DNA of 63,223 nt from an uncultured Lachnoclostridium sp. (GTDB lineage Bacteria > Bacillota > Clostridia > Lachnospirales > Lachnospiraceae), in the NCBI GenBank assembly GCA_946415315.1, contig CAMKRZ010000017.1:1-63223 (forward strand). Reading direction: 5' to 3'. The translations under genes were made by a program, and so were the position numbers. Under the pieces are notes generated by a model. It worked only from the letters and a program-made list of their open reading frames with translations. It had not been told where the DNA came from and did no database searches. This document shows, one piece after another, positions 1-63,223 of the stretch (positions are counted from its first letter, which is position 1; the number at the start of each line of letters is the position of its first letter).

Positions 1-79
1 GTCAGACAAAAACAAAAGCCGGAGTTGGAATCAGAAATAACTTTGGCAATCAACTTTTGTAAAAATTTTTTACGAAAAA

Positions 80-107
80 TGCAATCCGCCCATGTTTTCT
101 TCCGTCT
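80..107 (+). promoter_or_regulatory. candidate ECF-sigma promoter
   Basis: TGCAAT at 80-85 and CGTCT at 103-107 are 17 bases apart. This resembles ECF-type promoters rather than a TTGACA/TATAAT pair. The related sigma gene near 8571 has TGTGAC and TGTCA upstream at similar spacing. It sits about 50 bases before the ribosome binding site at 141-145. This is motif reading only. The rest of 1-79 holds no gene that I can support. Confidence 0.35.
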
Positions 108-154
108 GTACATGTGAAGCTTCAAAAAATGTTGCGAAAAGGAGGTATGCTTGT

Positions 155-948
155 ATGACTGACGCCGAAATTCTTGAACTGTTCCGGGCGCGAATACGGC
201 AGCGACGCCTACCATGGAGCCGGTAGATACGCCGACGCCTACGATGGGCTTCCCGGTATTCACGCCGACTCCGACGATGGGGCAGCGGCCTACCCCGACT
301 CCGGATCCGGACGCCGGCGAACCACTTCCGTATCCGACCTGGAACAGTCTGACCTCGGGCGAACATCGGCTCCTTTTCCCGAAAGTGCAGGCGAGGGAGT
401 ACTTCAAATACCTGTCACCTGATCTGCTCGCTGAGTATACTTTCAACAGTGCGTCGAGCCGGGATGTCGATTATGACCGGTATGATGCTCTGTGGTTTAT
501 CAAGAAAGATGAGGATGGGTATCGCAATTACCTCGGGATCATTGTGAGGATGAAGGAAGACACGCAGAACTATGAGGAGCGTCTGGTCAGCGCTGCGGAC
601 GTCGAAGTGTATGACGTGGCCGGTCGCGAGGATCCGTTTACGGTGGTAGGAGAAGACTTTTACACTGCTGAGGTTTCGCCGATCTTCCAATCGGAGGAAT
701 TTACGGATGAGGTGCTGGCACACCGTGTCGTATACCACGACGAGGATGGCGAGCAGTACGAGCAGATCTGGTTTGCCATTGACAGAGGGGACTATGTGTT
801 CCATTATATATTCCATGGCAGAAGTGCCGATCTGAGTGCGAGCATGATCGTCTCCGACGGGCTTCTCGACGAGGAGACGATACGGAATATCGATGATCGT
901 CAGTATATGGGCGTTCCGACACAGGGGGAAGACCCTTCAGAGCAGTAG
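155..948 (+). pseudogene. decayed sigma start fused to a TPT-linker membrane/lipoprotein C-terminal domain
   Basis: A good ribosome binding site (GGAGG, 141-145) drives the ATG at 155. The first 13 codons read MTDAEILELFRAR, which looks like the start of an ECF sigma factor. After this the frame soon stops at 224-226. A second frame carries AATPT...DTPTPTMG and a globular C-terminal part up to the stop at 946-948. It has an ATG at 214 but no ribosome binding site and no signal peptide or membrane segment. The same sigma-then-membrane-protein order is seen at 8571-10111, where the partner also has a TPT linker. The simplest reading is a deletion that joined the start of a sigma gene to the linker of its partner, out of frame. 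A one-base frameshift in a lipoprotein is the alternative. Confidence 0.5.
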
Positions 949-1011
949 AAGTAAAACAAGAACGGAAAATGATCTGACAGTCGTTCCGACAGAGAAACGG
1001 AGGTGGCATCT

Positions 1012-2148
1012 ATGGGTGATGGGAAGGATAAGACGGAAAGGAAGGCAGTGCTTTCGCTCAGGACCGTAAGTATTTTACTGATCGGCCTGTGTGTGGTGGC
1101 AGCAGCATTACTGCTTGTGCACGTGTTGCAAAACAGGAACGGCGGATCGGGAAAGTCAAATTCGACAACCGAGGATCCTCATGACGGAAAAGTTATCTGG
1201 AAACCGGTAACAATCGAGTATTATGATGCAGAGGAACAACTGCGTTATACGGTGAAATACGAATACGATGAACTGGCGAGGGTGATCTGTGAAGATCAGA
1301 ACGGTGAGTCTTTCCGAAGTTACCGGTATGAGCCCAGCGGTGTCGTTATCATAGATGCCGAGGAAAAGGACACGGCAGGTTCGGGTGATTTTCCGGATAG
1401 GGCAACTGTCACGTTTCGAACAAAATATGAGATGGGACCGAATCAGAGCTTTTATTCTCCTCAGGTTGAGTATGATCAGGCCGGACGCTGGACGCATGTC
1501 GGCACCTATATAACCGACTATGCGGCGTATACTTACGATGAGAAGGGGCGCCTTGAGGAAGAAAGACAACTGCATGATTATTATGGGGTGATTTATGTTG
1601 ACGAATATGAGTATGATGAGGAAAACGAAAATATTTTTCGCATGAACCGCTATGTCACCTATCGGGGCAGAAGTGATTCCTCGCGTGAAAGCTATGAGGT
1701 GGAAATCGGGAAGAAGACGGTAAAAACCATCGGGAATTCCACGTACGAATGCGTCTATGAAACCTCGAATGACGGCATGTGGGAGACGCGCAGAACGTAT
1801 CAAAATAACGAACTGATTTCGGAGGAAACGCTGTGGCATCATCCCTATGAAGAATGGTTCGGACTGCGACTTGACGACCCTTACGGAAGCAATCTTTATA
1901 AGGTGAAAAAAGATGAGGAAGGGAATCCGACCGCAATGTTCCTGGTTGATGATCTGGGCAACGAGACGATGATCGCGGAATACGATGAGACCGGACGGAT
2001 CTTTCAAAACCTGTCGAGCGATATGCACGTCACCTTCCGTTACGATTCCGACGGTAAACCTGTCGAGATAACATGTTGCAACCCCGATACCGGTTCCGTG
2101 ATCCAAAAGATCGTTGTGGAGTACAAGGCATTCAGCCTTCCGGAGTGA
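1012..2148 (+). CDS. membrane-anchored protein with YD/RHS-like repeats
   Basis: The ATG at 1012 is chosen because CGGAGG lies 8 bases upstream; an in-frame GTG at 1003 overlaps that site. The short basic N-terminus is followed by one membrane segment (about residues 19-39), so the rest should face outward. The exported part has several YD-type repeats of the form Y-(D/E)-x-x-G-R/K (for example YDEKGRLEEE, YDETGRIF, YDSDGKPVEI). Such repeats form beta-strands in RHS-like proteins, but the protein is far too short for a full RHS shell and has no toxin tip. The 1243-residue lipoprotein at 11887 carries similar repeats. Function unknown; surface structural or binding role is inference. Confidence 0.65.
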   Translation: MGDGKDKTERKAVLSLRTVSILLIGLCVVAAALLLVHVLQNRNGGSGKSNSTTEDPHDGKVIWKPVTIEYYDAEEQLRYTVKYEYDELARVICEDQNGESFRSYRYEPSGVVIIDAEEKDTAGSGDFPDRATVTFRTKYEMGPNQSFYSPQVEYDQAGRWTHVGTYITDYAAYTYDEKGRLEEERQLHDYYGVIYVDEYEYDEENENIFRMNRYVTYRGRSDSSRESYEVEIGKKTVKTIGNSTYECVYETSNDGMWETRRTYQNNELISEETLWHHPYEEWFGLRLDDPYGSNLYKVKKDEEGNPTAMFLVDDLGNETMIAEYDETGRIFQNLSSDMHVTFRYDSDGKPVEITCCNPDTGSVIQKIVVEYKAFSLPE

Positions 2149-2184
2149 TGGAGAGAAAACTGCGAAAAAAGTTTCATTTTCCGC

Positions 2185-2215
2185 TTGACTCTACCACTGT
2201 GTGAGGGTTTACACT
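2185..2215 (+). promoter_or_regulatory. MerR-type promoter with 19-bp spacer
   Basis: TTGACT (2185-2190) and TACACT (2210-2215) are separated by exactly 19 bases. The spacer holds an imperfect dyad (CTCTACC...GTGAGGGT). Over-long 19-bp spacers are the hallmark of promoters twisted into activity by MerR-family proteins, and the next gene is a MerR regulator, so autoregulation is likely. Confidence 0.6.
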
Positions 2216-2283
2216 GATGTCGAGCTCAAGAAAACGATGCCGCGGGCGGGAAGTTTGCGGCATACCCATGGGAGGCAACAGGC

Positions 2284-3084
2284 ATGCTGAAAATAGGCGA
2301 TTTTTCAAAATTATCCAGAGTGAGCATCCGTATGCTCCGCCACTACGATGACATCGGACTGCTGAAGCCCGCCGAGATCGATACATTTTCCGGATACCGC
2401 TATTACCGTGAGGAACAGCTGTACACAGCCGCAAGGATCACCGCGTTCAAGGACATGGGCTTTGCCCTGGCCGACATTGTGCGCATGCTGGAGATCTACG
2501 ACGACAAGGGGAAAATGGACGAGTACCTCTCGCAGAGAGCGCGCGAACTGGAGGCGACGCAGAAGGAGACGGAGTACAAGCTGATGCTTCTGGAATCAGC
2601 CCGAAAGAGGCTGCGAAAGGAGCAAACCATGAGTTTCGACGTTACTGTAAAGACAATCCCGGAGCGCTATGCCGCGACGGTGCAGATGACCGTTCCGCGC
2701 TACGAGGATGAGGGGATGGCGTGGGGGATGATGCAGGAGTGCAGGACGCCGTTGGTGCCGTCCGAGCCGTGCCTTGCAGCAGCGGAATTCCTCGACCCGG
2801 AGTTCAAAGAGTCCGATGTTTCAGTCCTGGTGTGGATGACCGTGAAAGGCACGTACGAGGACACCGAGCACGTGAAGTTTAAGACACTGCCGGCAGTCCG
2901 GGTGGCAAGCTGCTTCGTCAAGGGAAGCTACGACCAGATGGGCGACGCCATGGCGGCCGTCGTGTCATGGATCAGGGACAACGGTTATCAGGTGATCGGT
3001 CCCATGTTCAACATTTACCATGTGGGTCCGGTGCAGACGCAAAACCCGGACGAGTACCTGACGGAAGTCTGCTTCCCGATCTAA
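2284..3084 (+). CDS. MerR-family regulator with GyrI-like effector domain
   Basis: 266 residues. The N-terminal winged helix-turn-helix is clear (IGDFSKLSRVSIRMLRHYDD, then SGYRYY and FKDMGFALADI). A helical dimer linker covers about residues 75-112. From about residue 116 the sequence fits a GyrI-like ligand-binding domain (start VKTIPERYAATVQMTV, end YLTEVCFPI), as in BmrR/Rob-type regulators of multidrug responses. GGGAGG lies about 10 bases before the ATG. No transporter gene is adjacent, so the regulon is unknown. Probably autoregulated through the 19-bp-spacer promoter just upstream. Confidence 0.88.
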   Translation: MLKIGDFSKLSRVSIRMLRHYDDIGLLKPAEIDTFSGYRYYREEQLYTAARITAFKDMGFALADIVRMLEIYDDKGKMDEYLSQRARELEATQKETEYKLMLLESARKRLRKEQTMSFDVTVKTIPERYAATVQMTVPRYEDEGMAWGMMQECRTPLVPSEPCLAAAEFLDPEFKESDVSVLVWMTVKGTYEDTEHVKFKTLPAVRVASCFVKGSYDQMGDAMAAVVSWIRDNGYQVIGPMFNIYHVGPVQTQNPDEYLTEVCFPI

Positions 3085-3129
3085 GGGAAGACGATGACAG
3101 TCGTTCCGACGGTACGAATCAAAAATGAT

Positions 3130-3175
3130 GCGGCTTGTTCCGCGAAGCTGTGGCTTTCGCGGGCAGGCCGCTTTT
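3130..3175 (+). terminator. Rho-independent terminator after the MerR gene
   Basis: Two nested stems, GCGGC/GCCGC outside and CGCGAA/TTCGCG inside, are followed directly by TTTT. Confidence 0.7.
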
Positions 3176-3339
3176 CATTTGATGAAGCATGTCGATCGGA
3201 AAATGTCAGAAAAAGTGTCAGTTGTGACGCTTATCCCACGATCGGCGGTTGCGTCTTGATAAGAGGCGTGATCGGGCGTATGATGGTAGCGAAGAATATG
3301 TTCCGATGCGTACGGGACTGAGTAAGAGGAGATTGGAAT

Positions 3340-4773
3340 ATGCGTAAGATCATTCGAGTTGCGGCGGCAGTGGCTGTCCTGACAATGGTTGCGGCGATGA
3401 CGGTTGCATGCGGCGGAAAAGAGCCGGAGGAGAAGGAGCCCACGGCGACACCCGTGAGTGAGGCGACGAACACGCCCACGGCTGAGACGACCCCGACGAC
3501 GGAGGCAACTCCGACGGCAGAGGCAACGCCGACCGAAATTCCGGCAACCCCGACGGAGGTGCCTGCGACACCGACCACGGAGCCGACTGAGGCGCCGACA
3601 CCGACGCCCGAAGAGACCGGAGAGGCTGAGTATGAGGCGACCTATCTCGGCGTGAAAGACTACGGCGAGCCGGAGACGAAGAAGGAGAATATTGAACAAT
3701 TCCTGTACCGGTTTAGTGTCGGCGGGAGCGAGAAGACATTTTCCGTAGACAATTCCGCGAAGGATGCGGACGGCAATCCGTTGTATCCGATCCAGAACAA
3801 GCTCAAGGAAGGATACAACTACCGCATTACCGTGAAGGATGATGTTGTCGTTGACGTGACGGAGAGCGGTGAGGCAGCGGCAGCGTATGAGTCCGTCGTG
3901 AAAGGCACGCCGGGCGAGAAAACGCTTCTCAATTTCATTAAGACTTCGCTGATGCCGGTCGGGACGACGCTCTACGTGTACGGTGGCGGCTGGGACTGGC
4001 AGGACGAGGGAAGCGCGATCCAGGCGAGAACTCTCGGTGTTTCGGAGGACTGGGTGAAGTTCTTCAACGAGCAGGATGAGAACTACACGTTCCGCGACAA
4101 GGACGACAACGTGGAACTTCGCGACCCGAAGACGAGCTACTATCCGTTCGGGGCCTACAACGAGTACTATTATGCCGGTCTGGACTGCTCGGGCTTTGTC
4201 GGCTGGACGATTTACAATACGGTTGAGACACAGAGCGGCAGGGACGGCTACGTGTGCAGTTCCACGAGGATGGCAGGGAAACTGGCGGACCGCGGATGGG
4301 GTGATTTTTCGCAGGAGCTGATGAGCCCGTCGGAGAACGGTGATCAGCCTAACATGATCTCCGCGACCGGTGAGATGCCTTGCCTGAAGCCCGGCGATGT
4401 CGTGAGCATCAAGGGACATGTGTGGATCTCGCTCGGAACATGCGAGGACGGCAGCATCCTGATCGTTCACTCGACCAACGGACACATGAGCCGCACGGGG
4501 CAGCCCGGCGGCGGTGTGGCGATCGGCGCCATCGGTCTGTCCGAGGGCTGCGAGGCATACAAGCTTGCGGATGCGTACATGTCAAAGTACTACAAGGAGT
4601 GGTACCGCAGATATCCGGCGCGCCTGTGCAACCCCGAGACCTATCTGAAGATCGAGGGCGAGGTCGCCGGCCGGTTCACCTGGGACACTTCGAGCGGGAA
4701 CGGGCTCTCCGACGAGGAGCACGTGCAGGACATGAGTCCCGCGGAAGTCCTGAAACTGTGCTTCGGGGATTGA
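3340..4773 (+). CDS. NlpC/P60-type cell-wall hydrolase lipoprotein
   Basis: 477 residues. A lipoprotein-like signal ends at Cys24 (MTVAC-GG). Residues about 30-92 are a Thr/Pro-rich linker of many T-P-T repeats that should span the wall. A middle domain (about 100-200) is unrecognised. The C-terminal half carries LDCSGF with the likely nucleophile Cys283, GHVWIS with His360 and IVHST with His377. This is the Cys-His-His layout of NlpC/P60 amidases or endopeptidases that cut peptidoglycan stem peptides. The ATG follows GAGGAGATT. It sits alone between two terminators. The family call rests on motif pattern; a related papain-like fold is possible. Confidence 0.75.
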   Translation: MRKIIRVAAAVAVLTMVAAMTVACGGKEPEEKEPTATPVSEATNTPTAETTPTTEATPTAEATPTEIPATPTEVPATPTTEPTEAPTPTPEETGEAEYEATYLGVKDYGEPETKKENIEQFLYRFSVGGSEKTFSVDNSAKDADGNPLYPIQNKLKEGYNYRITVKDDVVVDVTESGEAAAAYESVVKGTPGEKTLLNFIKTSLMPVGTTLYVYGGGWDWQDEGSAIQARTLGVSEDWVKFFNEQDENYTFRDKDDNVELRDPKTSYYPFGAYNEYYYAGLDCSGFVGWTIYNTVETQSGRDGYVCSSTRMAGKLADRGWGDFSQELMSPSENGDQPNMISATGEMPCLKPGDVVSIKGHVWISLGTCEDGSILIVHSTNGHMSRTGQPGGGVAIGAIGLSEGCEAYKLADAYMSKYYKEWYRRYPARLCNPETYLKIEGEVAGRFTWDTSSGNGLSDEEHVQDMSPAEVLKLCFGD

Positions 4774-4796
4774 TCATTATTCGAACCGTAGAATTT

Positions 4797-4843
4797 AACC
4801 GTCCGCAATTCACCGTTTCGTTGATTGTGCGGGCGGTTTTTTC
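4797..4843 (+). terminator. Rho-independent terminator
   Basis: ACCGTCCGCAAT (4798-4809) pairs with ATTGTGCGGGCGGT (4824-4837) with small bulges, followed by a run of six T. It closes the lipoprotein gene. Confidence 0.75.
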
Positions 4844-4923
4844 GTGGTATAATGCTTCAAAGGCGGTTGCATTCACGATCGTGTGGGGAGAGGCAGCAGC
4901 CAAAAGAATTAAGGAGGAAGATT

Positions 4924-6309
4924 ATGTTACAGGATGTATTACAATCCAAGTGCGCGCTGTTCGCCGACGGTGTGCAGACGGTTTTGCGCGGACAGGAAAA
5001 CCGCTCGCGCAGAGTCGTTATGGTAAAAGGAAACCTGGTGCAAAATGCGCGCAGCGAAGAGAAGGGCGTGAGCGCCCGTGTGAACCGCGACGGCAAATTC
5101 GGGTTCGCATCTGTTGCGGAATACTCGCCGGAAGCGGCGGAGAAGGTGATCAAGGCGGCTACGGAGAATGCGCAGCTGCTCGGTCGGCACTCGGACGGCC
5201 GCATTGCGCTTCCCGCTTCGTGCGGAACCGGGATCATCCCGCTGAACGGACAGATCGTCGACGTTGAGCAAAAACTGCTTATTGAGCTCTGTCGCACGAT
5301 TGATGACCATATTGCGAAGACCTATCCGGACCTTGCGAGCCGGACGGTAGTCTACACCGAGGATTCGCTCGATAAGATCATCTACACGTCGGACGCATAC
5401 AGCGGACACGTTGTGTCGCCGCGCTGCTATGTCTACGTCATGATGAGCGCGGAAACGAAGGACGGCGTGCCGGTTGAGATGTTCAAGGCGATGGGAGGAT
5501 ACGGAAGCTTCTACGATCATTTTACGAATCCGGAGACTCTGTATCCGCAGATCGAGGAGCTGTATAAGCGTCTGATGGACAAGAAGGAAGGCGTGTACGC
5601 GGAAGCGGGCTACAAGACGGTCGTGCTGGGCGGCATGATGGGCGGTATGCTGGCGCATGAGGCTGTCGGACACACCGTGGAGGCCGATCTGGTCCGTGGC
5701 GGCAGCGTGGCAGGCCCGAACCTCGGCAAGCGTGTGGCGTCGGACCTCGTGACGATGGTCGATTTTGCGCATACGTATAACGGCGGACGGGCGGACCTTC
5801 CTGTGTACCTCGATGATGAGGGTACGAAGGCGGAGGATGCCCTGCTGATCAAGGACGGTATTCTGGTCGGATACATGAACGACCGCGAGAGTGCGGCGGA
5901 ATACGGCATGACGCCTGTTGGCAACGCGAGAGGCTGGAACTTCTCCGACGAGCCGTTGATCCGCATGCGCAACACCTGCATCATGCCGGGCAAGGATTCG
6001 GTGGAGGATCTGATCGCGTCGGTGGATGACGGTTACTATCTCATCGATTCCGGCAACGGTCAGGCGGATCTTACCGGCGAGTTTATGTTCGGTGTGACCT
6101 GCGGTTACGAGATCAAGAACGGCAAGCTCGGGCGTGCGCTTCTGGACACGACCGTGTCCGGTGTGGCGTTCGACATGCTGAAGACCGTGGACATGGTTTC
6201 CGACAACGTGGAGTGGTGCGGCAGCGGTTTCTGCGGCAAGAAGCAGCCGATGGCAGTCAGCATGGGCGGACCGCACATGCGCTGCAAGATCATGATCGGC
6301 GGAAGGTAG
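4924..6309 (+). CDS. tldD: TldD-type metalloprotease subunit
   Basis: 461 residues from the ATG at 4924, which has AAGGAGG 6 bases upstream; longer in-frame starts run back into the terminator. The zinc motif HEAVGH (His245, Glu246, His250), followed by EAD, is the signature of TldD, the catalytic partner of TldE/PmbA. In Escherichia coli the TldD/E heterodimer degrades unfolded peptides, processes microcin B17 and handles the CcdA antitoxin. The partner gene follows after 10 bases, so the two are surely co-transcribed. No RiPP precursor or other modification gene is nearby, so a general peptidase role is the default. Confidence 0.92.
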   Translation: MLQDVLQSKCALFADGVQTVLRGQENRSRRVVMVKGNLVQNARSEEKGVSARVNRDGKFGFASVAEYSPEAAEKVIKAATENAQLLGRHSDGRIALPASCGTGIIPLNGQIVDVEQKLLIELCRTIDDHIAKTYPDLASRTVVYTEDSLDKIIYTSDAYSGHVVSPRCYVYVMMSAETKDGVPVEMFKAMGGYGSFYDHFTNPETLYPQIEELYKRLMDKKEGVYAEAGYKTVVLGGMMGGMLAHEAVGHTVEADLVRGGSVAGPNLGKRVASDLVTMVDFAHTYNGGRADLPVYLDDEGTKAEDALLIKDGILVGYMNDRESAAEYGMTPVGNARGWNFSDEPLIRMRNTCIMPGKDSVEDLIASVDDGYYLIDSGNGQADLTGEFMFGVTCGYEIKNGKLGRALLDTTVSGVAFDMLKTVDMVSDNVEWCGSGFCGKKQPMAVSMGGPHMRCKIMIGGR

Positions 6310-6319
6310 GAGGAACAAT

Positions 6320-7618
6320 ATGAGTGAGATCAGAGCGATCGCGGATTCTTTTGACGCGATCTTGAAGGCGAAAAATGCCGAGAAATATACGTACACGCTG
6401 ACGCAGTCGGAGAAGCAGGAACTGAACATCGAGAGCGGTTCCTTCAAGCTGATGCGCACGGTGTTCAACAATTCCGGGACGCTTAAGGTGTTCAGCGGAA
6501 CGAAAATGGGCAATGTCAGAGGCAATGACATAACGGAGGAAGGCCTCGCAAAACTGGCAGAGGACGGTCTGGCAGCGGCAGAGTCCGCGGAGGAGGATCC
6601 GTGCCATGATATTGCGCCGGACCAGGGAAAGGATGTGTTCCGCCAGGGCATTCTCGAGCCGGATATGGACCGCTTCTTCGAGAGAACCAAGGAGTTCCTG
6701 GAGACGGTGAAGAAGGAGTATCCGAAGATCAATATCATGATGGCGATGGCGTCGTTTGACCGCTGGCACTGGATCAGCCGCACCACGAACGGGACGGAGT
6801 TTGAGGGATTCGGAGGTCAGTACGGGTTCGGACTGGAGTTCAGCGCGATCGACGGCGAGCTTACGACAGGCATGAACGGCTGCGGTTTCTCGATGAAGGA
6901 TCTGGACACGCCGTTCATCGATATGTGCGACGTTCGTCAGCAGCTGGAGGATACGCAGAACAGCCTCCGCACGAAGTCCGTGGAAGGCAAATTCGAAGGT
7001 ACGGTTGTCATGACGCCGGTTTGTGTGACGGATTTTCTGTACATGCTGGCGGGCAACTACATGGACAGCAGCGTGATCATCAACGGCACGAGCCAGTGGC
7101 TTGACAAGGTCGGAGAGAAGGTTGCCGACGAGAAGCTCACGGTGGCGCTGAATCCGTTCGACGAGCGGATCATCATCGGTGAGCGCGGGACGCAGGACGG
7201 CTTCCGCTCGGAAAATGTGACGCTCATCGATCACGGCGTATTGAAGGCGCATATGCTGAACCTGTACGCGTCCAACAAGACCGGCAGACCGATGATCAAA
7301 AATACGAGCTCGGATCTGGTGGTGGAGGCCGGTGAGAAGTCGTTTGCGGAGCTCATCGCATCCGTCGACCGCGGCCTTCTGATGGGCGGATTCTCCGGCG
7401 GCCAGCCCGGTGCTAACGGTGAATTTTCCGGCGTTGCGAAGAACAGCTTCCTCATCGAGAACGGCAAGATTACCGAAGCTGTTATGGAGACGATGGTCAA
7501 CGGCAATCTCGGAGACATTTTCGCCAATATCCGCGGGATCTCGAAGGAGCAACTCTGCGATGGTTCGACGGTCGTGCCGTACATCGCATTTGACGGGATC
7601 ATTATTTCCGGAAAATGA
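6320..7618 (+). CDS. tldE: TldE/PmbA-type partner subunit
   Basis: 432 residues, ATG at 6320 behind GGAGGAAC. It matches the TldD/PmbA fold along its length (for example GTKMGNVRGN early, EAGEKSFAELIASVDRGLLMGGFSGGQPGANGEFSG near the end, read here in two halves) but lacks the HExxxH zinc motif present in the preceding gene. In known pairs the TldE subunit shapes the inner chamber while TldD holds the metal. The tight spacing to TldD supports the heterodimer assignment. Confidence 0.88.
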   Translation: MSEIRAIADSFDAILKAKNAEKYTYTLTQSEKQELNIESGSFKLMRTVFNNSGTLKVFSGTKMGNVRGNDITEEGLAKLAEDGLAAAESAEEDPCHDIAPDQGKDVFRQGILEPDMDRFFERTKEFLETVKKEYPKINIMMAMASFDRWHWISRTTNGTEFEGFGGQYGFGLEFSAIDGELTTGMNGCGFSMKDLDTPFIDMCDVRQQLEDTQNSLRTKSVEGKFEGTVVMTPVCVTDFLYMLAGNYMDSSVIINGTSQWLDKVGEKVADEKLTVALNPFDERIIIGERGTQDGFRSENVTLIDHGVLKAHMLNLYASNKTGRPMIKNTSSDLVVEAGEKSFAELIASVDRGLLMGGFSGGQPGANGEFSGVAKNSFLIENGKITEAVMETMVNGNLGDIFANIRGISKEQLCDGSTVVPYIAFDGIIISGK

Positions 7619-7619
7619 A

Positions 7620-7688
7620 CTTGATTTCTCAACCGGAAACGTATAATATACACGTGAACAGGAGCCGGAGGTGAATTGCCTCCGGCTC
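7620..7688 (+). promoter_or_regulatory. promoter and leader hairpin of the bioY gene
   Basis: TATAAT (7642-7647) has a plausible CTTGAT/TTGATT element 15-16 bases upstream. Downstream lies a perfect 10-bp hairpin, GAGCCGGAGG (7662-7671) with CCTCCGGCTC (7679-7688). It ends a few bases before the AAGGAG ribosome binding site and has no T-run, so it is not a terminator. It may shape translation of the next gene. Confidence 0.5.
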
Positions 7689-7708
7689 AAAAAAGGAGTA
7701 TGGATCGT

Positions 7709-8287
7709 ATGCAATCTGCTTCCGTAAAAAGAACCGGTGCCGCGCTTCGCACGCTTGATCTGGTCTATGTCGCCATCGGGGCGGCACTGATCTCGGTGTG
7801 CGCGTGGATCACCATACCGACGACCGTGCCGTTCACGCTTCAGACGTTCGGCGTGTTCGCGGTGTTGTTGCTGCTCGGCGGCGCGAAGGGGACGATGGCC
7901 GTTTTGGTGTACATTATGCTCGGGGCGGTCGGCGTGCCGGTTTTCTCCGGGTTTAACAGCGGCTTCGGAGTGCTGTTCGGCAGCACCGGCGGCTATATCA
8001 TCGGCTTTGTGTTCATGGGCCTTTTGTACATCGCAGTCACGAAACTGTTCGGCGAGAAGCAGCCGGTGAAGATCGCGGCGCTCGCGGTCGGTCTGCTGGT
8101 CTGCTATGCGTTCGGAACCGCATGGTTCATGTACGTATATATCGGCAGCAAAGGTCCGGTCAGCCTGATGACGGTGCTCGGCTGGTGTGTGTTCCCGTTC
8201 ATCCTTCCGGATGCGGTGAAGATGGCTCTGGCTGCGCTGGTTTCCCGCAGAGTGAAGCCGTTCATCAAGAATGGACTACAACAGTAG
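7709..8287 (+). CDS. bioY: BioY, biotin ECF transporter S component
   Basis: 192 residues. The ATG at 7709 is preferred: AAGGAG at 7693-7698 leaves 10 bases, while the in-frame ATG at 7700 leaves one. About six hydrophobic segments are visible. ISVCAWITIPTTVPFTLQTFGV and the following GGAKGT region are the typical first loop of BioY, which binds biotin in the membrane. Length fits the family (about 180-200). No EcfA/EcfT genes are adjacent, so it probably shares the cell's common ECF module. It has its own promoter after the tldE gene. Confidence 0.88.
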   Translation: MQSASVKRTGAALRTLDLVYVAIGAALISVCAWITIPTTVPFTLQTFGVFAVLLLLGGAKGTMAVLVYIMLGAVGVPVFSGFNSGFGVLFGSTGGYIIGFVFMGLLYIAVTKLFGEKQPVKIAALAVGLLVCYAFGTAWFMYVYIGSKGPVSLMTVLGWCVFPFILPDAVKMALAALVSRRVKPFIKNGLQQ

Positions 8288-8312
8288 AACCAAGTGTTTA
8301 CTAATGTTTGAG

Positions 8313-8389
8313 GTTGTACATGTGTGGTACGCCGGTAGGGATAGTTGTGATCCCTGTCGGAGATACCTGCAGGTACAACTTCTTTTTTT
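8313..8389 (+). terminator. long terminator hairpin after bioY
   Basis: GTTGTAC (8313-8319) pairs with GTACAAC (8373-8379). An inner stem GTAGGGAT/ATCCCTGTC caps it, and TTCTTTTTTT follows. The next stretch to 8478 is AT-rich without a gene. Confidence 0.7.
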
Positions 8390-8478
8390 GAAATAAAGTA
8401 TAATATAAAATATAATAATCAGCGTCTAAAAATATATCCCGAAAAATCTTCAAAAAACTTCAGCGGTCTTTCAAAATG

Positions 8479-8506
8479 TGTGACTAATCTTTCGCGTTTG
8501 TGTCAC
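8479..8506 (+). promoter_or_regulatory. candidate ECF-sigma promoter
   Basis: TGTGAC (8479-8484) and TGTCA (8501-8505), 16 bases apart, lie about 65 bases before the sigma start. GTGAC and GTCAC also form an inverted repeat. Autoregulation by the sigma factor would be usual, but this is motif reading only. Confidence 0.3.
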
Positions 8507-8570
8507 TAAGGGGTAGAAGGCAGTCGCAGGAACAGGGATTGTCTTACTGAAAATAAAGGGGGTGATGCTG

Positions 8571-9113
8571 ATGGATAACGGCGAAAGTAGCTACCGCCGT
8601 TTTCTGTCCGGAGACTGGGACGGACTTAAGGAAATCATCGATGATTACTATGACGGCCTTGTACTCTATCTCCGTCGATACCTTGGAAATGATCAGGACG
8701 CGGAGGACATGGCAGAGGAGACAATCCTCACGCTGACGACAAAACGGCCTGCATACAGAAAAAAGTCTTCGTTTAAAACGTGGCTGTACGCGATCGGACG
8801 AAACAACGCATTGTATTATCTGCGGAAGAACAACCGGGAGATGCCGATTCCGACAGAGGACCTGGCAGAGTATCCGAACGGAAGCAATGTTCTGGAAGAG
8901 TATGTCAGGGACGAGGAGAAAAGTCTGGTGCGCGGCGCCATGTAGCGGTTGCCGGAGGAGTATCGCAGGGTTTTGTGGCTGAAGTTTTTTGACAACATGA
9001 GTGCAAAGGAAATTGCGCTCGCGATGAACCGGACGAACCACAGTGTGAACGGTTTGCTGAAGAGAGCCAAGTCGGCCTTAAAGACGGAATTGGCGAAGGA
9101 GGGATATACATGA
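8571..9113 (+). pseudogene. ECF-type sigma factor gene interrupted by an in-frame amber codon
   Basis: The ATG at 8571 has AAAGGGGG 8 bases upstream. Region 2 is intact (IIDDYYDGLVLYLRRYLG, DAEDMAEETIL, SFKTWLYAIGRNNALYYLRK). At 8943-8945 a TAG stops the frame after GAM. The same frame then continues without a break as RLPEEYRRVLWLKFFDN and MSAKEIALAMNRTNHSVNGL, a clear region 4 helix-turn-helix. It ends with the TGA at 9111-9113, overlapping the next start as ATGA. A C-to-T change in CAG (Gln, common at this place) would explain it. Either the sigma factor is dead, the stop is suppressed, or it is an assembly error. Without read-through only about 124 residues lacking region 4 are made. Confidence 0.85.
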
Positions 9114-10111
9114 GAGATCATGGGGAAGTCTTCGAGAGGATTAAGTCGAAGACACAGCAGTATGAACTGGATAAAAGAAAGAGAAACAACCGTCTGCAGA
9201 TTGTCATTGCAGCGGTCGCATTTGCAGCGCTGATCGGGGTTTCGATCACCGCGTATCACAAACTGGGTAAGGGAACGTCAACGACTCCGGCAGGCAACAG
9301 CACGCCGACAGAGGTCGATGCAACGTCGACACCGACGGAAAAGTTGAACCCGACCGAGCCGATTGCATCACCGACACCGATCGACAGGAAGGGCCGGACA
9401 GTTACGATCCCCGCAAAATCACCGGATGGTGAGAGGTACGATGTTCCGAGTCCGGGACAGGTCGTAATCGGTAGTGAATCGCTGAATGAGGCACTGAAAC
9501 TCGTTTCGGATGACGATTATCTGACGATCCGGATTGTCTTTGCACTCAGGAACGAAGAGAAACTGAATGGGTTTAGTCGAAATTATGACATCGAAGAATA
9601 CAAGAAGGATCCCCTGTATGTGCAGTATCAGGAGGATCTTGAAAAATGGGTGAAGGAAAAGAGCCAAGGAGACGGGGAATCCAACCTGATTTCAACTGAA
9701 CCGTTTACGCAGGAGTGGAAGGCTGCCCATACAGAGGAAGAATTGCAGCATCTGAACGAAGTGTTCGATAAAATTGCCCGAGCGAACGAGGATTTCAAGG
9801 AGTATCTGGTGCCGTATGACAACGCTGAAATCGAGAGACTCCGGTCTACGGGTGTGAATATTATCAATACGCCTTACGGTGACATTGCGTTGATGACCAA
9901 ATCGCAGATCAGGGAATTCCAGGCGTCTGAAGAGTACAGCTATGTATTTATGTGGGCGCAGGTGGATCTGAACGGCACATCGGGCTTTACCGGCGTTGAG
10001 ATTCCGGAGGATGAACCCGGAGTGTGGAACGTCAGGGCAGTCGGCGAGTATGACGGACGCTGGGTGTATGATCTTCGCGGAAATCCGGAGCCTGTTCCGG
10101 ATGCCGGTTAA
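9110..10111 (+). CDS. membrane partner of the ECF sigma factor, TPT-linker exported domain
   Basis: 333 residues, start overlapping the sigma stop (ATGA), which implies coupled translation. The N-terminal 28 residues are charged and would lie in the cytoplasm; residues about 29-49 form one membrane helix. A Thr/Pro-rich linker (about 55-90) leads to an exported domain with many acidic residues. Order and topology fit an anti-sigma or sensor protein, but I see no zinc-binding HxxxCxxC anti-sigma motif in the short cytoplasmic tail. Assignment is from context. Confidence 0.6.
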   Translation: MRDHGEVFERIKSKTQQYELDKRKRNNRLQIVIAAVAFAALIGVSITAYHKLGKGTSTTPAGNSTPTEVDATSTPTEKLNPTEPIASPTPIDRKGRTVTIPAKSPDGERYDVPSPGQVVIGSESLNEALKLVSDDDYLTIRIVFALRNEEKLNGFSRNYDIEEYKKDPLYVQYQEDLEKWVKEKSQGDGESNLISTEPFTQEWKAAHTEEELQHLNEVFDKIARANEDFKEYLVPYDNAEIERLRSTGVNIINTPYGDIALMTKSQIREFQASEEYSYVFMWAQVDLNGTSGFTGVEIPEDEPGVWNVRAVGEYDGRWVYDLRGNPEPVPDAG

Positions 10112-10121
10112 TGAAAAAAGA

Positions 10122-10187
10122 TGCGGCTGAAGAGCCGCAGGATTTACATTTGACAGCAGGGGGTGCCTTCGGACGCCCCCTGCTTTT
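10122..10187. terminator. terminators between convergent genes
   Basis: A small hairpin TGCGGCT/AGCCGCA (10122-10139) is followed by a strong GC-rich hairpin GCAGGGGG.../...CCCCCTGC (10156-10183) with TTTT. The genes on both sides converge here, so the hairpins may serve both strands. Confidence 0.7.
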
Positions 10188-10195
10188 CACGTGGT

Positions 10196-10684
10196 TTACG
10201 ATGTTGCGCGCCTGAGCGATGCCGCACCGGTTACAACGGCGATCAGCAGAAGCAGGATGCCCGCTGCTCCGTAGGCGAGGGACCAGTTGCTGTCTGTTCC
10301 GTAGATCTGAATGACGCCGGTGAAGAGAGAGCCGACGGTCAGGACAGCTATGCCGTCACGCCAGAATTTCCGGGCGGTTTCGCAGATAACCGGAGGGTGC
10401 TCGGAGCATGCCAGAAGAAGAGCCGGCGCGGCGCCGAGAGCCAGCGGTACGGCAAATGCGTAAATCATGTAATAGGAGTAAACACCGAAGCTGAAGTGCT
10501 CATAGATCGCGCCGAACAGGGCAAGGCCGAGTGCAATCAGCACATATTTCCCGGCGGTCGATGCGTAACTGATCCTGTTGCGGGTGGGATCGGTCCCGGT
10601 GCAGGGGTTCGTTCCGCGTTCGGGGACAGTCCCAATTCCGGAGTTCTCTCTGATCTCATTCATCTCTGTAACCGATGCAGACAA
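10196..10684 (-). CDS. small polytopic membrane protein, unknown
   Basis: 162 residues with a polar N-terminus of about 40 residues, then four hydrophobic segments (YVLIALGLALFGAIY, YYMIYAFAVPLALGAAPALLL, IAVLTVGSLFTGVIQIY, LAYGAAGILLLLIAVVTG). The start overlaps the end of the upstream minus-strand gene; an internal ATG at 10663 is an equally good start. It is the second gene of a two-gene minus-strand operon. I do not recognise the family. Confidence 0.6.
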   Translation of the reverse strand: MSASVTEMNEIRENSGIGTVPERGTNPCTGTDPTRNRISYASTAGKYVLIALGLALFGAIYEHFSFGVYSYYMIYAFAVPLALGAAPALLLACSEHPPVICETARKFWRDGIAVLTVGSLFTGVIQIYGTDSNWSLAYGAAGILLLLIAVVTGAASLRRATS

Positions 10685-11627
10685 TGTCGCTCACGCTCCT
10701 TTCGCTTGTGTTCCAACCGTTGGTTGTCGGATTGTTGATGACTTCCCCGAGAAAAACCATTGTGGACGAACCGCCGCCGTCCAGGTTGTAAGCGGTCACG
10801 GCGCCGAGACCCTGCAGAAATTCTGCGAGTTCATACAGCGTGAGACCGTCATTGTCGCCGGTGCGGCCGTCGCTGACGACGAACAGATAATGGTTCTCGC
10901 CGACCTGCGCGATTGCCGTGCGGGGGTTCGAGGCCATCGCACGGCCGACCTCCTGCCGGGCCGAGACGGTAATCTCCCCGTCTTCGAGCAGGCCGGGACC
11001 GAAGGACCATACCTGCGTGACACCGTCGTTCAGCAGATCCTGTGCGGAGATATCGGCCTCATTGAACACCGAAAGGCTGCCGTCCCCGTACATCGCGAGA
11101 GCTTCATTTTTCGAGGAAGACTTTCGATACGGAACGCCGTTCCGGATTACGTAGCCGTTGTTCCGCGCTCCGTAGAAATCGCCGTTGATCGCAAGGATCG
11201 CATCGACGCGCTCCGCAGTCGTCGAGGTCGCTTCCTTTATGTTCCTTCCGTATTTTCCTTTGGCAAATGCCGAGTAGAGGTAATCCGGGGAGGAGACCGT
11301 TACGTCCGCGACATACACGTTGGTGTTGCACACGCGGTACTCGGTGATCACCACCGAAATATTGTTGTCACGGTAGGAATTGTCGGTGATGACAGGCTCC
11401 GACAGGCCGGTATCCTCAGGCTTGTCATCCGGGTTCTCAGTCTGACCGGAGGGGTTGTCGTCGGAGCAGAACGGTGTTTTTGTAACCGTCACCGCAGAGG
11501 TCGGAGTCACAACGGCATCGCCGTATTCATGCGGGATCACGAATACGTCCAAAAGGGCGTATCCGGTGAAAAGCGTCAGCAGGATTGCGACGATAATGCT
11601 GTGGTGTCTGTAAAACAGGGACTTCAT
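10656..11627 (-). CDS. membrane-anchored phosphodiester glycosidase (NAGPA/DUF2233-type)
   Basis: 323 residues. Residues about 9-30 form a signal anchor. The exported domain shows the family's signposts: AINGDFYG, then NPRTAIAQ...FVVSDGRTG and YNLDGGGSSTM, ending in SDIVCIGY. Proteins of this family remove N-acetylglucosamine or similar sugars linked by phosphodiester bonds, and bacterial members often act on envelope glycans or are sporulation or exopolysaccharide proteins. The start is preceded by GGAGGAACACC on the minus strand. Family assignment is strong; substrate is unknown. Confidence 0.8.
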   Translation of the reverse strand: MKSLFYRHHSIIVAILLTLFTGYALLDVFVIPHEYGDAVVTPTSAVTVTKTPFCSDDNPSGQTENPDDKPEDTGLSEPVITDNSYRDNNISVVITEYRVCNTNVYVADVTVSSPDYLYSAFAKGKYGRNIKEATSTTAERVDAILAINGDFYGARNNGYVIRNGVPYRKSSSKNEALAMYGDGSLSVFNEADISAQDLLNDGVTQVWSFGPGLLEDGEITVSARQEVGRAMASNPRTAIAQVGENHYLFVVSDGRTGDNDGLTLYELAEFLQGLGAVTAYNLDGGGSSTMVFLGEVINNPTTNGWNTSERSVSDIVCIGYRDE

Positions 11628-11824
11628 GGTGTTCCTCCGGGTCCATCATTTTCTGAAGCCATATCAACACATTTTTCGGAAAATGGCAATGCGGTTCACA
11701 CTTTCTTCCCAAAGATTCCTACTGCATTTCACAATTCCCGGTAACCTGATACGAGACCACCGAAGGAAAACTGCATGTAAGGAAAACGTAACAAGTTTGT
11801 ATCAAAAACGTAATGGAAGTGAAC

Positions 11825-11852
11825 TTGATTCGTAACATCTTTTTGGTATGAT
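11825..11852 (+). promoter_or_regulatory. sigma-A-type promoter of the large lipoprotein gene
   Basis: TTGATT (11825-11830) and TATGAT (11847-11852) are separated by 16 bases, about 35 bases before the ATG. The rest of 11628-11824 shows no gene. Confidence 0.6.
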
Positions 11853-11886
11853 AGCCTCAGAAACCGGATCGGAAGGAGATACGACA

Positions 11887-14800
11887 ATGAAATCGGGTAT
11901 GATCAGACGGAAAATGATGTGCGGCCTTATGGTAGCAATGATGGTTCTTACATGTGCCTGCGGTAAGGGGGGCAATGAGAATGCCGACGTGACGCCTACG
12001 TGGGAGGCGACACAGGCAGTGACACAGGAGGTGACGCAGGTTCCTTCGCCTACGGAGGCAGCGCCTTCCGCGACGCCGACGGAGGAAGTACCGTCCGCGA
12101 CACCTACGGTGACGGAAGCGGCGGCAACGCCCACCGTTACGGTGCCGGCGGAGCAACTTGAGTATCCGTCGGAGGCGGTTCTCACTCCCATGGCGGTGAA
12201 CAACACGCTTCTGAATCCGGATCACGAGACGTACGAAGTTCTGAAGGAGGAGCAGCTTCAGGGAGCTGTGAGGGGAACGCTCTCGAACCTGTTGATCCGT
12301 TACACCGATGCTGCCGGCGAATTTGCAATGTTCGATTCCATGGCTTACACAGAGCGGTTGCAGGAGAGCTGCAAGAGCCGTTCGGAAGAGCTGTACAAGG
12401 AGCTTTCCGCAAAGTACACGGGCAAGACGGTTGTCGTTGAGAAGCTTCTGGAGTCGATCCCGATCGGAACAAACCAGTGGGATAACGAAGTCCGTATCGA
12501 TGTCTATGAGCACGCGGTGCTCGGAGCTGCGGGGATGAGCGACGGCGCTGCTACGAAGGACAGCGCGACGCCGGTGGTGTTCCGGTATCAGACGGATTTC
12601 GTGTTCATTGAAACAGAAGAGGAAATCTTCCGCGGTGTTTTGACCGAGGATCAGAAGGCGGTCAACAAGGCAGCGGAAAATGCTGAGGTCACGGTGGATT
12701 TTGCTGTCTGCTATGCCAAAAAGTATCTGTCGGGGAATGTTCCGATGGATGCATACACGATGAAGCAGGCCTATACGGAGGCGGTCCTGAACTCCGTGAC
12801 GGCGATCGAGGGAGGAAAATCCGATGGTCTCGTTGCTCATGAGCGGAGCAACACCGCGAGGGCGTTCCTTCTTCCGTCCGGCAAGACAGCGTTGGTTTTT
12901 GAGAAGACCGCTCTTAAGTATGTTGATCTGGAACTGATTCAGGATGTTGCGGTTTACGGCGAAGACGGCAAGCAGTTATTTTCCGGAGACAATGCGAAAA
13001 TGCCCGATCTGGAAGCTAAGATTGCGGTCCTTCGGGAGTGCTTCCGCGTAATGGTGGAAGGCGGGGCGGACTATCCGATCCCCGATTTCCGGGCTAAGCT
13101 TATTAACAGCGATGAGTATGAAGAGACAATGGATCTGGGCAACGGCCTGACACTTGTTATCGGTATGAATTCGCGGAGTTATGCGGACACTGTCCGGGAA
13201 ACCCTGAGATGGAGCGCTGAGGGTACAGCAGAAGATGTCGAACTCTATGAAACGATGATCCCGGAGGTCGAAACTTTCTATGACGCCGACGATAACCCGC
13301 TGCTGGTGATGAAACCTTATTGGGCATCCGCATGGCAGTTTATGTGGGGCCGTGAATCGCAGCTTGCGATCCTGCACGTGACGCAGAAAACTCCGGAGGG
13401 CAGTACGGTTAAGGAGTTCCTGAGCGATCGTTACGCTGAGGCTCATCGGGATCAGTATGAGAAAAATGCAGCTGCATACGAGAAGGAGCTTCGCGCAGCA
13501 TTCAAGGGCAAGCTCATTGCCCGCGAGAAGGTGCTTGAGACAATTTCCTTCGGGGACTACGGTCAGATCCTTGTGACGGAACATGCGGCGATCGGCTATG
13601 CGCCGACGTCGGACGGGAACACTCTGTTTGCGTACAACGTCATTTTCCGCTGGGAGGACGCAACCAATTCCGAACAGGACAAGCAGGGCTTTTTGTTCAA
13701 GGTCGGCAAGGTGAGCAACGAGGGAGACAGCTACGACAGCAAAGTGCATGTAAAGTACGAGCAGCACATTGAGTTTGTGACGTCCGTTCTCTGGGGCGAT
13801 TCGTTGACAAAGGTTGTGTGCGAGAGCGATTATACCGATCCCGGAATGTATTCATACAATGATGAAGCATACTATGATATTGCGTGGTTTGATGAGAACG
13901 GTGCTCCGGTTCTCCGGATGGATGACTCCTGGGGTGAGTCGACAGACTATTTTAGCATTCCGGGTGAGAACAGGATCAAGGGAGATGACGGCAAGGTTTA
14001 CTACTCTCTGAACGATGATATTCTGTTCGGTTATCATCTCTCCGACCTGGCGGCGGCAATTGGCCGTGCCCTTACGGAAAATGATCCGGAACACCTTGAG
14101 TACGCAGGTATTCCGAAGGGAAGTCTTTCTGTTGAGCACTACGAGGATGAGCTGAATTCTTATGATCGCATCGTTTTCCGGGATACGGTTTCTCTGAATG
14201 CGGACACGAAGCTCGTGTTCGCAGCGGAGGGCGAGAGCATGTGTTACTATACGATCAAGATGTTATACAAGGAGAAGGAAATCGGGGTAACGGAATACAG
14301 GATGTATATTGATGAAGTCCGTCCTGCGGTTAAGGACAGCTACAGCCTTTCGGTACCGGAGTCCATCAATATTACCCTTACGGAAGAGCAGTGCATGCAG
14401 CGCTGCCTGCAGGAGGCGGAGAACGGCACATATGCATATGTTGAGGAGGAACTTCGTCCGGCCGGCAAGACCGTGGACTTCCGGTTTGTTGAGGAGGATG
14501 CGCCTCTGGATCTTACCTTTGCCGACAAGTACGATTACCGTCGCAGTTATCTCGATGCACAGCGCAATTACCGCAAGTCGGAATATTATGTGCGCAATGG
14601 GGACGGCACGTATCGCCAGGTTGCTCTGATCGCGAATAATCAGTACGGTGTTTTGACCGCGCGTGAAAACGGCATTGAGTACACGATGGATGTGAAAGAG
14701 TACGATGCGGACGGAAACTGTGTGTTCCATCGCGATGAATACACGATCTCCGGAGAGAGCTATGACAAAGAAGGAAGGCTGCTTACGAAGGTGAAATACG

Positions 14801-15618
14801 CTTTGGACGGAACACCTGTTGAAGTTGCGCAGTACTCCTATGATAAGAACGGCAATCTTTCGCTTGTGCTGTCCGGTCACTGCAAGGACGGTGAGATTCG
14901 TGACTTGTGCAGTGAGGAGTATGCTTACACTGTGAACAAGGATGGGCTTCTCACGGGAGTCACGATCACCCGCAGGGGAGCCTGGGAGGGAATCGCAAAC
15001 GAAGCCTATGCATTGATCTATAATGCTGACGGAACCGTTCTCTGTGTGGAGCAGAACTTCGGTGTCTGCAGCGGGATCGCACAGATTTCCCTGATAGACA
15101 AGACCAATGAGGACCTGATCCACGGCAAAAACATCACGTCGGATCATTTTCCGGCAATCGGACCGGTTGTCAAGAGCGGCGTGTTGAAGATGAAGGACGG
15201 CGAGGAGCCGGAATGGACCGAAACAAAGGCTACAGGAGAATATCAGGGCAACCTCCCGACAGATGAAAAGACCTTTTTCACGATCGCTTCCACCAACCTC
15301 ATGACTGAGCGGACTTACGCATACGACGGTGAGGGCCGGGTTACGCAGATGACCGGTTACGAAAAATATTATTCCTTTGCGGAAAACTGTAGCTGGAAGA
15401 AAACGTTCCGGTATGATGAGAGCGGTAAGCTTGTCGGGATGACGAATGAGTTCGAATATTCCGATAAGGATTGGAGCACCGGATTTTCGAAATGGATCAA
15501 TGCAACGGAAACGCATGCATTTTCCTATGACAATGACGGCTGCCTCGAGATCGAGGAGACGACGGTGAATGCGGGATCTTCGGTTTACACTGCAGTCCGC
15601 AGACTTGTGGCGAAGTAA
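11887..15618 (+). CDS. giant surface lipoprotein with YD-like repeats
   Basis: 1243 residues from the ATG at 11887, preceded by GAAGGAGATACGACA; in-frame codons upstream lack a ribosome binding site. A basic, hydrophobic signal ends in a lipobox-like TCAC-GK (Cys25). A linker rich in T, P, E and A (about 30-85) follows. The body is acidic, without a domain I can name. The last third has YD-type repeats (YDADGNCVF, YDKEGRLLTKV, YDKNGNLSLVL, YDGEGRVTQM, YDESGKLVGM, YDNDGCLEIE). No wall-anchoring LPxTG or catalytic motif is visible. Probably a membrane-tethered surface protein; ligand unknown. Confidence 0.7.
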   Translation: MKSGMIRRKMMCGLMVAMMVLTCACGKGGNENADVTPTWEATQAVTQEVTQVPSPTEAAPSATPTEEVPSATPTVTEAAATPTVTVPAEQLEYPSEAVLTPMAVNNTLLNPDHETYEVLKEEQLQGAVRGTLSNLLIRYTDAAGEFAMFDSMAYTERLQESCKSRSEELYKELSAKYTGKTVVVEKLLESIPIGTNQWDNEVRIDVYEHAVLGAAGMSDGAATKDSATPVVFRYQTDFVFIETEEEIFRGVLTEDQKAVNKAAENAEVTVDFAVCYAKKYLSGNVPMDAYTMKQAYTEAVLNSVTAIEGGKSDGLVAHERSNTARAFLLPSGKTALVFEKTALKYVDLELIQDVAVYGEDGKQLFSGDNAKMPDLEAKIAVLRECFRVMVEGGADYPIPDFRAKLINSDEYEETMDLGNGLTLVIGMNSRSYADTVRETLRWSAEGTAEDVELYETMIPEVETFYDADDNPLLVMKPYWASAWQFMWGRESQLAILHVTQKTPEGSTVKEFLSDRYAEAHRDQYEKNAAAYEKELRAAFKGKLIAREKVLETISFGDYGQILVTEHAAIGYAPTSDGNTLFAYNVIFRWEDATNSEQDKQGFLFKVGKVSNEGDSYDSKVHVKYEQHIEFVTSVLWGDSLTKVVCESDYTDPGMYSYNDEAYYDIAWFDENGAPVLRMDDSWGESTDYFSIPGENRIKGDDGKVYYSLNDDILFGYHLSDLAAAIGRALTENDPEHLEYAGIPKGSLSVEHYEDELNSYDRIVFRDTVSLNADTKLVFAAEGESMCYYTIKMLYKEKEIGVTEYRMYIDEVRPAVKDSYSLSVPESINITLTEEQCMQRCLQEAENGTYAYVEEELRPAGKTVDFRFVEEDAPLDLTFADKYDYRRSYLDAQRNYRKSEYYVRNGDGTYRQVALIANNQYGVLTARENGIEYTMDVKEYDADGNCVFHRDEYTISGESYDKEGRLLTKVKYALDGTPVEVAQYSYDKNGNLSLVLSGHCKDGEIRDLCSEEYAYTVNKDGLLTGVTITRRGAWEGIANEAYALIYNADGTVLCVEQNFGVCSGIAQISLIDKTNEDLIHGKNITSDHFPAIGPVVKSGVLKMKDGEEPEWTETKATGEYQGNLPTDEKTFFTIASTNLMTERTYAYDGEGRVTQMTGYEKYYSFAENCSWKKTFRYDESGKLVGMTNEFEYSDKDWSTGFSKWINATETHAFSYDNDGCLEIEETTVNAGSSVYTAVRRLVAK

Positions 15619-15662
15619 GGTAATCAGCGGAGAAGCTGCAGCAGTGTGTGGCAAGGAAAGCG

Positions 15663-15724
15663 TTGAAAATGCTGTAAAATGATGCTACAATAATTACACG
15701 GCGGCGCCGTCTGCGGACGGCGCC
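15663..15724 (+). promoter_or_regulatory. promoter plus leader hairpin of the GH43 gene
   Basis: TTGAAA (15663-15668) and TACAAT (15686-15691) are 17 bases apart. Right after the expected start of transcription lies a perfect hairpin GGCGCCGT/ACGGCGCC (15703-15724), followed by ATTTC rather than a clean T-run. It may stabilise the 5' end or attenuate. Confidence 0.55.
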
Positions 15725-15751
15725 GATTTCTGTACACAGGAGAGGAAGATC

Positions 15752-17188
15752 ATGAAAGAATTCATCAAAGGCGCCAACCCGTATATGCCGCTCTGGGAGC
15801 ATGTTCCGGACGGGGAGCCCAGGGTGTTTGAGCATAACGGAGAGAAGCGTGTTTACGTCTACGGCTCGCACGATATCGAGCGCGAGCAGTACTGCGGACG
15901 CAACTACGTGGTGTGGTCGGCGCCGGTCACGGATCTGACGGACTGGACGTATCACGGCGTCTCCTACGAGGCGATGTACGAGGATTCGATCCTCTATGCG
16001 CCCGACGTTGTGAAGAAGGGGGATACCTATTACCTTTACGCGGCTGAGCGCAAGGGCAGCCTTGTCGTCGTTGCCTCCGCTAAGACCCCGTGGGGTCCGT
16101 TTGAGAACCCGGTGCCGACGAAACTCGGCTTTGATCCGGGCGTGCTGGTCGATGACGACGGCAAAGTGTACGCCTACTGGGGCGGCTGCGCGGCGCCTTG
16201 CTATATCGCGGAGCTCGAGGATGACATGGCGACGATCAAGGAGGACACGCTCGTGTCCAATCCGCTCGGCCATTCGACGTGCCCGTGGGACCCGCGCGAT
16301 GACGGACATATCTCGCTGATCGACGCATTTTTCGAGGCCTCGAGCCCCCGAAAGGTGCTCGGCAAGTACGTTTACCTCTACTCGAAGCGCTACGAGATCC
16401 CGCTTCCGCAGTACGGGATCCATGAGCCGTGCAACGGTTTTCTGTCGTACCGTATCAGCGATACGCCGTTCGGACCGTTCCACGACGGCGGTGACATCAG
16501 CTTAAACGGCGGCGAGATCCTCACGGACAGCGAGGGACACGGCACGATGACGTATCGCTGGGGCAACAACCACGGCTCCATCATGGAGGTGAACGGCCAC
16601 TGGTACATTTTCTACCATCGCCAGACCGGCGTGAACGAGTACTCGCGGCAGGCGATGATCGAGCCCGTGGACGTGGCACTCGGCGGCGACGGCAGGCTTT
16701 ATATCGGCGACGTCAGGTACCTTGACGGGGAGCCGATTTCCTCACAGCCCGTGGAAATGACATCGCAGGGCGCGCACATCAACGGTCTCGACGCATATAA
16801 ATGGATCTCGGCCGGCTATGCCTGCCACATTTACGGCGGACATACTGACGCTTACATCCGCCCGGGGTATGAGCAGCGGGATGACATCTCGACGCCGGTT
16901 GTCAACATCTCCGGCGGCACGACGGTAGGTTTCCGGTATCTGCAGTTCGGTGCCAATACCGCGAAGAGCGTGACCGTGGTGCTCGGGGAGGCGAAGGCTG
17001 TCAGGGTTAACGTCCGCATGGATTCCTACCGCGGACGCGTGATCGCGAGCCTTGATCTTTCGGGCGATGAGGCGGAGAAGACGGTGCCGCTGACGGCGGG
17101 CGTGATCGGAAAGCACGCCGTGTACTTCGAGTTCGTGTCGGAAAATGAGGCGGAGACGTACAGCTTCGACCGGTTTACATTTGACTGA
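15752..17188 (+). CDS. glycoside hydrolase family 43-type enzyme with C-terminal beta-sandwich domain
   Basis: 478 residues. The N-terminal five-bladed propeller is recognisable: VYVYGSHD in the first blade, YAPDVVKKGDTYYLYAA in the second, FDPGVLVDDDGKVYAYWG in the third, then FFEASSPRK...YVYLYS (the Glu is the likely acid) and NNHGSIMEVNGHWYIFYHR. From about residue 355 a beta-sandwich resembling a carbohydrate-binding module follows. GH43 enzymes release arabinose or xylose from plant polymers. There is no signal peptide, so it should act in the cytoplasm on imported oligosaccharides. AGGAGAGGAAG precedes the ATG. It stands alone with its own promoter. Confidence 0.85.
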   Translation: MKEFIKGANPYMPLWEHVPDGEPRVFEHNGEKRVYVYGSHDIEREQYCGRNYVVWSAPVTDLTDWTYHGVSYEAMYEDSILYAPDVVKKGDTYYLYAAERKGSLVVVASAKTPWGPFENPVPTKLGFDPGVLVDDDGKVYAYWGGCAAPCYIAELEDDMATIKEDTLVSNPLGHSTCPWDPRDDGHISLIDAFFEASSPRKVLGKYVYLYSKRYEIPLPQYGIHEPCNGFLSYRISDTPFGPFHDGGDISLNGGEILTDSEGHGTMTYRWGNNHGSIMEVNGHWYIFYHRQTGVNEYSRQAMIEPVDVALGGDGRLYIGDVRYLDGEPISSQPVEMTSQGAHINGLDAYKWISAGYACHIYGGHTDAYIRPGYEQRDDISTPVVNISGGTTVGFRYLQFGANTAKSVTVVLGEAKAVRVNVRMDSYRGRVIASLDLSGDEAEKTVPLTAGVIGKHAVYFEFVSENEAETYSFDRFTFD

Positions 17189-17224
17189 GGGACAGAGAAG
17201 TAAAGAAAACTTGTGAACAGTGAG

Positions 17225-17307
17225 ACGAGGCGCTTTTCGGGGAGTGTGTCCCCTGAAGGGCGCTTTTTCCTTTCCGGGGCTGATTTTCCCTGATGAGCGC
17301 CCCGGAA
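17225..17307. terminator. hairpins after the GH43 gene
   Basis: A stem CGGGGA/TCCCCTG (about 17238-17255) is followed by GGGCGCTTTTTCC. A second perfect stem TTCCGGGGC (17272-17280) with GCCCCGGAA (17299-17307) follows and is then A-rich. Together they separate the GH43 gene from the injection-system locus. Confidence 0.55.
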
Positions 17308-17328
17308 AATGTAGAAAATAAGCTGTGA

Positions 17329-17454
17329 ATTCGCAAACACAGAAAAGAACAAATGCGAATAAAAAATCACAAAAGAATAGGTCGTTTTTTAGGTACAGCC
17401 CTTGCGTTTTGAATGATTATGTGACATAATAACTTTATTGCTATTTGCATAATA
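17329..17454 (+). promoter_or_regulatory. candidate promoter region of the injection-system locus
   Basis: This AT-rich stretch has a 7-bp inverted repeat ATTCGCA (17329-17335) and TGCGAAT (17354-17360). A TTGCGT (17402-17407) lies 17 bases from CATAAT (17425-17430). A second CATAAT lies at 17448-17453. It is the only long non-coding gap before the first tail gene, so the main promoter should be here. The start of transcription cannot be fixed from sequence. Confidence 0.4.
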
Positions 17455-17570
17455 TTTTCCGAGGAATTAGCGAAAAAACAGTAATAATGCACGATAATGA
17501 TTCGGTTAATGGATGGGGGAAGGAAGATCCCAATCCAAGGAAAGTGTTGAGTACAAAGGAGAAAAGGTCA

Positions 17571-17939
17571 ATGTTTGAAACGGAATTTCGCTTTACATTA
17601 CCCAAGGGCTATCTGGACATGAACGGAAACCTCCATCGCGAAGGTGTAATGAGGCTTGCCAATGCGGGCGACGAGATCATTCCGCTGAAGGATCCGCGCG
17701 TACAGCAGAACCCGGGCTATCTTACAATCATTATTCTCTCCCGTGTCATCAAGAGCCTCGGGACTCTTCCGGCGGTCGACACCCGTGTTATTGAGGGACT
17801 TTTTACGATCGATCTCGCCTATCTTCAGGATCTGTATTCCAAGATCAACACCATGGATATTCCTGTCTACAAGTCGGTTTGCCCGCACTGCGGACAGAAG
17901 CTTGAGATTCCCGTAAATTTTCTGGAAGCCGGAGTATAG
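17571..17939 (+). CDS. tail assembly chaperone-like protein of the injection system
   Basis: 122 residues from the ATG at 17571, chosen because AAAGGAGA ends 8 bases upstream. The core (LPKGYLDMNGNLHREGVMRL, then DPRVQQNPGYLTIIILSRVI and IEGLFTIDLAYLQDLY) matches the phage tail assembly protein encoded near the tube genes of extracellular contractile injection systems. A C-terminal CPHC zinc-type motif follows. Just before its stop lies an A-AAT-TTT heptamer, and the next conserved frame has no start codon (see next entries). This layout mirrors the two-frame tail chaperones of tailed phages. Confidence 0.75.
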   Translation: MFETEFRFTLPKGYLDMNGNLHREGVMRLANAGDEIIPLKDPRVQQNPGYLTIIILSRVIKSLGTLPAVDTRVIEGLFTIDLAYLQDLYSKINTMDIPVYKSVCPHCGQKLEIPVNFLEAGV

Positions 17940-17952
17940 CAGCGTACCCGGC
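17915..17952 (+). promoter_or_regulatory. predicted -1 ribosomal frameshift site
   Basis: The heptamer A-AAT-TTT (17915-17921) is in the zero frame and fits the X-XXY-YYZ rule for tandem -1 slippage. Six bases later GCCGG (17928-17932) can pair with CCGGC (17948-17952), a usual place for a stimulatory stem. The zero-frame stop is at 17937-17939. The -1 frame is open from 17906 and has no ATG, GTG, TTG or CTG before the conserved motif of the next frame. Confidence 0.6.
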
Positions 17953-18115
17953 GGATCGGATTTACGAGGAGATCGCTTTCATCGGTTACTATATGCACTG
18001 GCCGCATGATGAGATAGCTGCGCTCAGCCACAGGGAACGTCAGCGCTGGTGCCGGGAAATCTCCAAGATCAACAGCAAACTGAACGATGAGCCCGACAAC
18101 GCATTCAGGATTTAG
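17921..18115 (+). CDS. DUF6760-like protein, expressed as a -1 frame extension
   Basis: From 17942 this frame reads AYPADRIYEEIAFIGYYMHW and then ERQRWCREISKIN, ending at the TAG 18113-18115. It resembles the small DUF6760 family found beside tube genes of injection systems (YPADR-YEE and RRW-x-EI are remembered signatures). No normal start codon precedes the conserved part; the first ATG (17993) would cut it off. Slippage at 17915-17921 would instead join it to the previous gene, giving about 181 residues (117 plus 64). A start at the ATA that overlaps the upstream stop (17936) is the main alternative. The coordinates give the part read after the slip. Confidence 0.6.
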   Translation, partial: SGSRSIAAYPADRIYEEIAFIGYYMHWPHDEIAALSHRERQRWCREISKINSKLNDEPDNAFRI

Positions 18116-18197
18116 GCGAATGAAAGACTGACAGCGCGTTTCGGGGTCTTTATCGATGTGTGTCCGACCGTGCGGTCAGATTATGAGGTATAGGAAA

Positions 18198-18635
18198 ATG
18201 GCAGATGCTAGTGATTTGATCCCCAGTTATTCATTTGAGGTGACTCTTGACGGTATTTCCTTCAGCTTTACGAAAGTGACGAACCTGTCAGGTTCGGTCG
18301 AGATCGAAACGATCGTGGACGGTGGCTCGAACAACTCGCCGGTGATCCTGCGTAAGCCGAAGCGAAGCCCCGATATGCTTGTTCTCGAGAAGGGCGTGCA
18401 GACGACGGTCAAGGATATGGCGATGGCGATGTTCACCGAGGGCAGCAAGATTGCCGCGATCAACATCAACGTGATCCGCAACGGCAAGACGGTGCGGATG
18501 TTCTTCATCACCGGAGGCGTTGTGGTGCGCCGCGAATTTTCCCCGCTCGACTCGCTCGAGAGTGCTATGCTGATGGTTTCCCTGCAGATTGCACACACGG
18601 GGATTACGGAGGTGCCGCTGCCGGTCGGCATTTAG
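18198..18635 (+). CDS. tail tube protein 2 (T4 gp19-like)
   Basis: 145 residues from the ATG at 18198, with GAGGTATAGGA upstream. The fold signature is clear: YSFEVTLDGISFSFTKVTNLSG at the start, then a long pair of beta-strands (VRMFFITGGVVVRREFSPLDS) and a final strand (MVSLQIAHTGITEVPL). This is the T4 gp19/Hcp-like inner tube fold. Injection systems commonly code two to three tube paralogues; this one probably forms the ring between the baseplate hub and the main tube, because it lies with the baseplate genes while tube 1 lies with the sheath at 59663. Confidence 0.82.
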   Translation: MADASDLIPSYSFEVTLDGISFSFTKVTNLSGSVEIETIVDGGSNNSPVILRKPKRSPDMLVLEKGVQTTVKDMAMAMFTEGSKIAAININVIRNGKTVRMFFITGGVVVRREFSPLDSLESAMLMVSLQIAHTGITEVPLPVGI

Positions 18636-18751
18636 TGTTTCCGGCAAGTTTTTGGTTAGCGCGTAATGGAAATCGAAAGTCCGCAAGGAGGTGTCGGTTG
18701 TAGGGGGAACGGATCGCGTTCCCGCAGGAAGAGGAAAGAGAACTGTCAGGC

Positions 18752-21700
18752 GTGGCAGTGATGAGAGGGCCGTTGGGGCTTCTCTTTGGAATGTCCGGTT
18801 GTCGGAGCGGCCGGATAGGGAGACTGAGGTTGAGGACTGTCTCCCGGAAAATGGGGTTGTTGAAAATGCAAATTGCCGGTGGCAAAAGTATAACTGTAAA
18901 CTCGCCGATGAGAAGACTGTTTCTCACGGCGAGTTTTGTTGCTCTTAAGCAGGCTGTGCAGTTTGCCGAGCAGATCATCGAAAAATACGACAAGCCTGAG
19001 GAGAGCACGCAGTTCGGGGAGCCGTTGGTGTTTCTGAAAAACCTTAACAGCGAACTGGAGCGCGCGGGAGCCGTGCGAAACGAATATCTGTTGACAGTAC
19101 GGCTTATGATTGCCCGGCAGCTGTCACTTTCCGGCCGTTTCGGTAGACAGAACAAAGAATATTCTACAACAGTAGAACGCTTTATTGACAGTATGTCCGC
19201 AAATCTGCGCAGTTATGATCCGGTTGCGTGGGGGAGACTTTGCGAGCTACGCAAAGTTATCGAACAGGAAGAGCATTTTGCCGAGGCCGTCTCTGCGGAG
19301 ACTGTCAGAACCGGCGTTGATGAGGCGAAGCTTCTCAAGGTTGAGGCTGCTTCGCTGATCCGCGCGATCAACGAGCGCGCGGACGAAAATTCCGGGCGGG
19401 AGATCCAGGCATCCGACTTGTTCGGACCTTTCTCCGGCGGAGAGCTTTTGTTCCGCACGAGGGATTTTGACGGTGCGCGGGACAGAGTTGCGAACGAAAG
19501 AACCGATGAATTTTCCGAAAAATCCGAAAAAAATGTTTCCGGCACTAAGGAATTTGACCGTGTCGGCGCGACAGATAGATATGATAGGACAATCGTGCCC
19601 GTGGGCGATGCGCGTACGGGCGGGGAAACCGTACCGGTTGTCAGTGATAACCCGGCGGTGGCGCATGAAGAAGGCAACATAGGCGGCAGGGAAAATGCCG
19701 GTCGCGGTGACGCGATCCGCGTGTCTTCGGAGGAATACGGCTACGACAGCGAGAGGTTGATTCTCAGAAACAATGAGGATGCTGATAATGACGAGCAGTC
19801 AGTTCAGGCAGCAACGGCAGAGACTGCTTTGCGAGGCGCGGAGAACTACCCGATAAAGCCTGAGAGCGTGTCGCGCACCGGTGAAAGTGTAATTGGGCAG
19901 AATGAGAAAGAATCACATTCGAATAACGCTGTTGAGGGAAAGGCAGAGTCCTTCGGGGACAGAAATGGCACATTTTCCGACGATGTGATCTCCCGAACGG
20001 AGAACCGACATACTGTTTCCCCGGAGGTCGGCGATGACAAAGGCGAGAGAGCTCAGGATGATATGCAAGTGAGCATGATTACCGTATCTCCGGGTGATTA
20101 TGGTTATGAGCCTTCGAGCCTGGTATTCAAAGACGATTCTGCTGCCGACTCCGAAGACGCACGTTCCGGAGCCGGTACGCAGCAGACCGGAACAGCATTT
20201 CAGCCGGCAGGGGTATCACGGCAGAGTGGAGCGCCGCAATCAGGTGTCGTATCGCAGCAGAGCCAAGTGGTACCGCAGCAGAGCCGATCGGAATCACAGC
20301 TGACAGGCGTATCGCAGCAGAGCGGAACGGAATCTCAGTCGACAGGTGTATTGCGGCAGAGCGGAACGGCATCGCAGCAGAGCAAAACGGCATCGCAGCA
20401 GAGCGGAACGGAATCACAGCCGACAGGCGTATCGCAGCAGAGCGGAACGGAATCACAGCCGACAGGCCTATCGCAGCAGAGCGGAGCGGCATCACAGACC
20501 GGGAACGCAGCAGATGGTCTTCTCGGAGAGGCACCGTCCTCAGGGGCTGTCCCCGGCGGCAACCGTGACATGGAAACTACGGATCCGGCGGGAGAGATTA
20601 CGACCGCTTCGGCACACGCGGTTGTCGCGGAACCGATCGAGATTTCCTCGAGGGATTACCGCTACGACAATGAGAGCCTGGTTCTCCGGGAGGAGAATAC
20701 GGCAGATCCGGCCGGCGGGCATTCCGATGGGATATCGCAGCAGACGGAAACACTCACAGATAACAGAGAAAACGGCAGTTTTTCCGTGCGCAGTCTTGCA
20801 ACGCCAGATGCAGAAAGCAGCGAGACAGTCTCCGGCACATACGATACATCCGCTGACCACGCAGACAATGGGAAGGATAACCGGGAGAGTGCGGCTGCTT
20901 CTGACGACAGCAGGCAGGCTGCAGCCGATGAGACGGTCGGCAGCGCGACCGGCGATGCGATCATGGTTTCCCCGAAGGATTACCGCTATGATCCCTCGAG
21001 CCTGGTGTTCAGGGAGGAGAGCGCGACCGGAAACGGAGAAGCGCAGCAGGGGAGCGTGTCGCAACAGGTGAGTCGTACATCGGTGTCCGGTGACGCGGGC
21101 GATGTACTCCGGAGAGACACCGCGTCCACTGTCAACATCCCCGCCGTGCGGCAGTCCGTCGCACCGGTACAGATCGAGGAGACCGACATTCGGTCTGCTC
21201 ACCGGGCAACCTCCCGAGGGAGCGAAGCGACGATATCCGATGCTGCGCGCGGTAACGCTCAGGTGGAGAACGGGGAACGAGATACCCACAAGTCAGAGGG
21301 GGCCGGCGTTGCTCACAGAGAAGACGGACGCATGCAACCTTCCGTGGGTACGCAACTAACTGTTACGACTACACATGCAGATGCCGACGATCAGACCGGA
21401 GCGGAGGAGACGCCCCGGGACAATATCCTGATCGGAGATGCGATCCGCGTTTCGGATAGGGATTATCGTTACGATATAGAGACGTTTGTCCACAAGGAAA
21501 ATGCGGCTGATCACGATCCCGCGCAGGGAGAGGAACCGACAATAAACACTGCTCACGACAGCGTGCATGTGGCGCGCACCGGGGACGGGGTCACGATCTC
21601 TCAGGGCAGTGACAGTGTCAGGCTTTCCGTGAATGGGGATGCGCTGACCGTAACGCACGGAAGCGAGAGCGTCCGGGTGCCGATCACAGGGTCCGGGCAC

Positions 21701-22522
21701 GTTTCCGGGACCGGCAGCGGAGTGACAGCCGACGCCACGTCAACGGGCAACAACACTTCTGCAGGAAGCGGGACGGCAGGAGGCGATACAGCGCCGGAAA
21801 ATGCATTTTCCGAAGCCAGTGCCGCAGATGCAGGACAGGGCATCACGGGGGTTGTCGCATCCGCAAACGCAGGTTACCGCGTGGCTGACCTCATCTACCG
21901 AAACAGCAGTACGGCTTCCGCTGACGAGTCGATCAATCCGATCGGACTCAACAGTTACCTCACCGAAGGCGCGAGATATTTTGCGGGGCTGATCAATAAA
22001 AGGTCCTTGTCCGCATTGAGAGCTCCGGCGCAGATGACGACGCTCGGAGGAAGTCCTGTGGCTGCCCGGGCGGAAGCGACGCCCGGGAGCGGCGATGCGG
22101 GCAGCGGCGGCGAATACCGTGATACGGCACCGCTTTCCTACCGGACGCCACCGCATACTGCGGAGCCGGTACCGCCGCAGCAGAGCACGGTAAATCACCG
22201 CGCAGGCGCGCCGTCAACCGACACGCTCGTTCGGCAGTTCGGCAACCTGATCGATGGTGCCGATCCCACGGGACTCACTGCCGATTTCGGTAGCACGCCG
22301 ATCCAGAGATCGGACACGGTGATCCGTGAGCTTGTCACTGCGGTGAAAAACGCAGCGGAGCAATCCGCAGTGAACAGTAAAATGATTGAGGAAATACGAA
22401 AGAAACAGACGGAGATGGAAACCGGAACGCTGAAGACGAGCGACATGAGGGTGATCTCGGACGAAGTCATCACGAGGCTTCGCTCGGAGCTTCGGTTCGA
22501 CCGGTCAAGATATTCCGGTTAA
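18752..22522 (+). CDS. large disordered repeat-motif protein of the injection system
   Basis: 1256 residues from the GTG at 18752. The start is uncertain: ATGs at 18761, 18851 and 18866 are in frame, none with a strong ribosome binding site. Residues about 55-240 are helical, the rest mostly disordered. Six copies of a motif like (I/V)S-xx-DYxYD-xxSLVxRE recur near residues 322, 443, 630, 737, 897 and 1034, separated by Ser/Gln/Thr-rich spacers with degenerate 13-residue QQSGTESQPTGVS repeats (DNA about 20200-20500). The C-terminus ends in a coiled-coil and IRELVTAVK...VITRLRSELRF. It sits between tube 2 and the LysM adaptor. Size and place would suit a tape measure, but the disorder and repeated motifs fit a multivalent scaffold better. 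Not recognised. Confidence 0.7.
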   Translation: MAVMRGPLGLLFGMSGCRSGRIGRLRLRTVSRKMGLLKMQIAGGKSITVNSPMRRLFLTASFVALKQAVQFAEQIIEKYDKPEESTQFGEPLVFLKNLNSELERAGAVRNEYLLTVRLMIARQLSLSGRFGRQNKEYSTTVERFIDSMSANLRSYDPVAWGRLCELRKVIEQEEHFAEAVSAETVRTGVDEAKLLKVEAASLIRAINERADENSGREIQASDLFGPFSGGELLFRTRDFDGARDRVANERTDEFSEKSEKNVSGTKEFDRVGATDRYDRTIVPVGDARTGGETVPVVSDNPAVAHEEGNIGGRENAGRGDAIRVSSEEYGYDSERLILRNNEDADNDEQSVQAATAETALRGAENYPIKPESVSRTGESVIGQNEKESHSNNAVEGKAESFGDRNGTFSDDVISRTENRHTVSPEVGDDKGERAQDDMQVSMITVSPGDYGYEPSSLVFKDDSAADSEDARSGAGTQQTGTAFQPAGVSRQSGAPQSGVVSQQSQVVPQQSRSESQLTGVSQQSGTESQSTGVLRQSGTASQQSKTASQQSGTESQPTGVSQQSGTESQPTGLSQQSGAASQTGNAADGLLGEAPSSGAVPGGNRDMETTDPAGEITTASAHAVVAEPIEISSRDYRYDNESLVLREENTADPAGGHSDGISQQTETLTDNRENGSFSVRSLATPDAESSETVSGTYDTSADHADNGKDNRESAAASDDSRQAAADETVGSATGDAIMVSPKDYRYDPSSLVFREESATGNGEAQQGSVSQQVSRTSVSGDAGDVLRRDTASTVNIPAVRQSVAPVQIEETDIRSAHRATSRGSEATISDAARGNAQVENGERDTHKSEGAGVAHREDGRMQPSVGTQLTVTTTHADADDQTGAEETPRDNILIGDAIRVSDRDYRYDIETFVHKENAADHDPAQGEEPTINTAHDSVHVARTGDGVTISQGSDSVRLSVNGDALTVTHGSESVRVPITGSGHVSGTGSGVTADATSTGNNTSAGSGTAGGDTAPENAFSEASAADAGQGITGVVASANAGYRVADLIYRNSSTASADESINPIGLNSYLTEGARYFAGLINKRSLSALRAPAQMTTLGGSPVAARAEATPGSGDAGSGGEYRDTAPLSYRTPPHTAEPVPPQQSTVNHRAGAPSTDTLVRQFGNLIDGADPTGLTADFGSTPIQRSDTVIRELVTAVKNAAEQSAVNSKMIEEIRKKQTEMETGTLKTSDMRVISDEVITRLRSELRFDRSRYSG

Positions 22523-22540
22523 AACGACAGGAGAAACCGT

Positions 22541-23275
22541 ATGGGCATTACCTCATCCATTGCCGAAGCCGCGCTCGGCGCAGCGGCAAAACTGGCAGGC
22601 AGCAAGGCAGTCATCGGAATTGTGGTCGAAGATGAAGTGACCGAGAAGCTTCAGGTGCAGTTCAACCCCTCGGAGTACCGCATCACGAACAGTGCATCCT
22701 ACTCCCAGACCGAGAGACGAAAGGAAGACGAACCGGTCGTGAATTACAACGGCGCTCAGTTTTCCAAACTTTCCGTGAAACTCTACTTCAACAGTGACGA
22801 TTTCTTCTCCGCGGCAGGTGCAATCAACAGTGTCGCCAGCATGGTCAGCGGGGAGGAGGACAAGGGAGTCACCGGATATATCGATTGGCTCACCTCGCTT
22901 ACGAAGATTGAGGGCCAGGAGCATCAGCCACCGAAGTGTATCTTTGCCTGGGGCGCCGTGCAGTTCCTGGGATTTGCCGAGAGTGTGGCGGTCACTTATA
23001 CGATGTTTGACAAGAGTGGCATACCGACCAGAGCGGTCGTCGATCTCACCATGCAGGGTACCAACATCGCGGCAGGTGAGCGCAAGAGTCCGCAGGAGTC
23101 GCCGGACCGCACCAAGGCACGCACGCTGACCGAGGATACGAACATCTGGAGCATCGCGCGAAAGGAGTACGGAAGTTCCCGTGAATGGCGGCGGATCGCC
23201 GATGCCAACAATATCATGAACCCTCTTGATATCCCGGTAGGAAAGGTGCTGCGGGTGCCTTCCATCAACGATTAG
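22541..23275 (+). CDS. LysM-domain tube/baseplate adaptor (Afp7-like)
   Basis: 244 residues. The N-terminal domain (VTEKLQVQFNPSEYRI, then FSKLSVKLYFNS) is the CIS tube-initiator type, and a C-terminal LysM-like unit (residues about 193-244, TNIWSIARKEYG...NNIMNPLDIPVGKVLRVP) follows. In Afp and PVC this protein joins the tube to the hub. GACAGGAGAAACC precedes the ATG. It starts a tight baseplate run with 12-base to 50-base gaps. Confidence 0.85.
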   Translation: MGITSSIAEAALGAAAKLAGSKAVIGIVVEDEVTEKLQVQFNPSEYRITNSASYSQTERRKEDEPVVNYNGAQFSKLSVKLYFNSDDFFSAAGAINSVASMVSGEEDKGVTGYIDWLTSLTKIEGQEHQPPKCIFAWGAVQFLGFAESVAVTYTMFDKSGIPTRAVVDLTMQGTNIAAGERKSPQESPDRTKARTLTEDTNIWSIARKEYGSSREWRRIADANNIMNPLDIPVGKVLRVPSIND

Positions 23276-23287
23276 GAGTGATCCGTT

Positions 23288-24367
23288 ATGGCTGATTTAA
23301 TGCAGGATACAACCGACACCGCCGATCTGGAAAACAAATACGGAAACTTTATGGTGCCTGCCATGAAGATCAAGTCGTCGGGCACGGATCTGATCGCCGC
23401 GAACGATCTCACGGTCACCGAGATGGATGTGACACTCTCGCTGGAGCGGTCGGGCATGGTGATCATCAAGATCGCGGATGCCTACGATGTGAAGAACCAC
23501 GAGTTCACTTCGAAGATCAAGGATGCCTTCAAACTCGGGACGATCCTCACCGTGGAGCTCGGTTACCTCTCCGAGACAACCGAGGTGTTCAAAGGGTACG
23601 TTGCAGGGCTCGGCGCGGAGATCCGCGACATGCCGCTGCTCGTTGTAAAACTGATGGATGTCCGCAAACTGATGATGTCGAGCGGTGTAAAACGTCTGCT
23701 CTACGAGGAGAAAAACTACTCCGACATTTTCAAAAAGATCATGGGCAACTACTCGAAACTCTGCTCGGTCGAGTGTGATGCGACCTCGGATGAACTGACC
23801 TCGCCGGTCTCGCAGAGTACGAACGATTTTGATTTCGTGAACCAGGAACTGATCGCGAAGGGCAAGTCCGACAGGGAGTTTTTTGTGCTGACGGACAAGG
23901 CGTATTTTCGCGAGGTCGGGAAAAATAAAACCCCCATCATGAAGGCGGAACTCGGGCGCGTGCTCCTGAAATTCAGCATGATGGCGGACTACCTTGACAC
24001 GGAGGTCAATGTGATCGGGTACGATCCCGCCAACGCGAAGGCCATCAGCTCAAAGCTGGCGGTGAAAACCTCCGAGAGTTATTCGGCGGTGCTCTCCCCG
24101 ACGCCGTCCCAGTTCTTCATCGATGCCGATGCCGACAGCGAGGCCAAGGCCAAGACGAGAGCCGAGGCAATCGCCAAGCAGATGCAGATGCAGGTCTGTT
24201 TCGCAGAGGGGGAGACGATCGGGCTTCCGGAGCTTGTTCCCGGCCGGTACCTGGAGATCAAGGACGTAGACGCCTACATCGACCGCAAATACTACATCAG
24301 CGAGGTCAGGCACTGTATCAACACCACGCGCTTCGTCACCTATTTTGAGACGAAGGGCTGGCAGTAA
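23288..24367 (+). CDS. gpD-like baseplate hub protein (Afp8 N-terminal type)
   Basis: 359 residues. The pattern (SLERSGMVIIKIADAYDV, FKLGTILTVELGYLSETTEVFKGYV, KLMMSSGVKRLLYEEKNYSDIF, SDREFFVLTDKAYF, and near the end LVPGRYLEIKDVDAYIDRKYYIS) is that of phage late control protein D and the T4 gp27-like part of VgrG. It should form the trimeric hub above the spike. The spike itself is a separate gene next to it, as in many injection systems that split VgrG in two. Confidence 0.85.
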   Translation: MADLMQDTTDTADLENKYGNFMVPAMKIKSSGTDLIAANDLTVTEMDVTLSLERSGMVIIKIADAYDVKNHEFTSKIKDAFKLGTILTVELGYLSETTEVFKGYVAGLGAEIRDMPLLVVKLMDVRKLMMSSGVKRLLYEEKNYSDIFKKIMGNYSKLCSVECDATSDELTSPVSQSTNDFDFVNQELIAKGKSDREFFVLTDKAYFREVGKNKTPIMKAELGRVLLKFSMMADYLDTEVNVIGYDPANAKAISSKLAVKTSESYSAVLSPTPSQFFIDADADSEAKAKTRAEAIAKQMQMQVCFAEGETIGLPELVPGRYLEIKDVDAYIDRKYYISEVRHCINTTRFVTYFETKGWQ

Positions 24368-24413
24368 CGAGTGAGGCGGAGCGATATCATTTTCCGAGGA
24401 AAGGGAACGGCAA

Positions 24414-25184
24414 ATGGGACTTTTTGACAGTATCAGGATCACGCCGGGAATCGGCATTCCCGATGTGATCGGGGGAGTCGTCACGGGGACGGTCAAGGAA
24501 AATTACAACAAGGATTTTCCGGGCAAGATCAAGGTTGAGCTTCTGCTCGGCGAGGAGGGCAAGAACGTGACCGGGTGGATTCCGGTGATGACGCCCTACG
24601 GCGGAAACGAATACGGCAATCTGTTCCTCCCCGAGGTCGATTCGGAGGTGGTTGTCGCGTTCCACATGGGAGACCGCAACAGACCGATCGTGATCGGGTG
24701 CCTGTGGAGCGACAAGAATAAGTTTCCTCCGGAGACGGTGAAGGAGGAAAATCCTGTCAAGACCATCATGACCAAGGCCGGAAGCGTGATCACCTTCGAC
24801 GATACGAAGGATAAGGAACTGATTTCCGTCAAGACGAAGAAGGGCAGTTTCTTTGAGATCAGCGAGGAGAACCAGACGATCTCCCTCTCCGACAAGGACA
24901 AGAAGAACTCGGTGGTCATCAACGCGAAGGACGGCGATGTGACCGTGACGGCGGACAAGACGCTGAATCTGAAGGTCGGCGGCAAAAATGCGGTTGCCAT
25001 CACCGACAAGGAGATTACGCTGAAGACCTCGACAATCTCGGTGAGCGCCGACAAGGATCTCACGCTCAAGGGGCAGAATACCACAGTCGACGGGAATTCC
25101 GTCAAGGTGAGCGGCAAGAGCTCTCTTGAGGTGTCAGCCAGCGGAACAACGCAGGTCAAGGGCTCGATGGTGAAGATAAACTAA
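24414..25184 (+). CDS. central spike protein, gp5/VgrG C-terminal type
   Basis: 256 residues. Residues about 15-105 form the OB-fold of the gp5/gpV family (VVTGTVKENYNKDFPGKIKV, LPEVDSEVVVAFHMGDRNRP, IVIGCLWSDKN). Residues about 120-256 are short valine/threonine/lysine repeats (VTVTADKTLNLKVGG, ITLKTSTISVSADKDLTLKG) typical of the triple-stranded beta-helix needle. No extra effector domain is fused at the C-terminus. It should be capped by the PAAR-like protein at 38601. Confidence 0.88.
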   Translation: MGLFDSIRITPGIGIPDVIGGVVTGTVKENYNKDFPGKIKVELLLGEEGKNVTGWIPVMTPYGGNEYGNLFLPEVDSEVVVAFHMGDRNRPIVIGCLWSDKNKFPPETVKEENPVKTIMTKAGSVITFDDTKDKELISVKTKKGSFFEISEENQTISLSDKDKKNSVVINAKDGDVTVTADKTLNLKVGGKNAVAITDKEITLKTSTISVSADKDLTLKGQNTTVDGNSVKVSGKSSLEVSASGTTQVKGSMVKIN

Positions 25185-25216
25185 GCATACGATACAGTAA
25201 CGCGGAGGCGACATCG

Positions 25217-25651
25217 ATGGCAAACACGGACAACAGGGATTTCTTGGGAACCGGCTTCGGGTTCCCCGTGCGGGTGGATCCGAACACCGGAAAAGTAAAG
25301 ACTTCCTCGAGCGACGAGGATATCCGGGAGTCGATCCGGATCATACTCGGAACGCAGAAGGGGGAGCGGCCGATGTGTCCGGAGTTCGGATGCTTTATCA
25401 ACAGATTTGTGTTCGGAACAACCGATGCCTCCACAATGTCACTGATGAAGCAGGCGGTGGAGAACGCGCTTGTCATGTGGGAGCCGAGGATTCGGGATAT
25501 CAAGGCGACGATCGAGCAGTCCTCCGAGGAGGAGGGATTGCTGCTGATCCGGATTTCCTACACGGTGCGTGCGACAAACAATCCGTATAACCTCGTCTAT
25601 CCGTTCTACATCAGCGAGGGATACAACGAGGCAGCCATGGTGAAGCAATAA
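25217..25651 (+). CDS. baseplate wedge protein gp25/GPW family
   Basis: 144 residues. GTGFGFPVRVDP at the start, EDIRESIRIILGTQKGERPM with the conserved Glu-x-Arg/GTxxGER core, then PEFGC and AVENALVMWEPRI make the gp25 fold, one of the most conserved proteins of contractile tails. GCGGAGGCGACATCG precedes the ATG. It contacts the sheath start in known structures. Confidence 0.9.
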   Translation: MANTDNRDFLGTGFGFPVRVDPNTGKVKTSSSDEDIRESIRIILGTQKGERPMCPEFGCFINRFVFGTTDASTMSLMKQAVENALVMWEPRIRDIKATIEQSSEEEGLLLIRISYTVRATNNPYNLVYPFYISEGYNEAAMVKQ

Positions 25652-25711
25652 AACATGGAGCCGGAATTACGAAGTGTGTTATAACAAGGCGATCGAAAGG
25701 AATTGAAGAAA

Positions 25712-28657
25712 GTGGTGAAGGTAGACAGCCGTGGGAGAAAGGAAATCCGCGAAACGCTCAGGAAGCGTGCAGAGAGCTATACTCCCGAATGGAATATGGA
25801 CATGGATGACCCCGACATCGCAGCCGCGCTTGCGCTCGCCTGCGCCGATATGTTCGAGGGCACGGTCAGGAAGATCAACAATCTTCCCCTCAAGAACGAA
25901 ATCGCATTTTTCAATACAATCGATTCTTCTCTTCTCTCTGCGACTCCGTCGGAGGGGTATGTCAGTTTCGGCCTTTCTTCCGCAGACGTAGGCACGACAG
26001 AGGTCCCGAGGGGAACGGTTCTCTCCGCGTATGCGAAGGACGGGGAACCGGTTCACTACGAGACGCTCGACGAGATACTGGTGTCTGCCGCGAAGATCAA
26101 GGCCGCATTTTGCGTGGATGACGGACTCGATCTCATCGAGCGTTACGGGTCGACAGAGTCTTTCGAGCAGGGGATGTTCTCCCTGCCCGGCAACAATCTG
26201 CAGACGCATGTTCTCACAATGGATCACCCCTATGCATTTCATATCGCAACCGAAGGAGACCTGTGCCTTTGCTTCTACCAGAAAGGCGGTCTGACGCTGA
26301 AGAGCAACGTGCTCGGCGTGCTTGCGGACAGCGGCAACGTGACGATTGAGTACTATGCCGGCGAGGAGCGGGGCTATGTGCCGTTTCGTGAGGTTCACGA
26401 ACGAAACGGCAAACTGTACCTGCACAAACAGGCGGATATGCCCGAGATCGTCCGTGAGGGAACAGAACATGCGCTTCGTTTTACGGTCAGAGATATCACC
26501 AAAGTTAAAAATTTCAGGTATGCGTTCGCCGAGGCGATGCCGACGGGCAAGCGCATCGTGCCGGAGATCGTCTACGACGGCAATGCCGAGCTCGGAGTGG
26601 ACTCGTTCTTCCCGTTCGGTGAGCGTTTCCAAATCTACAACGAGATCTACATCGGCTGCGGCGAAGTGCTGGATAAGCGAGGCGCGGTCATCACCTTAAG
26701 CTTTGACCTGAATATGATCAAGGTTCCGATCGAGAACCAGATCGAGGATGAGATCCAGTGGAAATGGGTCGCCAACAAGGACAGCTTCAAGGAGCGAACT
26801 TCTTATGAGATCTCCATCACGGAGGTCATCTGGGAGTACTACAACGGTTATGGCTGGAGCAGACTGTTCCGGGACGGGCAGTACAGCGACATTTTCAACT
26901 ACACGCAAGGCGTGATGAGCAGCTTCCGAAGCATGACGTTCGTCTGTCCCGATGATATTGACACTGCGTTCGTCGGAGCAGGCGGGAACATGTTCATCCG
27001 GGCGCGTATCCTGAAGGCGGACAACCTGTACAAGCTTCGCGGTTTCTTCCTCTCGCCGCAGATCCGCAACATCTCTTTCGAATACTACTATACGGAGCGG
27101 GGATGTCGACTTTCCGACATGCGCACCTTCAACTGTCTCGAGGAAAAAGTATGTGAGCCCGGCACGGAGTTCACGCCGTTCTATGGCACGAACTGCAAGG
27201 GGCGGTCGGTCTGCCTCGGGTTCCCTGTCGCGCCTGACAACGGGCCTCTGCGGATTCTGTGGGATGTCCGGGAGAACCCGCACGCAAAGCGCACGGAGCT
27301 CACGTGGGAGTACCTCTCCGAGAAGGGCTGGAAGTCGATGAACATGGTCGACGAGACCGAGAGTTTTACAGCTGAGGGACTGACGATCTTCCTCGACAAC
27401 CACGGTTTTGCGAGGAAACAGCTATTTGGTGAGGAGCTCTACTGGGTGAGGATCCGCGATGAGGCGGGTGTCTACGCATCCGGCGCAGCGATGATGCCTG
27501 TCATCGACGGCATCTACTACAATTCCGTTCGGGCGGTCAATGTCGACAGCCATAAGGAAGAGAATTTTGCGATGAATGTGTATTCGGAAAATGCGGAATT
27601 CGCACTTTCCAAACAGGGCCTTCTCGACGTGGAGGTCTACGTCAATGAATACCCGGCGCTCACGGGCGAGGAGTGCAGGCTCCTGCAGAGTGAGGGGCGG
27701 CTTCGCGAAGTCACCGACAACGCCGGCCTGGTCACCGAGCAGTGGGTGAGGTGGAACGAGGTCGGCACCTTCATCACGGAAAACGGAAGTTCCCGCTCGT
27801 TCATCACGGATCGAAGCAAAGGCACGGTCATGTTCGGAAACGGCCGGAAGGGCAAGATCCCTCCGGTTTCCAATATCGACAATGTGAAGGTCATCTACAC
27901 GACCGGCGGCGGGAAGCGGTCGAATGCGGAGCCCGGCAAGATCGACTCCATGGAGCGATCGATCGGATTCGTCAGCTCGGTCACGAACCCGAAGAGATTT
28001 TACGGCGGATGTGATACGCAGACAGTGTACGAGGCATTGCAGCACAGCGCAGTCATGCTCAGCACGCAGGGGAAGGCAGTCACGGTGAGGGACTTCGAGG
28101 AGCTCGCATTTGCCGCATCGCGGAGTATCGGAAAGGTGCGCTGTTTCAAGGGAAGAAATCTCCGGGGAGAGCCGGAGCGCGGCGCGGTGACACTCGTCGT
28201 GCTCAAGGATGGCGACTGCGATTTCTGCACGCTGCGCCGGAAACTGGCGGACTACATGCTGCCGCGGATCGCGGGCATTCTGGCATCCTCGGGGAAGTTC
28301 TACATCACGGAGCCTTCATTTGTCAAAATGAACATCAAGACGGAGCTTGCAGCCACAAGGCTCGAGGGGATCTTCGAGCTGAAACGCAGAGCGGAACAGT
28401 GCATCCGTGAATGCATTGAGTCCTACGCGGGACGCGAGGGTTCGAACAACTGGCTTCTCGGGCGCATCCCGAACGAGCAGCAGATCCGGAGCGCATTGCT
28501 TCGCATCAAGCGGGTGGAGTTTATCCGCAACATCAAAATCACCGCCTTTGTCTCCGGAGCGGGCGGTTACGTGGAAACGGACATCGATAAGCTGAAGGAG
28601 ATGCCGTACATTCTGCCGGTGTGCGGGGAAAGTGACATCAGCATCTCGCTGGTGTGA
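25712..28657 (+). CDS. baseplate J-like wedge protein 1 (Afp11-like)
   Basis: 981 residues if it starts at the GTG 25712, 10 bases after AAAGGA; a TTG at 25703 is the other option but lies too close. The first part (ESYTPEWNMDMDDPDIAAAL, ADMFEGTVRKINNLP) and the last third (GKGKIPPVSNIDNVKVIYTT style core, RNLRGEPERGAVTLVVLKDG, IKTELAATRLEGIFELKRRA) match baseplate assembly protein J of T4 gp6 type. Length matches the large Afp11/Pvc11 wedge. The final IPNEQQIRSALLRIKRVEFI is a typical J-protein end. Confidence 0.85.
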   Translation: MVKVDSRGRKEIRETLRKRAESYTPEWNMDMDDPDIAAALALACADMFEGTVRKINNLPLKNEIAFFNTIDSSLLSATPSEGYVSFGLSSADVGTTEVPRGTVLSAYAKDGEPVHYETLDEILVSAAKIKAAFCVDDGLDLIERYGSTESFEQGMFSLPGNNLQTHVLTMDHPYAFHIATEGDLCLCFYQKGGLTLKSNVLGVLADSGNVTIEYYAGEERGYVPFREVHERNGKLYLHKQADMPEIVREGTEHALRFTVRDITKVKNFRYAFAEAMPTGKRIVPEIVYDGNAELGVDSFFPFGERFQIYNEIYIGCGEVLDKRGAVITLSFDLNMIKVPIENQIEDEIQWKWVANKDSFKERTSYEISITEVIWEYYNGYGWSRLFRDGQYSDIFNYTQGVMSSFRSMTFVCPDDIDTAFVGAGGNMFIRARILKADNLYKLRGFFLSPQIRNISFEYYYTERGCRLSDMRTFNCLEEKVCEPGTEFTPFYGTNCKGRSVCLGFPVAPDNGPLRILWDVRENPHAKRTELTWEYLSEKGWKSMNMVDETESFTAEGLTIFLDNHGFARKQLFGEELYWVRIRDEAGVYASGAAMMPVIDGIYYNSVRAVNVDSHKEENFAMNVYSENAEFALSKQGLLDVEVYVNEYPALTGEECRLLQSEGRLREVTDNAGLVTEQWVRWNEVGTFITENGSSRSFITDRSKGTVMFGNGRKGKIPPVSNIDNVKVIYTTGGGKRSNAEPGKIDSMERSIGFVSSVTNPKRFYGGCDTQTVYEALQHSAVMLSTQGKAVTVRDFEELAFAASRSIGKVRCFKGRNLRGEPERGAVTLVVLKDGDCDFCTLRRKLADYMLPRIAGILASSGKFYITEPSFVKMNIKTELAATRLEGIFELKRRAEQCIRECIESYAGREGSNNWLLGRIPNEQQIRSALLRIKRVEFIRNIKITAFVSGAGGYVETDIDKLKEMPYILPVCGESDISISLV

Positions 28658-28763
28658 CGAAAGAGAGCGCGGGAGCACGCGACAGTTGCTGGCCGCAAGC
28701 GGCAGGAGGTATACGGCAGGGAGGACATTTTCCTGACCGAACAATTCTACTGGGAGTAACAAC

Positions 28764-30818
28764 ATGTTACCTGATCTTGATCTTGACAACGAACGCTACG
28801 ACGATATCCTCGACAGCGCCAGGAATATGATCGTGAGCACATACCCGGGGTGGACGGACTTCAACTACCACGACCCCGGTGTTACCATGCTCGAGATGTT
28901 TGCCTGGCTCAAGGAGATCCAGCAGTACTATCTGAACCGGATCGGTCCCGAGAATATCGAAAAATACCTGAAACTCATGGGCGTCCGGCGCCGCACGAAG
29001 AAACCCTCGCGGACGGCGGTGTGCATCCGCTACAGTGAGGACATCGTGGCGGGGCAGGGCACGAAGCTGTACGCGGGCAATATCTGCTTCGAGGCCGATC
29101 GAAGGACGTACGTTTCGTCGGCGCAGATTGTCTGCTGCATCAGTCGGAACGACAGGAACAGTCATATCGTTGAGGGCAGCGAGCTCTCCTTCGGCGGGAG
29201 CCTTCGCATCAACCCCTTCCCCGCGGGAGGGAACGGAGAGTTCCTCATCGGATTCGATAAGCCCCTTAAGAGCGGGGAGGATCATCTGATCTACTTCGGG
29301 CTGAGCGACTCCGGTACCGTGGCGCGCAACCCGGTGACCGACCCCGGCAGTTTCATTCCGCTCACGGACATCGCGGCGGAATACTACAGCGGGTTTTCGT
29401 GGGAGCCGCTTGAGATTACTGACGGAACGTACGGATTCCTGAATTCCGGGAGCATCACATTCCGGCTTTCCTCGGAGCATACGGGCAGCAGCGTGCTCGG
29501 CAGAAAGGCTTACTACATCCGGTTCCGTCTGGCCGGCGGCGAGTTCGACGAGCTGCCGTCGATCCGCAGCATCAAATTCAACCTGATGCCCGTGACGCAG
29601 CGGGACACCCTGGCTGAGTGCTTTGACATGCCGGTGACAGGCAGGATCACGACACTGAGCGATCTTTCCGTGATGGGCATCAGCAACGTATGGCTGAAGG
29701 GCAGCGATGGATTGTACACCGCCGTGAAAAATTTTGAAAAGAGGATTGACCAGACGACAGGTGCCGTCACATACAAGATCGCGGGGCAGAAAAATGCGGA
29801 ATCGGTGAGGATCGTCAATCTTTCCGTTGACCATCTCGAGCGCATGGAGGTCGGCTACGGAACGGGACTTCCGTATCAGGAGTACGACCTCGGGGACACC
29901 GGTCTGGAGTATGAGACGTTCACGCTCATGACCGAGTTGCCCGCCAGCGGCGGACGGTTTGTGGAGTGGAAGAAAGTCCGGGATTTCTCTGGCTCGGGAA
30001 GCGATGATTTCGTCTATATCTTTGACAGCAGCAGGGGCGTCGTCCGGTTCGGCGACTGCATCCGGGGTATGGCCCCCGAGGGCAGGATCTTCATTGTCGG
30101 CTGCTCGCGGACTCTCGGCGCAGACGGCAATGTGTCTGCCGGCAAGATCAACCAGCTCGCTGCCGACGGGAACGAGGAGATCGAGATCTCAAATCCCTTC
30201 CGCTCCGAGGGCGGTTTCGCGGAGGAGTCGGACGAGGAGTGCTGTGTCAGGGCATACCGCATGCTGCGCTCCACTGAAACGCTTGTCACCGACGAGGACT
30301 GCGAGACGTTCATATCGCATGTGCAGGGCCTCAAGATTGAAAAGTGCAAGGTCATCCGCATGGAAGGTCAGGCCGACAATGTGACCTCCGTCGTTGTGAG
30401 ACCGTACTCGCCCGACGGAAGGGGAGTGCCGGGTGAGCGGTATATCAAAAACATTCTTGCGGCGGTGGAACCCAGGCGGCTTCTGGGTACCTGCTTCCGG
30501 ATCGTGAGACCCGAGTATTCGGCGGTGACCGTGTTTGCGGACATCGTGGTCTCGCGCAGTTACTCCGATGCGAGGGAGACGGTACAGCGGACGATCGAGG
30601 AATTCTTTGAATCGCTGAGGGACGGCTTCGGCGCGAAGATCATTTACAGCCGACTCTACGAGCTGATCGATCGGCTCGACTGCGTACTCAACGTCAACAT
30701 GCTGACGCTGGAGACCGACGGCAGCGGCGCGAAGCGGACGCGCGAGGGCGACCTCCTGCTCTCGCCGAACGTGACAGCGTATCTTGACGAGACAGAGCTG
30801 ACCATCACGATCGGCTGA
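28764..30818 (+). CDS. baseplate J-like wedge protein 2 (Afp12-like)
   Basis: 684 residues. TYPGWTDFNYHDPGVTMLEM near the start is the signature of the second baseplate wedge protein of injection systems, followed by LMGVRRRTKKPSRTAV. The late part (VRFGDCIRGMAPEG, ADGNEEIEISNPFRSEGGFA, RMLRSTETLVTDEDCETFIS) is J-protein-like. Two J-type genes in a row are normal for Afp/PVC-type particles, where they form a heterodimeric wedge. GGGAGTAACAAC precedes the ATG. Confidence 0.85.
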   Translation: MLPDLDLDNERYDDILDSARNMIVSTYPGWTDFNYHDPGVTMLEMFAWLKEIQQYYLNRIGPENIEKYLKLMGVRRRTKKPSRTAVCIRYSEDIVAGQGTKLYAGNICFEADRRTYVSSAQIVCCISRNDRNSHIVEGSELSFGGSLRINPFPAGGNGEFLIGFDKPLKSGEDHLIYFGLSDSGTVARNPVTDPGSFIPLTDIAAEYYSGFSWEPLEITDGTYGFLNSGSITFRLSSEHTGSSVLGRKAYYIRFRLAGGEFDELPSIRSIKFNLMPVTQRDTLAECFDMPVTGRITTLSDLSVMGISNVWLKGSDGLYTAVKNFEKRIDQTTGAVTYKIAGQKNAESVRIVNLSVDHLERMEVGYGTGLPYQEYDLGDTGLEYETFTLMTELPASGGRFVEWKKVRDFSGSGSDDFVYIFDSSRGVVRFGDCIRGMAPEGRIFIVGCSRTLGADGNVSAGKINQLAADGNEEIEISNPFRSEGGFAEESDEECCVRAYRMLRSTETLVTDEDCETFISHVQGLKIEKCKVIRMEGQADNVTSVVVRPYSPDGRGVPGERYIKNILAAVEPRRLLGTCFRIVRPEYSAVTVFADIVVSRSYSDARETVQRTIEEFFESLRDGFGAKIIYSRLYELIDRLDCVLNVNMLTLETDGSGAKRTREGDLLLSPNVTAYLDETELTITIG

Positions 30819-30924
30819 TCCGCCTGAGACGGAACCGGCAGATGCCGTGACGGAACTACAATCCGGTGCCGCAGCGCCGGAGAAAACGGTCCCTGCGGGA
30901 CAGGGATGCACAAGGAAACGGACA

Positions 30925-32094
30925 ATGAGAGAGAAACTGAAGTATTTCATCATCAACAAAGCCTACGATTACAACCGCGGCTTCTATGAAAACATGACCG
31001 TGCGCGGAAACGGGCTCTGCTTCTCCTCGGACAGCGGATCGGGAGTCGGAAAATTCCTGACCCGGGTGTTCGACTCGGGCCAGCGCGGGTTGAACTGGCA
31101 CCGGCTCGTGATCAACACGGAGAACTGTGAACCCGAGGCGCTTCGGATCACCGTGTACGCCTGCGACAGCGGGTCAGTACGGTACCGGGGAAACGCGATA
31201 CCGGTCGAGGAGTTTATGGAGCTTGAGGGGATTTCCCTTGAGGACCGGCTCTCGGCGCTGGCGCCGTACGTTGTGCGAAAGGTCTCAGGCGTGACCGATG
31301 TCCTTCTGCACTACGTCAGCGGACGGTTCTTCTGGGCGTACATCGAAGTGTACAGCCCTGGCGGCGGGAAAGCGGCGCGGATCGACAGTGTGAAGATCTA
31401 CCTGCCGTCGGCATCGTGGATCGACCATTTGCCTGCCATCTACCGCGCGGGCGACGGGGAGACTCACTTCCTGGAGCGGTACCTCGGGATCTTTCAGACA
31501 GTTTACGAGGAGCTGGACGCAGAGATTGCCGACATGGCAAACCGATTCGACCCGGAATGCGCCGAGGCGGAGTTCCTCGAGTGGATCGCCGGGTGGCTGA
31601 ACATCCGGGACACGAAGATCTGGACCGAGGAGCAGATGCGAAAACTGCTGATGAAGGCGGTCCGGCTGTATCGCCGGCGGGGCACGAAGGAGAGCCTTTC
31701 GGAAATGATTGAGCTTTACACCGGCGAGAAACCGTTCATCGTCGAGGGCTCCGACGTCGGGGAACTCGCAGACCGTGCGGAGTTCAAGGAATTGTTGTCA
31801 TCGCTGTACGGGGCCGACCCGTCGACGGTGACGGTCATGATCCAGCCGGGGCATGACACGGAGGTCATTAAGCGGATCGCGATGGAAATGCTGCCGGTCA
31901 CAGCGGAACTGAACCTGATCGAACTGGATCCGTACATTTCGCTCGGTAAGCACGCGTACCTCGGCGTGAACAGCGGAATCGGGGCGTACAAGCCCGCTGT
32001 GCTTGACGGCCGGTCGAGGCTCACGCTGACGGCGCTCGGCGGCACGCAGAGCGAGGACGATCCGGACGAGGACAGGGACCCGGAGGACGGATAG
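30925..32094 (+). CDS. phage tail protein I-like baseplate protein
   Basis: 389 residues from the ATG at 30925, which has AAGGAAACGGAC upstream; an in-frame GTG at 30847 has no ribosome binding site. The core YLPSASWIDHLPAIYRAGDG, FLERYLGIFQTVYEELDAEI, FLEWIAGWLNIRD and RRGTKESLSEMIELYTGEKP is that of the tail protein I / P2 gpI family, here with an added N-terminal beta-rich domain. It belongs to the wedge assembly. Confidence 0.82.
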   Translation: MREKLKYFIINKAYDYNRGFYENMTVRGNGLCFSSDSGSGVGKFLTRVFDSGQRGLNWHRLVINTENCEPEALRITVYACDSGSVRYRGNAIPVEEFMELEGISLEDRLSALAPYVVRKVSGVTDVLLHYVSGRFFWAYIEVYSPGGGKAARIDSVKIYLPSASWIDHLPAIYRAGDGETHFLERYLGIFQTVYEELDAEIADMANRFDPECAEAEFLEWIAGWLNIRDTKIWTEEQMRKLLMKAVRLYRRRGTKESLSEMIELYTGEKPFIVEGSDVGELADRAEFKELLSSLYGADPSTVTVMIQPGHDTEVIKRIAMEMLPVTAELNLIELDPYISLGKHAYLGVNSGIGAYKPAVLDGRSRLTLTALGGTQSEDDPDEDRDPEDG

Positions 32095-32194
32095 CCGGAA
32101 GACAGAAGCAGACGAGGCGTGCCACACAGGCAGCCGGTGAGGATATCAACAGCATCTACGAAGGAGGAACGCCGAAACGGCGGAAGCGGGAACA

Positions 32195-33904
32195 ATGAAG
32201 AATACGCAGCTCTATCCCTTTGAAAGAACCAAATACTACTATGGAATGCTCTTAAGCGTTGATGATTTCAATGCAGAGCAGAGATACATGAATGACAAGC
32301 GCAGGCTGGTCAACCGCCTCATCCACGGGATGGGCGTGGTGTGCGGCCTGAATGTCGTGCGTCTTGATGACAGTACGATCTCGGTTGAGAGCGGTATGGC
32401 GCTCGACAACACGGGACGCGAGATCGTGGTCGACGTCCCCGTGACAAAGAAACTCTCGATGATCAACGGGTACGAATCCGCCATGAACAACGGGAGCAAC
32501 GCCTACGTCTATCTCTGCCTGGAATACAACGAGGGAGAGCGCGGTGCGTCCTACAGCATCGCGGACAGCGAGGGCAAAGCCCCGAGCGGAAAGATCCGCG
32601 AGAATTATAACCTGTATCTCACCTCGTCCGAGCCCGACGACAGCATCGACCAGGTGCGCGATTTCGGGGAGCAGACCGTGACCGTGTTCAGCAATGACCA
32701 GCTCACGATCCGCCATATCACGCCGCGGTATGTCAATCCGATGATGCCCGTGGAACTGCGGGTGGAGATTGAGACGTTCACCAAGCAGTTTGCCGCATTT
32801 TCCTATGACGTACAGCTCGTCTGCCTGAACAACGAGGAGGACAGCAGCTCCGTACTCACCGTAAAATTCAACGAGTCGCTCTTCGACAAGAGCGGCTGGT
32901 ACTCGCTCTCGTACAAGCTCCGTGCGACCAACGTGACCGATACGGCCGGCACGGTCAAGGTCGATCCGACGACGTTCACGCTCGCCTTCGACAAGGTTCC
33001 CGCATCCGGGGACATCGCCGGGACGTCGTCCGTCTCGATCATTACGGACAGCGTGGAGGACGCGGCGATCCGGGCCAGCTACGAGCGCGACATGGACACC
33101 CTGCTCCGCAGCACGATGGGGCACCGGCTGTACCTCGCGAGGATCAACATGGTGAACGCCGGCGGCACGGCGATCATCGAGGATGTGCTGAACGTTCCGT
33201 TCCATCAGTATGTGGCGAGCGGCACGATGCTGAGCGCCCTGCTTCGGATGTGCAGCGGCGGAGCCGATCTCATCGAGGGAGCGCCGGCGGAAGGCAAGAA
33301 CACCGTGATCCCGAAGGCTTCGGACAAGGATATCGCGAGCGGTGTCTGCCGGATCGACCTAAGCTCCGGAAGTCTCAAGAACAAGGTGTTCTACTCGGAG
33401 GAGATCACGCATGGGCTCGGGCTCGGAAGCGTGACAATCCAGCTTGGCGTTACCACGAAGGACAAGAAGACGGTCTACGGCGACATGAAGGTCTTCAAGG
33501 ACGACTGTCCGCAGATCGTGCTCGCCGCCAAAACGGATCCCTCGCGAGGCAGTTTCGTCATCGGGCTGATGACAGTCACGACCGTGCTTGACGACTATAT
33601 TGATGTCAAATGGACTGCGATCCGCGATGCGGACGAGGCTGTCAACGAGAAGAACAACATGAAGATCATGATCAAGCCGAACTCGCTGATCATAAAGCCG
33701 AAGGAGAACCGGTACCTCGAGGCGGTCTGCGTCAACATGACCAACAAGACGATCCGCTGGTCGGTAGTTCCGGAGACGGGCGGCAGCATTGACCAGAACG
33801 GTCTCTACACCGCGCCTTCGTCGGAGGGCGTTTACGAGATTGTCGCCCAGAGCGCGGCATACCCGGAGATCAAGGCCTCCATCATGGTGGTCGTGAGAGA
33901 ATAA
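32195..33904 (+). CDS. injection-system baseplate-associated protein with C-terminal Ig-like domain
   Basis: 569 residues. The N-terminus (YYGMLLSVDDFNAEQRYMND, KRRLVNRLIHGMGVVCGLNV) is a block I associate with a conserved but poorly named protein next to tail protein I in injection-system loci. Middle: long beta-rich region without a known motif. Residues about 495-569 (IKPNSLIIKPKENRYLEAVC, WSVVPETGGSIDQNGLYTAP) look like a bacterial Ig-like (Big) domain. Since no tail fibre gene is recognisable, this is the best candidate for an exposed baseplate or adhesive part. Function is inference. Confidence 0.6.
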   Translation: MKNTQLYPFERTKYYYGMLLSVDDFNAEQRYMNDKRRLVNRLIHGMGVVCGLNVVRLDDSTISVESGMALDNTGREIVVDVPVTKKLSMINGYESAMNNGSNAYVYLCLEYNEGERGASYSIADSEGKAPSGKIRENYNLYLTSSEPDDSIDQVRDFGEQTVTVFSNDQLTIRHITPRYVNPMMPVELRVEIETFTKQFAAFSYDVQLVCLNNEEDSSSVLTVKFNESLFDKSGWYSLSYKLRATNVTDTAGTVKVDPTTFTLAFDKVPASGDIAGTSSVSIITDSVEDAAIRASYERDMDTLLRSTMGHRLYLARINMVNAGGTAIIEDVLNVPFHQYVASGTMLSALLRMCSGGADLIEGAPAEGKNTVIPKASDKDIASGVCRIDLSSGSLKNKVFYSEEITHGLGLGSVTIQLGVTTKDKKTVYGDMKVFKDDCPQIVLAAKTDPSRGSFVIGLMTVTTVLDDYIDVKWTAIRDADEAVNEKNNMKIMIKPNSLIIKPKENRYLEAVCVNMTNKTIRWSVVPETGGSIDQNGLYTAPSSEGVYEIVAQSAAYPEIKASIMVVVRE

Positions 33905-33955
33905 CGGGCGGGTTTATTTTTCGAAAGAATAACGAGGAAAGGAGGATCTGCCGAG

Positions 33956-34804
33956 ATGATCAGTACTTTTGAAACGGATTATCCCATTACTGCCGTGCGG
34001 GAGACAAATGAGACGTACAACAGTTACCTGTGTCGCAACATGCGGGACGGCGGTCTCTGCGGGATACTCAGCATTCATGATAAGAGTCTGTTCCCGTCGA
34101 TTGTCAGCTGGCTGACCGACGCGGTGGATCCCGATGCATTTACCGATTTTATCGAGTACTTCATGTTCAACGACGATCTGTGCATCGTCATGAAATACAC
34201 GCAGGGGCTTACGCTCGAGAAGAAGCTTACAACGGAAGCACTCTCGCTGGCGGAACGTCTGGAACTCGGCAGGAAAATCCTGGAGCGGGCAGTACTTCTT
34301 GATATTCCGGAGTACTTTCTGGACAAATGTTTTTCGCCGAACTGCATCATGGTGGAGCCCGATCTGACGGTCAGCTTCAATTACCCGATCGAGGACATCA
34401 TGAAGGACCGCAACTGCTCGGCGAAAGCCAACACGGAGCGGGTGCTGCGGCTGCTGTTCACAAGGGAGCTCCAGAGGAAGGTGCCGGAGGTTCTGATCCG
34501 GTTCTTCGACCGACTGCCTGAGCTGACAGAAGGGAACATGATCGATCTGTACAGCGAGTATTACGCGCTCTGCGTTGCGCTGGAAGGTTACGACGCCGAC
34601 TCGGAGCAGCCGAGGACGTTCAGCTACCGCTTGTGGGAAGGCTTCAAGAAATGTTTCCGGAAAGTGAAGACGGTCCTCATTGTGCTGCTGGTCATGGTAG
34701 CCTTCGGGTATCTGATCTACACGATGTTTGACACCGGGAAAAGCAAGGTGAAAGAACCGCATTTTGACCGGATCGGGACCGTTAAGATTGATAAGAACAG
34801 GTGA
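33956..34804 (+). CDS. membrane-anchored pseudokinase-like protein
   Basis: 282 residues. Parts of a protein kinase fold can be traced: a hinge-like LCIVMKYTQGLTLEKKL, a helix LAERLELGRKILERAVLL, and CFSPNCIMVEPDLTVSFNY where active kinases have HRDLKPENI...DFG. The catalytic HRD Asp and the DFG Asp are absent, and no GxGxxG loop is visible. Residues about 239-259 form a single membrane helix near the C-terminus, leaving a short outer tail. Predicted cytoplasmic pseudokinase tethered to the membrane. GGAGGATCTGCCGAG precedes the ATG, and its stop overlaps the next start (GTGA). Confidence 0.55.
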   Translation: MISTFETDYPITAVRETNETYNSYLCRNMRDGGLCGILSIHDKSLFPSIVSWLTDAVDPDAFTDFIEYFMFNDDLCIVMKYTQGLTLEKKLTTEALSLAERLELGRKILERAVLLDIPEYFLDKCFSPNCIMVEPDLTVSFNYPIEDIMKDRNCSAKANTERVLRLLFTRELQRKVPEVLIRFFDRLPELTEGNMIDLYSEYYALCVALEGYDADSEQPRTFSYRLWEGFKKCFRKVKTVLIVLLVMVAFGYLIYTMFDTGKSKVKEPHFDRIGTVKIDKNR

Positions 34805-37092
34805 GTGAAACGATGAATCTCGATTTTTTATCCGCATTTAAGCTGTTCTTCAAGAAATTCCAGAGAATTTTCGTCACTCCCGTAATGCTCTTCTTCCGGG
34901 GGATCATGCGCAAGCTCAACCCCCAGAATATCGCGGGCAAGGTTGCGGGAGATGTCAAGGACGGCGTCAAAGGCATAACCAAAAAACCGACGGATGTCAA
35001 GCAGTACGCAGTGATCGGCGACCGGTATATCGCAAAGAAACTGCTCGTTCTTCTTGTGCTTCTCATCATAGGCATCATCCTCGTCTGCATCAAGTTCCTG
35101 AGTCCGTGGATGATCAGCAAGTGGTTCACAAAGTCCATGTGGGTGAACAGTGCGGAATGCGCGGAATACACGGGCAAGGTCAAGCTGTATGACAGCGTCG
35201 AGCATGATGTCCTGCTGTTCGAGGGAAGACTGGATGTCGGCAGGATTGACGGCGAAGGGACGCTCTACGATTATGACGGCAATCTCGTCTACATCGGCAA
35301 TTTCGTGGTCGGAGAGTACTCGGGCAAGGGAAAATTATATTTTTCGGACGGGACACTGCAGTACGAGGGGGATTTCATTTCCAACCTCTTTGAAGGGCTC
35401 GGGACGGAGTACTACGCCAACGGCGATGTCCGCTATATCGGCGGCTATTCGGCGGGGCAGTTCAACGGAAGCGGCAAGCTCTACGACGAGAAGACGGGCA
35501 GCCTTCTGTATGACGGAGAGTTCACGAACGGCTTCTACAACGGAACCGGCACTCTGTACAATCTCGAGACGCGGAAAATCATATACAGCGGCCATTTTGT
35601 GAGTGGCGTGATCGACGGCAAAGGAACACTGTACGACGAGGTCACCGGCAAGATCCGGTATGAGGGCGAGCTGAGCGAAGGTGAATTTAACGGTGAGGGC
35701 AAATATTACGAGGATGGCAGTCTGAAGAAGGAAGGCACCTTCAAGGACGGAGTCCTGGACGGCAGCGGCAAGATCTACGAGGGAAAGAACCTGCTCTACG
35801 AGGGTGAGTTCACGGACGATGTTTATAACGGCAAAGGAAAGCTGTATCAGTACGGAAAGTTGTATTATGACGGTGATTTTTCCATGGGCGAGCGCCAGGG
35901 ACAGGGCACGTTTTACAACACCGCCGGTGTGGTGACCGGCAGCGGTACCGTGAGCGGAGACACCGTGATCACGGGAACGACGACCATCTATATGGAAAGC
36001 GGCATGCCGCTGTATGTCGGCGAGGTTGAGGAAGGCATCTACAGCGGCAACGGCAAGCTTTACAGCGAGAAAACCGGTGACCTGCTCTACGATGGAGGAT
36101 TCAGCAACGGGATCTACAACGGCACCGGAAAACTCTACGACGAGTCGACGGCCGATCTGATCTACGACGGCACGTTCAAGGACGGAAAATACGACGGCTC
36201 CGGCAAGCTCCGTAAGGATGGCGTTCTTATTTACGACGGGGAGTTTGCGGACGGCAAGTACCACGGCAACGGCAAACTTTACGAAAAGGGCAAACTTCGA
36301 TACGAGGGCGGTTTCGCAATGGGTGAGTACAGCGGCACCGGAACTCTCTACGATGACAGCGGCAATGTTGTGGCGAGCGGTGAGCTCGGCGACGGCGGAG
36401 GTGTCAAGACCGGCGAGACGCGCGTGTATGACAAGAAGGGCCGGCTCGTCTACGACGGCGAGGTCAAGGACGGTATCTACAACGGTTCCGGCAAACTGTA
36501 CGATCCAAGCACCGGGAAGCTGATCTACGAAGGCGGATTCAAGGACGGAAAATACGACGGTCAGGGTCTTCTGTACAGCAAGGGTGTGTTGCAGTTTGAA
36601 GGCACGTTCCGTGCGGGCAAGAAGGTCGGCACCGGAATCTACTACGATACGGACGGTACGATTTCCGCCAGCGGAACCCTCGATGAGAACGGCAATGTGG
36701 TGACCGGTACTGTTGTGATCAAGAAGAACGGCAAGACCGTGTACTCCGGCGAGATCAAGGACGGCAAATACGAAGGTTCCGGCAAGCTCTACGACAGCAA
36801 CGGCAAACTTCTGTATGACGGTCAGTTTTCCTTCGGTTCCTACAATGGCAACGGCCGTCTCTTCAACAGCAAGGGAAGCGTCATCTATGACGGTGGCTTC
36901 TACATGGGCAAATACGACGGCTATGGAAGAGAGTTTTTCGACAGCGGAAAACTGAAATACATCGGCGAGTTCCGGCTCGGTGAGTACTACGGCAAGGGCG
37001 TGTTGTACGACAAGAACGGCAATGTGGTCTTCGATACGACCGTTACCACGCCTGAGAGCAAGGACAGCGGAACGGGAACGCAGGGACAGTAA
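34801..37092 (+). CDS. membrane-anchored MORN-repeat protein
   Basis: 763 residues from a GTG overlapping the previous stop; an ATG at 34813 is an alternative. About 75 mostly basic and amphipathic residues precede one membrane helix (about 77-103, LLVLLVLLIIGIILVCIKFL). From about residue 120 to 740 the protein is an almost unbroken run of MORN repeats (YxGxxxxGxxxGxGxLYD type, more than 20 by eye). MORN arrays form long rigid beta-strips that bind lipids or proteins. With the helix at the N-terminal side the strip should lie outside the membrane, or inside if topology is reversed. It is coupled to the pseudokinase. A docking or scaffold role for the injection system is inference. Confidence 0.75.
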   Translation: MSETMNLDFLSAFKLFFKKFQRIFVTPVMLFFRGIMRKLNPQNIAGKVAGDVKDGVKGITKKPTDVKQYAVIGDRYIAKKLLVLLVLLIIGIILVCIKFLSPWMISKWFTKSMWVNSAECAEYTGKVKLYDSVEHDVLLFEGRLDVGRIDGEGTLYDYDGNLVYIGNFVVGEYSGKGKLYFSDGTLQYEGDFISNLFEGLGTEYYANGDVRYIGGYSAGQFNGSGKLYDEKTGSLLYDGEFTNGFYNGTGTLYNLETRKIIYSGHFVSGVIDGKGTLYDEVTGKIRYEGELSEGEFNGEGKYYEDGSLKKEGTFKDGVLDGSGKIYEGKNLLYEGEFTDDVYNGKGKLYQYGKLYYDGDFSMGERQGQGTFYNTAGVVTGSGTVSGDTVITGTTTIYMESGMPLYVGEVEEGIYSGNGKLYSEKTGDLLYDGGFSNGIYNGTGKLYDESTADLIYDGTFKDGKYDGSGKLRKDGVLIYDGEFADGKYHGNGKLYEKGKLRYEGGFAMGEYSGTGTLYDDSGNVVASGELGDGGGVKTGETRVYDKKGRLVYDGEVKDGIYNGSGKLYDPSTGKLIYEGGFKDGKYDGQGLLYSKGVLQFEGTFRAGKKVGTGIYYDTDGTISASGTLDENGNVVTGTVVIKKNGKTVYSGEIKDGKYEGSGKLYDSNGKLLYDGQFSFGSYNGNGRLFNSKGSVIYDGGFYMGKYDGYGREFFDSGKLKYIGEFRLGEYYGKGVLYDKNGNVVFDTTVTTPESKDSGTGTQGQ

Positions 37093-37146
37093 CCCCGATA
37101 ACCCGGATCTGCGGGGAGATTGACAAGAAGCGAAAGGACAGCAGAC

Positions 37147-37719
37147 ATGTCAAATTACAACATTGTTTCAGAGACAGGCGAGGCTTTGGTGAAGTTGCTT
37201 CGCGAGGGGATGGTGCCGGACATCATCCCGAACAGCGAGGGGATCGGCGTGTGCCATCCCGCTGACAGAGGGGACATCAGCCTCGGGATATGCCTGTATG
37301 ACATACGGCGCAACAGCGACATTATTCAGACGGACCGGATTGCGGTGGGGACGGATAAGCTGAAAAGCCCGTCCTCGTACGTCGACCTCTATTTCATGAT
37401 CACGGCATACTCCTCCAGCGACATCAAGTTCCGCATGCTCGAGGAGTCGAAGATCATCGGGCGCGCGATCCAGCTGCTCGAGGGAACGCCGGTTTTGAAG
37501 GGCGAAGTGTTCGGAAAACCATTCAGTGAGATGGCGCTTGCACCGAAGATCGAGATGCTCGATCTTGAGACCGAGGAGAAGCACCGCATCTGGAACAGCA
37601 ATGAACATCCCTACAAGCTCTCGGTGTTCTACAAAGTGTATCCGATTGAGATCGAGTCCGAGAAGATCACGAGCATCACGAGAGTTGTGGAGACCGAGAT
37701 CACGGTCGGACAGAAGTAA
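37147..37719 (+). CDS. tail terminator/cap protein, DUF4255 (Afp16/Pvc16-like)
   Basis: 190 residues from the ATG at 37147 with AAAGGA 8 bases before. SYVDLYFMITAYSSSDIKFRMLEESKIIGRA, read in two pieces (SYVDLYFMITAYSS and EESKIIGRAIQLLEGTPVL), is the DUF4255 core. This protein caps the tube and sheath and fixes tail length in PVC and Afp. Later HPYKLSVFYKVYPIEIES fits the C-terminal strand of the family. Confidence 0.85.
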   Translation: MSNYNIVSETGEALVKLLREGMVPDIIPNSEGIGVCHPADRGDISLGICLYDIRRNSDIIQTDRIAVGTDKLKSPSSYVDLYFMITAYSSSDIKFRMLEESKIIGRAIQLLEGTPVLKGEVFGKPFSEMALAPKIEMLDLETEEKHRIWNSNEHPYKLSVFYKVYPIEIESEKITSITRVVETEITVGQK

Positions 37720-37738
37720 ATCCGGGAAAGGAAGGACT

Positions 37739-38494
37739 ATGGAGGACATGCTCAATATTTCAAACCGGGTGCTGTTGCGGGCGAACCTTGCGGTGCTCCT
37801 GGTCGACGATCTGACCGGATTACCGATCACCGGCAGCAACGCCAGGGTGTGGATCGCGGGACAGAAACCGCCGGTCAAGAAGAGTGATGGGTGGAACGCA
37901 TTTCTGGCGCTTCCCGCAGGAGCCTACACTGTGACGGCGGAGGGTGGCATGTACATGCAGACGACTGCGCAGGTCACGATCGACAAGGCAGTGGAGGTTT
38001 TACTCATCCGGCTCAGCCCGAACCGTCTCTACCGCGCCCCGTACGACTGTATCCGGGTTGAGGGACACGCCGAACCGAACGCAGACATCACGGTCTATTC
38101 GCAGGGGAAGCAGACGGTCTACAAGCTTCAGCGCGACTGCGCGAAAAAGGACACGACTCTGGCGATCTTCCACGGCGGGAGTGCCTCGCTGCAGGGCCGG
38201 CTTCTGAAACTTACCGCCCCGGACGGCAAGGGCGAGACGATCCGGATTGACAAGGCATCGGAAGACAAACCGGGCGAGTACACGGTTACCGCACCGGTGG
38301 AAAATGCATATCCGAAGATCGGGACGGCGCTGGTTCCCGCGACACAGACGAAGTCGGAGGCGGACGGAAGCTTCTTCGCCCTGGTAAAAACAGGATCCGG
38401 TGACTCGGAGATCGTTGTGGAGGTCTCGGGCAAAAAGAACGTGAAAAAGACCTTCCCGCGTGGGGAAGGAAACACCATAACGGTAGTGTTATAA
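37739..38494 (+). CDS. beta-sandwich protein with carboxypeptidase-regulatory-like N-terminus
   Basis: 251 residues from the ATG at 37739 (GGAAAGGAAGGAC upstream). The first 95 residues (LAVLLVDDLTGLPITGSNAR, LPAGAYTVTAEGGMYM) look like a transthyretin-like carboxypeptidase-regulatory domain. The rest (ITVYSQGKQTVYKLQRDCAK, SEADGSFFALVKTGSGDSEI) is another beta-rich part. Similar small beta-sandwich proteins follow DUF4255 in other injection loci; a structural or collar role is inferred. Confidence 0.55.
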   Translation: MEDMLNISNRVLLRANLAVLLVDDLTGLPITGSNARVWIAGQKPPVKKSDGWNAFLALPAGAYTVTAEGGMYMQTTAQVTIDKAVEVLLIRLSPNRLYRAPYDCIRVEGHAEPNADITVYSQGKQTVYKLQRDCAKKDTTLAIFHGGSASLQGRLLKLTAPDGKGETIRIDKASEDKPGEYTVTAPVENAYPKIGTALVPATQTKSEADGSFFALVKTGSGDSEIVVEVSGKKNVKKTFPRGEGNTITVVL

Positions 38495-38600
38495 CGAGGA
38501 GACACGACATTTTCCGGATATGTTTTTACCGGCGAACGGCGTGAATCAAGGAAATGGTTTGCGGGCTGAAACGTCCGCAGCGGAAAAGGAGAAAAACGAT

Positions 38601-38987
38601 ATGGGATTTGCAGTATGCGGAGGCGCGCAGATGATGTGTTCTTTCGGAATGGCACCGTCGGCGCTGTCGGTTCTTCCCCAGAATAAAACACTCACAAGTG
38701 CACCGATCGCGAATATTATGGACAACAAGCCGATAGTCAACATCCCGCCGTTCGGGATGTGCACCAGCCTGGCAAATCCGACGGTGGCGTCGGCAACCTC
38801 GGCCGCTCTCGGCGTCCTGACGCCGATGCCCTGTGTTCCCGTGACGACAGGCCCCTGGGCACCGGGGTGTCCGTCCGTGATGATCGCGGGAAACCCTGCG
38901 CTGAACAACACGAGCAAGCTGATGTGTGCCTACGGCGGCGTCATTCAGATTACAAACCCGATGGCAACCACAATCCAGATCCCGTAG
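38601..38987 (+). CDS. PAAR-like spike tip protein, DUF4280
   Basis: 128 residues from the ATG at 38601 with AAAAGGAG upstream. MGFAVCGGAQMMCSFGMAPS, then CTSLANPTVASATSAALGVLTPMPC and KLMCAYGGVIQITNPMATT are typical of DUF4280 proteins, which replace PAAR as the pointed cap of VgrG spikes. Several Cys residues (6, 13, about 54, 76, 92 and 116) could bind metal or form the compact tip. No effector domain is fused. Confidence 0.85.
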   Translation: MGFAVCGGAQMMCSFGMAPSALSVLPQNKTLTSAPIANIMDNKPIVNIPPFGMCTSLANPTVASATSAALGVLTPMPCVPVTTGPWAPGCPSVMIAGNPALNNTSKLMCAYGGVIQITNPMATTIQIP

Positions 38988-39053
38988 GAAACGCGGGAGT
39001 TACAGATCGGGAACGCGGAATGGTACGGCGTTCCGTAACGGGAGGAGCAGCAG

Positions 39054-39842
39054 ATGGAAAATGAGACCATGACATCCCAGTCATTTACCAGCGCGGAGGC
39101 GGCGCTTCTGAACATCCATGTGTATTTTCCGGGTGACGGAGAACAGACGGGCGACGGGTTGCTTGAGGGACTCGGCGCAATCTTAAAATGCGCCGCGCCG
39201 ATTGCGGAGAAGTTCGGAGGACGGATCTCCCGCGTGTCCGATGCGGGCATCGGCATTATTTTTGAAAGCGGCTGCGAGAAAGCGCTCAACTGTGCGATCG
39301 CGGTCTGCACGGACGGTTCGCTGAGGGGTGACAATAAGCCGTCAGCGGAGTTCACGATCGGAATTCACTACGGAACCGTGACCATGGGAACACTGGGGTA
39401 CGGCTCTTTCCGGACTTTTATCGCAGTGTCTGCCGACAACGCGATCGCTCGAAGCCTCGGACGGCTCGCCGTCGACTGCAGGGCGCGGATATTGATCACG
39501 GAGGCTGCCGCATCGCGGATCCGGGATTTCGGGAACCGCTATACGGCCCGTAGGCTCGGCCTGATCCACAGCAAATACGGGGAGACGGAGCTCAATCTGT
39601 ACGATGTCTTCGAGGGCGATCCCACCGACAGCAAATACCGGAAGCGAAGGAGCAAGGTTTTCTTCGAGAAGGGTGTGGAACTGTTCCTGAGCGGCAATTA
39701 CCTGCAGGCGAGATCGTATTTTATCGAGCTGCTCAAGTTCGACCGGAACGACGGACCGGCCAAGGAGTATGTCTTCAAGTGCGATTCCTACATTGCGGAC
39801 CCGCAGTCCGCGGATAACAGCAGGGTTCTTGCAACAATCTGA
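39054..39842 (+). CDS. degenerate class III nucleotide cyclase-like protein
   Basis: 262 residues. Residues about 10-190 follow the class III cyclase homology domain: KFGGRISRVSDAGIGIIFES (where active enzymes have IGDAFMA), FTIGIHYGTVTMGTLGYGS and FIAVSADNAIARSLG (matching GIxxGxVxxG and GDxVNxAARL). The first metal-binding Asp strand is replaced by LLNIHVYFPGDG and the transition-state residues are not conserved, so it is probably inactive and may bind a nucleotide or a partner. The C-terminal 60 residues form a TPR-like helical hairpin (FFEKGVELFLSGNYLQARSY). It is soluble and sits between the PAAR-like gene and the phosphatase-like gene. Confidence 0.6.
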   Translation: MENETMTSQSFTSAEAALLNIHVYFPGDGEQTGDGLLEGLGAILKCAAPIAEKFGGRISRVSDAGIGIIFESGCEKALNCAIAVCTDGSLRGDNKPSAEFTIGIHYGTVTMGTLGYGSFRTFIAVSADNAIARSLGRLAVDCRARILITEAAASRIRDFGNRYTARRLGLIHSKYGETELNLYDVFEGDPTDSKYRKRRSKVFFEKGVELFLSGNYLQARSYFIELLKFDRNDGPAKEYVFKCDSYIADPQSADNSRVLATI

Positions 39843-39883
39843 TCGTCGGCCTTTTATCACGCTATTCAGGGGGCTTATTCAGG

Positions 39884-41509
39884 ATGAAAAAATACAGCAG
39901 GATACAAGTGAAAACCTTCTTCATTTTCCTCGCGATGACCCTTATCGTTTCCGTTCTGATCGGAACAGTGATATACGAGGTCATCTACTCCAAGGCGATT
40001 GACAATTCGGAGAAGCAGCTTCTTCGGTGCAGCGACTATGTCGGGGACATGCTCAGCGCGGGAACGCTTCAGGGCTGGCTGGATAACGGCGAGGATGCGC
40101 AATACCTCGATATCCGGGAGTTTCTCGTGGAAGTGAAAGAGGCCTTCGATCTGGAGGATTTCTTCATCTACAAGCTGTGCTATGACGAAGACGGAAATCT
40201 GATGGACGAGGTCATTTTCCTCTTCGATATCATGCCGGATGAAGATTACCGGCCCGTCCATATGACTCTCGGCCAGCATGAGACCGGGATCCGGGAATTT
40301 TCGTATATCAAGGACGTTGTCGAGACGGGAGAGCATCAGATCACCGAGGATCTCTCCGAAGACGAGACAGGACCGATGCTGTTCGCATTCGACCCGATCA
40401 AGGACAAGGACGGCAAGGTGTTCGCGGTGGTGAGTTTAGGCGATTCCCTGCAGGAGGCACGGGACGATGCACTTGCAGAGATTCTCAAAATCTCGATCAT
40501 ATACGTCGTACTGATGAGCGCGTTCGTGGCGTTCTTCCTGTTCTACATGCATCGCGGCATCATCAAGCCCGTAAACCTGCTTTCCAACCGGATGGACCAT
40601 TTCGTATCGGACTTTGACGAGGAGCATTATATTCCCGTCACGGAGATTAAGACCGGGGATGAGATTGAGAAGATCTCGGATGCCTACAACAAGATGTCCG
40701 AGTCGATCCTCACATACACCAACGATCTGAAGGAGGCAACCGCCGAGCAGGAGAGACTCAAGTCCGATTTTGCGGTGGCCGACAGCGTGCGTTCCGCAAC
40801 CTCAGCTGAACTCAGTTATCCGGCGTTCCCGGAGCGCAGCGATTTCGATCTGTACGCGAGCCTGAGCCACACGGTCTCCCACAGCTGCAGTTTCTGCAAC
40901 TATATCATGACCGACGAGGACCACCTTTATATCGTGATCGGCGAGTCCGTCGGCAATACGCTTCCGGCGCTTTTAATGTCCATGCTTGCCTCGACGAACA
41001 TCCGTTGTCTTGCGAAAATGGGCTACCTGCCGTACCGGATCGCGGCCGAGACGAACGACCAGCTTTGTGCGCTTGAACACAATGACAGCGACCTGAACGT
41101 GAGCATTCTGATCGCACAGATTGAACTTAAGACGGGAATCCTTCGGTACGTCAATGCGGGTATGCCGCCGATGCTTGTCAAGTGTCCCGGTGAAGCGTAT
41201 AAGGCAGAGGAACTCACAATGCAATTCAACCTCGGCGAGATGCGGGGTGTCTCCTTTGACCAGAAGCAGATGACGCTGCAGCAGGGAAGCAGTATCATCC
41301 TGACATCCTACGGCGTCAGCGACATGAAGAACGCCGACGGCGAGCGGTTTACCGCGGAGCGTGTGGAACAGGAGATCAATGACATCGGCACATCCCGGTA
41401 TTACCTCAACGAGATGATCGACGAGCTCGACAGACGGCTCGACGAGTTCCGCGGAGACAGCGCAATCGAGCGCGACACGACAATCGTGGGATTTCGCTAT
41501 TTCGGATAA
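39884..41509 (+). CDS. membrane SpoIIE/PP2C-type phosphatase-like protein with HAMP domain, degenerate
   Basis: 541 residues. Membrane helices at about 8-33 and 200-222 flank an extracellular sensor domain of about 165 residues. A HAMP domain (about 223-280) and a SpoIIE-type phosphatase domain (about 290-541) follow. In active members the metal Asp residues lie in GDVSGKG and DGVTEA; here the places read GESVGN (Glu354) and YGVSDM, and the early D-x-x-D is missing. Only the last Asp (ERDTTIVGF) is kept. So the fold is present but catalysis is doubtful. It may sense an outside signal and control the particle by binding. The weak GGGGCTTATTCAGG precedes the ATG. Confidence 0.7.
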   Translation: MKKYSRIQVKTFFIFLAMTLIVSVLIGTVIYEVIYSKAIDNSEKQLLRCSDYVGDMLSAGTLQGWLDNGEDAQYLDIREFLVEVKEAFDLEDFFIYKLCYDEDGNLMDEVIFLFDIMPDEDYRPVHMTLGQHETGIREFSYIKDVVETGEHQITEDLSEDETGPMLFAFDPIKDKDGKVFAVVSLGDSLQEARDDALAEILKISIIYVVLMSAFVAFFLFYMHRGIIKPVNLLSNRMDHFVSDFDEEHYIPVTEIKTGDEIEKISDAYNKMSESILTYTNDLKEATAEQERLKSDFAVADSVRSATSAELSYPAFPERSDFDLYASLSHTVSHSCSFCNYIMTDEDHLYIVIGESVGNTLPALLMSMLASTNIRCLAKMGYLPYRIAAETNDQLCALEHNDSDLNVSILIAQIELKTGILRYVNAGMPPMLVKCPGEAYKAEELTMQFNLGEMRGVSFDQKQMTLQQGSSIILTSYGVSDMKNADGERFTAERVEQEINDIGTSRYYLNEMIDELDRRLDEFRGDSAIERDTTIVGFRYFG

Positions 41510-41523
41510 GGACGAGGGTATCT

Positions 41524-43752
41524 ATGAACATCAAAGGACTGTATGATTCTTTCTTCGATATGAGCACCATGCTCAAGCCGTATGAGAGCAACGAGGAACA
41601 TCTCAGCGAACTGTTTCGGCTGCTCGACCTGTGCTTCACGGTCACATCGGTCGCGCGTGGGTTTTCGGGGGAGAATTTTCCGGAGAAAAATGAAACCGGC
41701 GACATTTCGGGGTTGACGGTAGCCTCGAAAGACCTTGCGGGCGTACTGCTTTCGGGGAGGACCGACAGTCTGCACGACGGGCTCACGCCGGAGGCGAAGG
41801 AGCAGATCGACAATGCGTTCTTCCACGTGGCCTGCAGGCTCAATAAGAGCCGTGCCAAGGGGATGATCCCGCGGTTTGAGATCGTGCGGATGAAGTTCGG
41901 CCTCTCGGATCTTGAGACCTTTGCGATGCTGCTCGCGCTGGCGGCCGAGTACGACCGGCGGTACGAGAGCGTGTTCGTCTACCTGCACAACAATACTTCG
42001 GATATCTATGCGACGCCGTGGCTCACGGTGAAATTGTACGAATACTTCTACAAGAGGGACGATGCCGATGCGGCGAAGCTTCTTTCGGGCAGTTCCGTGC
42101 TGACGCGGTTTCTGTGCAGCCGGGAGTTCCGCAAGAGGGAGCGGAGCGAGAGCTCGCAGTGGCTCGTGCTCTCCCGGAGAGTCAGCGCGTACATCCTCGG
42201 AAGGAACGCGATCGATCCCTCGCTGGCGGAGTACGTGACGCTGCGCGACGGTGAATCGGAGTCGGAATACATCCCGATCCGGGAGGAGAAATTCGCACAG
42301 GCGGAGGAGTTCTTCAAGGCAAATGCCTTCGTGGACGAAGGTTGTTTTGTGCTCAACCTGTACGGGCCGAAGGGCGTGGGCAGGTGCTACATGGCAACAC
42401 TTACTGCGGCAACGGTCGGGCTTCGCGTGCTGCGGGTAGACCTGGGCAAACTCTATGATTTCGCAGGCACTTCCATCGACAAATACCTTGACATGATATA
42501 CACGGAGACGGTTCTCCTCGGAGCGATCCCCTGCTTTGTGAACGACGTTCCGATGAGTGTTTCGGACGGCGAGGGCGGCACGGTTGCCTCCCCCGCGGCG
42601 GCACGGGCGGAGTCCGCGATCGCATACCTCTCGAAGCTGTTCCGGTTCATCTTCTGGGTTTCCCCCGAGAAGGCGACCTCATTTTCCGCAGACGGAACGA
42701 ACTGCGTCGGCATCGAACTGCCCATGCTCACCGCGAACGAGAGGAAGCCGTTCTGGGAGCGGATCCTTGCGGGCAGCGGGCTGGATGCGGCCTCGTTCGC
42801 AAACCGCTACATCCTCACGCCGATGTACATCGAGCGCGCGTGCCTCACGGCGGCGGAGTACGCCGGCACGGAAGGGCGCGAACTGACGGCGGCGGATGTC
42901 ACCGCGGGCGTAAAGCAGCACTCCGTCAACCCGCTCGGCAACTATGCGACCGCGATCAACGCGGTGTTCACCTGGGACGACCTCGTCGTCAGCGACGAGC
43001 AGAAGGCGAAGATGAAGATGATCTGCGATCAGGTGCGGTATCGAAGCGTCGTCAACGAGGACTGGGGGTTCCGTCGGAAAACGCCCTACGGGCGCGGGCT
43101 CTGCGCACTGTTCTACGGCTCGCCCGGCACGGGCAAGACGATGGCGGTGCAGGTCATGGCCAACGACCTCGGACTCGATGTCTACCGCATTGATCTCTCA
43201 CAGCTTACGAGCAAGTATATCGGCGAGACGCAGAAAAATATAAGCCAGCTCTTTGAGCGTGCGAAGAACATCAACGCGATGCTGTTTTTCGACGAGGCGG
43301 ACTCTATGTTTGCCAAGCGTTCGGAGGTCAAGGATTCCAACGACCGCTATGCCAACGCGGATACGGCGTTTCTGCTGCAGAAGCTGGAGGAGCACGAGGG
43401 AATTACGATCCTTGCGACTAACTATGTCAACAACATCGATGACGCGTTCAAGCGAAGGATCCGGTTCATGGTCAACTTCGTCTTCCCGACGGCCGATGTC
43501 AGACGCAGGCTCTGGGAGACGATCCTTCCCGCCGAGGCGGTGAAGGACGAGCCGCTCGACTTCGATTTCTTCGCGGAGCGCTTCGAGCTCTCGGGAAGCA
43601 ACATCAAGGAGATCCTCACGAACGCGGCATTTCTCGCGGCGGCGGAGGGGACGGGAATCCGCAACAGCCACATCATCGAGGCTGTGAAACTGAATTTTTC
43701 GAAGTATGGCAAGATCCTCACCAACGCTGATTTTGATTATCTCGGAGGGTGA
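41524..43752 (+). CDS. AAA+ ATPase 1 of the injection system (Afp15-like)
   Basis: 742 residues with a helical N-terminal part and two AAA modules. The first P-loop is broken (GPKGVGRC, residues 281-288: Arg for the Lys). The second is canonical: Walker A GSPGTGKT (532-539), Walker B MLFFDEAD (Asp590, Glu591), sensor TILATNY, and an arginine-finger region DDAFKRRIRF. Afp15/Pvc15 ATPases are needed for particle completion or cargo loading. It directly precedes paralogue A and is a diverged copy of the ATPase at 54971. Confidence 0.82.
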   Translation: MNIKGLYDSFFDMSTMLKPYESNEEHLSELFRLLDLCFTVTSVARGFSGENFPEKNETGDISGLTVASKDLAGVLLSGRTDSLHDGLTPEAKEQIDNAFFHVACRLNKSRAKGMIPRFEIVRMKFGLSDLETFAMLLALAAEYDRRYESVFVYLHNNTSDIYATPWLTVKLYEYFYKRDDADAAKLLSGSSVLTRFLCSREFRKRERSESSQWLVLSRRVSAYILGRNAIDPSLAEYVTLRDGESESEYIPIREEKFAQAEEFFKANAFVDEGCFVLNLYGPKGVGRCYMATLTAATVGLRVLRVDLGKLYDFAGTSIDKYLDMIYTETVLLGAIPCFVNDVPMSVSDGEGGTVASPAAARAESAIAYLSKLFRFIFWVSPEKATSFSADGTNCVGIELPMLTANERKPFWERILAGSGLDAASFANRYILTPMYIERACLTAAEYAGTEGRELTAADVTAGVKQHSVNPLGNYATAINAVFTWDDLVVSDEQKAKMKMICDQVRYRSVVNEDWGFRRKTPYGRGLCALFYGSPGTGKTMAVQVMANDLGLDVYRIDLSQLTSKYIGETQKNISQLFERAKNINAMLFFDEADSMFAKRSEVKDSNDRYANADTAFLLQKLEEHEGITILATNYVNNIDDAFKRRIRFMVNFVFPTADVRRRLWETILPAEAVKDEPLDFDFFAERFELSGSNIKEILTNAAFLAAAEGTGIRNSHIIEAVKLNFSKYGKILTNADFDYLGG

Positions 43753-43770
43753 GCGGAAAGGGAACCACGG

Positions 43771-45657
43771 ATGGAGAAGAATCTGAAAGACATTGCCGGT
43801 AAGCTGGCGAGCAACAACGAACTCAAAGAGACCAAGATACCGGAAACGCCCGTTGCCGAGGAGCAGAACACGACCGCGGAGGAGCCGGAACCATCGATTG
43901 ACGAGATCAAGAATATCGCTGCCGAGCAGCCGGAAAGCGGCGTGAAAAAAGAGGCAGCGCAGCCGGAGGCGACGGCGAACAGCGAGCCGGTGGCCAACAG
44001 TGATGCGGCTGCGAACAGCGAGGCAGCTGCCGCAGCGAAGAAGGAAGAGGACGCTGACGCGAAGGATCCGGATGCCGTGAAAGCGACGAAGGAAGCCCTG
44101 TCCGAGTCGGCAACCAAGGATTCGTCGACCACCGTGAAGGAGACGGACAGCGCGCCTGCGGAATCCGCACCGGCGGCGAAGAGCACGGAGACGGCGAAGG
44201 GAGGCCGCAAGGCGGCTCCGGCACCGGCCGACAGAGCAGAGCTTCTGAAGAGAAATCTCGTCACGGCATACAAGACGGACAAGGCGAAGAACGATGCCCT
44301 CGAGGCGGAGAAGGTGGCGGCGAAATCGGAAGATGCGGCCGGGAAGAAGGAAGACCCCGTCAGCGCGGCCGTGCCGGATGCCAACCTGAAGAAGAAAGAG
44401 AAGGAAACGGAAGAAGCCAAGGCCGGCAAGGCAACCAAGTCCGAAGGCGGCGAGACCGGCAAGGCAGCGACCAAGCCCGAAGGCAGCGGGGCCGGCAAGA
44501 CCACGACTGCGGAGAGCAAGGAAGAGGCCGCGAAGAAGGAGGAATCCGCAGAGGGTTCCAAGGAAGAGGAAGAGAAGAAATCGCCGTTGGCAGCCATGCT
44601 CGGTTACGGCAAGGCGCTGATCGGCAGCGTATATAAGAACTACAAGAACCGCAAGAAGATCAAAGAGAGCAAGACCGTGGACAAGAAGAAAGGTGCGCGG
44701 AGAGAGCTCTGGAAGAGCATCGGTGACACGGTGAAGAACCTTTCGGGCGGAGCGACCTCCGGTCTGAAGGCGTTCGGCAGCGAGGAGAGCCAAAGCCTCG
44801 GCGGAAAGATCATCGACGCGTTCACGTCCGCAGCGGGCTCCGTCGGAAGTTTCATGTCAATGGCGGCGGGCATCAGCGCCAAGCGGGAGCATAAAAAGAT
44901 TGCCAGCTCGGCGCAATCCTGGATCGACAAGGTGAAGGGCACTTCGGCGGAGAAGGAAAATGAGCTTTCGAAGAGTGTCAAGAGCGCTCGCGGCACTGCG
45001 GATTACGGCGCCAAGCGCAAGGAGAGGAACGATTTCAAGGCCAAGAAGTACGCGATGTCCATGGCCCGTGATTTCAACAAGATCAAGGGCGATCAGATGG
45101 TCAAGGGTGGATTCGGATTTGCCACATCGCTGCTCGGAACCGCGAAGAAGGGCATGGCCTTTGCCTCGAAGAGCTTCCTGTCGTCCGAGGTCGGAACGGG
45201 ACTGAAAATGGGTATGGATGCCCTGAGTTCCGTGCTCGGAAAGATCGGCGAGGCCGTCGAGAAGAAGTCCGATGACAAGGCAGCCAAGGCGAACAAGGAT
45301 ACGCAGCTGAAACATATCGATGACTATATTACAAGCCGGTCGTCCAAACTGGATGTCGGCGAGGATGTCATCTTCAAGGGCATTGCCGAGGATGAGAAGG
45401 AGAACTACGGCAAGGGCGAGCTCACCGACAACGAGAAGGCGAGGATCGTCATCGCAAGACTCGGCGTAGATGTCGAGATCACCGACGAAGCTCTCACGGA
45501 CGAGGAGAAGATGGCCGCGTTCAAGCTGCTGGCGATGAAGAGAGCGAAGAACATACTGAACGCATCGCCTGACACAAAGAAGGCGATGCTGCGGTCGCTC
45601 GGACTCGGCGAATCGGCGACGGCGGAGGATGTTGTCGCATCGATGATCGGAGAATAA
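43771..45657 (+). CDS. paralogue A1: low-complexity/hydrophobic/C-terminal-domain protein
   Basis: 628 residues. Residues 1-270 are low complexity (Ala, Glu, Lys, Thr), broken by RAELLKRNLV (155-164). The middle has small-residue hydrophobic stretches (SPLAAMLGYGKALIGSVY, FTSAAGSVGSFMSMAAGI, GGFGFATSLLGTAKKGMAFA) between Lys-rich helices, with the marker FKAKKYAMSMARDFN. The last 100 residues are a conserved domain (VIARLGVDVEITDEAL, FKLLAMKRAKNILNAS, KAMLRSLGLGESA). It is closest to the protein at 49058 and less close to those at 45769 and 50740. No known toxin domain. Cargo or tape measure are the two options. Confidence 0.7.
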   Translation: MEKNLKDIAGKLASNNELKETKIPETPVAEEQNTTAEEPEPSIDEIKNIAAEQPESGVKKEAAQPEATANSEPVANSDAAANSEAAAAAKKEEDADAKDPDAVKATKEALSESATKDSSTTVKETDSAPAESAPAAKSTETAKGGRKAAPAPADRAELLKRNLVTAYKTDKAKNDALEAEKVAAKSEDAAGKKEDPVSAAVPDANLKKKEKETEEAKAGKATKSEGGETGKAATKPEGSGAGKTTTAESKEEAAKKEESAEGSKEEEEKKSPLAAMLGYGKALIGSVYKNYKNRKKIKESKTVDKKKGARRELWKSIGDTVKNLSGGATSGLKAFGSEESQSLGGKIIDAFTSAAGSVGSFMSMAAGISAKREHKKIASSAQSWIDKVKGTSAEKENELSKSVKSARGTADYGAKRKERNDFKAKKYAMSMARDFNKIKGDQMVKGGFGFATSLLGTAKKGMAFASKSFLSSEVGTGLKMGMDALSSVLGKIGEAVEKKSDDKAAKANKDTQLKHIDDYITSRSSKLDVGEDVIFKGIAEDEKENYGKGELTDNEKARIVIARLGVDVEITDEALTDEEKMAAFKLLAMKRAKNILNASPDTKKAMLRSLGLGESATAEDVVASMIGE

Positions 45658-45667
45658 GGAGGGATTA

Positions 45668-45701
45668 CTGAGGAACTGCGGAGTTCATCATAGTTTCTCA
45701 G
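45668..45701 (+). other. intercistronic hairpin
   Basis: CTGAGGAACT (45668-45677) pairs over 10 bases, one a G-U wobble, with AGTTTCTCAG (45692-45701). No T-run follows, so it is more likely an RNA processing or attenuation element than a terminator. It lies in the 111-base gap between paralogues A1 and B1. Confidence 0.4.
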
Positions 45702-45768
45702 ACGAATCGCGTGAATGCGCAGTGGAATGCCTGCTTGGCGGGCGCTCATTTTCAGAAAGGAGAAACGG

Positions 45769-47916
45769 ATGCCGGGACCAGAAGTAATACCTGTTAATGA
45801 GGGTGAAAATCCAGACAGCACCCCCCCTAAGACCACCGGTAATCCCGGCGGTATGGGAACAACTGCATCGGCGACGGGAGCCGCCAATCTCGCTGCAACG
45901 GGCAGCGGGAGCGGAGCCAAAACATCTTCGGCGGAAGTACCCGGCGGAGAAGGCACTGTTTCGAAAAACATCCCTGCGGATGACCCGAATGCGCCGAAAG
46001 GTAAGGACGCAGCAGCCGAAGTACCCGGAGGAGCAGCGCCGGAGGACGAGGACGCTGCAGCTGAAGTACCCGGAGGAGCGGCGCCGAAAGCCGCATCCGA
46101 AACAACGAACCCTCCCGGAGGGGGAGCAGCGCCGGAGGACGAGGACGCTGCAGCTGAAGTACCCGGAGGAGCGGCGCCGAAAGCCGCAGCCGAAACAACG
46201 AATCCTAACGGAGGAGGAGTAGCGCCGGAGGCCGCATCAGCCGAAACGACCACAACGGAAGACGCCGGTGCTGCCGCAGGTATAAGGAAACGTGCCGAAA
46301 GGGATGCCCGCTCAGGCAGCGCACACAGGTCGGATACCCGGTATGATGCTGAGCCAACGCGCATGGAAGTGCTGAGGCAGCGGCTTGTTGTTGAGCACCA
46401 GGAAGACAAAAGAACCAGAGAAAAAGCCCTGGAGGAAGAGGAGGAAGAACGCGACAGTATTAAGCATACAAAACGAGTGTCCCGCAATCAAACGGCAGAT
46501 GACATAGCGTTTTATTCCGGCCTTCTGGGCACTACCGGCGTGGTAACCGCAGCGCTGGGACCCACAGTATTGGAGAAGCTCGGCGACAGTGACATGGAGA
46601 AAATGGCCAGACGTGCGCAGAGCAGTGACATGAAACGCGAGAACCTTACAGATGATGAGAAAACTTTCCAGGATGCTTTTAACTGGATCGGACTTGCCGG
46701 CAATGCAATCGGGGCGATCAGCAGCGGAATAAAAACAGGATCAAGCATATACCGTGCCAGGACTGACAAGAACAAGCACAAACGCCGCACTGCCAGATTC
46801 CGGGCACTTTCCGGGGCATTTTCCATGGGTGGAAGCATAGCTGCCGGTTTCGGTAATGCGGAAAACCTCGGACTGATCGACGGATGGGGAATGGAGCGCG
46901 GGAGTGATGCACGGAAACGGGGCGGCATCGCGGATATCATTTCCGGAATCGGCGGCATGGGAGACAAGGTTTTCGATTATCTGGGAAACCTTCAGGAAGC
47001 GCACGGGTATTCTTCTGCTTCGGGTGCCATCGGAGAATACCTGAAAGGCGTTAAAAGAAAAAGTACCACAGCTGACACCGGATCGAGGGAAGAGGAGGAT
47101 AACGGTGATATTCCCGACACTCTCCCGGGCAATGCGAAAGCGGCACCCAAGAAGGCCGGACTGGACGAGTGGAGAAAGCGTAAAACTGCAAAGGCTCAGA
47201 AATATGCCATGGAGCAGGCTAAGAACTTCAACGATGTGAGGACAAAGAACCCGCTCAAAGGTGCTATAGGCGCAGTCGGAGGCATCGCGGGAGGGCTTGG
47301 ATCCATATTGACCGGAATCTCAAAGGGTGGCGGAGGGCTAAGCAACGAGCTCGGGGCAATCGGCTCGCTGTTATCTATGATCGGAGGGGGGGCTAAGGCT
47401 CTGGGGGCAGTGGTCGACAAAGGGATTGATAAGAGCGAGGAAAACCGACTGCATCGGGAGAAAGAGGATGTTATCGCAAGCTATCTTGGCGAAAAAACAG
47501 GCAAGATAAAGGAAGAAGCGAAACGCGTCAGCCTGAATGACATCGAGAAGGAAGCTGTCGGAGAAGATACGCTTGATCTTACGGACGATGAGGCGAGGAC
47601 AATCGCAATCATGCGCCTCGGTGTTGATTTACCTGACAAAAAAAGTGACCTTTCCAAGTTAAAACACGATAGTGCAGTATTTCAGAAAATCACGGAAAAA
47701 CGTGCGAAGAACATTCTTTTGTCAGAACCTGAGGAAAAAAAGGCGATGCTTACGTCTCTGGGACTTGACGAAGACGCCGCACTCGAAGACGTTGTCAGGG
47801 CGCTCAGTGCCGGATGGGATCCGAGTGTCGGTTTGGTGGACAAAGCCACGGTTCCGGTCAAGCAGAAAGGTAAATCACTTAAGAATAAGATTTCGAGATT
47901 CTTTCATCGTCATTGA
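45769..47916 (+). CDS. paralogue B1: low-complexity/hydrophobic/C-terminal-domain protein
   Basis: 715 residues from the ATG at 45769 (AAAGGAGAAACGG upstream); the in-frame ATG at 45715 lacks a ribosome binding site. Residues 1-180 are acidic Pro/Gly/Ala-rich, with 2.3 copies of a 31-residue repeat (see the repeat entry). The marker RMEVLRQRLVV is followed by Gly/Ala-rich hydrophobic stretches (GLAGNAIGAISSGIKTGSSIY, split by charges, and IGAVGGIAGGLGSILTGISK). KAQKYAMEQAKNFN and the C-terminal domain (IAIMRLGVDLPDK, EKRAKNILLSEPEEKKAMLT, LGLDEDAALEDVVRAL) tie it to the family. It has an extra basic tail ending FFHRH. Confidence 0.7.
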   Translation: MPGPEVIPVNEGENPDSTPPKTTGNPGGMGTTASATGAANLAATGSGSGAKTSSAEVPGGEGTVSKNIPADDPNAPKGKDAAAEVPGGAAPEDEDAAAEVPGGAAPKAASETTNPPGGGAAPEDEDAAAEVPGGAAPKAAAETTNPNGGGVAPEAASAETTTTEDAGAAAGIRKRAERDARSGSAHRSDTRYDAEPTRMEVLRQRLVVEHQEDKRTREKALEEEEEERDSIKHTKRVSRNQTADDIAFYSGLLGTTGVVTAALGPTVLEKLGDSDMEKMARRAQSSDMKRENLTDDEKTFQDAFNWIGLAGNAIGAISSGIKTGSSIYRARTDKNKHKRRTARFRALSGAFSMGGSIAAGFGNAENLGLIDGWGMERGSDARKRGGIADIISGIGGMGDKVFDYLGNLQEAHGYSSASGAIGEYLKGVKRKSTTADTGSREEEDNGDIPDTLPGNAKAAPKKAGLDEWRKRKTAKAQKYAMEQAKNFNDVRTKNPLKGAIGAVGGIAGGLGSILTGISKGGGGLSNELGAIGSLLSMIGGGAKALGAVVDKGIDKSEENRLHREKEDVIASYLGEKTGKIKEEAKRVSLNDIEKEAVGEDTLDLTDDEARTIAIMRLGVDLPDKKSDLSKLKHDSAVFQKITEKRAKNILLSEPEEKKAMLTSLGLDEDAALEDVVRALSAGWDPSVGLVDKATVPVKQKGKSLKNKISRFFHRH
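46031..46230 (+). repeat. 93-bp tandem repeat inside paralogue B1
   Basis: Two nearly identical 93-bp units (46031-46123 and 46124-46216) and a short third start at 46217. Each unit codes for 31 residues containing APEDEDAAAEVPGGAAP and ETTNP. The unit keeps the frame, so length can change by slippage without breaking the gene. Confidence 0.9.
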
Positions 47917-48000
47917 TCCCGATCATACATGCCGGCTTGAGCGGGCATATGTTTCATGATCGTGACGGAAGAAAAAGAAAACAGGTACGGAGGTACATAC

Positions 48001-48510
48001 ATGGACAAGACAGGTGCGAAAGAATATCTCGCGGAAATTGCGAATCTGATCGAGGACGGCATTCACGAGGCGGCCATCGACAGTACGGAGGACGGAGCGG
48101 TGCTTCTGATGACGGCGGCATCCCCGTTTGCCGAGGAGGGGGAACTCGCATATTCGGTCTCGTTTGAAGAGTTTAAGGCCGATATGTACATTTTCCAGAT
48201 TATGATCTTCACGTTCACGAACATTCCGGAGGAACGGTTCGATGAGTTGCGGGTCGTCATCAACGCGCTGAATTCGCGCATCAATCTCGGCAATTTCGTG
48301 CTGTTTGAGGAGTCCAACGCGGTGTTCTTCAACCACAGTTTCCTGCTTGACGAGACTGCCAACGCGGCCGTCGCCGCGCGCATCCTTCTTCGGAGCATCG
48401 GTTTGATGGAAAATGCGGTGGTGAACGCAGGGCAGTGGCTGTTACAGCTGCTTGCCGGGGAATGCACCGTAGAGGAAGTTATGGACGCGCTTGACAGAGA
48501 GGAGGAGTGA
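48001..48510 (+). CDS. small acidic chaperone-like protein 1
   Basis: 169 residues from the ATG at 48001 with CGGAGG about 9 bases upstream. An N-terminal helix, a central beta-rich part (AVLLMTAASPF, YIFQIMIFTFTNIPEERFDE), a long helix (LRVVINALNSRI) and then NFVLFEESNAVFFNHSFLL give the alpha-beta-alpha pattern of YbjN-like and type III chaperone-like (CesT-type) proteins. It is very acidic with no catalytic motif. It is paired with the next gene and flanked by the large paralogues, which suggests it keeps them soluble or guides them to the particle. Confidence 0.55.
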   Translation: MDKTGAKEYLAEIANLIEDGIHEAAIDSTEDGAVLLMTAASPFAEEGELAYSVSFEEFKADMYIFQIMIFTFTNIPEERFDELRVVINALNSRINLGNFVLFEESNAVFFNHSFLLDETANAAVAARILLRSIGLMENAVVNAGQWLLQLLAGECTVEEVMDALDREEE

Positions 48511-48515
48511 CGAAA

Positions 48516-49013
48516 ATGATGGAGAAAGAAGCTTTGACCGATCTCATCATGGAACATCTTGAGGCAATCGGGATACCCTGTGAACTGGAAGACATTGCCG
48601 GCAAGGAGGCAATCGTTGCCGAGTATACCGGAGAGAACGGCGAACTGCCTGAAGACTGCTCGATCACGGTGGAAAATCTGACGGAAGACTCGACGGAGAT
48701 TAACATCCTTGTCACTGTTTTTTCGGGGCTGGACGAGGTTTCGACCGTCAATGTCGCAAGGGTTGTCGGTGAACTGAACAAGTTCCTGCAGATCGGAAGC
48801 TTTTCCGTGATCGACGACGGTGCGCTGTTCCTGAACTATTGTTTTGTGGTGGATGAAGAGATGGGCGTCAACAACATGCTGGCTGCATTTCTCGCGTCGC
48901 TGGACGCTGTTTCGGCAGCGGCGATCGACGCCAAGCAGCAGCTTCAGCCGCTGATCAAAGGGGAGACTACGGTGGAGCAGCTTCTGGAGGAAGGGCTGTA
49001 CGTGGAGCAGTGA
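48516..49013 (+). CDS. small acidic chaperone-like protein 2
   Basis: 165 residues. The ATG at 48516 lies 8 bases after GGAGGAG; an overlapping GTG at 48507 is less likely. The plan is the same as the preceding protein: helix, beta-sheet (ITVENLTEDSTEINILVTVF), helix (NVARVVGELNKFL), strands (GSFSVIDDGALFLNYCFVVD), helices, and a final TVEQLLEEGL matching TVEEVMDALD there. The two are clearly paralogues. A dimer or heterodimer serving the A/B proteins is inferred. Confidence 0.55.
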   Translation: MMEKEALTDLIMEHLEAIGIPCELEDIAGKEAIVAEYTGENGELPEDCSITVENLTEDSTEINILVTVFSGLDEVSTVNVARVVGELNKFLQIGSFSVIDDGALFLNYCFVVDEEMGVNNMLAAFLASLDAVSAAAIDAKQQLQPLIKGETTVEQLLEEGLYVEQ

Positions 49014-49057
49014 CGGGAAACGGGACGATACCTTGATAAACATGGGGAGGTTAGAAC

Positions 49058-50713
49058 ATGCGTTTCTTTGACGAGGATTATGTCTATGATGATTACGGTG
49101 GCATCACGCTGCGCCCGGATCATCCGAACCGTACAACAACGACAACGGGGTCGGTAGGCGGCGCCAATCCCACGGATCATTTGTCACCGGAAGAAACTGC
49201 GGCCAATGTTGCTCCGACAAAAGAACAAGGTAATTCTGTACGACCGAAATCGACTTCAGACGCTGATGCGAATGATTCCGGAGCGGAAGGTTCCAAACCG
49301 GCTGCTTCCGGTGATGCAGCAGTTGCGGCAGCGGCGAAGCCAAAACCGAAGCCGATTCCCATGCCTGACGGCCCGTTTATTCCCTTCAACAGAGCTGAGA
49401 TGCTGCAGCGAAATCTGGTAATCCGGCGCCGCAGGGAAAAAGGATTGTCGGATGATCATGAGGAGCTTCCGCAGGATCCCAAGAAATCCTGGGGAAAGAG
49501 AATATCTGAGGGCTACGACAAAGTCGATCTGGTAATTGGTGCTGTTCAGGACGGAGAGAAACTTGTCAAGGATGTTTCCGATATTCAGGGCGGAGACATG
49601 AAAGCAGTGGACGATGTCTTCGGAATTGCGTCTATTTTTACAACCGGAGCATCGATGGTCAACAGCATCTACAAGACCCGCAATAACGTAAAAAGGGCGA
49701 AAAATGCCAAGAATCGGCAGAGACGTCATCAGGCAGAGCTTTCCGTTGCGGGCAATGCCGCAAGTCTTCTTTCAAGCACCCTGTCAATCACTTCCAAAAG
49801 CATGAAGTATTTGGGCAGCGGAACCAGTGAGCAGAAGGACACCATACAGGCTCTCGGTCTGATGTCTTCCTTGTTGGGTGTCGCCGGGAGTGCGGCAGGT
49901 ATGCTCGCAGCCCGCAGCGGAAGGAATGAGAACCGGCGCATTGCCAGGGATACCGGAAAATGGTCTCAGGAAGCGAGAGAAGCAGACAAATTCAAACCAA
50001 ACTATGCAGCCAATCTTTCAAGGAACATCAAGGATGATTCCCAAAAAGCCAACCGCGACGCGCTGAAGCAGGAAAGAACAGACTACAAGGCAAAAAAATA
50101 CGCGATGGGCATGGCTCATGATTTTAACGAGATGAAGGGGTCTCAGTCGCTGCGCGGCGGATTCGGAATGGGCAAATCGGTCCTCGGTTTTCTGACGTCT
50201 GCAACGAAAGCGGCTACAGGCAGTACCGGAATATGGAATACAGCGGGAGGGAAGATAGCATCCCTTGTATTGGACGGTGCCAGCACGCTTTTGAAGTATG
50301 CCGGAAAAGTACACGACAAGGCTTTGGAAACCTCGGCGAAAATGGAATCCGACGATAAGAAAGTGAGGTCGGTTGATGACTACATCAGAGACAAACTGGC
50401 CAACCTTCAGATCAGCACGGATGAGATGTTCAAAGATGTTCCTCAGGATGAGCGGGCCAACCTCGGAAACGCCGAACTCAGCTTGAAGGAGAAAAAACGC
50501 GTTATCATCGCAAGACTCGGTCTGGATATCAAGATTACCGATGAAGAACTGAGTGATGAGGAAAAACTGAATGCGTTTAAGCTTCTGGCGATACGTCGTG
50601 CCAGAAACATTATGAATGCTTCCGGTGCAACAAAGAAGCAGATGCTTCGGGCTCTCGGACTGGATGAGAGCGCAAGTGAGGGAGATATCGTGAAAGCGAT
50701 GACGGGAGAGTAA
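49058..50713 (+). CDS. paralogue A2: low-complexity/hydrophobic/C-terminal-domain protein
   Basis: 551 residues, ATG behind GGGGAGGTTAGAAC. The N-terminus is shorter than in A1 and Asp/Tyr-rich (FFDEDYVYDDYGG), followed by a Pro/Ala/Lys spacer and RAEMLQRNLV (matching RAELLKRNLV in A1). Hydrophobic stretches include ALGLMSSLLGVAGSAAGMLA. DYKAKKYAMGMAHDFNEMKG and the C-terminal 110 residues (VDDYIRDKLANL, IIARLGLDIKITDEEL, FKLLAIRRARNIMNAS, KQMLRALGLDESA) align with A1 almost without gaps. It is the best-preserved pair of the family. Confidence 0.72.
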   Translation: MRFFDEDYVYDDYGGITLRPDHPNRTTTTTGSVGGANPTDHLSPEETAANVAPTKEQGNSVRPKSTSDADANDSGAEGSKPAASGDAAVAAAAKPKPKPIPMPDGPFIPFNRAEMLQRNLVIRRRREKGLSDDHEELPQDPKKSWGKRISEGYDKVDLVIGAVQDGEKLVKDVSDIQGGDMKAVDDVFGIASIFTTGASMVNSIYKTRNNVKRAKNAKNRQRRHQAELSVAGNAASLLSSTLSITSKSMKYLGSGTSEQKDTIQALGLMSSLLGVAGSAAGMLAARSGRNENRRIARDTGKWSQEAREADKFKPNYAANLSRNIKDDSQKANRDALKQERTDYKAKKYAMGMAHDFNEMKGSQSLRGGFGMGKSVLGFLTSATKAATGSTGIWNTAGGKIASLVLDGASTLLKYAGKVHDKALETSAKMESDDKKVRSVDDYIRDKLANLQISTDEMFKDVPQDERANLGNAELSLKEKKRVIIARLGLDIKITDEELSDEEKLNAFKLLAIRRARNIMNASGATKKQMLRALGLDESASEGDIVKAMTGE

Positions 50714-50739
50714 ACAAAACTTGTGAGAGGAGATCCTCT

Positions 50740-52668
50740 ATGAGAATGGTTCAGGGTACAACAGAGTCAGGCGGGTCAACGCAGCAAGAGACTGCAGGAA
50801 AGCAGCGTGATCAAACAAAGCTCCCGCAGGGTACCGAAGACGCCACCATTGTCGACGATAGCTCTAATTCGGCACCGCTTTCTCCACCCGGAGACTCGGG
50901 AAAGCCTTCGGCAGCGGCAGCAGCGGCTTCTGCAGAGCCAACGGAAGCGGATCCAGCGGCAACAGTGGCTCCGACGGTTCCTGCAAATCAGAAAACCGGA
51001 CAGCCGGCGGCAGTGAATTCAGCAGCAGCGGCAACAGATCCGGCGGCAGCGGCAGCACCGGCAGTTCCTGCAGATCAACAGGGAGCAAACGGCAACGGAG
51101 CACCGGTAGCGGCAGCACCGGCAGTTCCTGCAGATCAACAGGGAGCAAACGGCAACGGAGCACCGGTAGCGGCAGCACCGGCAATTCCTGCAGATCAGCA
51201 GGGACAGGGAGCAAATGGCAACGGGGCACCGGCTCCGGCAGCACCGGCAGCAGCAAATCCTCCTGCTATGCGAGCACATGGTATGAATCAAGTATGGAAT
51301 GTGCTTGTCAAGGGATATCGGGATCGACATCAGGCAAGACAACTGCAGGATGAAGAGAAAGTTCCGGGAGCGTCTGTGGCCAGTCAGATTTCTCTTTGGA
51401 GCGGCGTAGGGGCCGGTATTCTGAATACAGCGGCTTCCGGTCTTGTTGTACAGAATGGTCTGGATGCTGCGCATATGGATAAAAGCTTCGATCCTAAAAA
51501 ACCTGTCAGTAAAGATAATCAAAAATACGATCCGGAAAATCCTACCGATGAGATGAAAACAAGGTCCATGCAGGCTAACTGGATTCGCGGGGCAGCGGGA
51601 GTAGCTTCTTTGATTTCGACAGGTGCGGGATTGTATTCTTCTATCCGGGGGATTAGAACAGCGAGGAGAAATAAGCAACGGAACAAGAAGAGAAAGGCGC
51701 AAATTGACACTGCTGCCGGAGTGTTTGGAGCCATAGGCGGTTTGGCCTCGACTACATCAGCGTTCATGGGCGCAGGAAATGCAAACGCAAAGGCAACCGG
51801 TATTGTCGGAATTGTAGGTACCGGTTTTGCAGGCTTAGGCAGTTTAATACGGACGGGAGGAGCAATTGGCCACTCTATTCATCACGGAAAAGTGGCATAT
51901 AGCGCGGGTAAGATCAACGAGGCGAGCAAGCAGACCGATCCAAATGTACTGAGTGCACCTGCACATGCGACATCCAAAATAAACGGCGACCCTAACAACA
52001 AGGATTCTGCCAGAGCTGCAGCGAAAGCAAGGCTGTATGCGATGGAGCAGGCAAAAAACTATAATAAAGCAAAAGCAGTACAGGAAGGAGTCAATGCAGC
52101 AACGGAAGGAATTCTGGGTCTGGGTTCCATCGCAATGGGACTCATAGGAGGTATCAATTCACTGGCAAACAGCAAGCCTGATGCTGCTACTTTGAAAATG
52201 AGAGGCGGACTCGGAATAGGGGCTTCTTTGTCGAAATTACTCGGTACTGCTGTAGGAAAAATAACAAATAAAGTAGCCGCATCCAAGAGTAAAAACAGGA
52301 TGCATGAGGTTGTTGACGGGTATATACAAAAAAAGAAGAGCAGTATAGTCAGGGAAGCAGGAGACAAACTTGATAACAGCAACCCAAGAGACCCGCAGAA
52401 ACTGAATCAACAGGAGCATGATCTGGTCACGAACAGTGATAAGATCCAGGAAAAAATCGCTATCGCCAGACTGGGTATAGCGCTTACACTGGATACAAGC
52501 AGTATCAGCGAAGATATCTACAAGAAAGCGTTTAAAGAAATTACGTTCCGTCGTGCGCAGAACATTCTCAATTCAGGCAATGAGAAGGATAGATTACTGG
52601 GGGCGCTGCATTTACCGACCACCGCTTCGGTAGAGGAAGTCGCAGAAGCGCTCGGATATGAAGGGTAA
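50740..52668 (+). CDS. paralogue B2: low-complexity/hydrophobic/C-terminal-domain protein
   Basis: 642 residues, ATG behind AGAGGAGATCCTCT. Residues 1-185 are Ala/Pro/Gln/Asn-rich with a 20-residue repeat. Middle Gly/Ala-rich hydrophobic stretches (GAAGVASLISTGAGLYSSI, GILGLGSIAMGLIGGINSLA) recall membrane-active or tape-measure segments. RLYAMEQAKNYNKAK and the end (IAIARLGIALTLD, FRRAQNILNSGNEKDRLLGA, TASVEEVAEALGYEG) place it with B1. The last bases overlap a possible start of the next gene, and a stray copy of its C-terminus follows. Confidence 0.7.
   Translation: MRMVQGTTESGGSTQQETAGKQRDQTKLPQGTEDATIVDDSSNSAPLSPPGDSGKPSAAAAAASAEPTEADPAATVAPTVPANQKTGQPAAVNSAAAATDPAAAAAPAVPADQQGANGNGAPVAAAPAVPADQQGANGNGAPVAAAPAIPADQQGQGANGNGAPAPAAPAAANPPAMRAHGMNQVWNVLVKGYRDRHQARQLQDEEKVPGASVASQISLWSGVGAGILNTAASGLVVQNGLDAAHMDKSFDPKKPVSKDNQKYDPENPTDEMKTRSMQANWIRGAAGVASLISTGAGLYSSIRGIRTARRNKQRNKKRKAQIDTAAGVFGAIGGLASTTSAFMGAGNANAKATGIVGIVGTGFAGLGSLIRTGGAIGHSIHHGKVAYSAGKINEASKQTDPNVLSAPAHATSKINGDPNNKDSARAAAKARLYAMEQAKNYNKAKAVQEGVNAATEGILGLGSIAMGLIGGINSLANSKPDAATLKMRGGLGIGASLSKLLGTAVGKITNKVAASKSKNRMHEVVDGYIQKKKSSIVREAGDKLDNSNPRDPQKLNQQEHDLVTNSDKIQEKIAIARLGIALTLDTSSISEDIYKKAFKEITFRRAQNILNSGNEKDRLLGALHLPTTASVEEVAEALGYEG
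51061..51246 (+). repeat. 60-bp tandem repeat inside paralogue B2
   Basis: 51061-51120 and 51121-51180 are identical over all 60 bases. A third unit from 51181 is 66 bases and diverged. Each codes for about 20 residues with AVPADQQGANGNGAP. Perfect identity points to recent expansion. Confidence 0.92.
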
Positions 52669-52682
52669 CAGTTATAAGCGGG

Positions 52683-52727
52683 AAGAAGTCATTGGATATC
52701 GCAGAAGCATTGGGGTACGAAGAATAA
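52683..52727 (+). pseudogene. leftover C-terminus of a further B-type paralogue
   Basis: Between paralogue B2 and the regulator one frame reads KKSLDIAEALGYEE and stops. B2 itself ends VEEVAEALGYEG. The similarity over the last 10 residues, within 60 bases, suggests a tandem duplicate that was deleted except for its tail, or a local duplication. It has no start of its own. Confidence 0.55.
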
Positions 52728-52729
52728 CT

Positions 52730-54940
52730 ATGTCTTATAAATTTTTCGGAAAATTGAAACACACCTTTCCAAAGCCATCCCCGTTCATCCGGCGCGAGTG
52801 CAGGACAGTTGACGGATCGCCGGTGCTGATCGTCGCCTGCGCAGGATGGGGCAAGACTTCGTATCTTGCACAGCTGGCGGAGGAGAACGAGGACAGCGTC
52901 TGTATCAGTGTGGGTGTGGAGGATAATTCCTGTGGGAGAATGATCGAGCTTCTTGCGGAGGCGCTTCCCGAAGCGGGAATTGTGCCTGGTGTTGTGCGCG
53001 GCACGGGAGTCGCAACGGATGTCACGGACGGTTCGGATAAAGGGCGCGGAGACGGAGCTTACGACGCAGCGTGCAAGGCGGCGGAAGCGCTTTCCCGCGA
53101 CGGCGGAAGACTTCTTCTGGTTGACAACGCTTCGCTTATCACGGAATCCGGGGCGTGCGCATTGCTTGAGATGCTCATAAAACCTGCGATGACGGGAGAA
53201 TTCCGGGCGGTATTTGCCGCGCGGGTAATCCCGAGATTTCTTCTCTCTGGCGTCATGGACGGCAGTGTGAAAATGATGGGCATCAACGAGCTTCGGTTCA
53301 CGCGATCCGAGACTGCGGAGCTTGCGGCTGCGTTCGCCGGGAGTCCGACGGACATGTATGTCAACACACTGCATTCATTTTCCGGGGGATGGTGCGCAGC
53401 GGCTGCGACACTCGCGCGGATCGGCGGCGACCCCTGTGCGGCTTCTGATCGGAGCTACTTACGACAGTACATGAGCGACAACATTCTCGCGTCGATGACG
53501 GAGGATCTGCGGGAGTACCTGCTGATGACGGCATTTATCGCGACGGAGGATGCGGAGCTGTCGAGGGAAGTGTTCCGCGTCACGGACGGGCGCGCACGGT
53601 CCTTTGAGCTGGCGACGCTCGGTATCGCGTCGGAGGAGGGCGAGCCGTACCCCGAGGTGATGCGGCGGATCCTGTCCACATTCCTGCCGTCGAAGCTGCG
53701 GAGCGACCTGATCAAGCGGGCGGCGGATCATTTTATCAAGAATAAACGGTTTGCGGAGGCGGTCGCGCTGTTCGAGGAGAGCGGCGATTCGCCTGCGGCA
53801 GAGCGGTTCCTGAGGCTGTACGGTGCGGAGTTGCTCGCAAACTGTGAGTTTGAATTGATCGGTTACTGCGGGAGGATCATCGGCCGGCCGGAGGCCATCG
53901 CCGATCCCGAGGTGCTCGGAACTCTCGCACAGTACCATTACTACAGCGGCGAGTACGAGCGTATGGAGCGCGCGTACAACCTTGCAGACAGCATGTTTGG
54001 CAAGGAGAACAAGTTCGGCATTTACCGAATGCTCTACAACGGCCTGCGCAAGTTCGAAGCGAACCCGAAGCTCTACGCTGCCAACGTGCGGAAGGCCGCG
54101 GAATACCTCGCCGCGAACGGGCTGGCGATGCCGTTCCTCTATCAGAAGGAGCAGGCGCTCTTCGAGAATCTTCTCTCGGAAAATGAAGAGCCCAAGCCCG
54201 AGCAGTCGGTGCTCTCGGTGTTCCGCTTCGGCGATCTGAAACTGATGGCCGGCAGCGAGCAGCGGGAAATCCAGTGCAAGACCCGAAGAAGTCTCGAGCT
54301 GATCGCGTATCTGCTCGAAAACCGCGGGCGGGCGGTCAGCCGCGAGGAGCTGCTCAACGCGCTGTGGCCCGATGATATGCCTGCGAACGCGGTGGCGATG
54401 CTGCACAACATGATCTACAACCTGCGCCGCGAGCTTTCGGTCTATGGTTTGGAAAATGTGATCAGCTACAAGAACCGCAGCTACACCGTCGACATGTCGA
54501 TGCTGCGCGAGGCGGACGCGGACATTCTCGCGGTCTGCCGGTGCGTCGACAGCGGGGATACCGGCGCGCTGCTTGCGCATGAGGCGGCCGCCGAGAACTA
54601 CTGGGGACGGTTCCTGGGGAGTTTCGACAGTCTTTGGGCGCGCGAGAAGAAGGAGTATTACGATCGGTGTTATATCAATGCCTGCATGATGCTTTCGGAG
54701 CACTACCGTGCTTCGGGCGAGTACGAGAGGGAGCTCATTTTCCTGAAAAACGCGCTCCGGCTCGATCCGTATTCCGAACAGCTCGTGCACGACATCCTTG
54801 TCTGCTGCGCAGCACTCGGGAAGCCCGACAAGGTGAACCGGTATTACGAGGAGTACTCGGCGCGGCTCGATGCCGATTTCGGCACACGCCCGAGCAAATG
54901 GCTGCGGAGCAAGTATCTCTCCTGTTTCGGAGAAAAATGA
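52730..54940 (+). CDS. MalT-like/BTAD (SARP-type) transcriptional regulator
   Basis: 736 residues from the ATG at 52730; an in-frame ATG at 52658 would overlap paralogue B2. The N-terminus has a P-loop ACAGWGKTS (residues 36-44) and a Walker B-like RLLLVDNASLI, with LRFTRSETAELAAAFAG typical of MalT/LAL ATPases. A helical TPR-like middle follows. From about residue 494 a winged helix (FRFGDLKL, TRRSLELIAYLLENRGRAVS, NALWPDDM, NLRRELSVYG) and a BTAD-type repeat region (KEYYDRCYINACMMLSEHYR, RLDPYSEQLVHDILVCCAAL) match SARP activators. It lies inside the injection locus, on the same strand, and is the obvious candidate to control it. SARPs bind direct repeats; three such repeats lie before the sheath gene. 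Confidence 0.78.
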   Translation: MSYKFFGKLKHTFPKPSPFIRRECRTVDGSPVLIVACAGWGKTSYLAQLAEENEDSVCISVGVEDNSCGRMIELLAEALPEAGIVPGVVRGTGVATDVTDGSDKGRGDGAYDAACKAAEALSRDGGRLLLVDNASLITESGACALLEMLIKPAMTGEFRAVFAARVIPRFLLSGVMDGSVKMMGINELRFTRSETAELAAAFAGSPTDMYVNTLHSFSGGWCAAAATLARIGGDPCAASDRSYLRQYMSDNILASMTEDLREYLLMTAFIATEDAELSREVFRVTDGRARSFELATLGIASEEGEPYPEVMRRILSTFLPSKLRSDLIKRAADHFIKNKRFAEAVALFEESGDSPAAERFLRLYGAELLANCEFELIGYCGRIIGRPEAIADPEVLGTLAQYHYYSGEYERMERAYNLADSMFGKENKFGIYRMLYNGLRKFEANPKLYAANVRKAAEYLAANGLAMPFLYQKEQALFENLLSENEEPKPEQSVLSVFRFGDLKLMAGSEQREIQCKTRRSLELIAYLLENRGRAVSREELLNALWPDDMPANAVAMLHNMIYNLRRELSVYGLENVISYKNRSYTVDMSMLREADADILAVCRCVDSGDTGALLAHEAAAENYWGRFLGSFDSLWAREKKEYYDRCYINACMMLSEHYRASGEYERELIFLKNALRLDPYSEQLVHDILVCCAALGKPDKVNRYYEEYSARLDADFGTRPSKWLRSKYLSCFGEK

Positions 54941-54970
54941 TAACGCAACATCAGGTGACAGGTGATCAAC

Positions 54971-56911
54971 ATGAACGAACGCTATGAGGAACTGTTCAGC
55001 GCTCTCGACAGATATCTTGCGGATTTTTCGGGCAAAGGCCGGGATCCGGAAGAGGCGGGGAGGCTGTTCGGCATCATTGAGAAGGGCGGGGACACCCCGT
55101 ACGATACCATATGTAACGTGTTTGGCTGCGGACGCTTCGAGGCGTGCGCGGTGCTTCTCGGCGCGTTCGTTACGATTGGCGGCACGCGCGGGGATCTGCT
55201 TCGCGCGTTCGGCGCAGGCGAACCCTCGGGGATCACGCCTGCCGCGGTCAGCGGAATCTTCTTCGGCTGCTCGGACATCATGCCGTTTGTGGAGTTCCTC
55301 GGGAAGGGCACCGCGCTTGACCGGCTGTTCGACGGTACGGAACCGTACGCGAAGGCGCAGATGAAGCTGGGGAGCAGCATTGCTTCGTACTTCTTCACCG
55401 GCGCACTGTACGATCCTCTTTTCGCGGTTGAGGATGACGATGAGGGGGATGCCACAGAAACTCCTGCTTTCAGTGATTACATTCCTCTCGCAAGCACAGA
55501 CAAAGCAGTCCGTGAACTGTGCGCGATCATCTCCGGGCTTGACCCGGCGAAACCTTCCGTGATCCGGGTGACAGGCGAGAAGGGCGCCGGACGGCACACT
55601 GCCGTACAGCGCGCCTTTGCAGCCGTCGGAGGGCGGTGCATTCCGGTGACACTGCCTGCGAAGCTGTCCGCGGAGCGCACGGAGGAACTCTGCACGAAGC
55701 TGCTTCTCGCAGAAAGCGTGCCGGTGATCACGTTCGCGGAGGGGGCATTTTCCGCGGAGGCAGTCGGAACGATTGCCGACGAGACCGGCATGACGGTGGT
55801 CATCTGTGAGGATGAGACGATGGGCGATTTCGGCGCGGAGAGTTACACCGTGAAAGTCGGCCTTCCGGTGCTTGAGGAGCAGCTTTTGTTATGGCAGACC
55901 ATGAGCCGGGAGCATTCCGTTGCTCCGGACGCCGATCTTGCCGAGCTGACCGGCGAATTCGAACTGACGCCGGCCGGGGTGAAGAAGGTGCTGCGGTGCG
56001 CATCCCTGCTCGCCGGCGGCGGGACACTTACGATGGCTGATATCAAGAACGGCTGCTACCGATCGTTCGGATCGGACATGGGTAGCAAGGCGGTCCGGAT
56101 CGACAGTGCGTTCGGTTGGGACGACCTTGTGCTTCCCACGCACAGCAAGGAACTGCTGCGCGCCGCATGCGACCAGGTGCGGCTGCGACACAAAGTCTTC
56201 GACGGATGGGGATTCGGTCGGAAAATGCCCTACGGCAAGAGCGTATCGATGATCTTCACGGGTTCGCCGGGAACCGGAAAGACCATGGCGGCACAGATTG
56301 TGGCGAAGGAACTGGGGATGGATATCTATCGGATCAGCCTCGCCAACGTCGTCAGCAAGTACATCGGGGAGACCGAGAAAAACCTGAATGAGATTTTCGA
56401 CAACGCGAAACAGAGCCATGTCATCCTCTTCTTCGACGAGGCAGACGCGCTGTTCTCGCGGCGCACCGAGGTCAAGGACTCCAACGATAAATACAGCAAT
56501 ATGGAGGCTGCGTTCCTCCTTCAGAAGATTGAGGAGTTCAGCGGCGTGGTCATCCTCGCCACCAACCTTGTCCAGAATTTCGATGAGGCATTCAAACGGC
56601 GCATGCGGTTCATCATTGATTTTCCGTTCCCCGATGCCGATCGCCGCAGGGCACTCTGGAAGCGGGCGTTCCCGGAGAAGGCTCCGCTTGGAAATATCGA
56701 TTTCGAATTCCTCGTTTCGCACTATGAGCTTTCGGGCAGTAACATCCGCAACATTGCGCTGCACAGCGCATTTTTGGCTGCGTCGGGAACGGAGGAGCCA
56801 ATCGGCATGAAGCATATTATGGCGGCGCTCCGTAACGAGTACGCAAAGAGCGGTAAGGCGTTCACCAGGGCAGAGGCCGGCGAGTATTACTATTGTCTGA
56901 CAGATAATTGA
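54971..56911 (+). CDS. AAA+ ATPase 2 of the injection system (Afp15-like)
   Basis: 646 residues from the ATG at 54971 (AGGTGATCAAC upstream); a GTG at 54962 is possible. As in ATPase 1, an early P-loop is degenerate (GEKGAGRH, 202-209) and the later module is canonical: Walker A GSPGTGKT (431-438), Walker B LFFDEAD (Asp489, Glu490), sensor VILATNL, FDEAFKRRMRF. The two ATPases share blocks such as SKYIGET, EVKDSND and the GSNI helix after the lid, so they arose by duplication. This copy lies next to the sheath-tube end of the locus. Confidence 0.82.
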   Translation: MNERYEELFSALDRYLADFSGKGRDPEEAGRLFGIIEKGGDTPYDTICNVFGCGRFEACAVLLGAFVTIGGTRGDLLRAFGAGEPSGITPAAVSGIFFGCSDIMPFVEFLGKGTALDRLFDGTEPYAKAQMKLGSSIASYFFTGALYDPLFAVEDDDEGDATETPAFSDYIPLASTDKAVRELCAIISGLDPAKPSVIRVTGEKGAGRHTAVQRAFAAVGGRCIPVTLPAKLSAERTEELCTKLLLAESVPVITFAEGAFSAEAVGTIADETGMTVVICEDETMGDFGAESYTVKVGLPVLEEQLLLWQTMSREHSVAPDADLAELTGEFELTPAGVKKVLRCASLLAGGGTLTMADIKNGCYRSFGSDMGSKAVRIDSAFGWDDLVLPTHSKELLRAACDQVRLRHKVFDGWGFGRKMPYGKSVSMIFTGSPGTGKTMAAQIVAKELGMDIYRISLANVVSKYIGETEKNLNEIFDNAKQSHVILFFDEADALFSRRTEVKDSNDKYSNMEAAFLLQKIEEFSGVVILATNLVQNFDEAFKRRMRFIIDFPFPDADRRRALWKRAFPEKAPLGNIDFEFLVSHYELSGSNIRNIALHSAFLAASGTEEPIGMKHIMAALRNEYAKSGKAFTRAEAGEYYYCLTDN

Positions 56912-57014
56912 GAAAGTGCGCACGTCGCGGTGAGCAGTGGGATGCGAACGCGGTTCTGCGGAACAGACCGGAGCCGTGTCGCAAACGTCAGGCAATCGAT
57001 TGTGAGGTGCCGAA

Positions 57015-57785
57015 ATGGAGTATGTGAACAACAATAAAACTCCGGCTGAATCCGAGGAGATCCGGGAGCGGGAAGAACGGAAACTCGAGGCATCGGAAGG
57101 TGTCCGTCGGGAGCGTGACAGCAAGCGGGACCGGCGTAAGAAACCCGAGGGCTACGAGCAGCACCCGGCGGAGGAGAAAACCTACGAAGTGTTCGGGTTG
57201 AAAAACTCGTTCGACAACCTCTCGGTCAGCTCGGACGACCGGGGACGAATGACGCTTGCGGTCAGCTCTCAGAAGAGCTTTCACGGAGCGACATTGGACG
57301 CCACGAAGAAGAAACTGCGCGGCTCCCGCCGCCGCACCAAATACGAGCACTGGGGAGAGTTCTATACCGACCCCGCTGCGCGCGGGATGGGCGCATTTGC
57401 CTTCCGCACGAGAAAGAACCTTCCGGAGCATCGGATCCTGCGGGAGTTCAAAGGAACCGCGAACAAGTACGTGGATCCCGCCCGGTTGGAGGCTTTGCCG
57501 TTCCTTACGCTCGAGGAGGACAGGGAGCGCCTTGCGGAGCTTCGAAGCCGCGAAGGCAGCTCTTCCGCGGACTTCAGCGAGCGGCTCGCGCTCGAGCAGA
57601 CGATCGTTCGCAAGACTGAGCTGGAGAACCGATTTATCCGGAAACTGCGAATTGCACGCAGACAGACATACGCAAAGCCGGTGACGGAGTACACCGAGCC
57701 GGAGCAGGTTGTCCGAGCGGTCACAGACGGAGCGGACGGGGCGGACGGAGATGAGACAGGCGAAGAGAATATTCAGGAAAAATGA
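57015..57785 (+). CDS. charged protein of unknown function in the injection locus
   Basis: 256 residues. The first 60 are highly charged (Arg, Glu, Lys) and likely helical; then KTYEVFGLKNSFDNLSVSSD and a basic stretch KKKLRGSRRRTKYEHWGEFY. Residues about 155-215 form a coiled-coil (LEEDRERLAELRSREG, LALEQTIVRKTELENRFIRK). The tail is Gly/Asp/Glu-rich. No known domain. A weak GAGGTGCCGAA precedes the ATG. Its place between ATPase 2 and the sheath promoter suggests an accessory structural role. Confidence 0.6.
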   Translation: MEYVNNNKTPAESEEIREREERKLEASEGVRRERDSKRDRRKKPEGYEQHPAEEKTYEVFGLKNSFDNLSVSSDDRGRMTLAVSSQKSFHGATLDATKKKLRGSRRRTKYEHWGEFYTDPAARGMGAFAFRTRKNLPEHRILREFKGTANKYVDPARLEALPFLTLEEDRERLAELRSREGSSSADFSERLALEQTIVRKTELENRFIRKLRIARRQTYAKPVTEYTEPEQVVRAVTDGADGADGDETGEENIQEK

Positions 57786-57800
57786 AAAGAAACCTGTTTT

Positions 57801-57858
57801 GTTATAACCGTGATTATTATTTTAGTTATAATCGGCTGATACAATCATGTCATAAACG
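57801..57858 (+). promoter_or_regulatory. three 24-bp-spaced direct repeats before the sheath gene
   Basis: GTTATAACCG (57801-57810), GTTATAATCG (57825-57834) and GTCATAAACG (57849-57858) start exactly 24 bases apart, giving the consensus GTYATAANCG. The second contains TATAAT (57827-57832), and TACAAT lies at 57840-57845, so the array overlaps possible -10 elements. No good -35 is present, which suits an activator-dependent promoter. The SARP-type regulator of this locus is the natural candidate to bind. Whole gap 57786-57938 shows no gene. Confidence 0.6.
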
Positions 57859-57938
57859 ATGATACTGCTGAAAGGCGGTGTTTAAATCCGTTACCGAAAG
57901 GAGGAAGGTCACATCTGGAAGTGGATGGACCGATCATT

Positions 57939-59642
57939 ATGGCAGAGTATTTATCTCCCGGTGTATATGTTGAGGAATTTGAATCGGGCGGCAAGCCTAT
58001 GGAAGGCGTCGGCACAAGTACGGCCGGTTTCGTTGGTCTTGCTGAGAAAGGCCCGGTCGGCGGAGTTCCCCGTCTGATCACCAATTTTGCAGAGTTCCGC
58101 AGAACTTACGGCGGATTCCTCTCCGAGAACGAGTTCGGCGAGTACCGTTTTTTGGCTTATGCTGTCGAGCACTTCTTCGTGAACGGCGGCACACGCTGCT
58201 TCATCACCCGTGTAGCACCTAAGAGCGCAAAATGTGCCAAGGCTACGGTAGGCGACATCACCTTCCTTGCGAAGGATCCCGGCGAGTGGGGCAATGCGAT
58301 CAGCGTGAAGATTGTTCGCGCCTCCAAGGCTAAGACCCAGGCTCTTGAGAAGCTCGGCGACAAGAAGTACCGCGTGAAGAGCGGCGCAGGCTTCAACCCC
58401 GGCGACATTGTGGCATTTACCGCGGGTGAGACCAAAGAGTTCAGCAAGGTAGAGAAGAATCAGGACAACATCATTACGTTCGAGAAGGATTTCGAGTCGG
58501 ATATCACCGATACCGAACTTCTTCCGACCAAGGTTCTGACTACCTGCGAGCTTACTTTTGAGGTGAAGTACAGCGATACCACAGAACTTTACGAGTGCGC
58601 TTCCTTCAACATTGAGGCTCCGAACTTCATTTCCAAGAAAACCGCTAAGTCGGAACTTGTGGAAGTGGTTTACAAGGGCAGCAACAAGATCGGTGATCTG
58701 TTTGATACGCTTACGGACGAGGAGATCGATGTTGTTACGGTCGAGTTTAACGGCGGCAGCAACGGTTCCGTTTCCAACATTTCCGCAGCGGATTTCATCG
58801 GCGTTGACGGCGGTGCCGGCAACAGAACCGGTATCCAGTCCTTCCTGGATAACGACGTTGTTTCCATCATGGCGGTTCCGGGCGTTACCGATCCCAACGT
58901 TCAGCTGACTCTCGTAGCACACTGCGAGAACCTTGCGAGCAGATTTGCCGTACTCGATCTCCCGAGAGATGCGAGAATGGTGGATGAGATCATCGCTCAC
59001 AGAGATATCTTCAATTCGAGTTATGCTGCTCTGTATCATCCGTGGCTTCAGGTTTTCGATCCGCTTGACAAGAAGAACATCGCGATCCCGCCGTCGGGCT
59101 CGGTCATCGGTATCTTCGCAAGAAGCGACAACGCGAGAGGCGTTCACAAGGCTCCCGCAAACGAAGTTGTAAGAGCCTGTGTAGGTCTTGACTGCCAGTT
59201 CAACAAGGGAGAGCAGGATATCCTCAACCCGAAGGGCATCAACCTGATCCGTTCCTTCCCGGGACAGGGAATCCTCGTATGGGGCGCAAGAACGGCTTCG
59301 GCAGATCCGAGCTGGAAATACGTCAACGTCCGCCGTCTCTTCATTTTCCTCGAAGAGTCGATCAAGGCCAATACGAACTGGGCAGTGTTCGAACCCAACG
59401 ATCAGGCGCTGTGGACAAGAGTTCAGAGAACGATCAACGTATTCCTTACCAACATGTGGCGTAACGGTTCCTTCGCCGGTGCAACCGCTGATGAAGCGTT
59501 CTTCGTGAACATCGGCAGAAACACCATGAGTCAGGATGATATCGATAACGGCCGCCTCGTATGCGTGATCGGCGTGGCTCCTGTGAAGCCTGCTGAATTT
59601 GTAATCTTCAGGATTACGCAGAATACAGGCAGTGCAGAATAA
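57939..59642 (+). CDS. contractile sheath protein
   Basis: 567 residues. The start MAEYLSPGVYVEEFESGGKP is the standard N-terminus of sheath proteins of injection systems; an in-frame GTG at 57921 follows the strong AAAGGAGGAAGG (57897-57908) and could add six residues. The C-terminal domain is conserved: WKYVNVRRLFIFLEESIKAN, LWTRVQRTINVFLTNMW, GRLVCVIGVAPVKPAEFVIF, which carries the strands that lock neighbouring subunits. Codon use is more uniform (many AAG, CTT, GCT, AGA) than in nearby genes, as expected for a highly made structural protein. Only one sheath gene is present. Confidence 0.93.
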   Translation: MAEYLSPGVYVEEFESGGKPMEGVGTSTAGFVGLAEKGPVGGVPRLITNFAEFRRTYGGFLSENEFGEYRFLAYAVEHFFVNGGTRCFITRVAPKSAKCAKATVGDITFLAKDPGEWGNAISVKIVRASKAKTQALEKLGDKKYRVKSGAGFNPGDIVAFTAGETKEFSKVEKNQDNIITFEKDFESDITDTELLPTKVLTTCELTFEVKYSDTTELYECASFNIEAPNFISKKTAKSELVEVVYKGSNKIGDLFDTLTDEEIDVVTVEFNGGSNGSVSNISAADFIGVDGGAGNRTGIQSFLDNDVVSIMAVPGVTDPNVQLTLVAHCENLASRFAVLDLPRDARMVDEIIAHRDIFNSSYAALYHPWLQVFDPLDKKNIAIPPSGSVIGIFARSDNARGVHKAPANEVVRACVGLDCQFNKGEQDILNPKGINLIRSFPGQGILVWGARTASADPSWKYVNVRRLFIFLEESIKANTNWAVFEPNDQALWTRVQRTINVFLTNMWRNGSFAGATADEAFFVNIGRNTMSQDDIDNGRLVCVIGVAPVKPAEFVIFRITQNTGSAE

Positions 59643-59662
59643 CAGAAAGGAGTTGAATAGTT

Positions 59663-60085
59663 ATGGCATATCCGCATACCAGATTTAGATACAAGGTTGA
59701 GATCGAAGGTCTTGATGCCGGCGGTTTCTCCGAAGTTACGGGATTTGACGCTTCCATCGATGTTATTGAGTACCGCGAGGGCGATAAGGTTACGACCCCT
59801 CAGAAGATTCCGGGACTCAAGAAGTACGGCAATGTTACCCTCAAGCAGGGTCTCATCGACTCCACGGTTATGTACGACTGGATGATCGCAGGTGTGAACG
59901 GTGCGGTTGAGCGCAAGACAGTCACCATCACGCTTCTTGATGAGGAAGAGGCTCCGGCAGCTTCCTGGCAGATCATCAATGCATGGCCGACGAAGTACAC
60001 GGCTCCGGATTTCAATGCGACAGCATCTGAGGTTGCAATCGAGACCGTAGAGCTTGCGCATGAAGGAATGACCAGAATTTCCTGA
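59663..60085 (+). CDS. main tail tube protein 1 (T4 gp19-like)
   Basis: 140 residues, ATG behind AGAAAGGAG. HTRFRYKVEIEGLDAGGFSE and VTGFDASIDVIEYREG form the first strands, then TPQKIPGLKKYGNVTLKQGL and a last YTAPDFNATASEVAIETVEL-AHEG. This is the classic tube protein paired with the sheath, forming the tube that is driven out on contraction. It follows the sheath by 20 bases, and the same smooth codon use suggests high expression. Confidence 0.93.
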   Translation: MAYPHTRFRYKVEIEGLDAGGFSEVTGFDASIDVIEYREGDKVTTPQKIPGLKKYGNVTLKQGLIDSTVMYDWMIAGVNGAVERKTVTITLLDEEEAPAASWQIINAWPTKYTAPDFNATASEVAIETVELAHEGMTRIS

Positions 60086-60110
60086 TCGCTTATACGGGAA
60101 ATACATCATC

Positions 60111-60142
60111 GACTCCCCGGAGGCGGAAGCTTCCGGGGAGTC
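60111..60142 (+). terminator. strong hairpin after the tube gene
   Basis: GACTCCCCGGA (60111-60121) pairs perfectly with TCCGGGGAGTC (60132-60142). No T-run follows, so it may end transcription poorly and rather protect the sheath-tube mRNA from 3' decay. Confidence 0.55.
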
Positions 60143-60212
60143 TGCGCGCTAAGAGGGAGCATGCATACCCTCGGCAGTGTTTTCCATACAGGGTTGCAAA
60201 GGGGGGATTACC

Positions 60213-60626
60213 ATGTTGATCGCGGTTGTTGTTTTCCAGGCGCTGCTCTGGATCTGGTTTCTCGGATGCATCACGACATATAAATTCGGCAAGGTCCTTC
60301 TTGTCGGAGGGGAAGGCGTGAAGAGCATCGAGTTTGCCATGATGTGCATGTACAGTGTCGGCGTGGCACTGTTCCACATCTATCTGCCGGTTGGGCGGTG
60401 GTTTTTGCTGGCAATCCTGCTGCTTTGGATCGCAGTGCAGTTCCGCAGCCACTGGTACTACACGATCTTCGGCGCGAGCGAGCGCAAACTGACGGGCTAC
60501 AACGAGTGGTTTAAGGGGACGGCGCGCATTTTCCCGGTGAGCGAGACACGCCTCATCCCGGACCTGTATCACATCGTGCTTCACTTGTTGATCGTGGCGA
60601 ACATCGTGTGCGCAATCTTGCGATAA
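60213..60626 (+). CDS. small membrane protein, unknown
   Basis: 137 residues from the ATG at 60213 (AAGGGGGGATTACC upstream). Four hydrophobic segments are visible (LIAVVVFQALLWIWFLGCI, IEFAMMCMYSVGVALFHIY, WFLLAILLLWIAVQF, LYHIVLHLLIVANIVCAIL). I do not recognise it. It is the first gene after the injection system and could be either unrelated or a membrane partner. Confidence 0.6.
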   Translation: MLIAVVVFQALLWIWFLGCITTYKFGKVLLVGGEGVKSIEFAMMCMYSVGVALFHIYLPVGRWFLLAILLLWIAVQFRSHWYYTIFGASERKLTGYNEWFKGTARIFPVSETRLIPDLYHIVLHLLIVANIVCAILR

Positions 60627-60691
60627 CTGAGAATCCGGCTTCCGTCAGGGGTTTCTGCACGGTAAATTGACATTTTGAAAAATGGTATAAC

Positions 60692-60738
60692 AGCACACTG
60701 CGAAATGCTGAAACAGGCACTTTCGCGGTGTGCTTTTT
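60692..60738 (+). terminator. Rho-independent terminator
   Basis: AGCACACTGCGAAA (60692-60705) pairs with TTTCGCGGTGTGCT (60721-60734), followed by TTTTT. It ends the unit containing the small membrane protein and marks the right border of the locus. The rest of 60627-60841 shows no gene. Confidence 0.85.
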
Positions 60739-60841
60739 ATTGTACACCCCGGGAGGTATACTTCGGTCAGAAGCAAACGAAAGAGCCGTTGAATGAGAAT
60801 TTTTCGCAATTAAAGACAATCAAAAGAGGGAGGAAAAAACC

Positions 60842-61738
60842 ATGACACACGAGGACGCGATGGAGATGAGAGCGGAGTACTACGATAATCCCAACCCTTC
60901 GGCGGACGAGGAATTCCGGTTCACCGAGGCGCTCGGCATGCTGATCGAGACGACGAAGGATCCGCGGTATATGACTGAATTAGCATGGTTCTACTGCAGT
61001 AGAAAGAAGTTCGACACGGAGCAGCGCTATCTGGAGATGGCCGCGGAATGCGGATACGGGCCGGCGTATGAGGAGCTGGGCTACATGTACTACTACGGGC
61101 AGAACGGGGAGAAGGATTACGCCGGTGCCTTTGAGTGCTTTACCAGGGGCGCGCAGCCCGATCGGTATGGCAACAAGGGAAGCCTGTGGTGCACATACAA
61201 ACTGGCCGACATGTACCGATTCGGCTGCCACGTGGCGAAGGATGAGGAACGGTACCGCGAGATGATCGAGGCAGCCTATGAGAAGGTGAAAAATCCGAAG
61301 TACATGAACGACCCGTTTCCGGAGATCGCGTACCGGCTGGCCGGTATCCGGGCCGATCAGGGGAAGACGGAGGAGGCAGTGGCGCTTCTGAACAGCGCCA
61401 AGCGCTTCATGGCGGAGAGGTTGTCGTGGGATCCCTTCTGGGGGCACATTGAGGTGATGGGGCGAATTGTCCGTCTGTTGTATCGGCTGACGCCGTACAA
61501 CGCGGACAAGACGGATTTCTACGATCTGTTCTATCTGACACAGTCCTGCGGACGGTACACCGTTCGCCGCAAGGGCAGGCAGCTGATCCTGGAAGTGACC
61601 GGCGAGGGTGCGGAACAGGCGCTCCGGTATGACGGCCGCTGGTACCGCAACTTCGAGGATTTCTGCGCGAAGGCGAAAGTCGACGGACAGAGCATCACAT
61701 CAATCTACGACGAATTTTACGACCTGAAGGCGGGCTGA
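60842..61738 (+). CDS. Sel1/TPR-like repeat protein
   Basis: 298 residues, ATG behind AGAGGGAGGAAAAAACC. Helical pairs of Sel1 type are seen (RYLEMAAECGYGPAYEELGY-MYYYG, AFECFTRGA, YKLADMYRFG, AYRLAGIRADQGKTEEAVAL). Sel1 repeats bind proteins and often act in signalling scaffolds. A C-terminal part of about 70 residues (FYDLFYLTQSCGRYTVRRKG) is separate and unrecognised. No signal peptide, so cytoplasmic. Confidence 0.7.
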   Translation: MTHEDAMEMRAEYYDNPNPSADEEFRFTEALGMLIETTKDPRYMTELAWFYCSRKKFDTEQRYLEMAAECGYGPAYEELGYMYYYGQNGEKDYAGAFECFTRGAQPDRYGNKGSLWCTYKLADMYRFGCHVAKDEERYREMIEAAYEKVKNPKYMNDPFPEIAYRLAGIRADQGKTEEAVALLNSAKRFMAERLSWDPFWGHIEVMGRIVRLLYRLTPYNADKTDFYDLFYLTQSCGRYTVRRKGRQLILEVTGEGAEQALRYDGRWYRNFEDFCAKAKVDGQSITSIYDEFYDLKAG

Positions 61739-61831
61739 ACCGTCTTTCGGTAAATGGTACCGCAACAGCGCGCGTCCGGACAGGATTTTTCGACGACTCG
61801 AAAACAGACAAACCAGACAAGGAGAAAGGCA

Positions 61832-62701
61832 ATGAACCGAATGAACCAAAACAAAAGTAATATGACTGCTGACAGGGAGCCGGCAATCTGCGCAGCGAAT
61901 ATGACCGACACTGCGACCATCCCGTTCCGGGAGGATGACAGGACACTCCTCGCGGAGTACGAGGAACTGCTGCTTCGACGGGATCAGTATATCAGGGACG
62001 CAGGGTCGTACCAGACGGCCTACACGCAGGAATACGGGGAGATGATCACCGCCAATTTTGAGTTGAAACTGGCGTGCATCAGGGAGAAGAAGACCATCAG
62101 TTACTGCTGGCGGCGCATGAACCGCGGGCTGTCGGTGGATCTTCGGAAAATGCAGTCGGAGATCGAGGAGGAGATGAAGCTGTATTACGCGCAGCTCGGG
62201 GATCTGATCCGGGAGACCGACGAGGCGAAGAAGGCGGAGAATGTCGGGGAATTCCGCCTGACGAGGGCTAAGAAGATTTATCGGAGACTGGCGAAACAGC
62301 TGCACCCGGACATTTTTCGGATGACGTCGGAGGATGAGGAACTGCAGGACCTGTGGGAACGGATCGCCAGGGCGTACCACATGAGCGATGTGGACGAACT
62401 CGAGGATCTCGAGGTGCTTGTGAGGAAGGCTCTGGAGGAGCGGGGCGCGATGACGCAGGAAGTCGACTGTACGGATCTGGAACGTCGGATCGAGCGTGTG
62501 GAACGTCAGATCAACGACATTCTTTCCACGGAGCCGTACACCTACGGCGAACTCCTTCGGGATGAGACGAGAAAACAGGAGTATCGGAACCAGCTGCAGG
62601 AGGAGCACAACGATTACGAGCAGTATCTCGCGATGCTCCGGAGAACGTTGGAGGAGATGCTTCGGGACCGCGGGACGAAGCTGACGCTTAGGATGGAGTG
62701 A
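61832..62701 (+). CDS. coiled-coil protein with J-domain-like HPD region
   Basis: 289 residues from the ATG at 61832 (AAGGAGAAAGGC upstream). The middle (KKIYRRLAKQLHPDIFRMTS, then LWERIARAYHMSDVDEL) matches helix II, the HPD loop and helix III of a J-domain, which stimulates Hsp70 ATPase. Helix I is not obvious. Long helices with heptad character precede and follow it. It is probably a cochaperone-like or DnaJ-derived protein. It overlaps a possible start of the next gene and should share its transcript. Confidence 0.65.
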   Translation: MNRMNQNKSNMTADREPAICAANMTDTATIPFREDDRTLLAEYEELLLRRDQYIRDAGSYQTAYTQEYGEMITANFELKLACIREKKTISYCWRRMNRGLSVDLRKMQSEIEEEMKLYYAQLGDLIRETDEAKKAENVGEFRLTRAKKIYRRLAKQLHPDIFRMTSEDEELQDLWERIARAYHMSDVDELEDLEVLVRKALEERGAMTQEVDCTDLERRIERVERQINDILSTEPYTYGELLRDETRKQEYRNQLQEEHNDYEQYLAMLRRTLEEMLRDRGTKLTLRME

Positions 62702-62727
62702 TCCCGCAAAGCAGGGGAGGTGTGAAG

Positions 62728-63123
62728 ATGGACAATGAACTGACGATCAGCGGAAAGAACATGATAACCCTCGCGACAGGGACGGACCTCTCGACGCTTC
62801 TGAGACCGCTGAGCCGGGAGATACCGCTGTTTGATTCGTATGTGGCGGGGACCGGATATATCAATGACCCGTCAATCCTGGATGCCCTGAAGCTCGGGGA
62901 TACGCTGACCTTGCGGCGCGAGCCCGAGAACCGGTTTGACGAAAACGCGATCCTGGTGTTGGACGGGAAGGAGCAGAAGATCGGTTACATCCCCGAGCGG
63001 GACAATACCGTGTTTGCCCGCCTGATGGATGCCGGCAAATTCCTGACGGCGAGGATCGTCCGGCTGGAGGAGAAAGGATCGTTCCGGCAGATCAACATCA
63101 GTATTTTTCTGGTGGATTTTTGA
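62728..63123 (+). CDS. HIRAN-domain protein
   Basis: 131 residues from the ATG at 62728 (GGGGAGGTGTGAAG upstream). Residues about 45-125 (VAGTGYINDPSILDALKLGD, TLTLRREPENRFDENAILVL, GYIPERDNTVFARLMDAGKF) are a clear HIRAN domain. Alone it is a small protein that may bind DNA or protein ends; in helicases HIRAN grips 3' DNA ends. Its link to the J-domain-like neighbour is unknown. Confidence 0.82.
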   Translation: MDNELTISGKNMITLATGTDLSTLLRPLSREIPLFDSYVAGTGYINDPSILDALKLGDTLTLRREPENRFDENAILVLDGKEQKIGYIPERDNTVFARLMDAGKFLTARIVRLEEKGSFRQINISIFLVDF

Positions 63124-63153
63124 GTGATAAATTTCCCTCAAACAGTGTGAGAT

Positions 63154-63223
63154 GTGCTATAATAAAGTCTTAGAATGAAAAATTAAAACTGTACTTTGAC
63201 AACTGAATATCGCCAAAAAAGTC
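63154..63223 (+). promoter_or_regulatory. extended -10 promoter and leader reaching out of the window
   Basis: TGCTATAAT (TATAAT at 63158-63163) has the TG of an extended -10 element. Downstream, ACTTTGACAACTGAATA (63193-63209) resembles sequences commonly seen in the leaders and spacers of Clostridia rRNA operons. The gene it serves lies outside the window. Confidence 0.4.

Follow-up and report, generated by a model that had tools for sequence, protein, structure and literature searches.

Positions 17445 to 60085 of the window, a 63,223-nucleotide stretch of DNA from an uncultured Lachnoclostridium sp., encode a single contractile injection system (CIS), all of whose genes lie on the forward strand, as judged by family scans of the open reading frames (ORFs). 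Linked to its eCIS-type core is a module of three proteins, PK, MORN and CYC, found with or without a membrane sensor-HAMP-SpoIIE protein; in alignments the kinase, cyclase and phosphatase folds of these proteins lack catalytic residues and yet are under purifying selection. That selection and the recurrence of the module across 71 CYC loci mark the arrangement, at the level of gene content, as a recurring CIS sub-type of Bacillota and not a one-off. What is new here is the identity of the accessory genes as PK, MORN, CYC and a sensor-HAMP-SpoIIE protein with lost catalytic residues. We give an even chance to the reading that a machine of the eCIS kind has been re-engineered for the producer's cytoplasmic membrane, where it would be docked and triggered through a pseudoenzyme transmembrane complex.

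The Core Machine

From the 203 listed ORFs, 46 of at least 80 amino acids were chosen, and each was scanned against at least one family library (Pfam, NCBIfam, PHROG). The cluster opens with a small tail-assembly-chaperone-like protein between tube genes (17445..17939; phrog_508, 1.9e-05), which probably starts at 17571 and whose profile is joined by nine proteins of relatives (10 sequences with that of the window). It is followed by a second tube protein (18156..18635; PF06841, 4.8e-08) and by a 1256-residue protein (18752..22522) that has no match in Pfam, NCBIfam or PHROG and is 64% identical to its counterpart in the related genome G014 over 335 aligned residues; its position, and length variation in relatives, make it a possible tape measure. 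Then come the LysM-type CIS tube protein (22541..23275; CIS_tube PF19266, 2.4e-26), the hub (23288..24367; PF05954, 7.6e-06, below the curated cut-off), the spike (24414..25184; PF04717, 4e-20) and the gp25 wedge (25217..25651; PF04965, 2.8e-24). The J-type wedges comprise a large baseplate J-like protein, of Cis11 type by position (25703..28657; TIGR02243, 1.4e-30, below cut-off), and a second, Baseplate_J protein (28764..30818; PF04865, 9.8e-14), after which lies a Tail_P2_I-type baseplate protein (30847..32094; PF09684, 2.7e-08).

Farther downstream are the Pvc16 cap (37120..37719; PF14065, Pvc16_N, 9.4e-23), a weakly carboxypeptidase-regulatory-like protein of uncertain start (37721..38494; PF13620, 0.00031, below cut-off) that follows the cap in 40 places among the CYC loci, and a DUF4280 or PAAR-like tip (38520..38987; PF14107, 1.4e-35). 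Two AAA ATPases, at 41524..43752 (PF00004, 1e-32) and 54962..56911 (PF00004, 7e-31), are 45% identical over 349 residues. The cluster ends with a conserved 256-residue protein without assigned role (57015..57785; 77% identical in G014, no Pfam or PHROG family), the sheath (57921..59642; PF04984, 9.6e-19; PF17482, 5.5e-18) and the gp19-type major tube protein (59663..60085; PF06841, 1.6e-45).

The first-pass annotation had recognized a full injection-system set, from sheath to ATPases, without capsid, terminase, integrase or lysis genes. Pfam and NCBIfam matches confirm the set, and none of those head, integration or lysis genes was found among the 46 window ORFs scanned. Since the source genome is a 42-contig draft and the scan covered ORFs of the window, such genes may sit on other contigs. 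By gene content, the core is supported as Afp/PVC-like, as had been proposed. At E 0.01, Pfam named no type VI secretion (T6SS) membrane family (TssJLM) among the cluster proteins, and the sheath is of the PF04984 type, so that the system does not class with T6SS i–iii. Pfam likewise named no ESX (type VII secretion) family among them, and Rfam and tRNA searches gave no match anywhere in the window.

The claim that no tail fibre is recognizable was too strong, because the protein at 32195..33904 matches the NCBIfam family CIS13 (NF053767, 1.7e-19; a partial match over residues 8–160, below the curated cut-off), and Cis13 of the cyanobacterial CIS is described as tail-fibre-like (PMC8894136).

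A Membrane Module of Pseudoenzymes

Purifying selection is seen in every gene that has a measurable ratio against G014; dN/dS is 0.100 for PK, 0.146 for MORN, 0.165 for CYC and 0.131 for the SpoIIE protein. Hydropathy places one membrane helix each in PK and MORN and two in the SpoIIE protein, bearing out the earlier count of three membrane-anchored accessory proteins; no protein of the cluster has more than two predicted helices.

PK (33956..34804) has, by its sequence, a clear kinase fold, followed by a C-terminal membrane helix and a short tail with a conserved Ile-Gly motif. Its relatives carry one membrane helix in 42 of 43 cases and the tail motif in 41 of 43. HRD and DFG are the catalytic motifs of kinases; with the motif columns placed by eye, both the HRD and the DFG aspartates are absent from all 35 aligned rows. 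Across 391 genomes of the class, the PK profile gave five rows with frames of 281–308 residues and at least 68% model coverage, all from genomes with a CIS_tube match, a group of 14 among the 391.

MORN (34801..37092; PF02493, 9.7e-48) is a single-helix membrane protein (residues 81–99) with MORN repeats, and the helix was found in 56 of 59 relatives. The segment ahead of it is more basic than that after it in 49 of the 50 scored; these flank charges suggest that the repeats probably lie outside the cell.

CYC (39054..39842), which has no Pfam match of its own, was assigned through alignments and catalytic columns as a degenerate class III cyclase domain with a TPR-like tail. It lacks both metal-binding aspartates, a pair kept in one of 69 rows (L128), which comes from a locus with no CIS gene in its available stretch. 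In the window's CYC an aspartate lies in a column directly beside that of the second metal-binding residue, and column placement therefore matters.

The sensor-HAMP-SpoIIE protein (39884..41509; PF07228, 4.1e-24; PF00672, 2e-05) lacks three of the four metal aspartates. Among 22 rows the first survives in 7, the second in 11, that of the TDG motif in one (L122) and the last in 21; a SpoIIE protein near a CIS-type ATPase in another genome, G190, retains all four. The gene is present in 20 of 24 loci with a short or mid-length CYC, and in the other four 1.5–3.1 kb of sequence is left after CYC. SpoIIE queries matched 4 of 44 loci with a fused CYC, three of the matches being to CYC's own sensor and one to a GAF-SpoIIE protein. 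The sensors of fused CYC and of the SpoIIE protein are homologous (8e-11). Together with the distribution of the gene, this suggests that the receptor arm, a sensor-HAMP unit that the majority of species carry as part of CYC, would have moved to the SpoIIE protein here.

Recurrence across Bacillota

The genome collection was scanned with CYC alone as query, yielding 71 loci, 39 of them in Lachnospiraceae and three on the source contigs of the query rows. With flanks limited to 10 kb, CYC is accompanied by one or more CIS core genes (leaving AAA aside) in 62 of the 71, by MORN in 57 and by PK in 43. The nine loci without a core gene in the available stretch are four contigs shorter than 9 kb and five of 12.8–20.7 kb. 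Comparing gene order across relatives had been suggested in advance; it finds PK and MORN adjacent in 42 places, the CIS13-like gene next to PK in 35 and MORN next to the cap in 44, so that in many loci PK and MORN stand between the CIS13-like and cap genes. Named strains with module loci are Sporofaciens musculi (L109), Petralouisia muris (L107) and Anaeromicropila populeti (L068). The first locus of G055 has MORN and CYC with PK not detected, and G366, whose sheath falls in the same clade, lacks the module.

Paralogues and Regulator

Four large proteins match one another (43771..45657, 45715..47916, 49058..50713 and 50740..52668; E 7e-63 between the first and third). Between the second and third are chaperone-like protein A, possibly of CesT/YbjN type (47956..48510), and its paralogue B (48507..49013; 3.8e-10). 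Neither matches a family itself; protein A matches the profile of a chaperone-like family from other loci, the two having no rows in common (95.4%, E 1.9e-08). Of the 20 members of the wider set, two match YbjN, the better at 6.6e-11, and one matches TY-Chap1 (0.011). L063 has two chaperone-like proteins and no detected paralogues. A regulator with Trans_reg_C and BTAD domains is encoded at 52658..54940 (PF00486, 1.7e-09; PF03704, 5.5e-10).

The paralogues and built-in regulator noted in the first-pass annotation are thus present, but they are not a general feature of the sub-type: within 10-kb flanks, paralogue matches occur in 7 of 71 loci and BTAD in 6, in contrast to the wide spread of the membrane module. 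The four paralogues form a set that is more restricted and evolves fast; they have chaperone-like partners and are probably cargo.

Discussion

A genetically linked candidate for the docking and trigger complex, in dozens of Clostridia loci that include named strains, makes it possible to test how single-membrane bacteria hold a phage-tail machine in place and fire it. If true, it would also be an uncommon case in which selection has maintained three inactive signalling folds side by side.

Under the docked reading, the baseplate would dock on PK and MORN via the CIS13-like protein, and the sensor-HAMP receptor arm would sense an outside signal, relayed through CYC by protein contacts and not second messengers; the relay would license or set off firing. 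The injected cargo of this sub-clade would be the four paralogues, which the chaperone-like proteins would hold and on which the ATPases may act, and the target may be neighbouring cells or the producer's own envelope. Both the membrane location and the contact of the module with the baseplate are predictions from sequence. The fuller version, in which single-membrane bacteria would have a receptor-gated CIS whose transmembrane trigger complex, made of three dead folds and an outward-facing MORN, holds the baseplate on the producer's membrane and releases contraction of a machine with chaperoned cargo on an outside signal, is plausible but falls somewhat short of an even chance. The sensor could instead simply regulate expression.

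Action at the producer's own membrane, first proposed from the letters, gains support from the recurrence of PK, MORN and CYC beside CIS genes and from the sheath, and we continue to infer it. Searched against solved structures, the sheath is closest to that of the haloarchaeal CIS of Halogeometricum borinquense (9EZM, 6.2e-127). This CIS is described as membrane-bound and T6SS-like, and a six-helix protein whose gene adjoins the core is its proposed membrane anchor; the nearest relatives of haloarchaeal Cis11 are said to stem from Bacillota (PMC11566945). The window's system shares with it the single-membrane envelope and a candidate anchor beside the core, but its predicted anchors have two helices at most. 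PK, MORN and CYC have no match in the 37.7 kb examined of a Haloferax larsenii plasmid CIS, and in the sheath tree the haloarchaeal sheath does not join the window's clade. In the thylakoid-anchored CIS of the cyanobacterium Anabaena (tCIS), membrane attachment is at the baseplate, through a membrane helix in Cis13, which contacts the membrane (PMC8894136). A CIS13-like protein is present here too, but hydropathy finds no helix in it, and there are separate membrane proteins instead; a helix was found in 1 of the 47 scanned relatives longer than 300 residues, and in two of three from G117, G253 and G190.

The system might instead be a cytoplasmic CIS (cCIS) like that of Streptomyces, whose particles float in the cytoplasm until, under stress, a single-pass protein brings them to the membrane, where they kill the producer or remodel it; the counterpart of CisA would then be MORN or PK. 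The S. coelicolor sheath (8BKY, 8BL4; PMC10066040) is the second nearest solved one (2.1e-109), and CisA, needed for firing, is bitopic with its N-terminus inside (PMC12237407), the topology suggested for MORN. The module, however, includes a kinase fold and a receptor of several domains dedicated to it, and the passages on CisA used for comparison mention neither of these, nor any pseudoenzyme module; we consider this unlikely, though it leads the alternatives. Slightly less probable is an ordinary released eCIS, whose membrane proteins would control only expression, assembly or release. The regulator and sensor inside the operon fit this, as does the core, which shares tube, sheath, hub, spike, gp25, J-type proteins, cap and AAA ATPases, the usual set, with Afp/PVC. 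Against it stand the absence of lysis genes among the 46 ORFs scanned, the placement of PK and MORN between CIS13-like and cap genes in many loci, the rarity of BTAD and the loss of catalytic residues, which would be unusual for a signalling relay. The window's system differs from Afp/PVC in its membrane module and in having no recognized large fibre gene, and its sheath is more distant from Pvc2 (3.1e-51).

That the domains act in unusual ways, for example a kinase or SpoIIE fold using other residues, and form a real phosphorylation switch is improbable. The threonine-phosphorylation pathway of T6SS is a precedent, the kinase fold of PK is clear, and the last metal aspartate of SpoIIE persists in nearly all rows and the first in about a third; but HRD and DFG aspartates are missing from every PK row, the TDG aspartate from 21 of 22 SpoIIE rows and the cyclase metal pair from 68 of 69.

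The earlier statement that the combination is known from no described system holds within the literature searched, where no description of it was found. For PK itself a parallel may be EssB/YukC of Gram-positive type VII secretion, which sits in the membrane as part of a secretion machine and whose kinase fold is inactive.

The Cluster and Its Surroundings

The source genome is a 2.93-Mb draft in 42 contigs, and the window is its contig 17. The genes taken from the ORF listing at 17445–60085 lie on the + strand throughout. Pfam and NCBIfam assignments bear out the full contractile injection system (CIS) core that the first-pass annotation had described, and its claim that capsid, terminase, integrase, and lysis genes are lacking stands for the 46 window ORFs scanned. 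The view of the cluster as a defective prophage was rejected: head, terminase, integrase, and lysis genes are absent from these ORFs. Also speaking against it are dN/dS ratios, computed against the genus mate G014, of at most 0.36 in all 28 of the 30 cluster genes for which the ratio is measurable; in the remaining two it is saturated.

Upstream lie ordinary host genes: a MerR-family regulator, a PmbA/TldD pair, BioY, and a glycosyl hydrolase of family 43. A 1256-residue protein on the same side (11848–15618) has an RHS-repeat match (4.4e-08) and what we read as a lipoprotein-like N-terminal stretch. Proteins weakly matching Sel1-repeat and DnaJ are found downstream. At 62698–63123 a 141-residue protein, which we take to be HIRAN-like, matches several functionally uncharacterised phage families, phrog_18569 most strongly (5.3e-13). 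Between the AAA2 gene (54962–56911) and the sheath, a conserved 256-residue protein (57015–57785) has no family match.

Linkage of the Module to Injection Systems

Among 31 genomes (the source and 30 relatives) the sheath is present in two, the source and G014, which carries the same system; the G014 contig corresponds to record L059, which belongs to a water-buffalo rumen MAG of the Lachnospiraceae. At the level of the class, CIS_tube is carried by 14 of 391 genomes, the source counted, and loci were looked at in 11 of these (all but G231, G272, and G395). The kinase-like protein (PK, 33956–34804), the MORN-repeat protein (MORN, 34801–37092), and the degenerate cyclase homologue (CYC, 39054–39842) are all present in G000, G232, G253, G117, G190, and G294, the PK of G294 being assigned by position and alignment and also, within record L127, by a profile score of 28.9 bits. 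Of the two G055 loci, one carries MORN and CYC with no PK match; none of the three proteins was found in the stretches seen of the other G055 locus, G323, G166, G366, and the 15-kb G229 contig.

Linkage can be assessed from CYC itself. An alignment of its C-terminal region alone (A2, five rows), run against the genome collection, matched in 100 stretches, 71 of which encode a relative; three of these loci (L059, L080, and L127) are contigs of query rows. CYC was called as an ORF in 68 of the 71. Annotation over at most 10 kb on either side revealed CIS core genes other than AAA in most loci (at least one in 62, at least two in 55, at least three in 42), with MORN in 57, PK in 43, and all three module proteins together in 42. 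Gene order recurs: Tail_P2_I and the CIS13-like gene are adjacent in 40 cases, the latter and PK in 35, PK and MORN in 42, MORN and cap in 44, cap and the carboxypeptidase-regulatory-like gene in 40, and PAAR and CYC in 33. A different core gene order is seen in L079, L087, L090, and L108, where gp25 lies directly 3′ of CYC, with the spike as well in three. Nine loci have no core gene (L081, L082, L110, L111, L112, L118, L123, L125, and L128); four of these are on contigs shorter than 9 kb, and two (L118 and L123) have MORN. By NCBI names, 39 loci are Lachnospiraceae, seven Oscillospiraceae, seven Paenibacillaceae, and one, L128, a gammaproteobacterial MAG whose protein is an ordinary-looking cyclase.

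In the reverse direction, the PK profile matched 30 of the 391 class genomes at E 0.001. Frames of 281–308 residues with 68–100% model coverage occur in five, G000, G232, G253, G117, and G190, all CIS_tube-positive; in the remaining rows the frame is longer or far shorter, or the match is short and partial, and they probably represent ordinary kinases or arose by chance. The divergent PK of G294 was missed by this search.

In a sheath tree of 17 rows, all eight module-bearing rows fall with G366 in one set (support 98/98), although the module was not found in the stretch of G366. A separate set (100/99) is made up of four module-free Clostridia CIS. The module label changes twice on the best tree, and one change is also possible. 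The Streptomyces, Haloferax, and Paenibacillus rows have long branches, so their placement is unsure.

Exchange of a Receptor between Two Output Domains

An active signalling relay was set aside on the evidence of catalytic residues, scored against the standard catalytic motifs. Placement of the four CYC catalytic columns relied on aligning the G232 protein with OaPAC (5x4t) at low identity, and single columns may be off; L128 (Pfam Guanylate_cyc, 4.3e-24) retains both aspartates and serves as a positive control for the placement.

CYC occurs in three size classes: fused receptors of 555–1006 residues, most often with two or four predicted helices and overall with two to five (44 loci); mid-size proteins of 327–428 residues (16 loci); and short proteins of at most 270 residues (eight loci, including L112 at a contig end). 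Both CIS-linked fused proteins scanned, those of L080 and L109, contain a Pfam HAMP domain. Of the 24 loci whose CYC lacks the receptor, 20 have a separate sensor–HAMP–SpoIIE protein (39884–41509 in the window), that of L064 being counted from tblastn alone (7e-129); in the other four, 1.5–3.1 kb of sequence remains after CYC. SpoIIE queries matched four of the 44 fused-CYC loci, and in three of these (L083, L104, and L105) the match is CYC's own sensor part; the fourth is L122. The association gives a Fisher p of 9.8e-10 on the uncorrected counts (20/4 versus 4/40), a table that leaves out the three loci without a called CYC. The sensors of the SpoIIE protein and of fused CYC are, as judged from sequence, homologous (L075 SpoIIE versus L080 CYC, 25% over 250 residues, 8e-11). 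We infer that CYC and SpoIIE act in one complex, because a receptor has been exchanged between these two dead output domains; this exchange is the best evidence for such a complex.

Predicted Membrane Topology and Possible Mode of Action

Hydropathy predicts one helix in 42 of 43 PK proteins, starting inside the last 80 residues in 41, and a helix in 56 of 59 MORN proteins. In the 50 MORN proteins scored, those with a first helix beginning ahead of residue 160 (the six with later helices being left out), the mean Lys+Arg fraction is 0.22 before the helix versus 0.10 after it, and is higher before it in 49; the repeats are therefore probably outside the cell. Tyr69 (55/56) and Gly73 (54/56) before the helix and Pro102 (56/56) after it are near-invariant, and this region is a possible contact site.

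Other large proteins occur nearby. G190 and G253 have pairs of 684–947 residues between MORN and cap (L143:5333–10256 and L045:6210–11010), and each of the two in G190 begins with a signal-like helix. Multi-helix proteins of about 1000 residues lie near CYC at L110:5964–8969, L072:5233–8244, and L074:12193–15198; the one scanned, from L110, contains an MFS transporter part. By our reading, a 791-residue protein in the G366 CIS locus resembles them.

The modes of CIS action described so far, as listed in PMC12998442, are T6SS on the cytoplasmic membrane, free eCIS, thylakoid-anchored CIS (tCIS), and cytoplasmic CIS; a further one, T6SS-like and at the membrane, comes from the haloarchaeal system (PMC11566945). 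In tCIS the membrane-penetrating part is Cis13 (PMC8894136), and in the present clade PK directly follows the CIS13-like gene (32195–33904 in the window) in 35 places. By analogy with the haloarchaeal mode and with Cis13, a membrane mode is plausible for the module-bearing clade. The literature searched yielded no experiments on a clade member and no published description of the gene set; it did not include the eCIS classification of Chen et al. 2019. MORN does not occur in the main text of the CIS papers word-searched, and SpoIIE and cyclase do not occur in those of them queried for these words; "contractile injection" occurs together with "morn" in PMC6748792 and with "SpoIIE" in PMC12744356.

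Putative Cargo and Chaperone-Like Proteins

Four paralogues (at 43771, 45715, 49058, and 50740), accompanied by two chaperone-like proteins (47956–48510 and 48507–49013), have Ala-rich and mostly Pro-rich N-terminal parts. Their identity to the best G014 match is 36–68%, versus 99% for the tube and 96% for the sheath. Searched with paralogue 1, they are found in two of 12 genomes. The paralogues may be injected as cargo. Possible homology with cargo-like proteins of other loci is limited to 96 aligned columns (hhalign 92%). A glycine-zipper toxin role for the paralogues was considered and rejected: none of the 12 proteins tested has more GxxxG motifs than its shuffled versions, the observed count being reached in every case by at least 78 of 500 shuffles.

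Paralogue and chaperone profiles matched nothing meaningful among sequences of solved structures. The chaperone-like proteins are related to a family of 20 members recurring in other loci, close to an AAA ATPase and to a further long protein whose N-terminus is of low complexity. When the two sets are compared as profiles, the match is 95.4% (E 1.9e-08) without shared rows and 99.6% (2e-24) with them; two of the 20 members match YbjN. L063 has chaperone-like proteins with no paralogue detected, and in L077 three short Gly-rich proteins alternate with chaperone-like ones.
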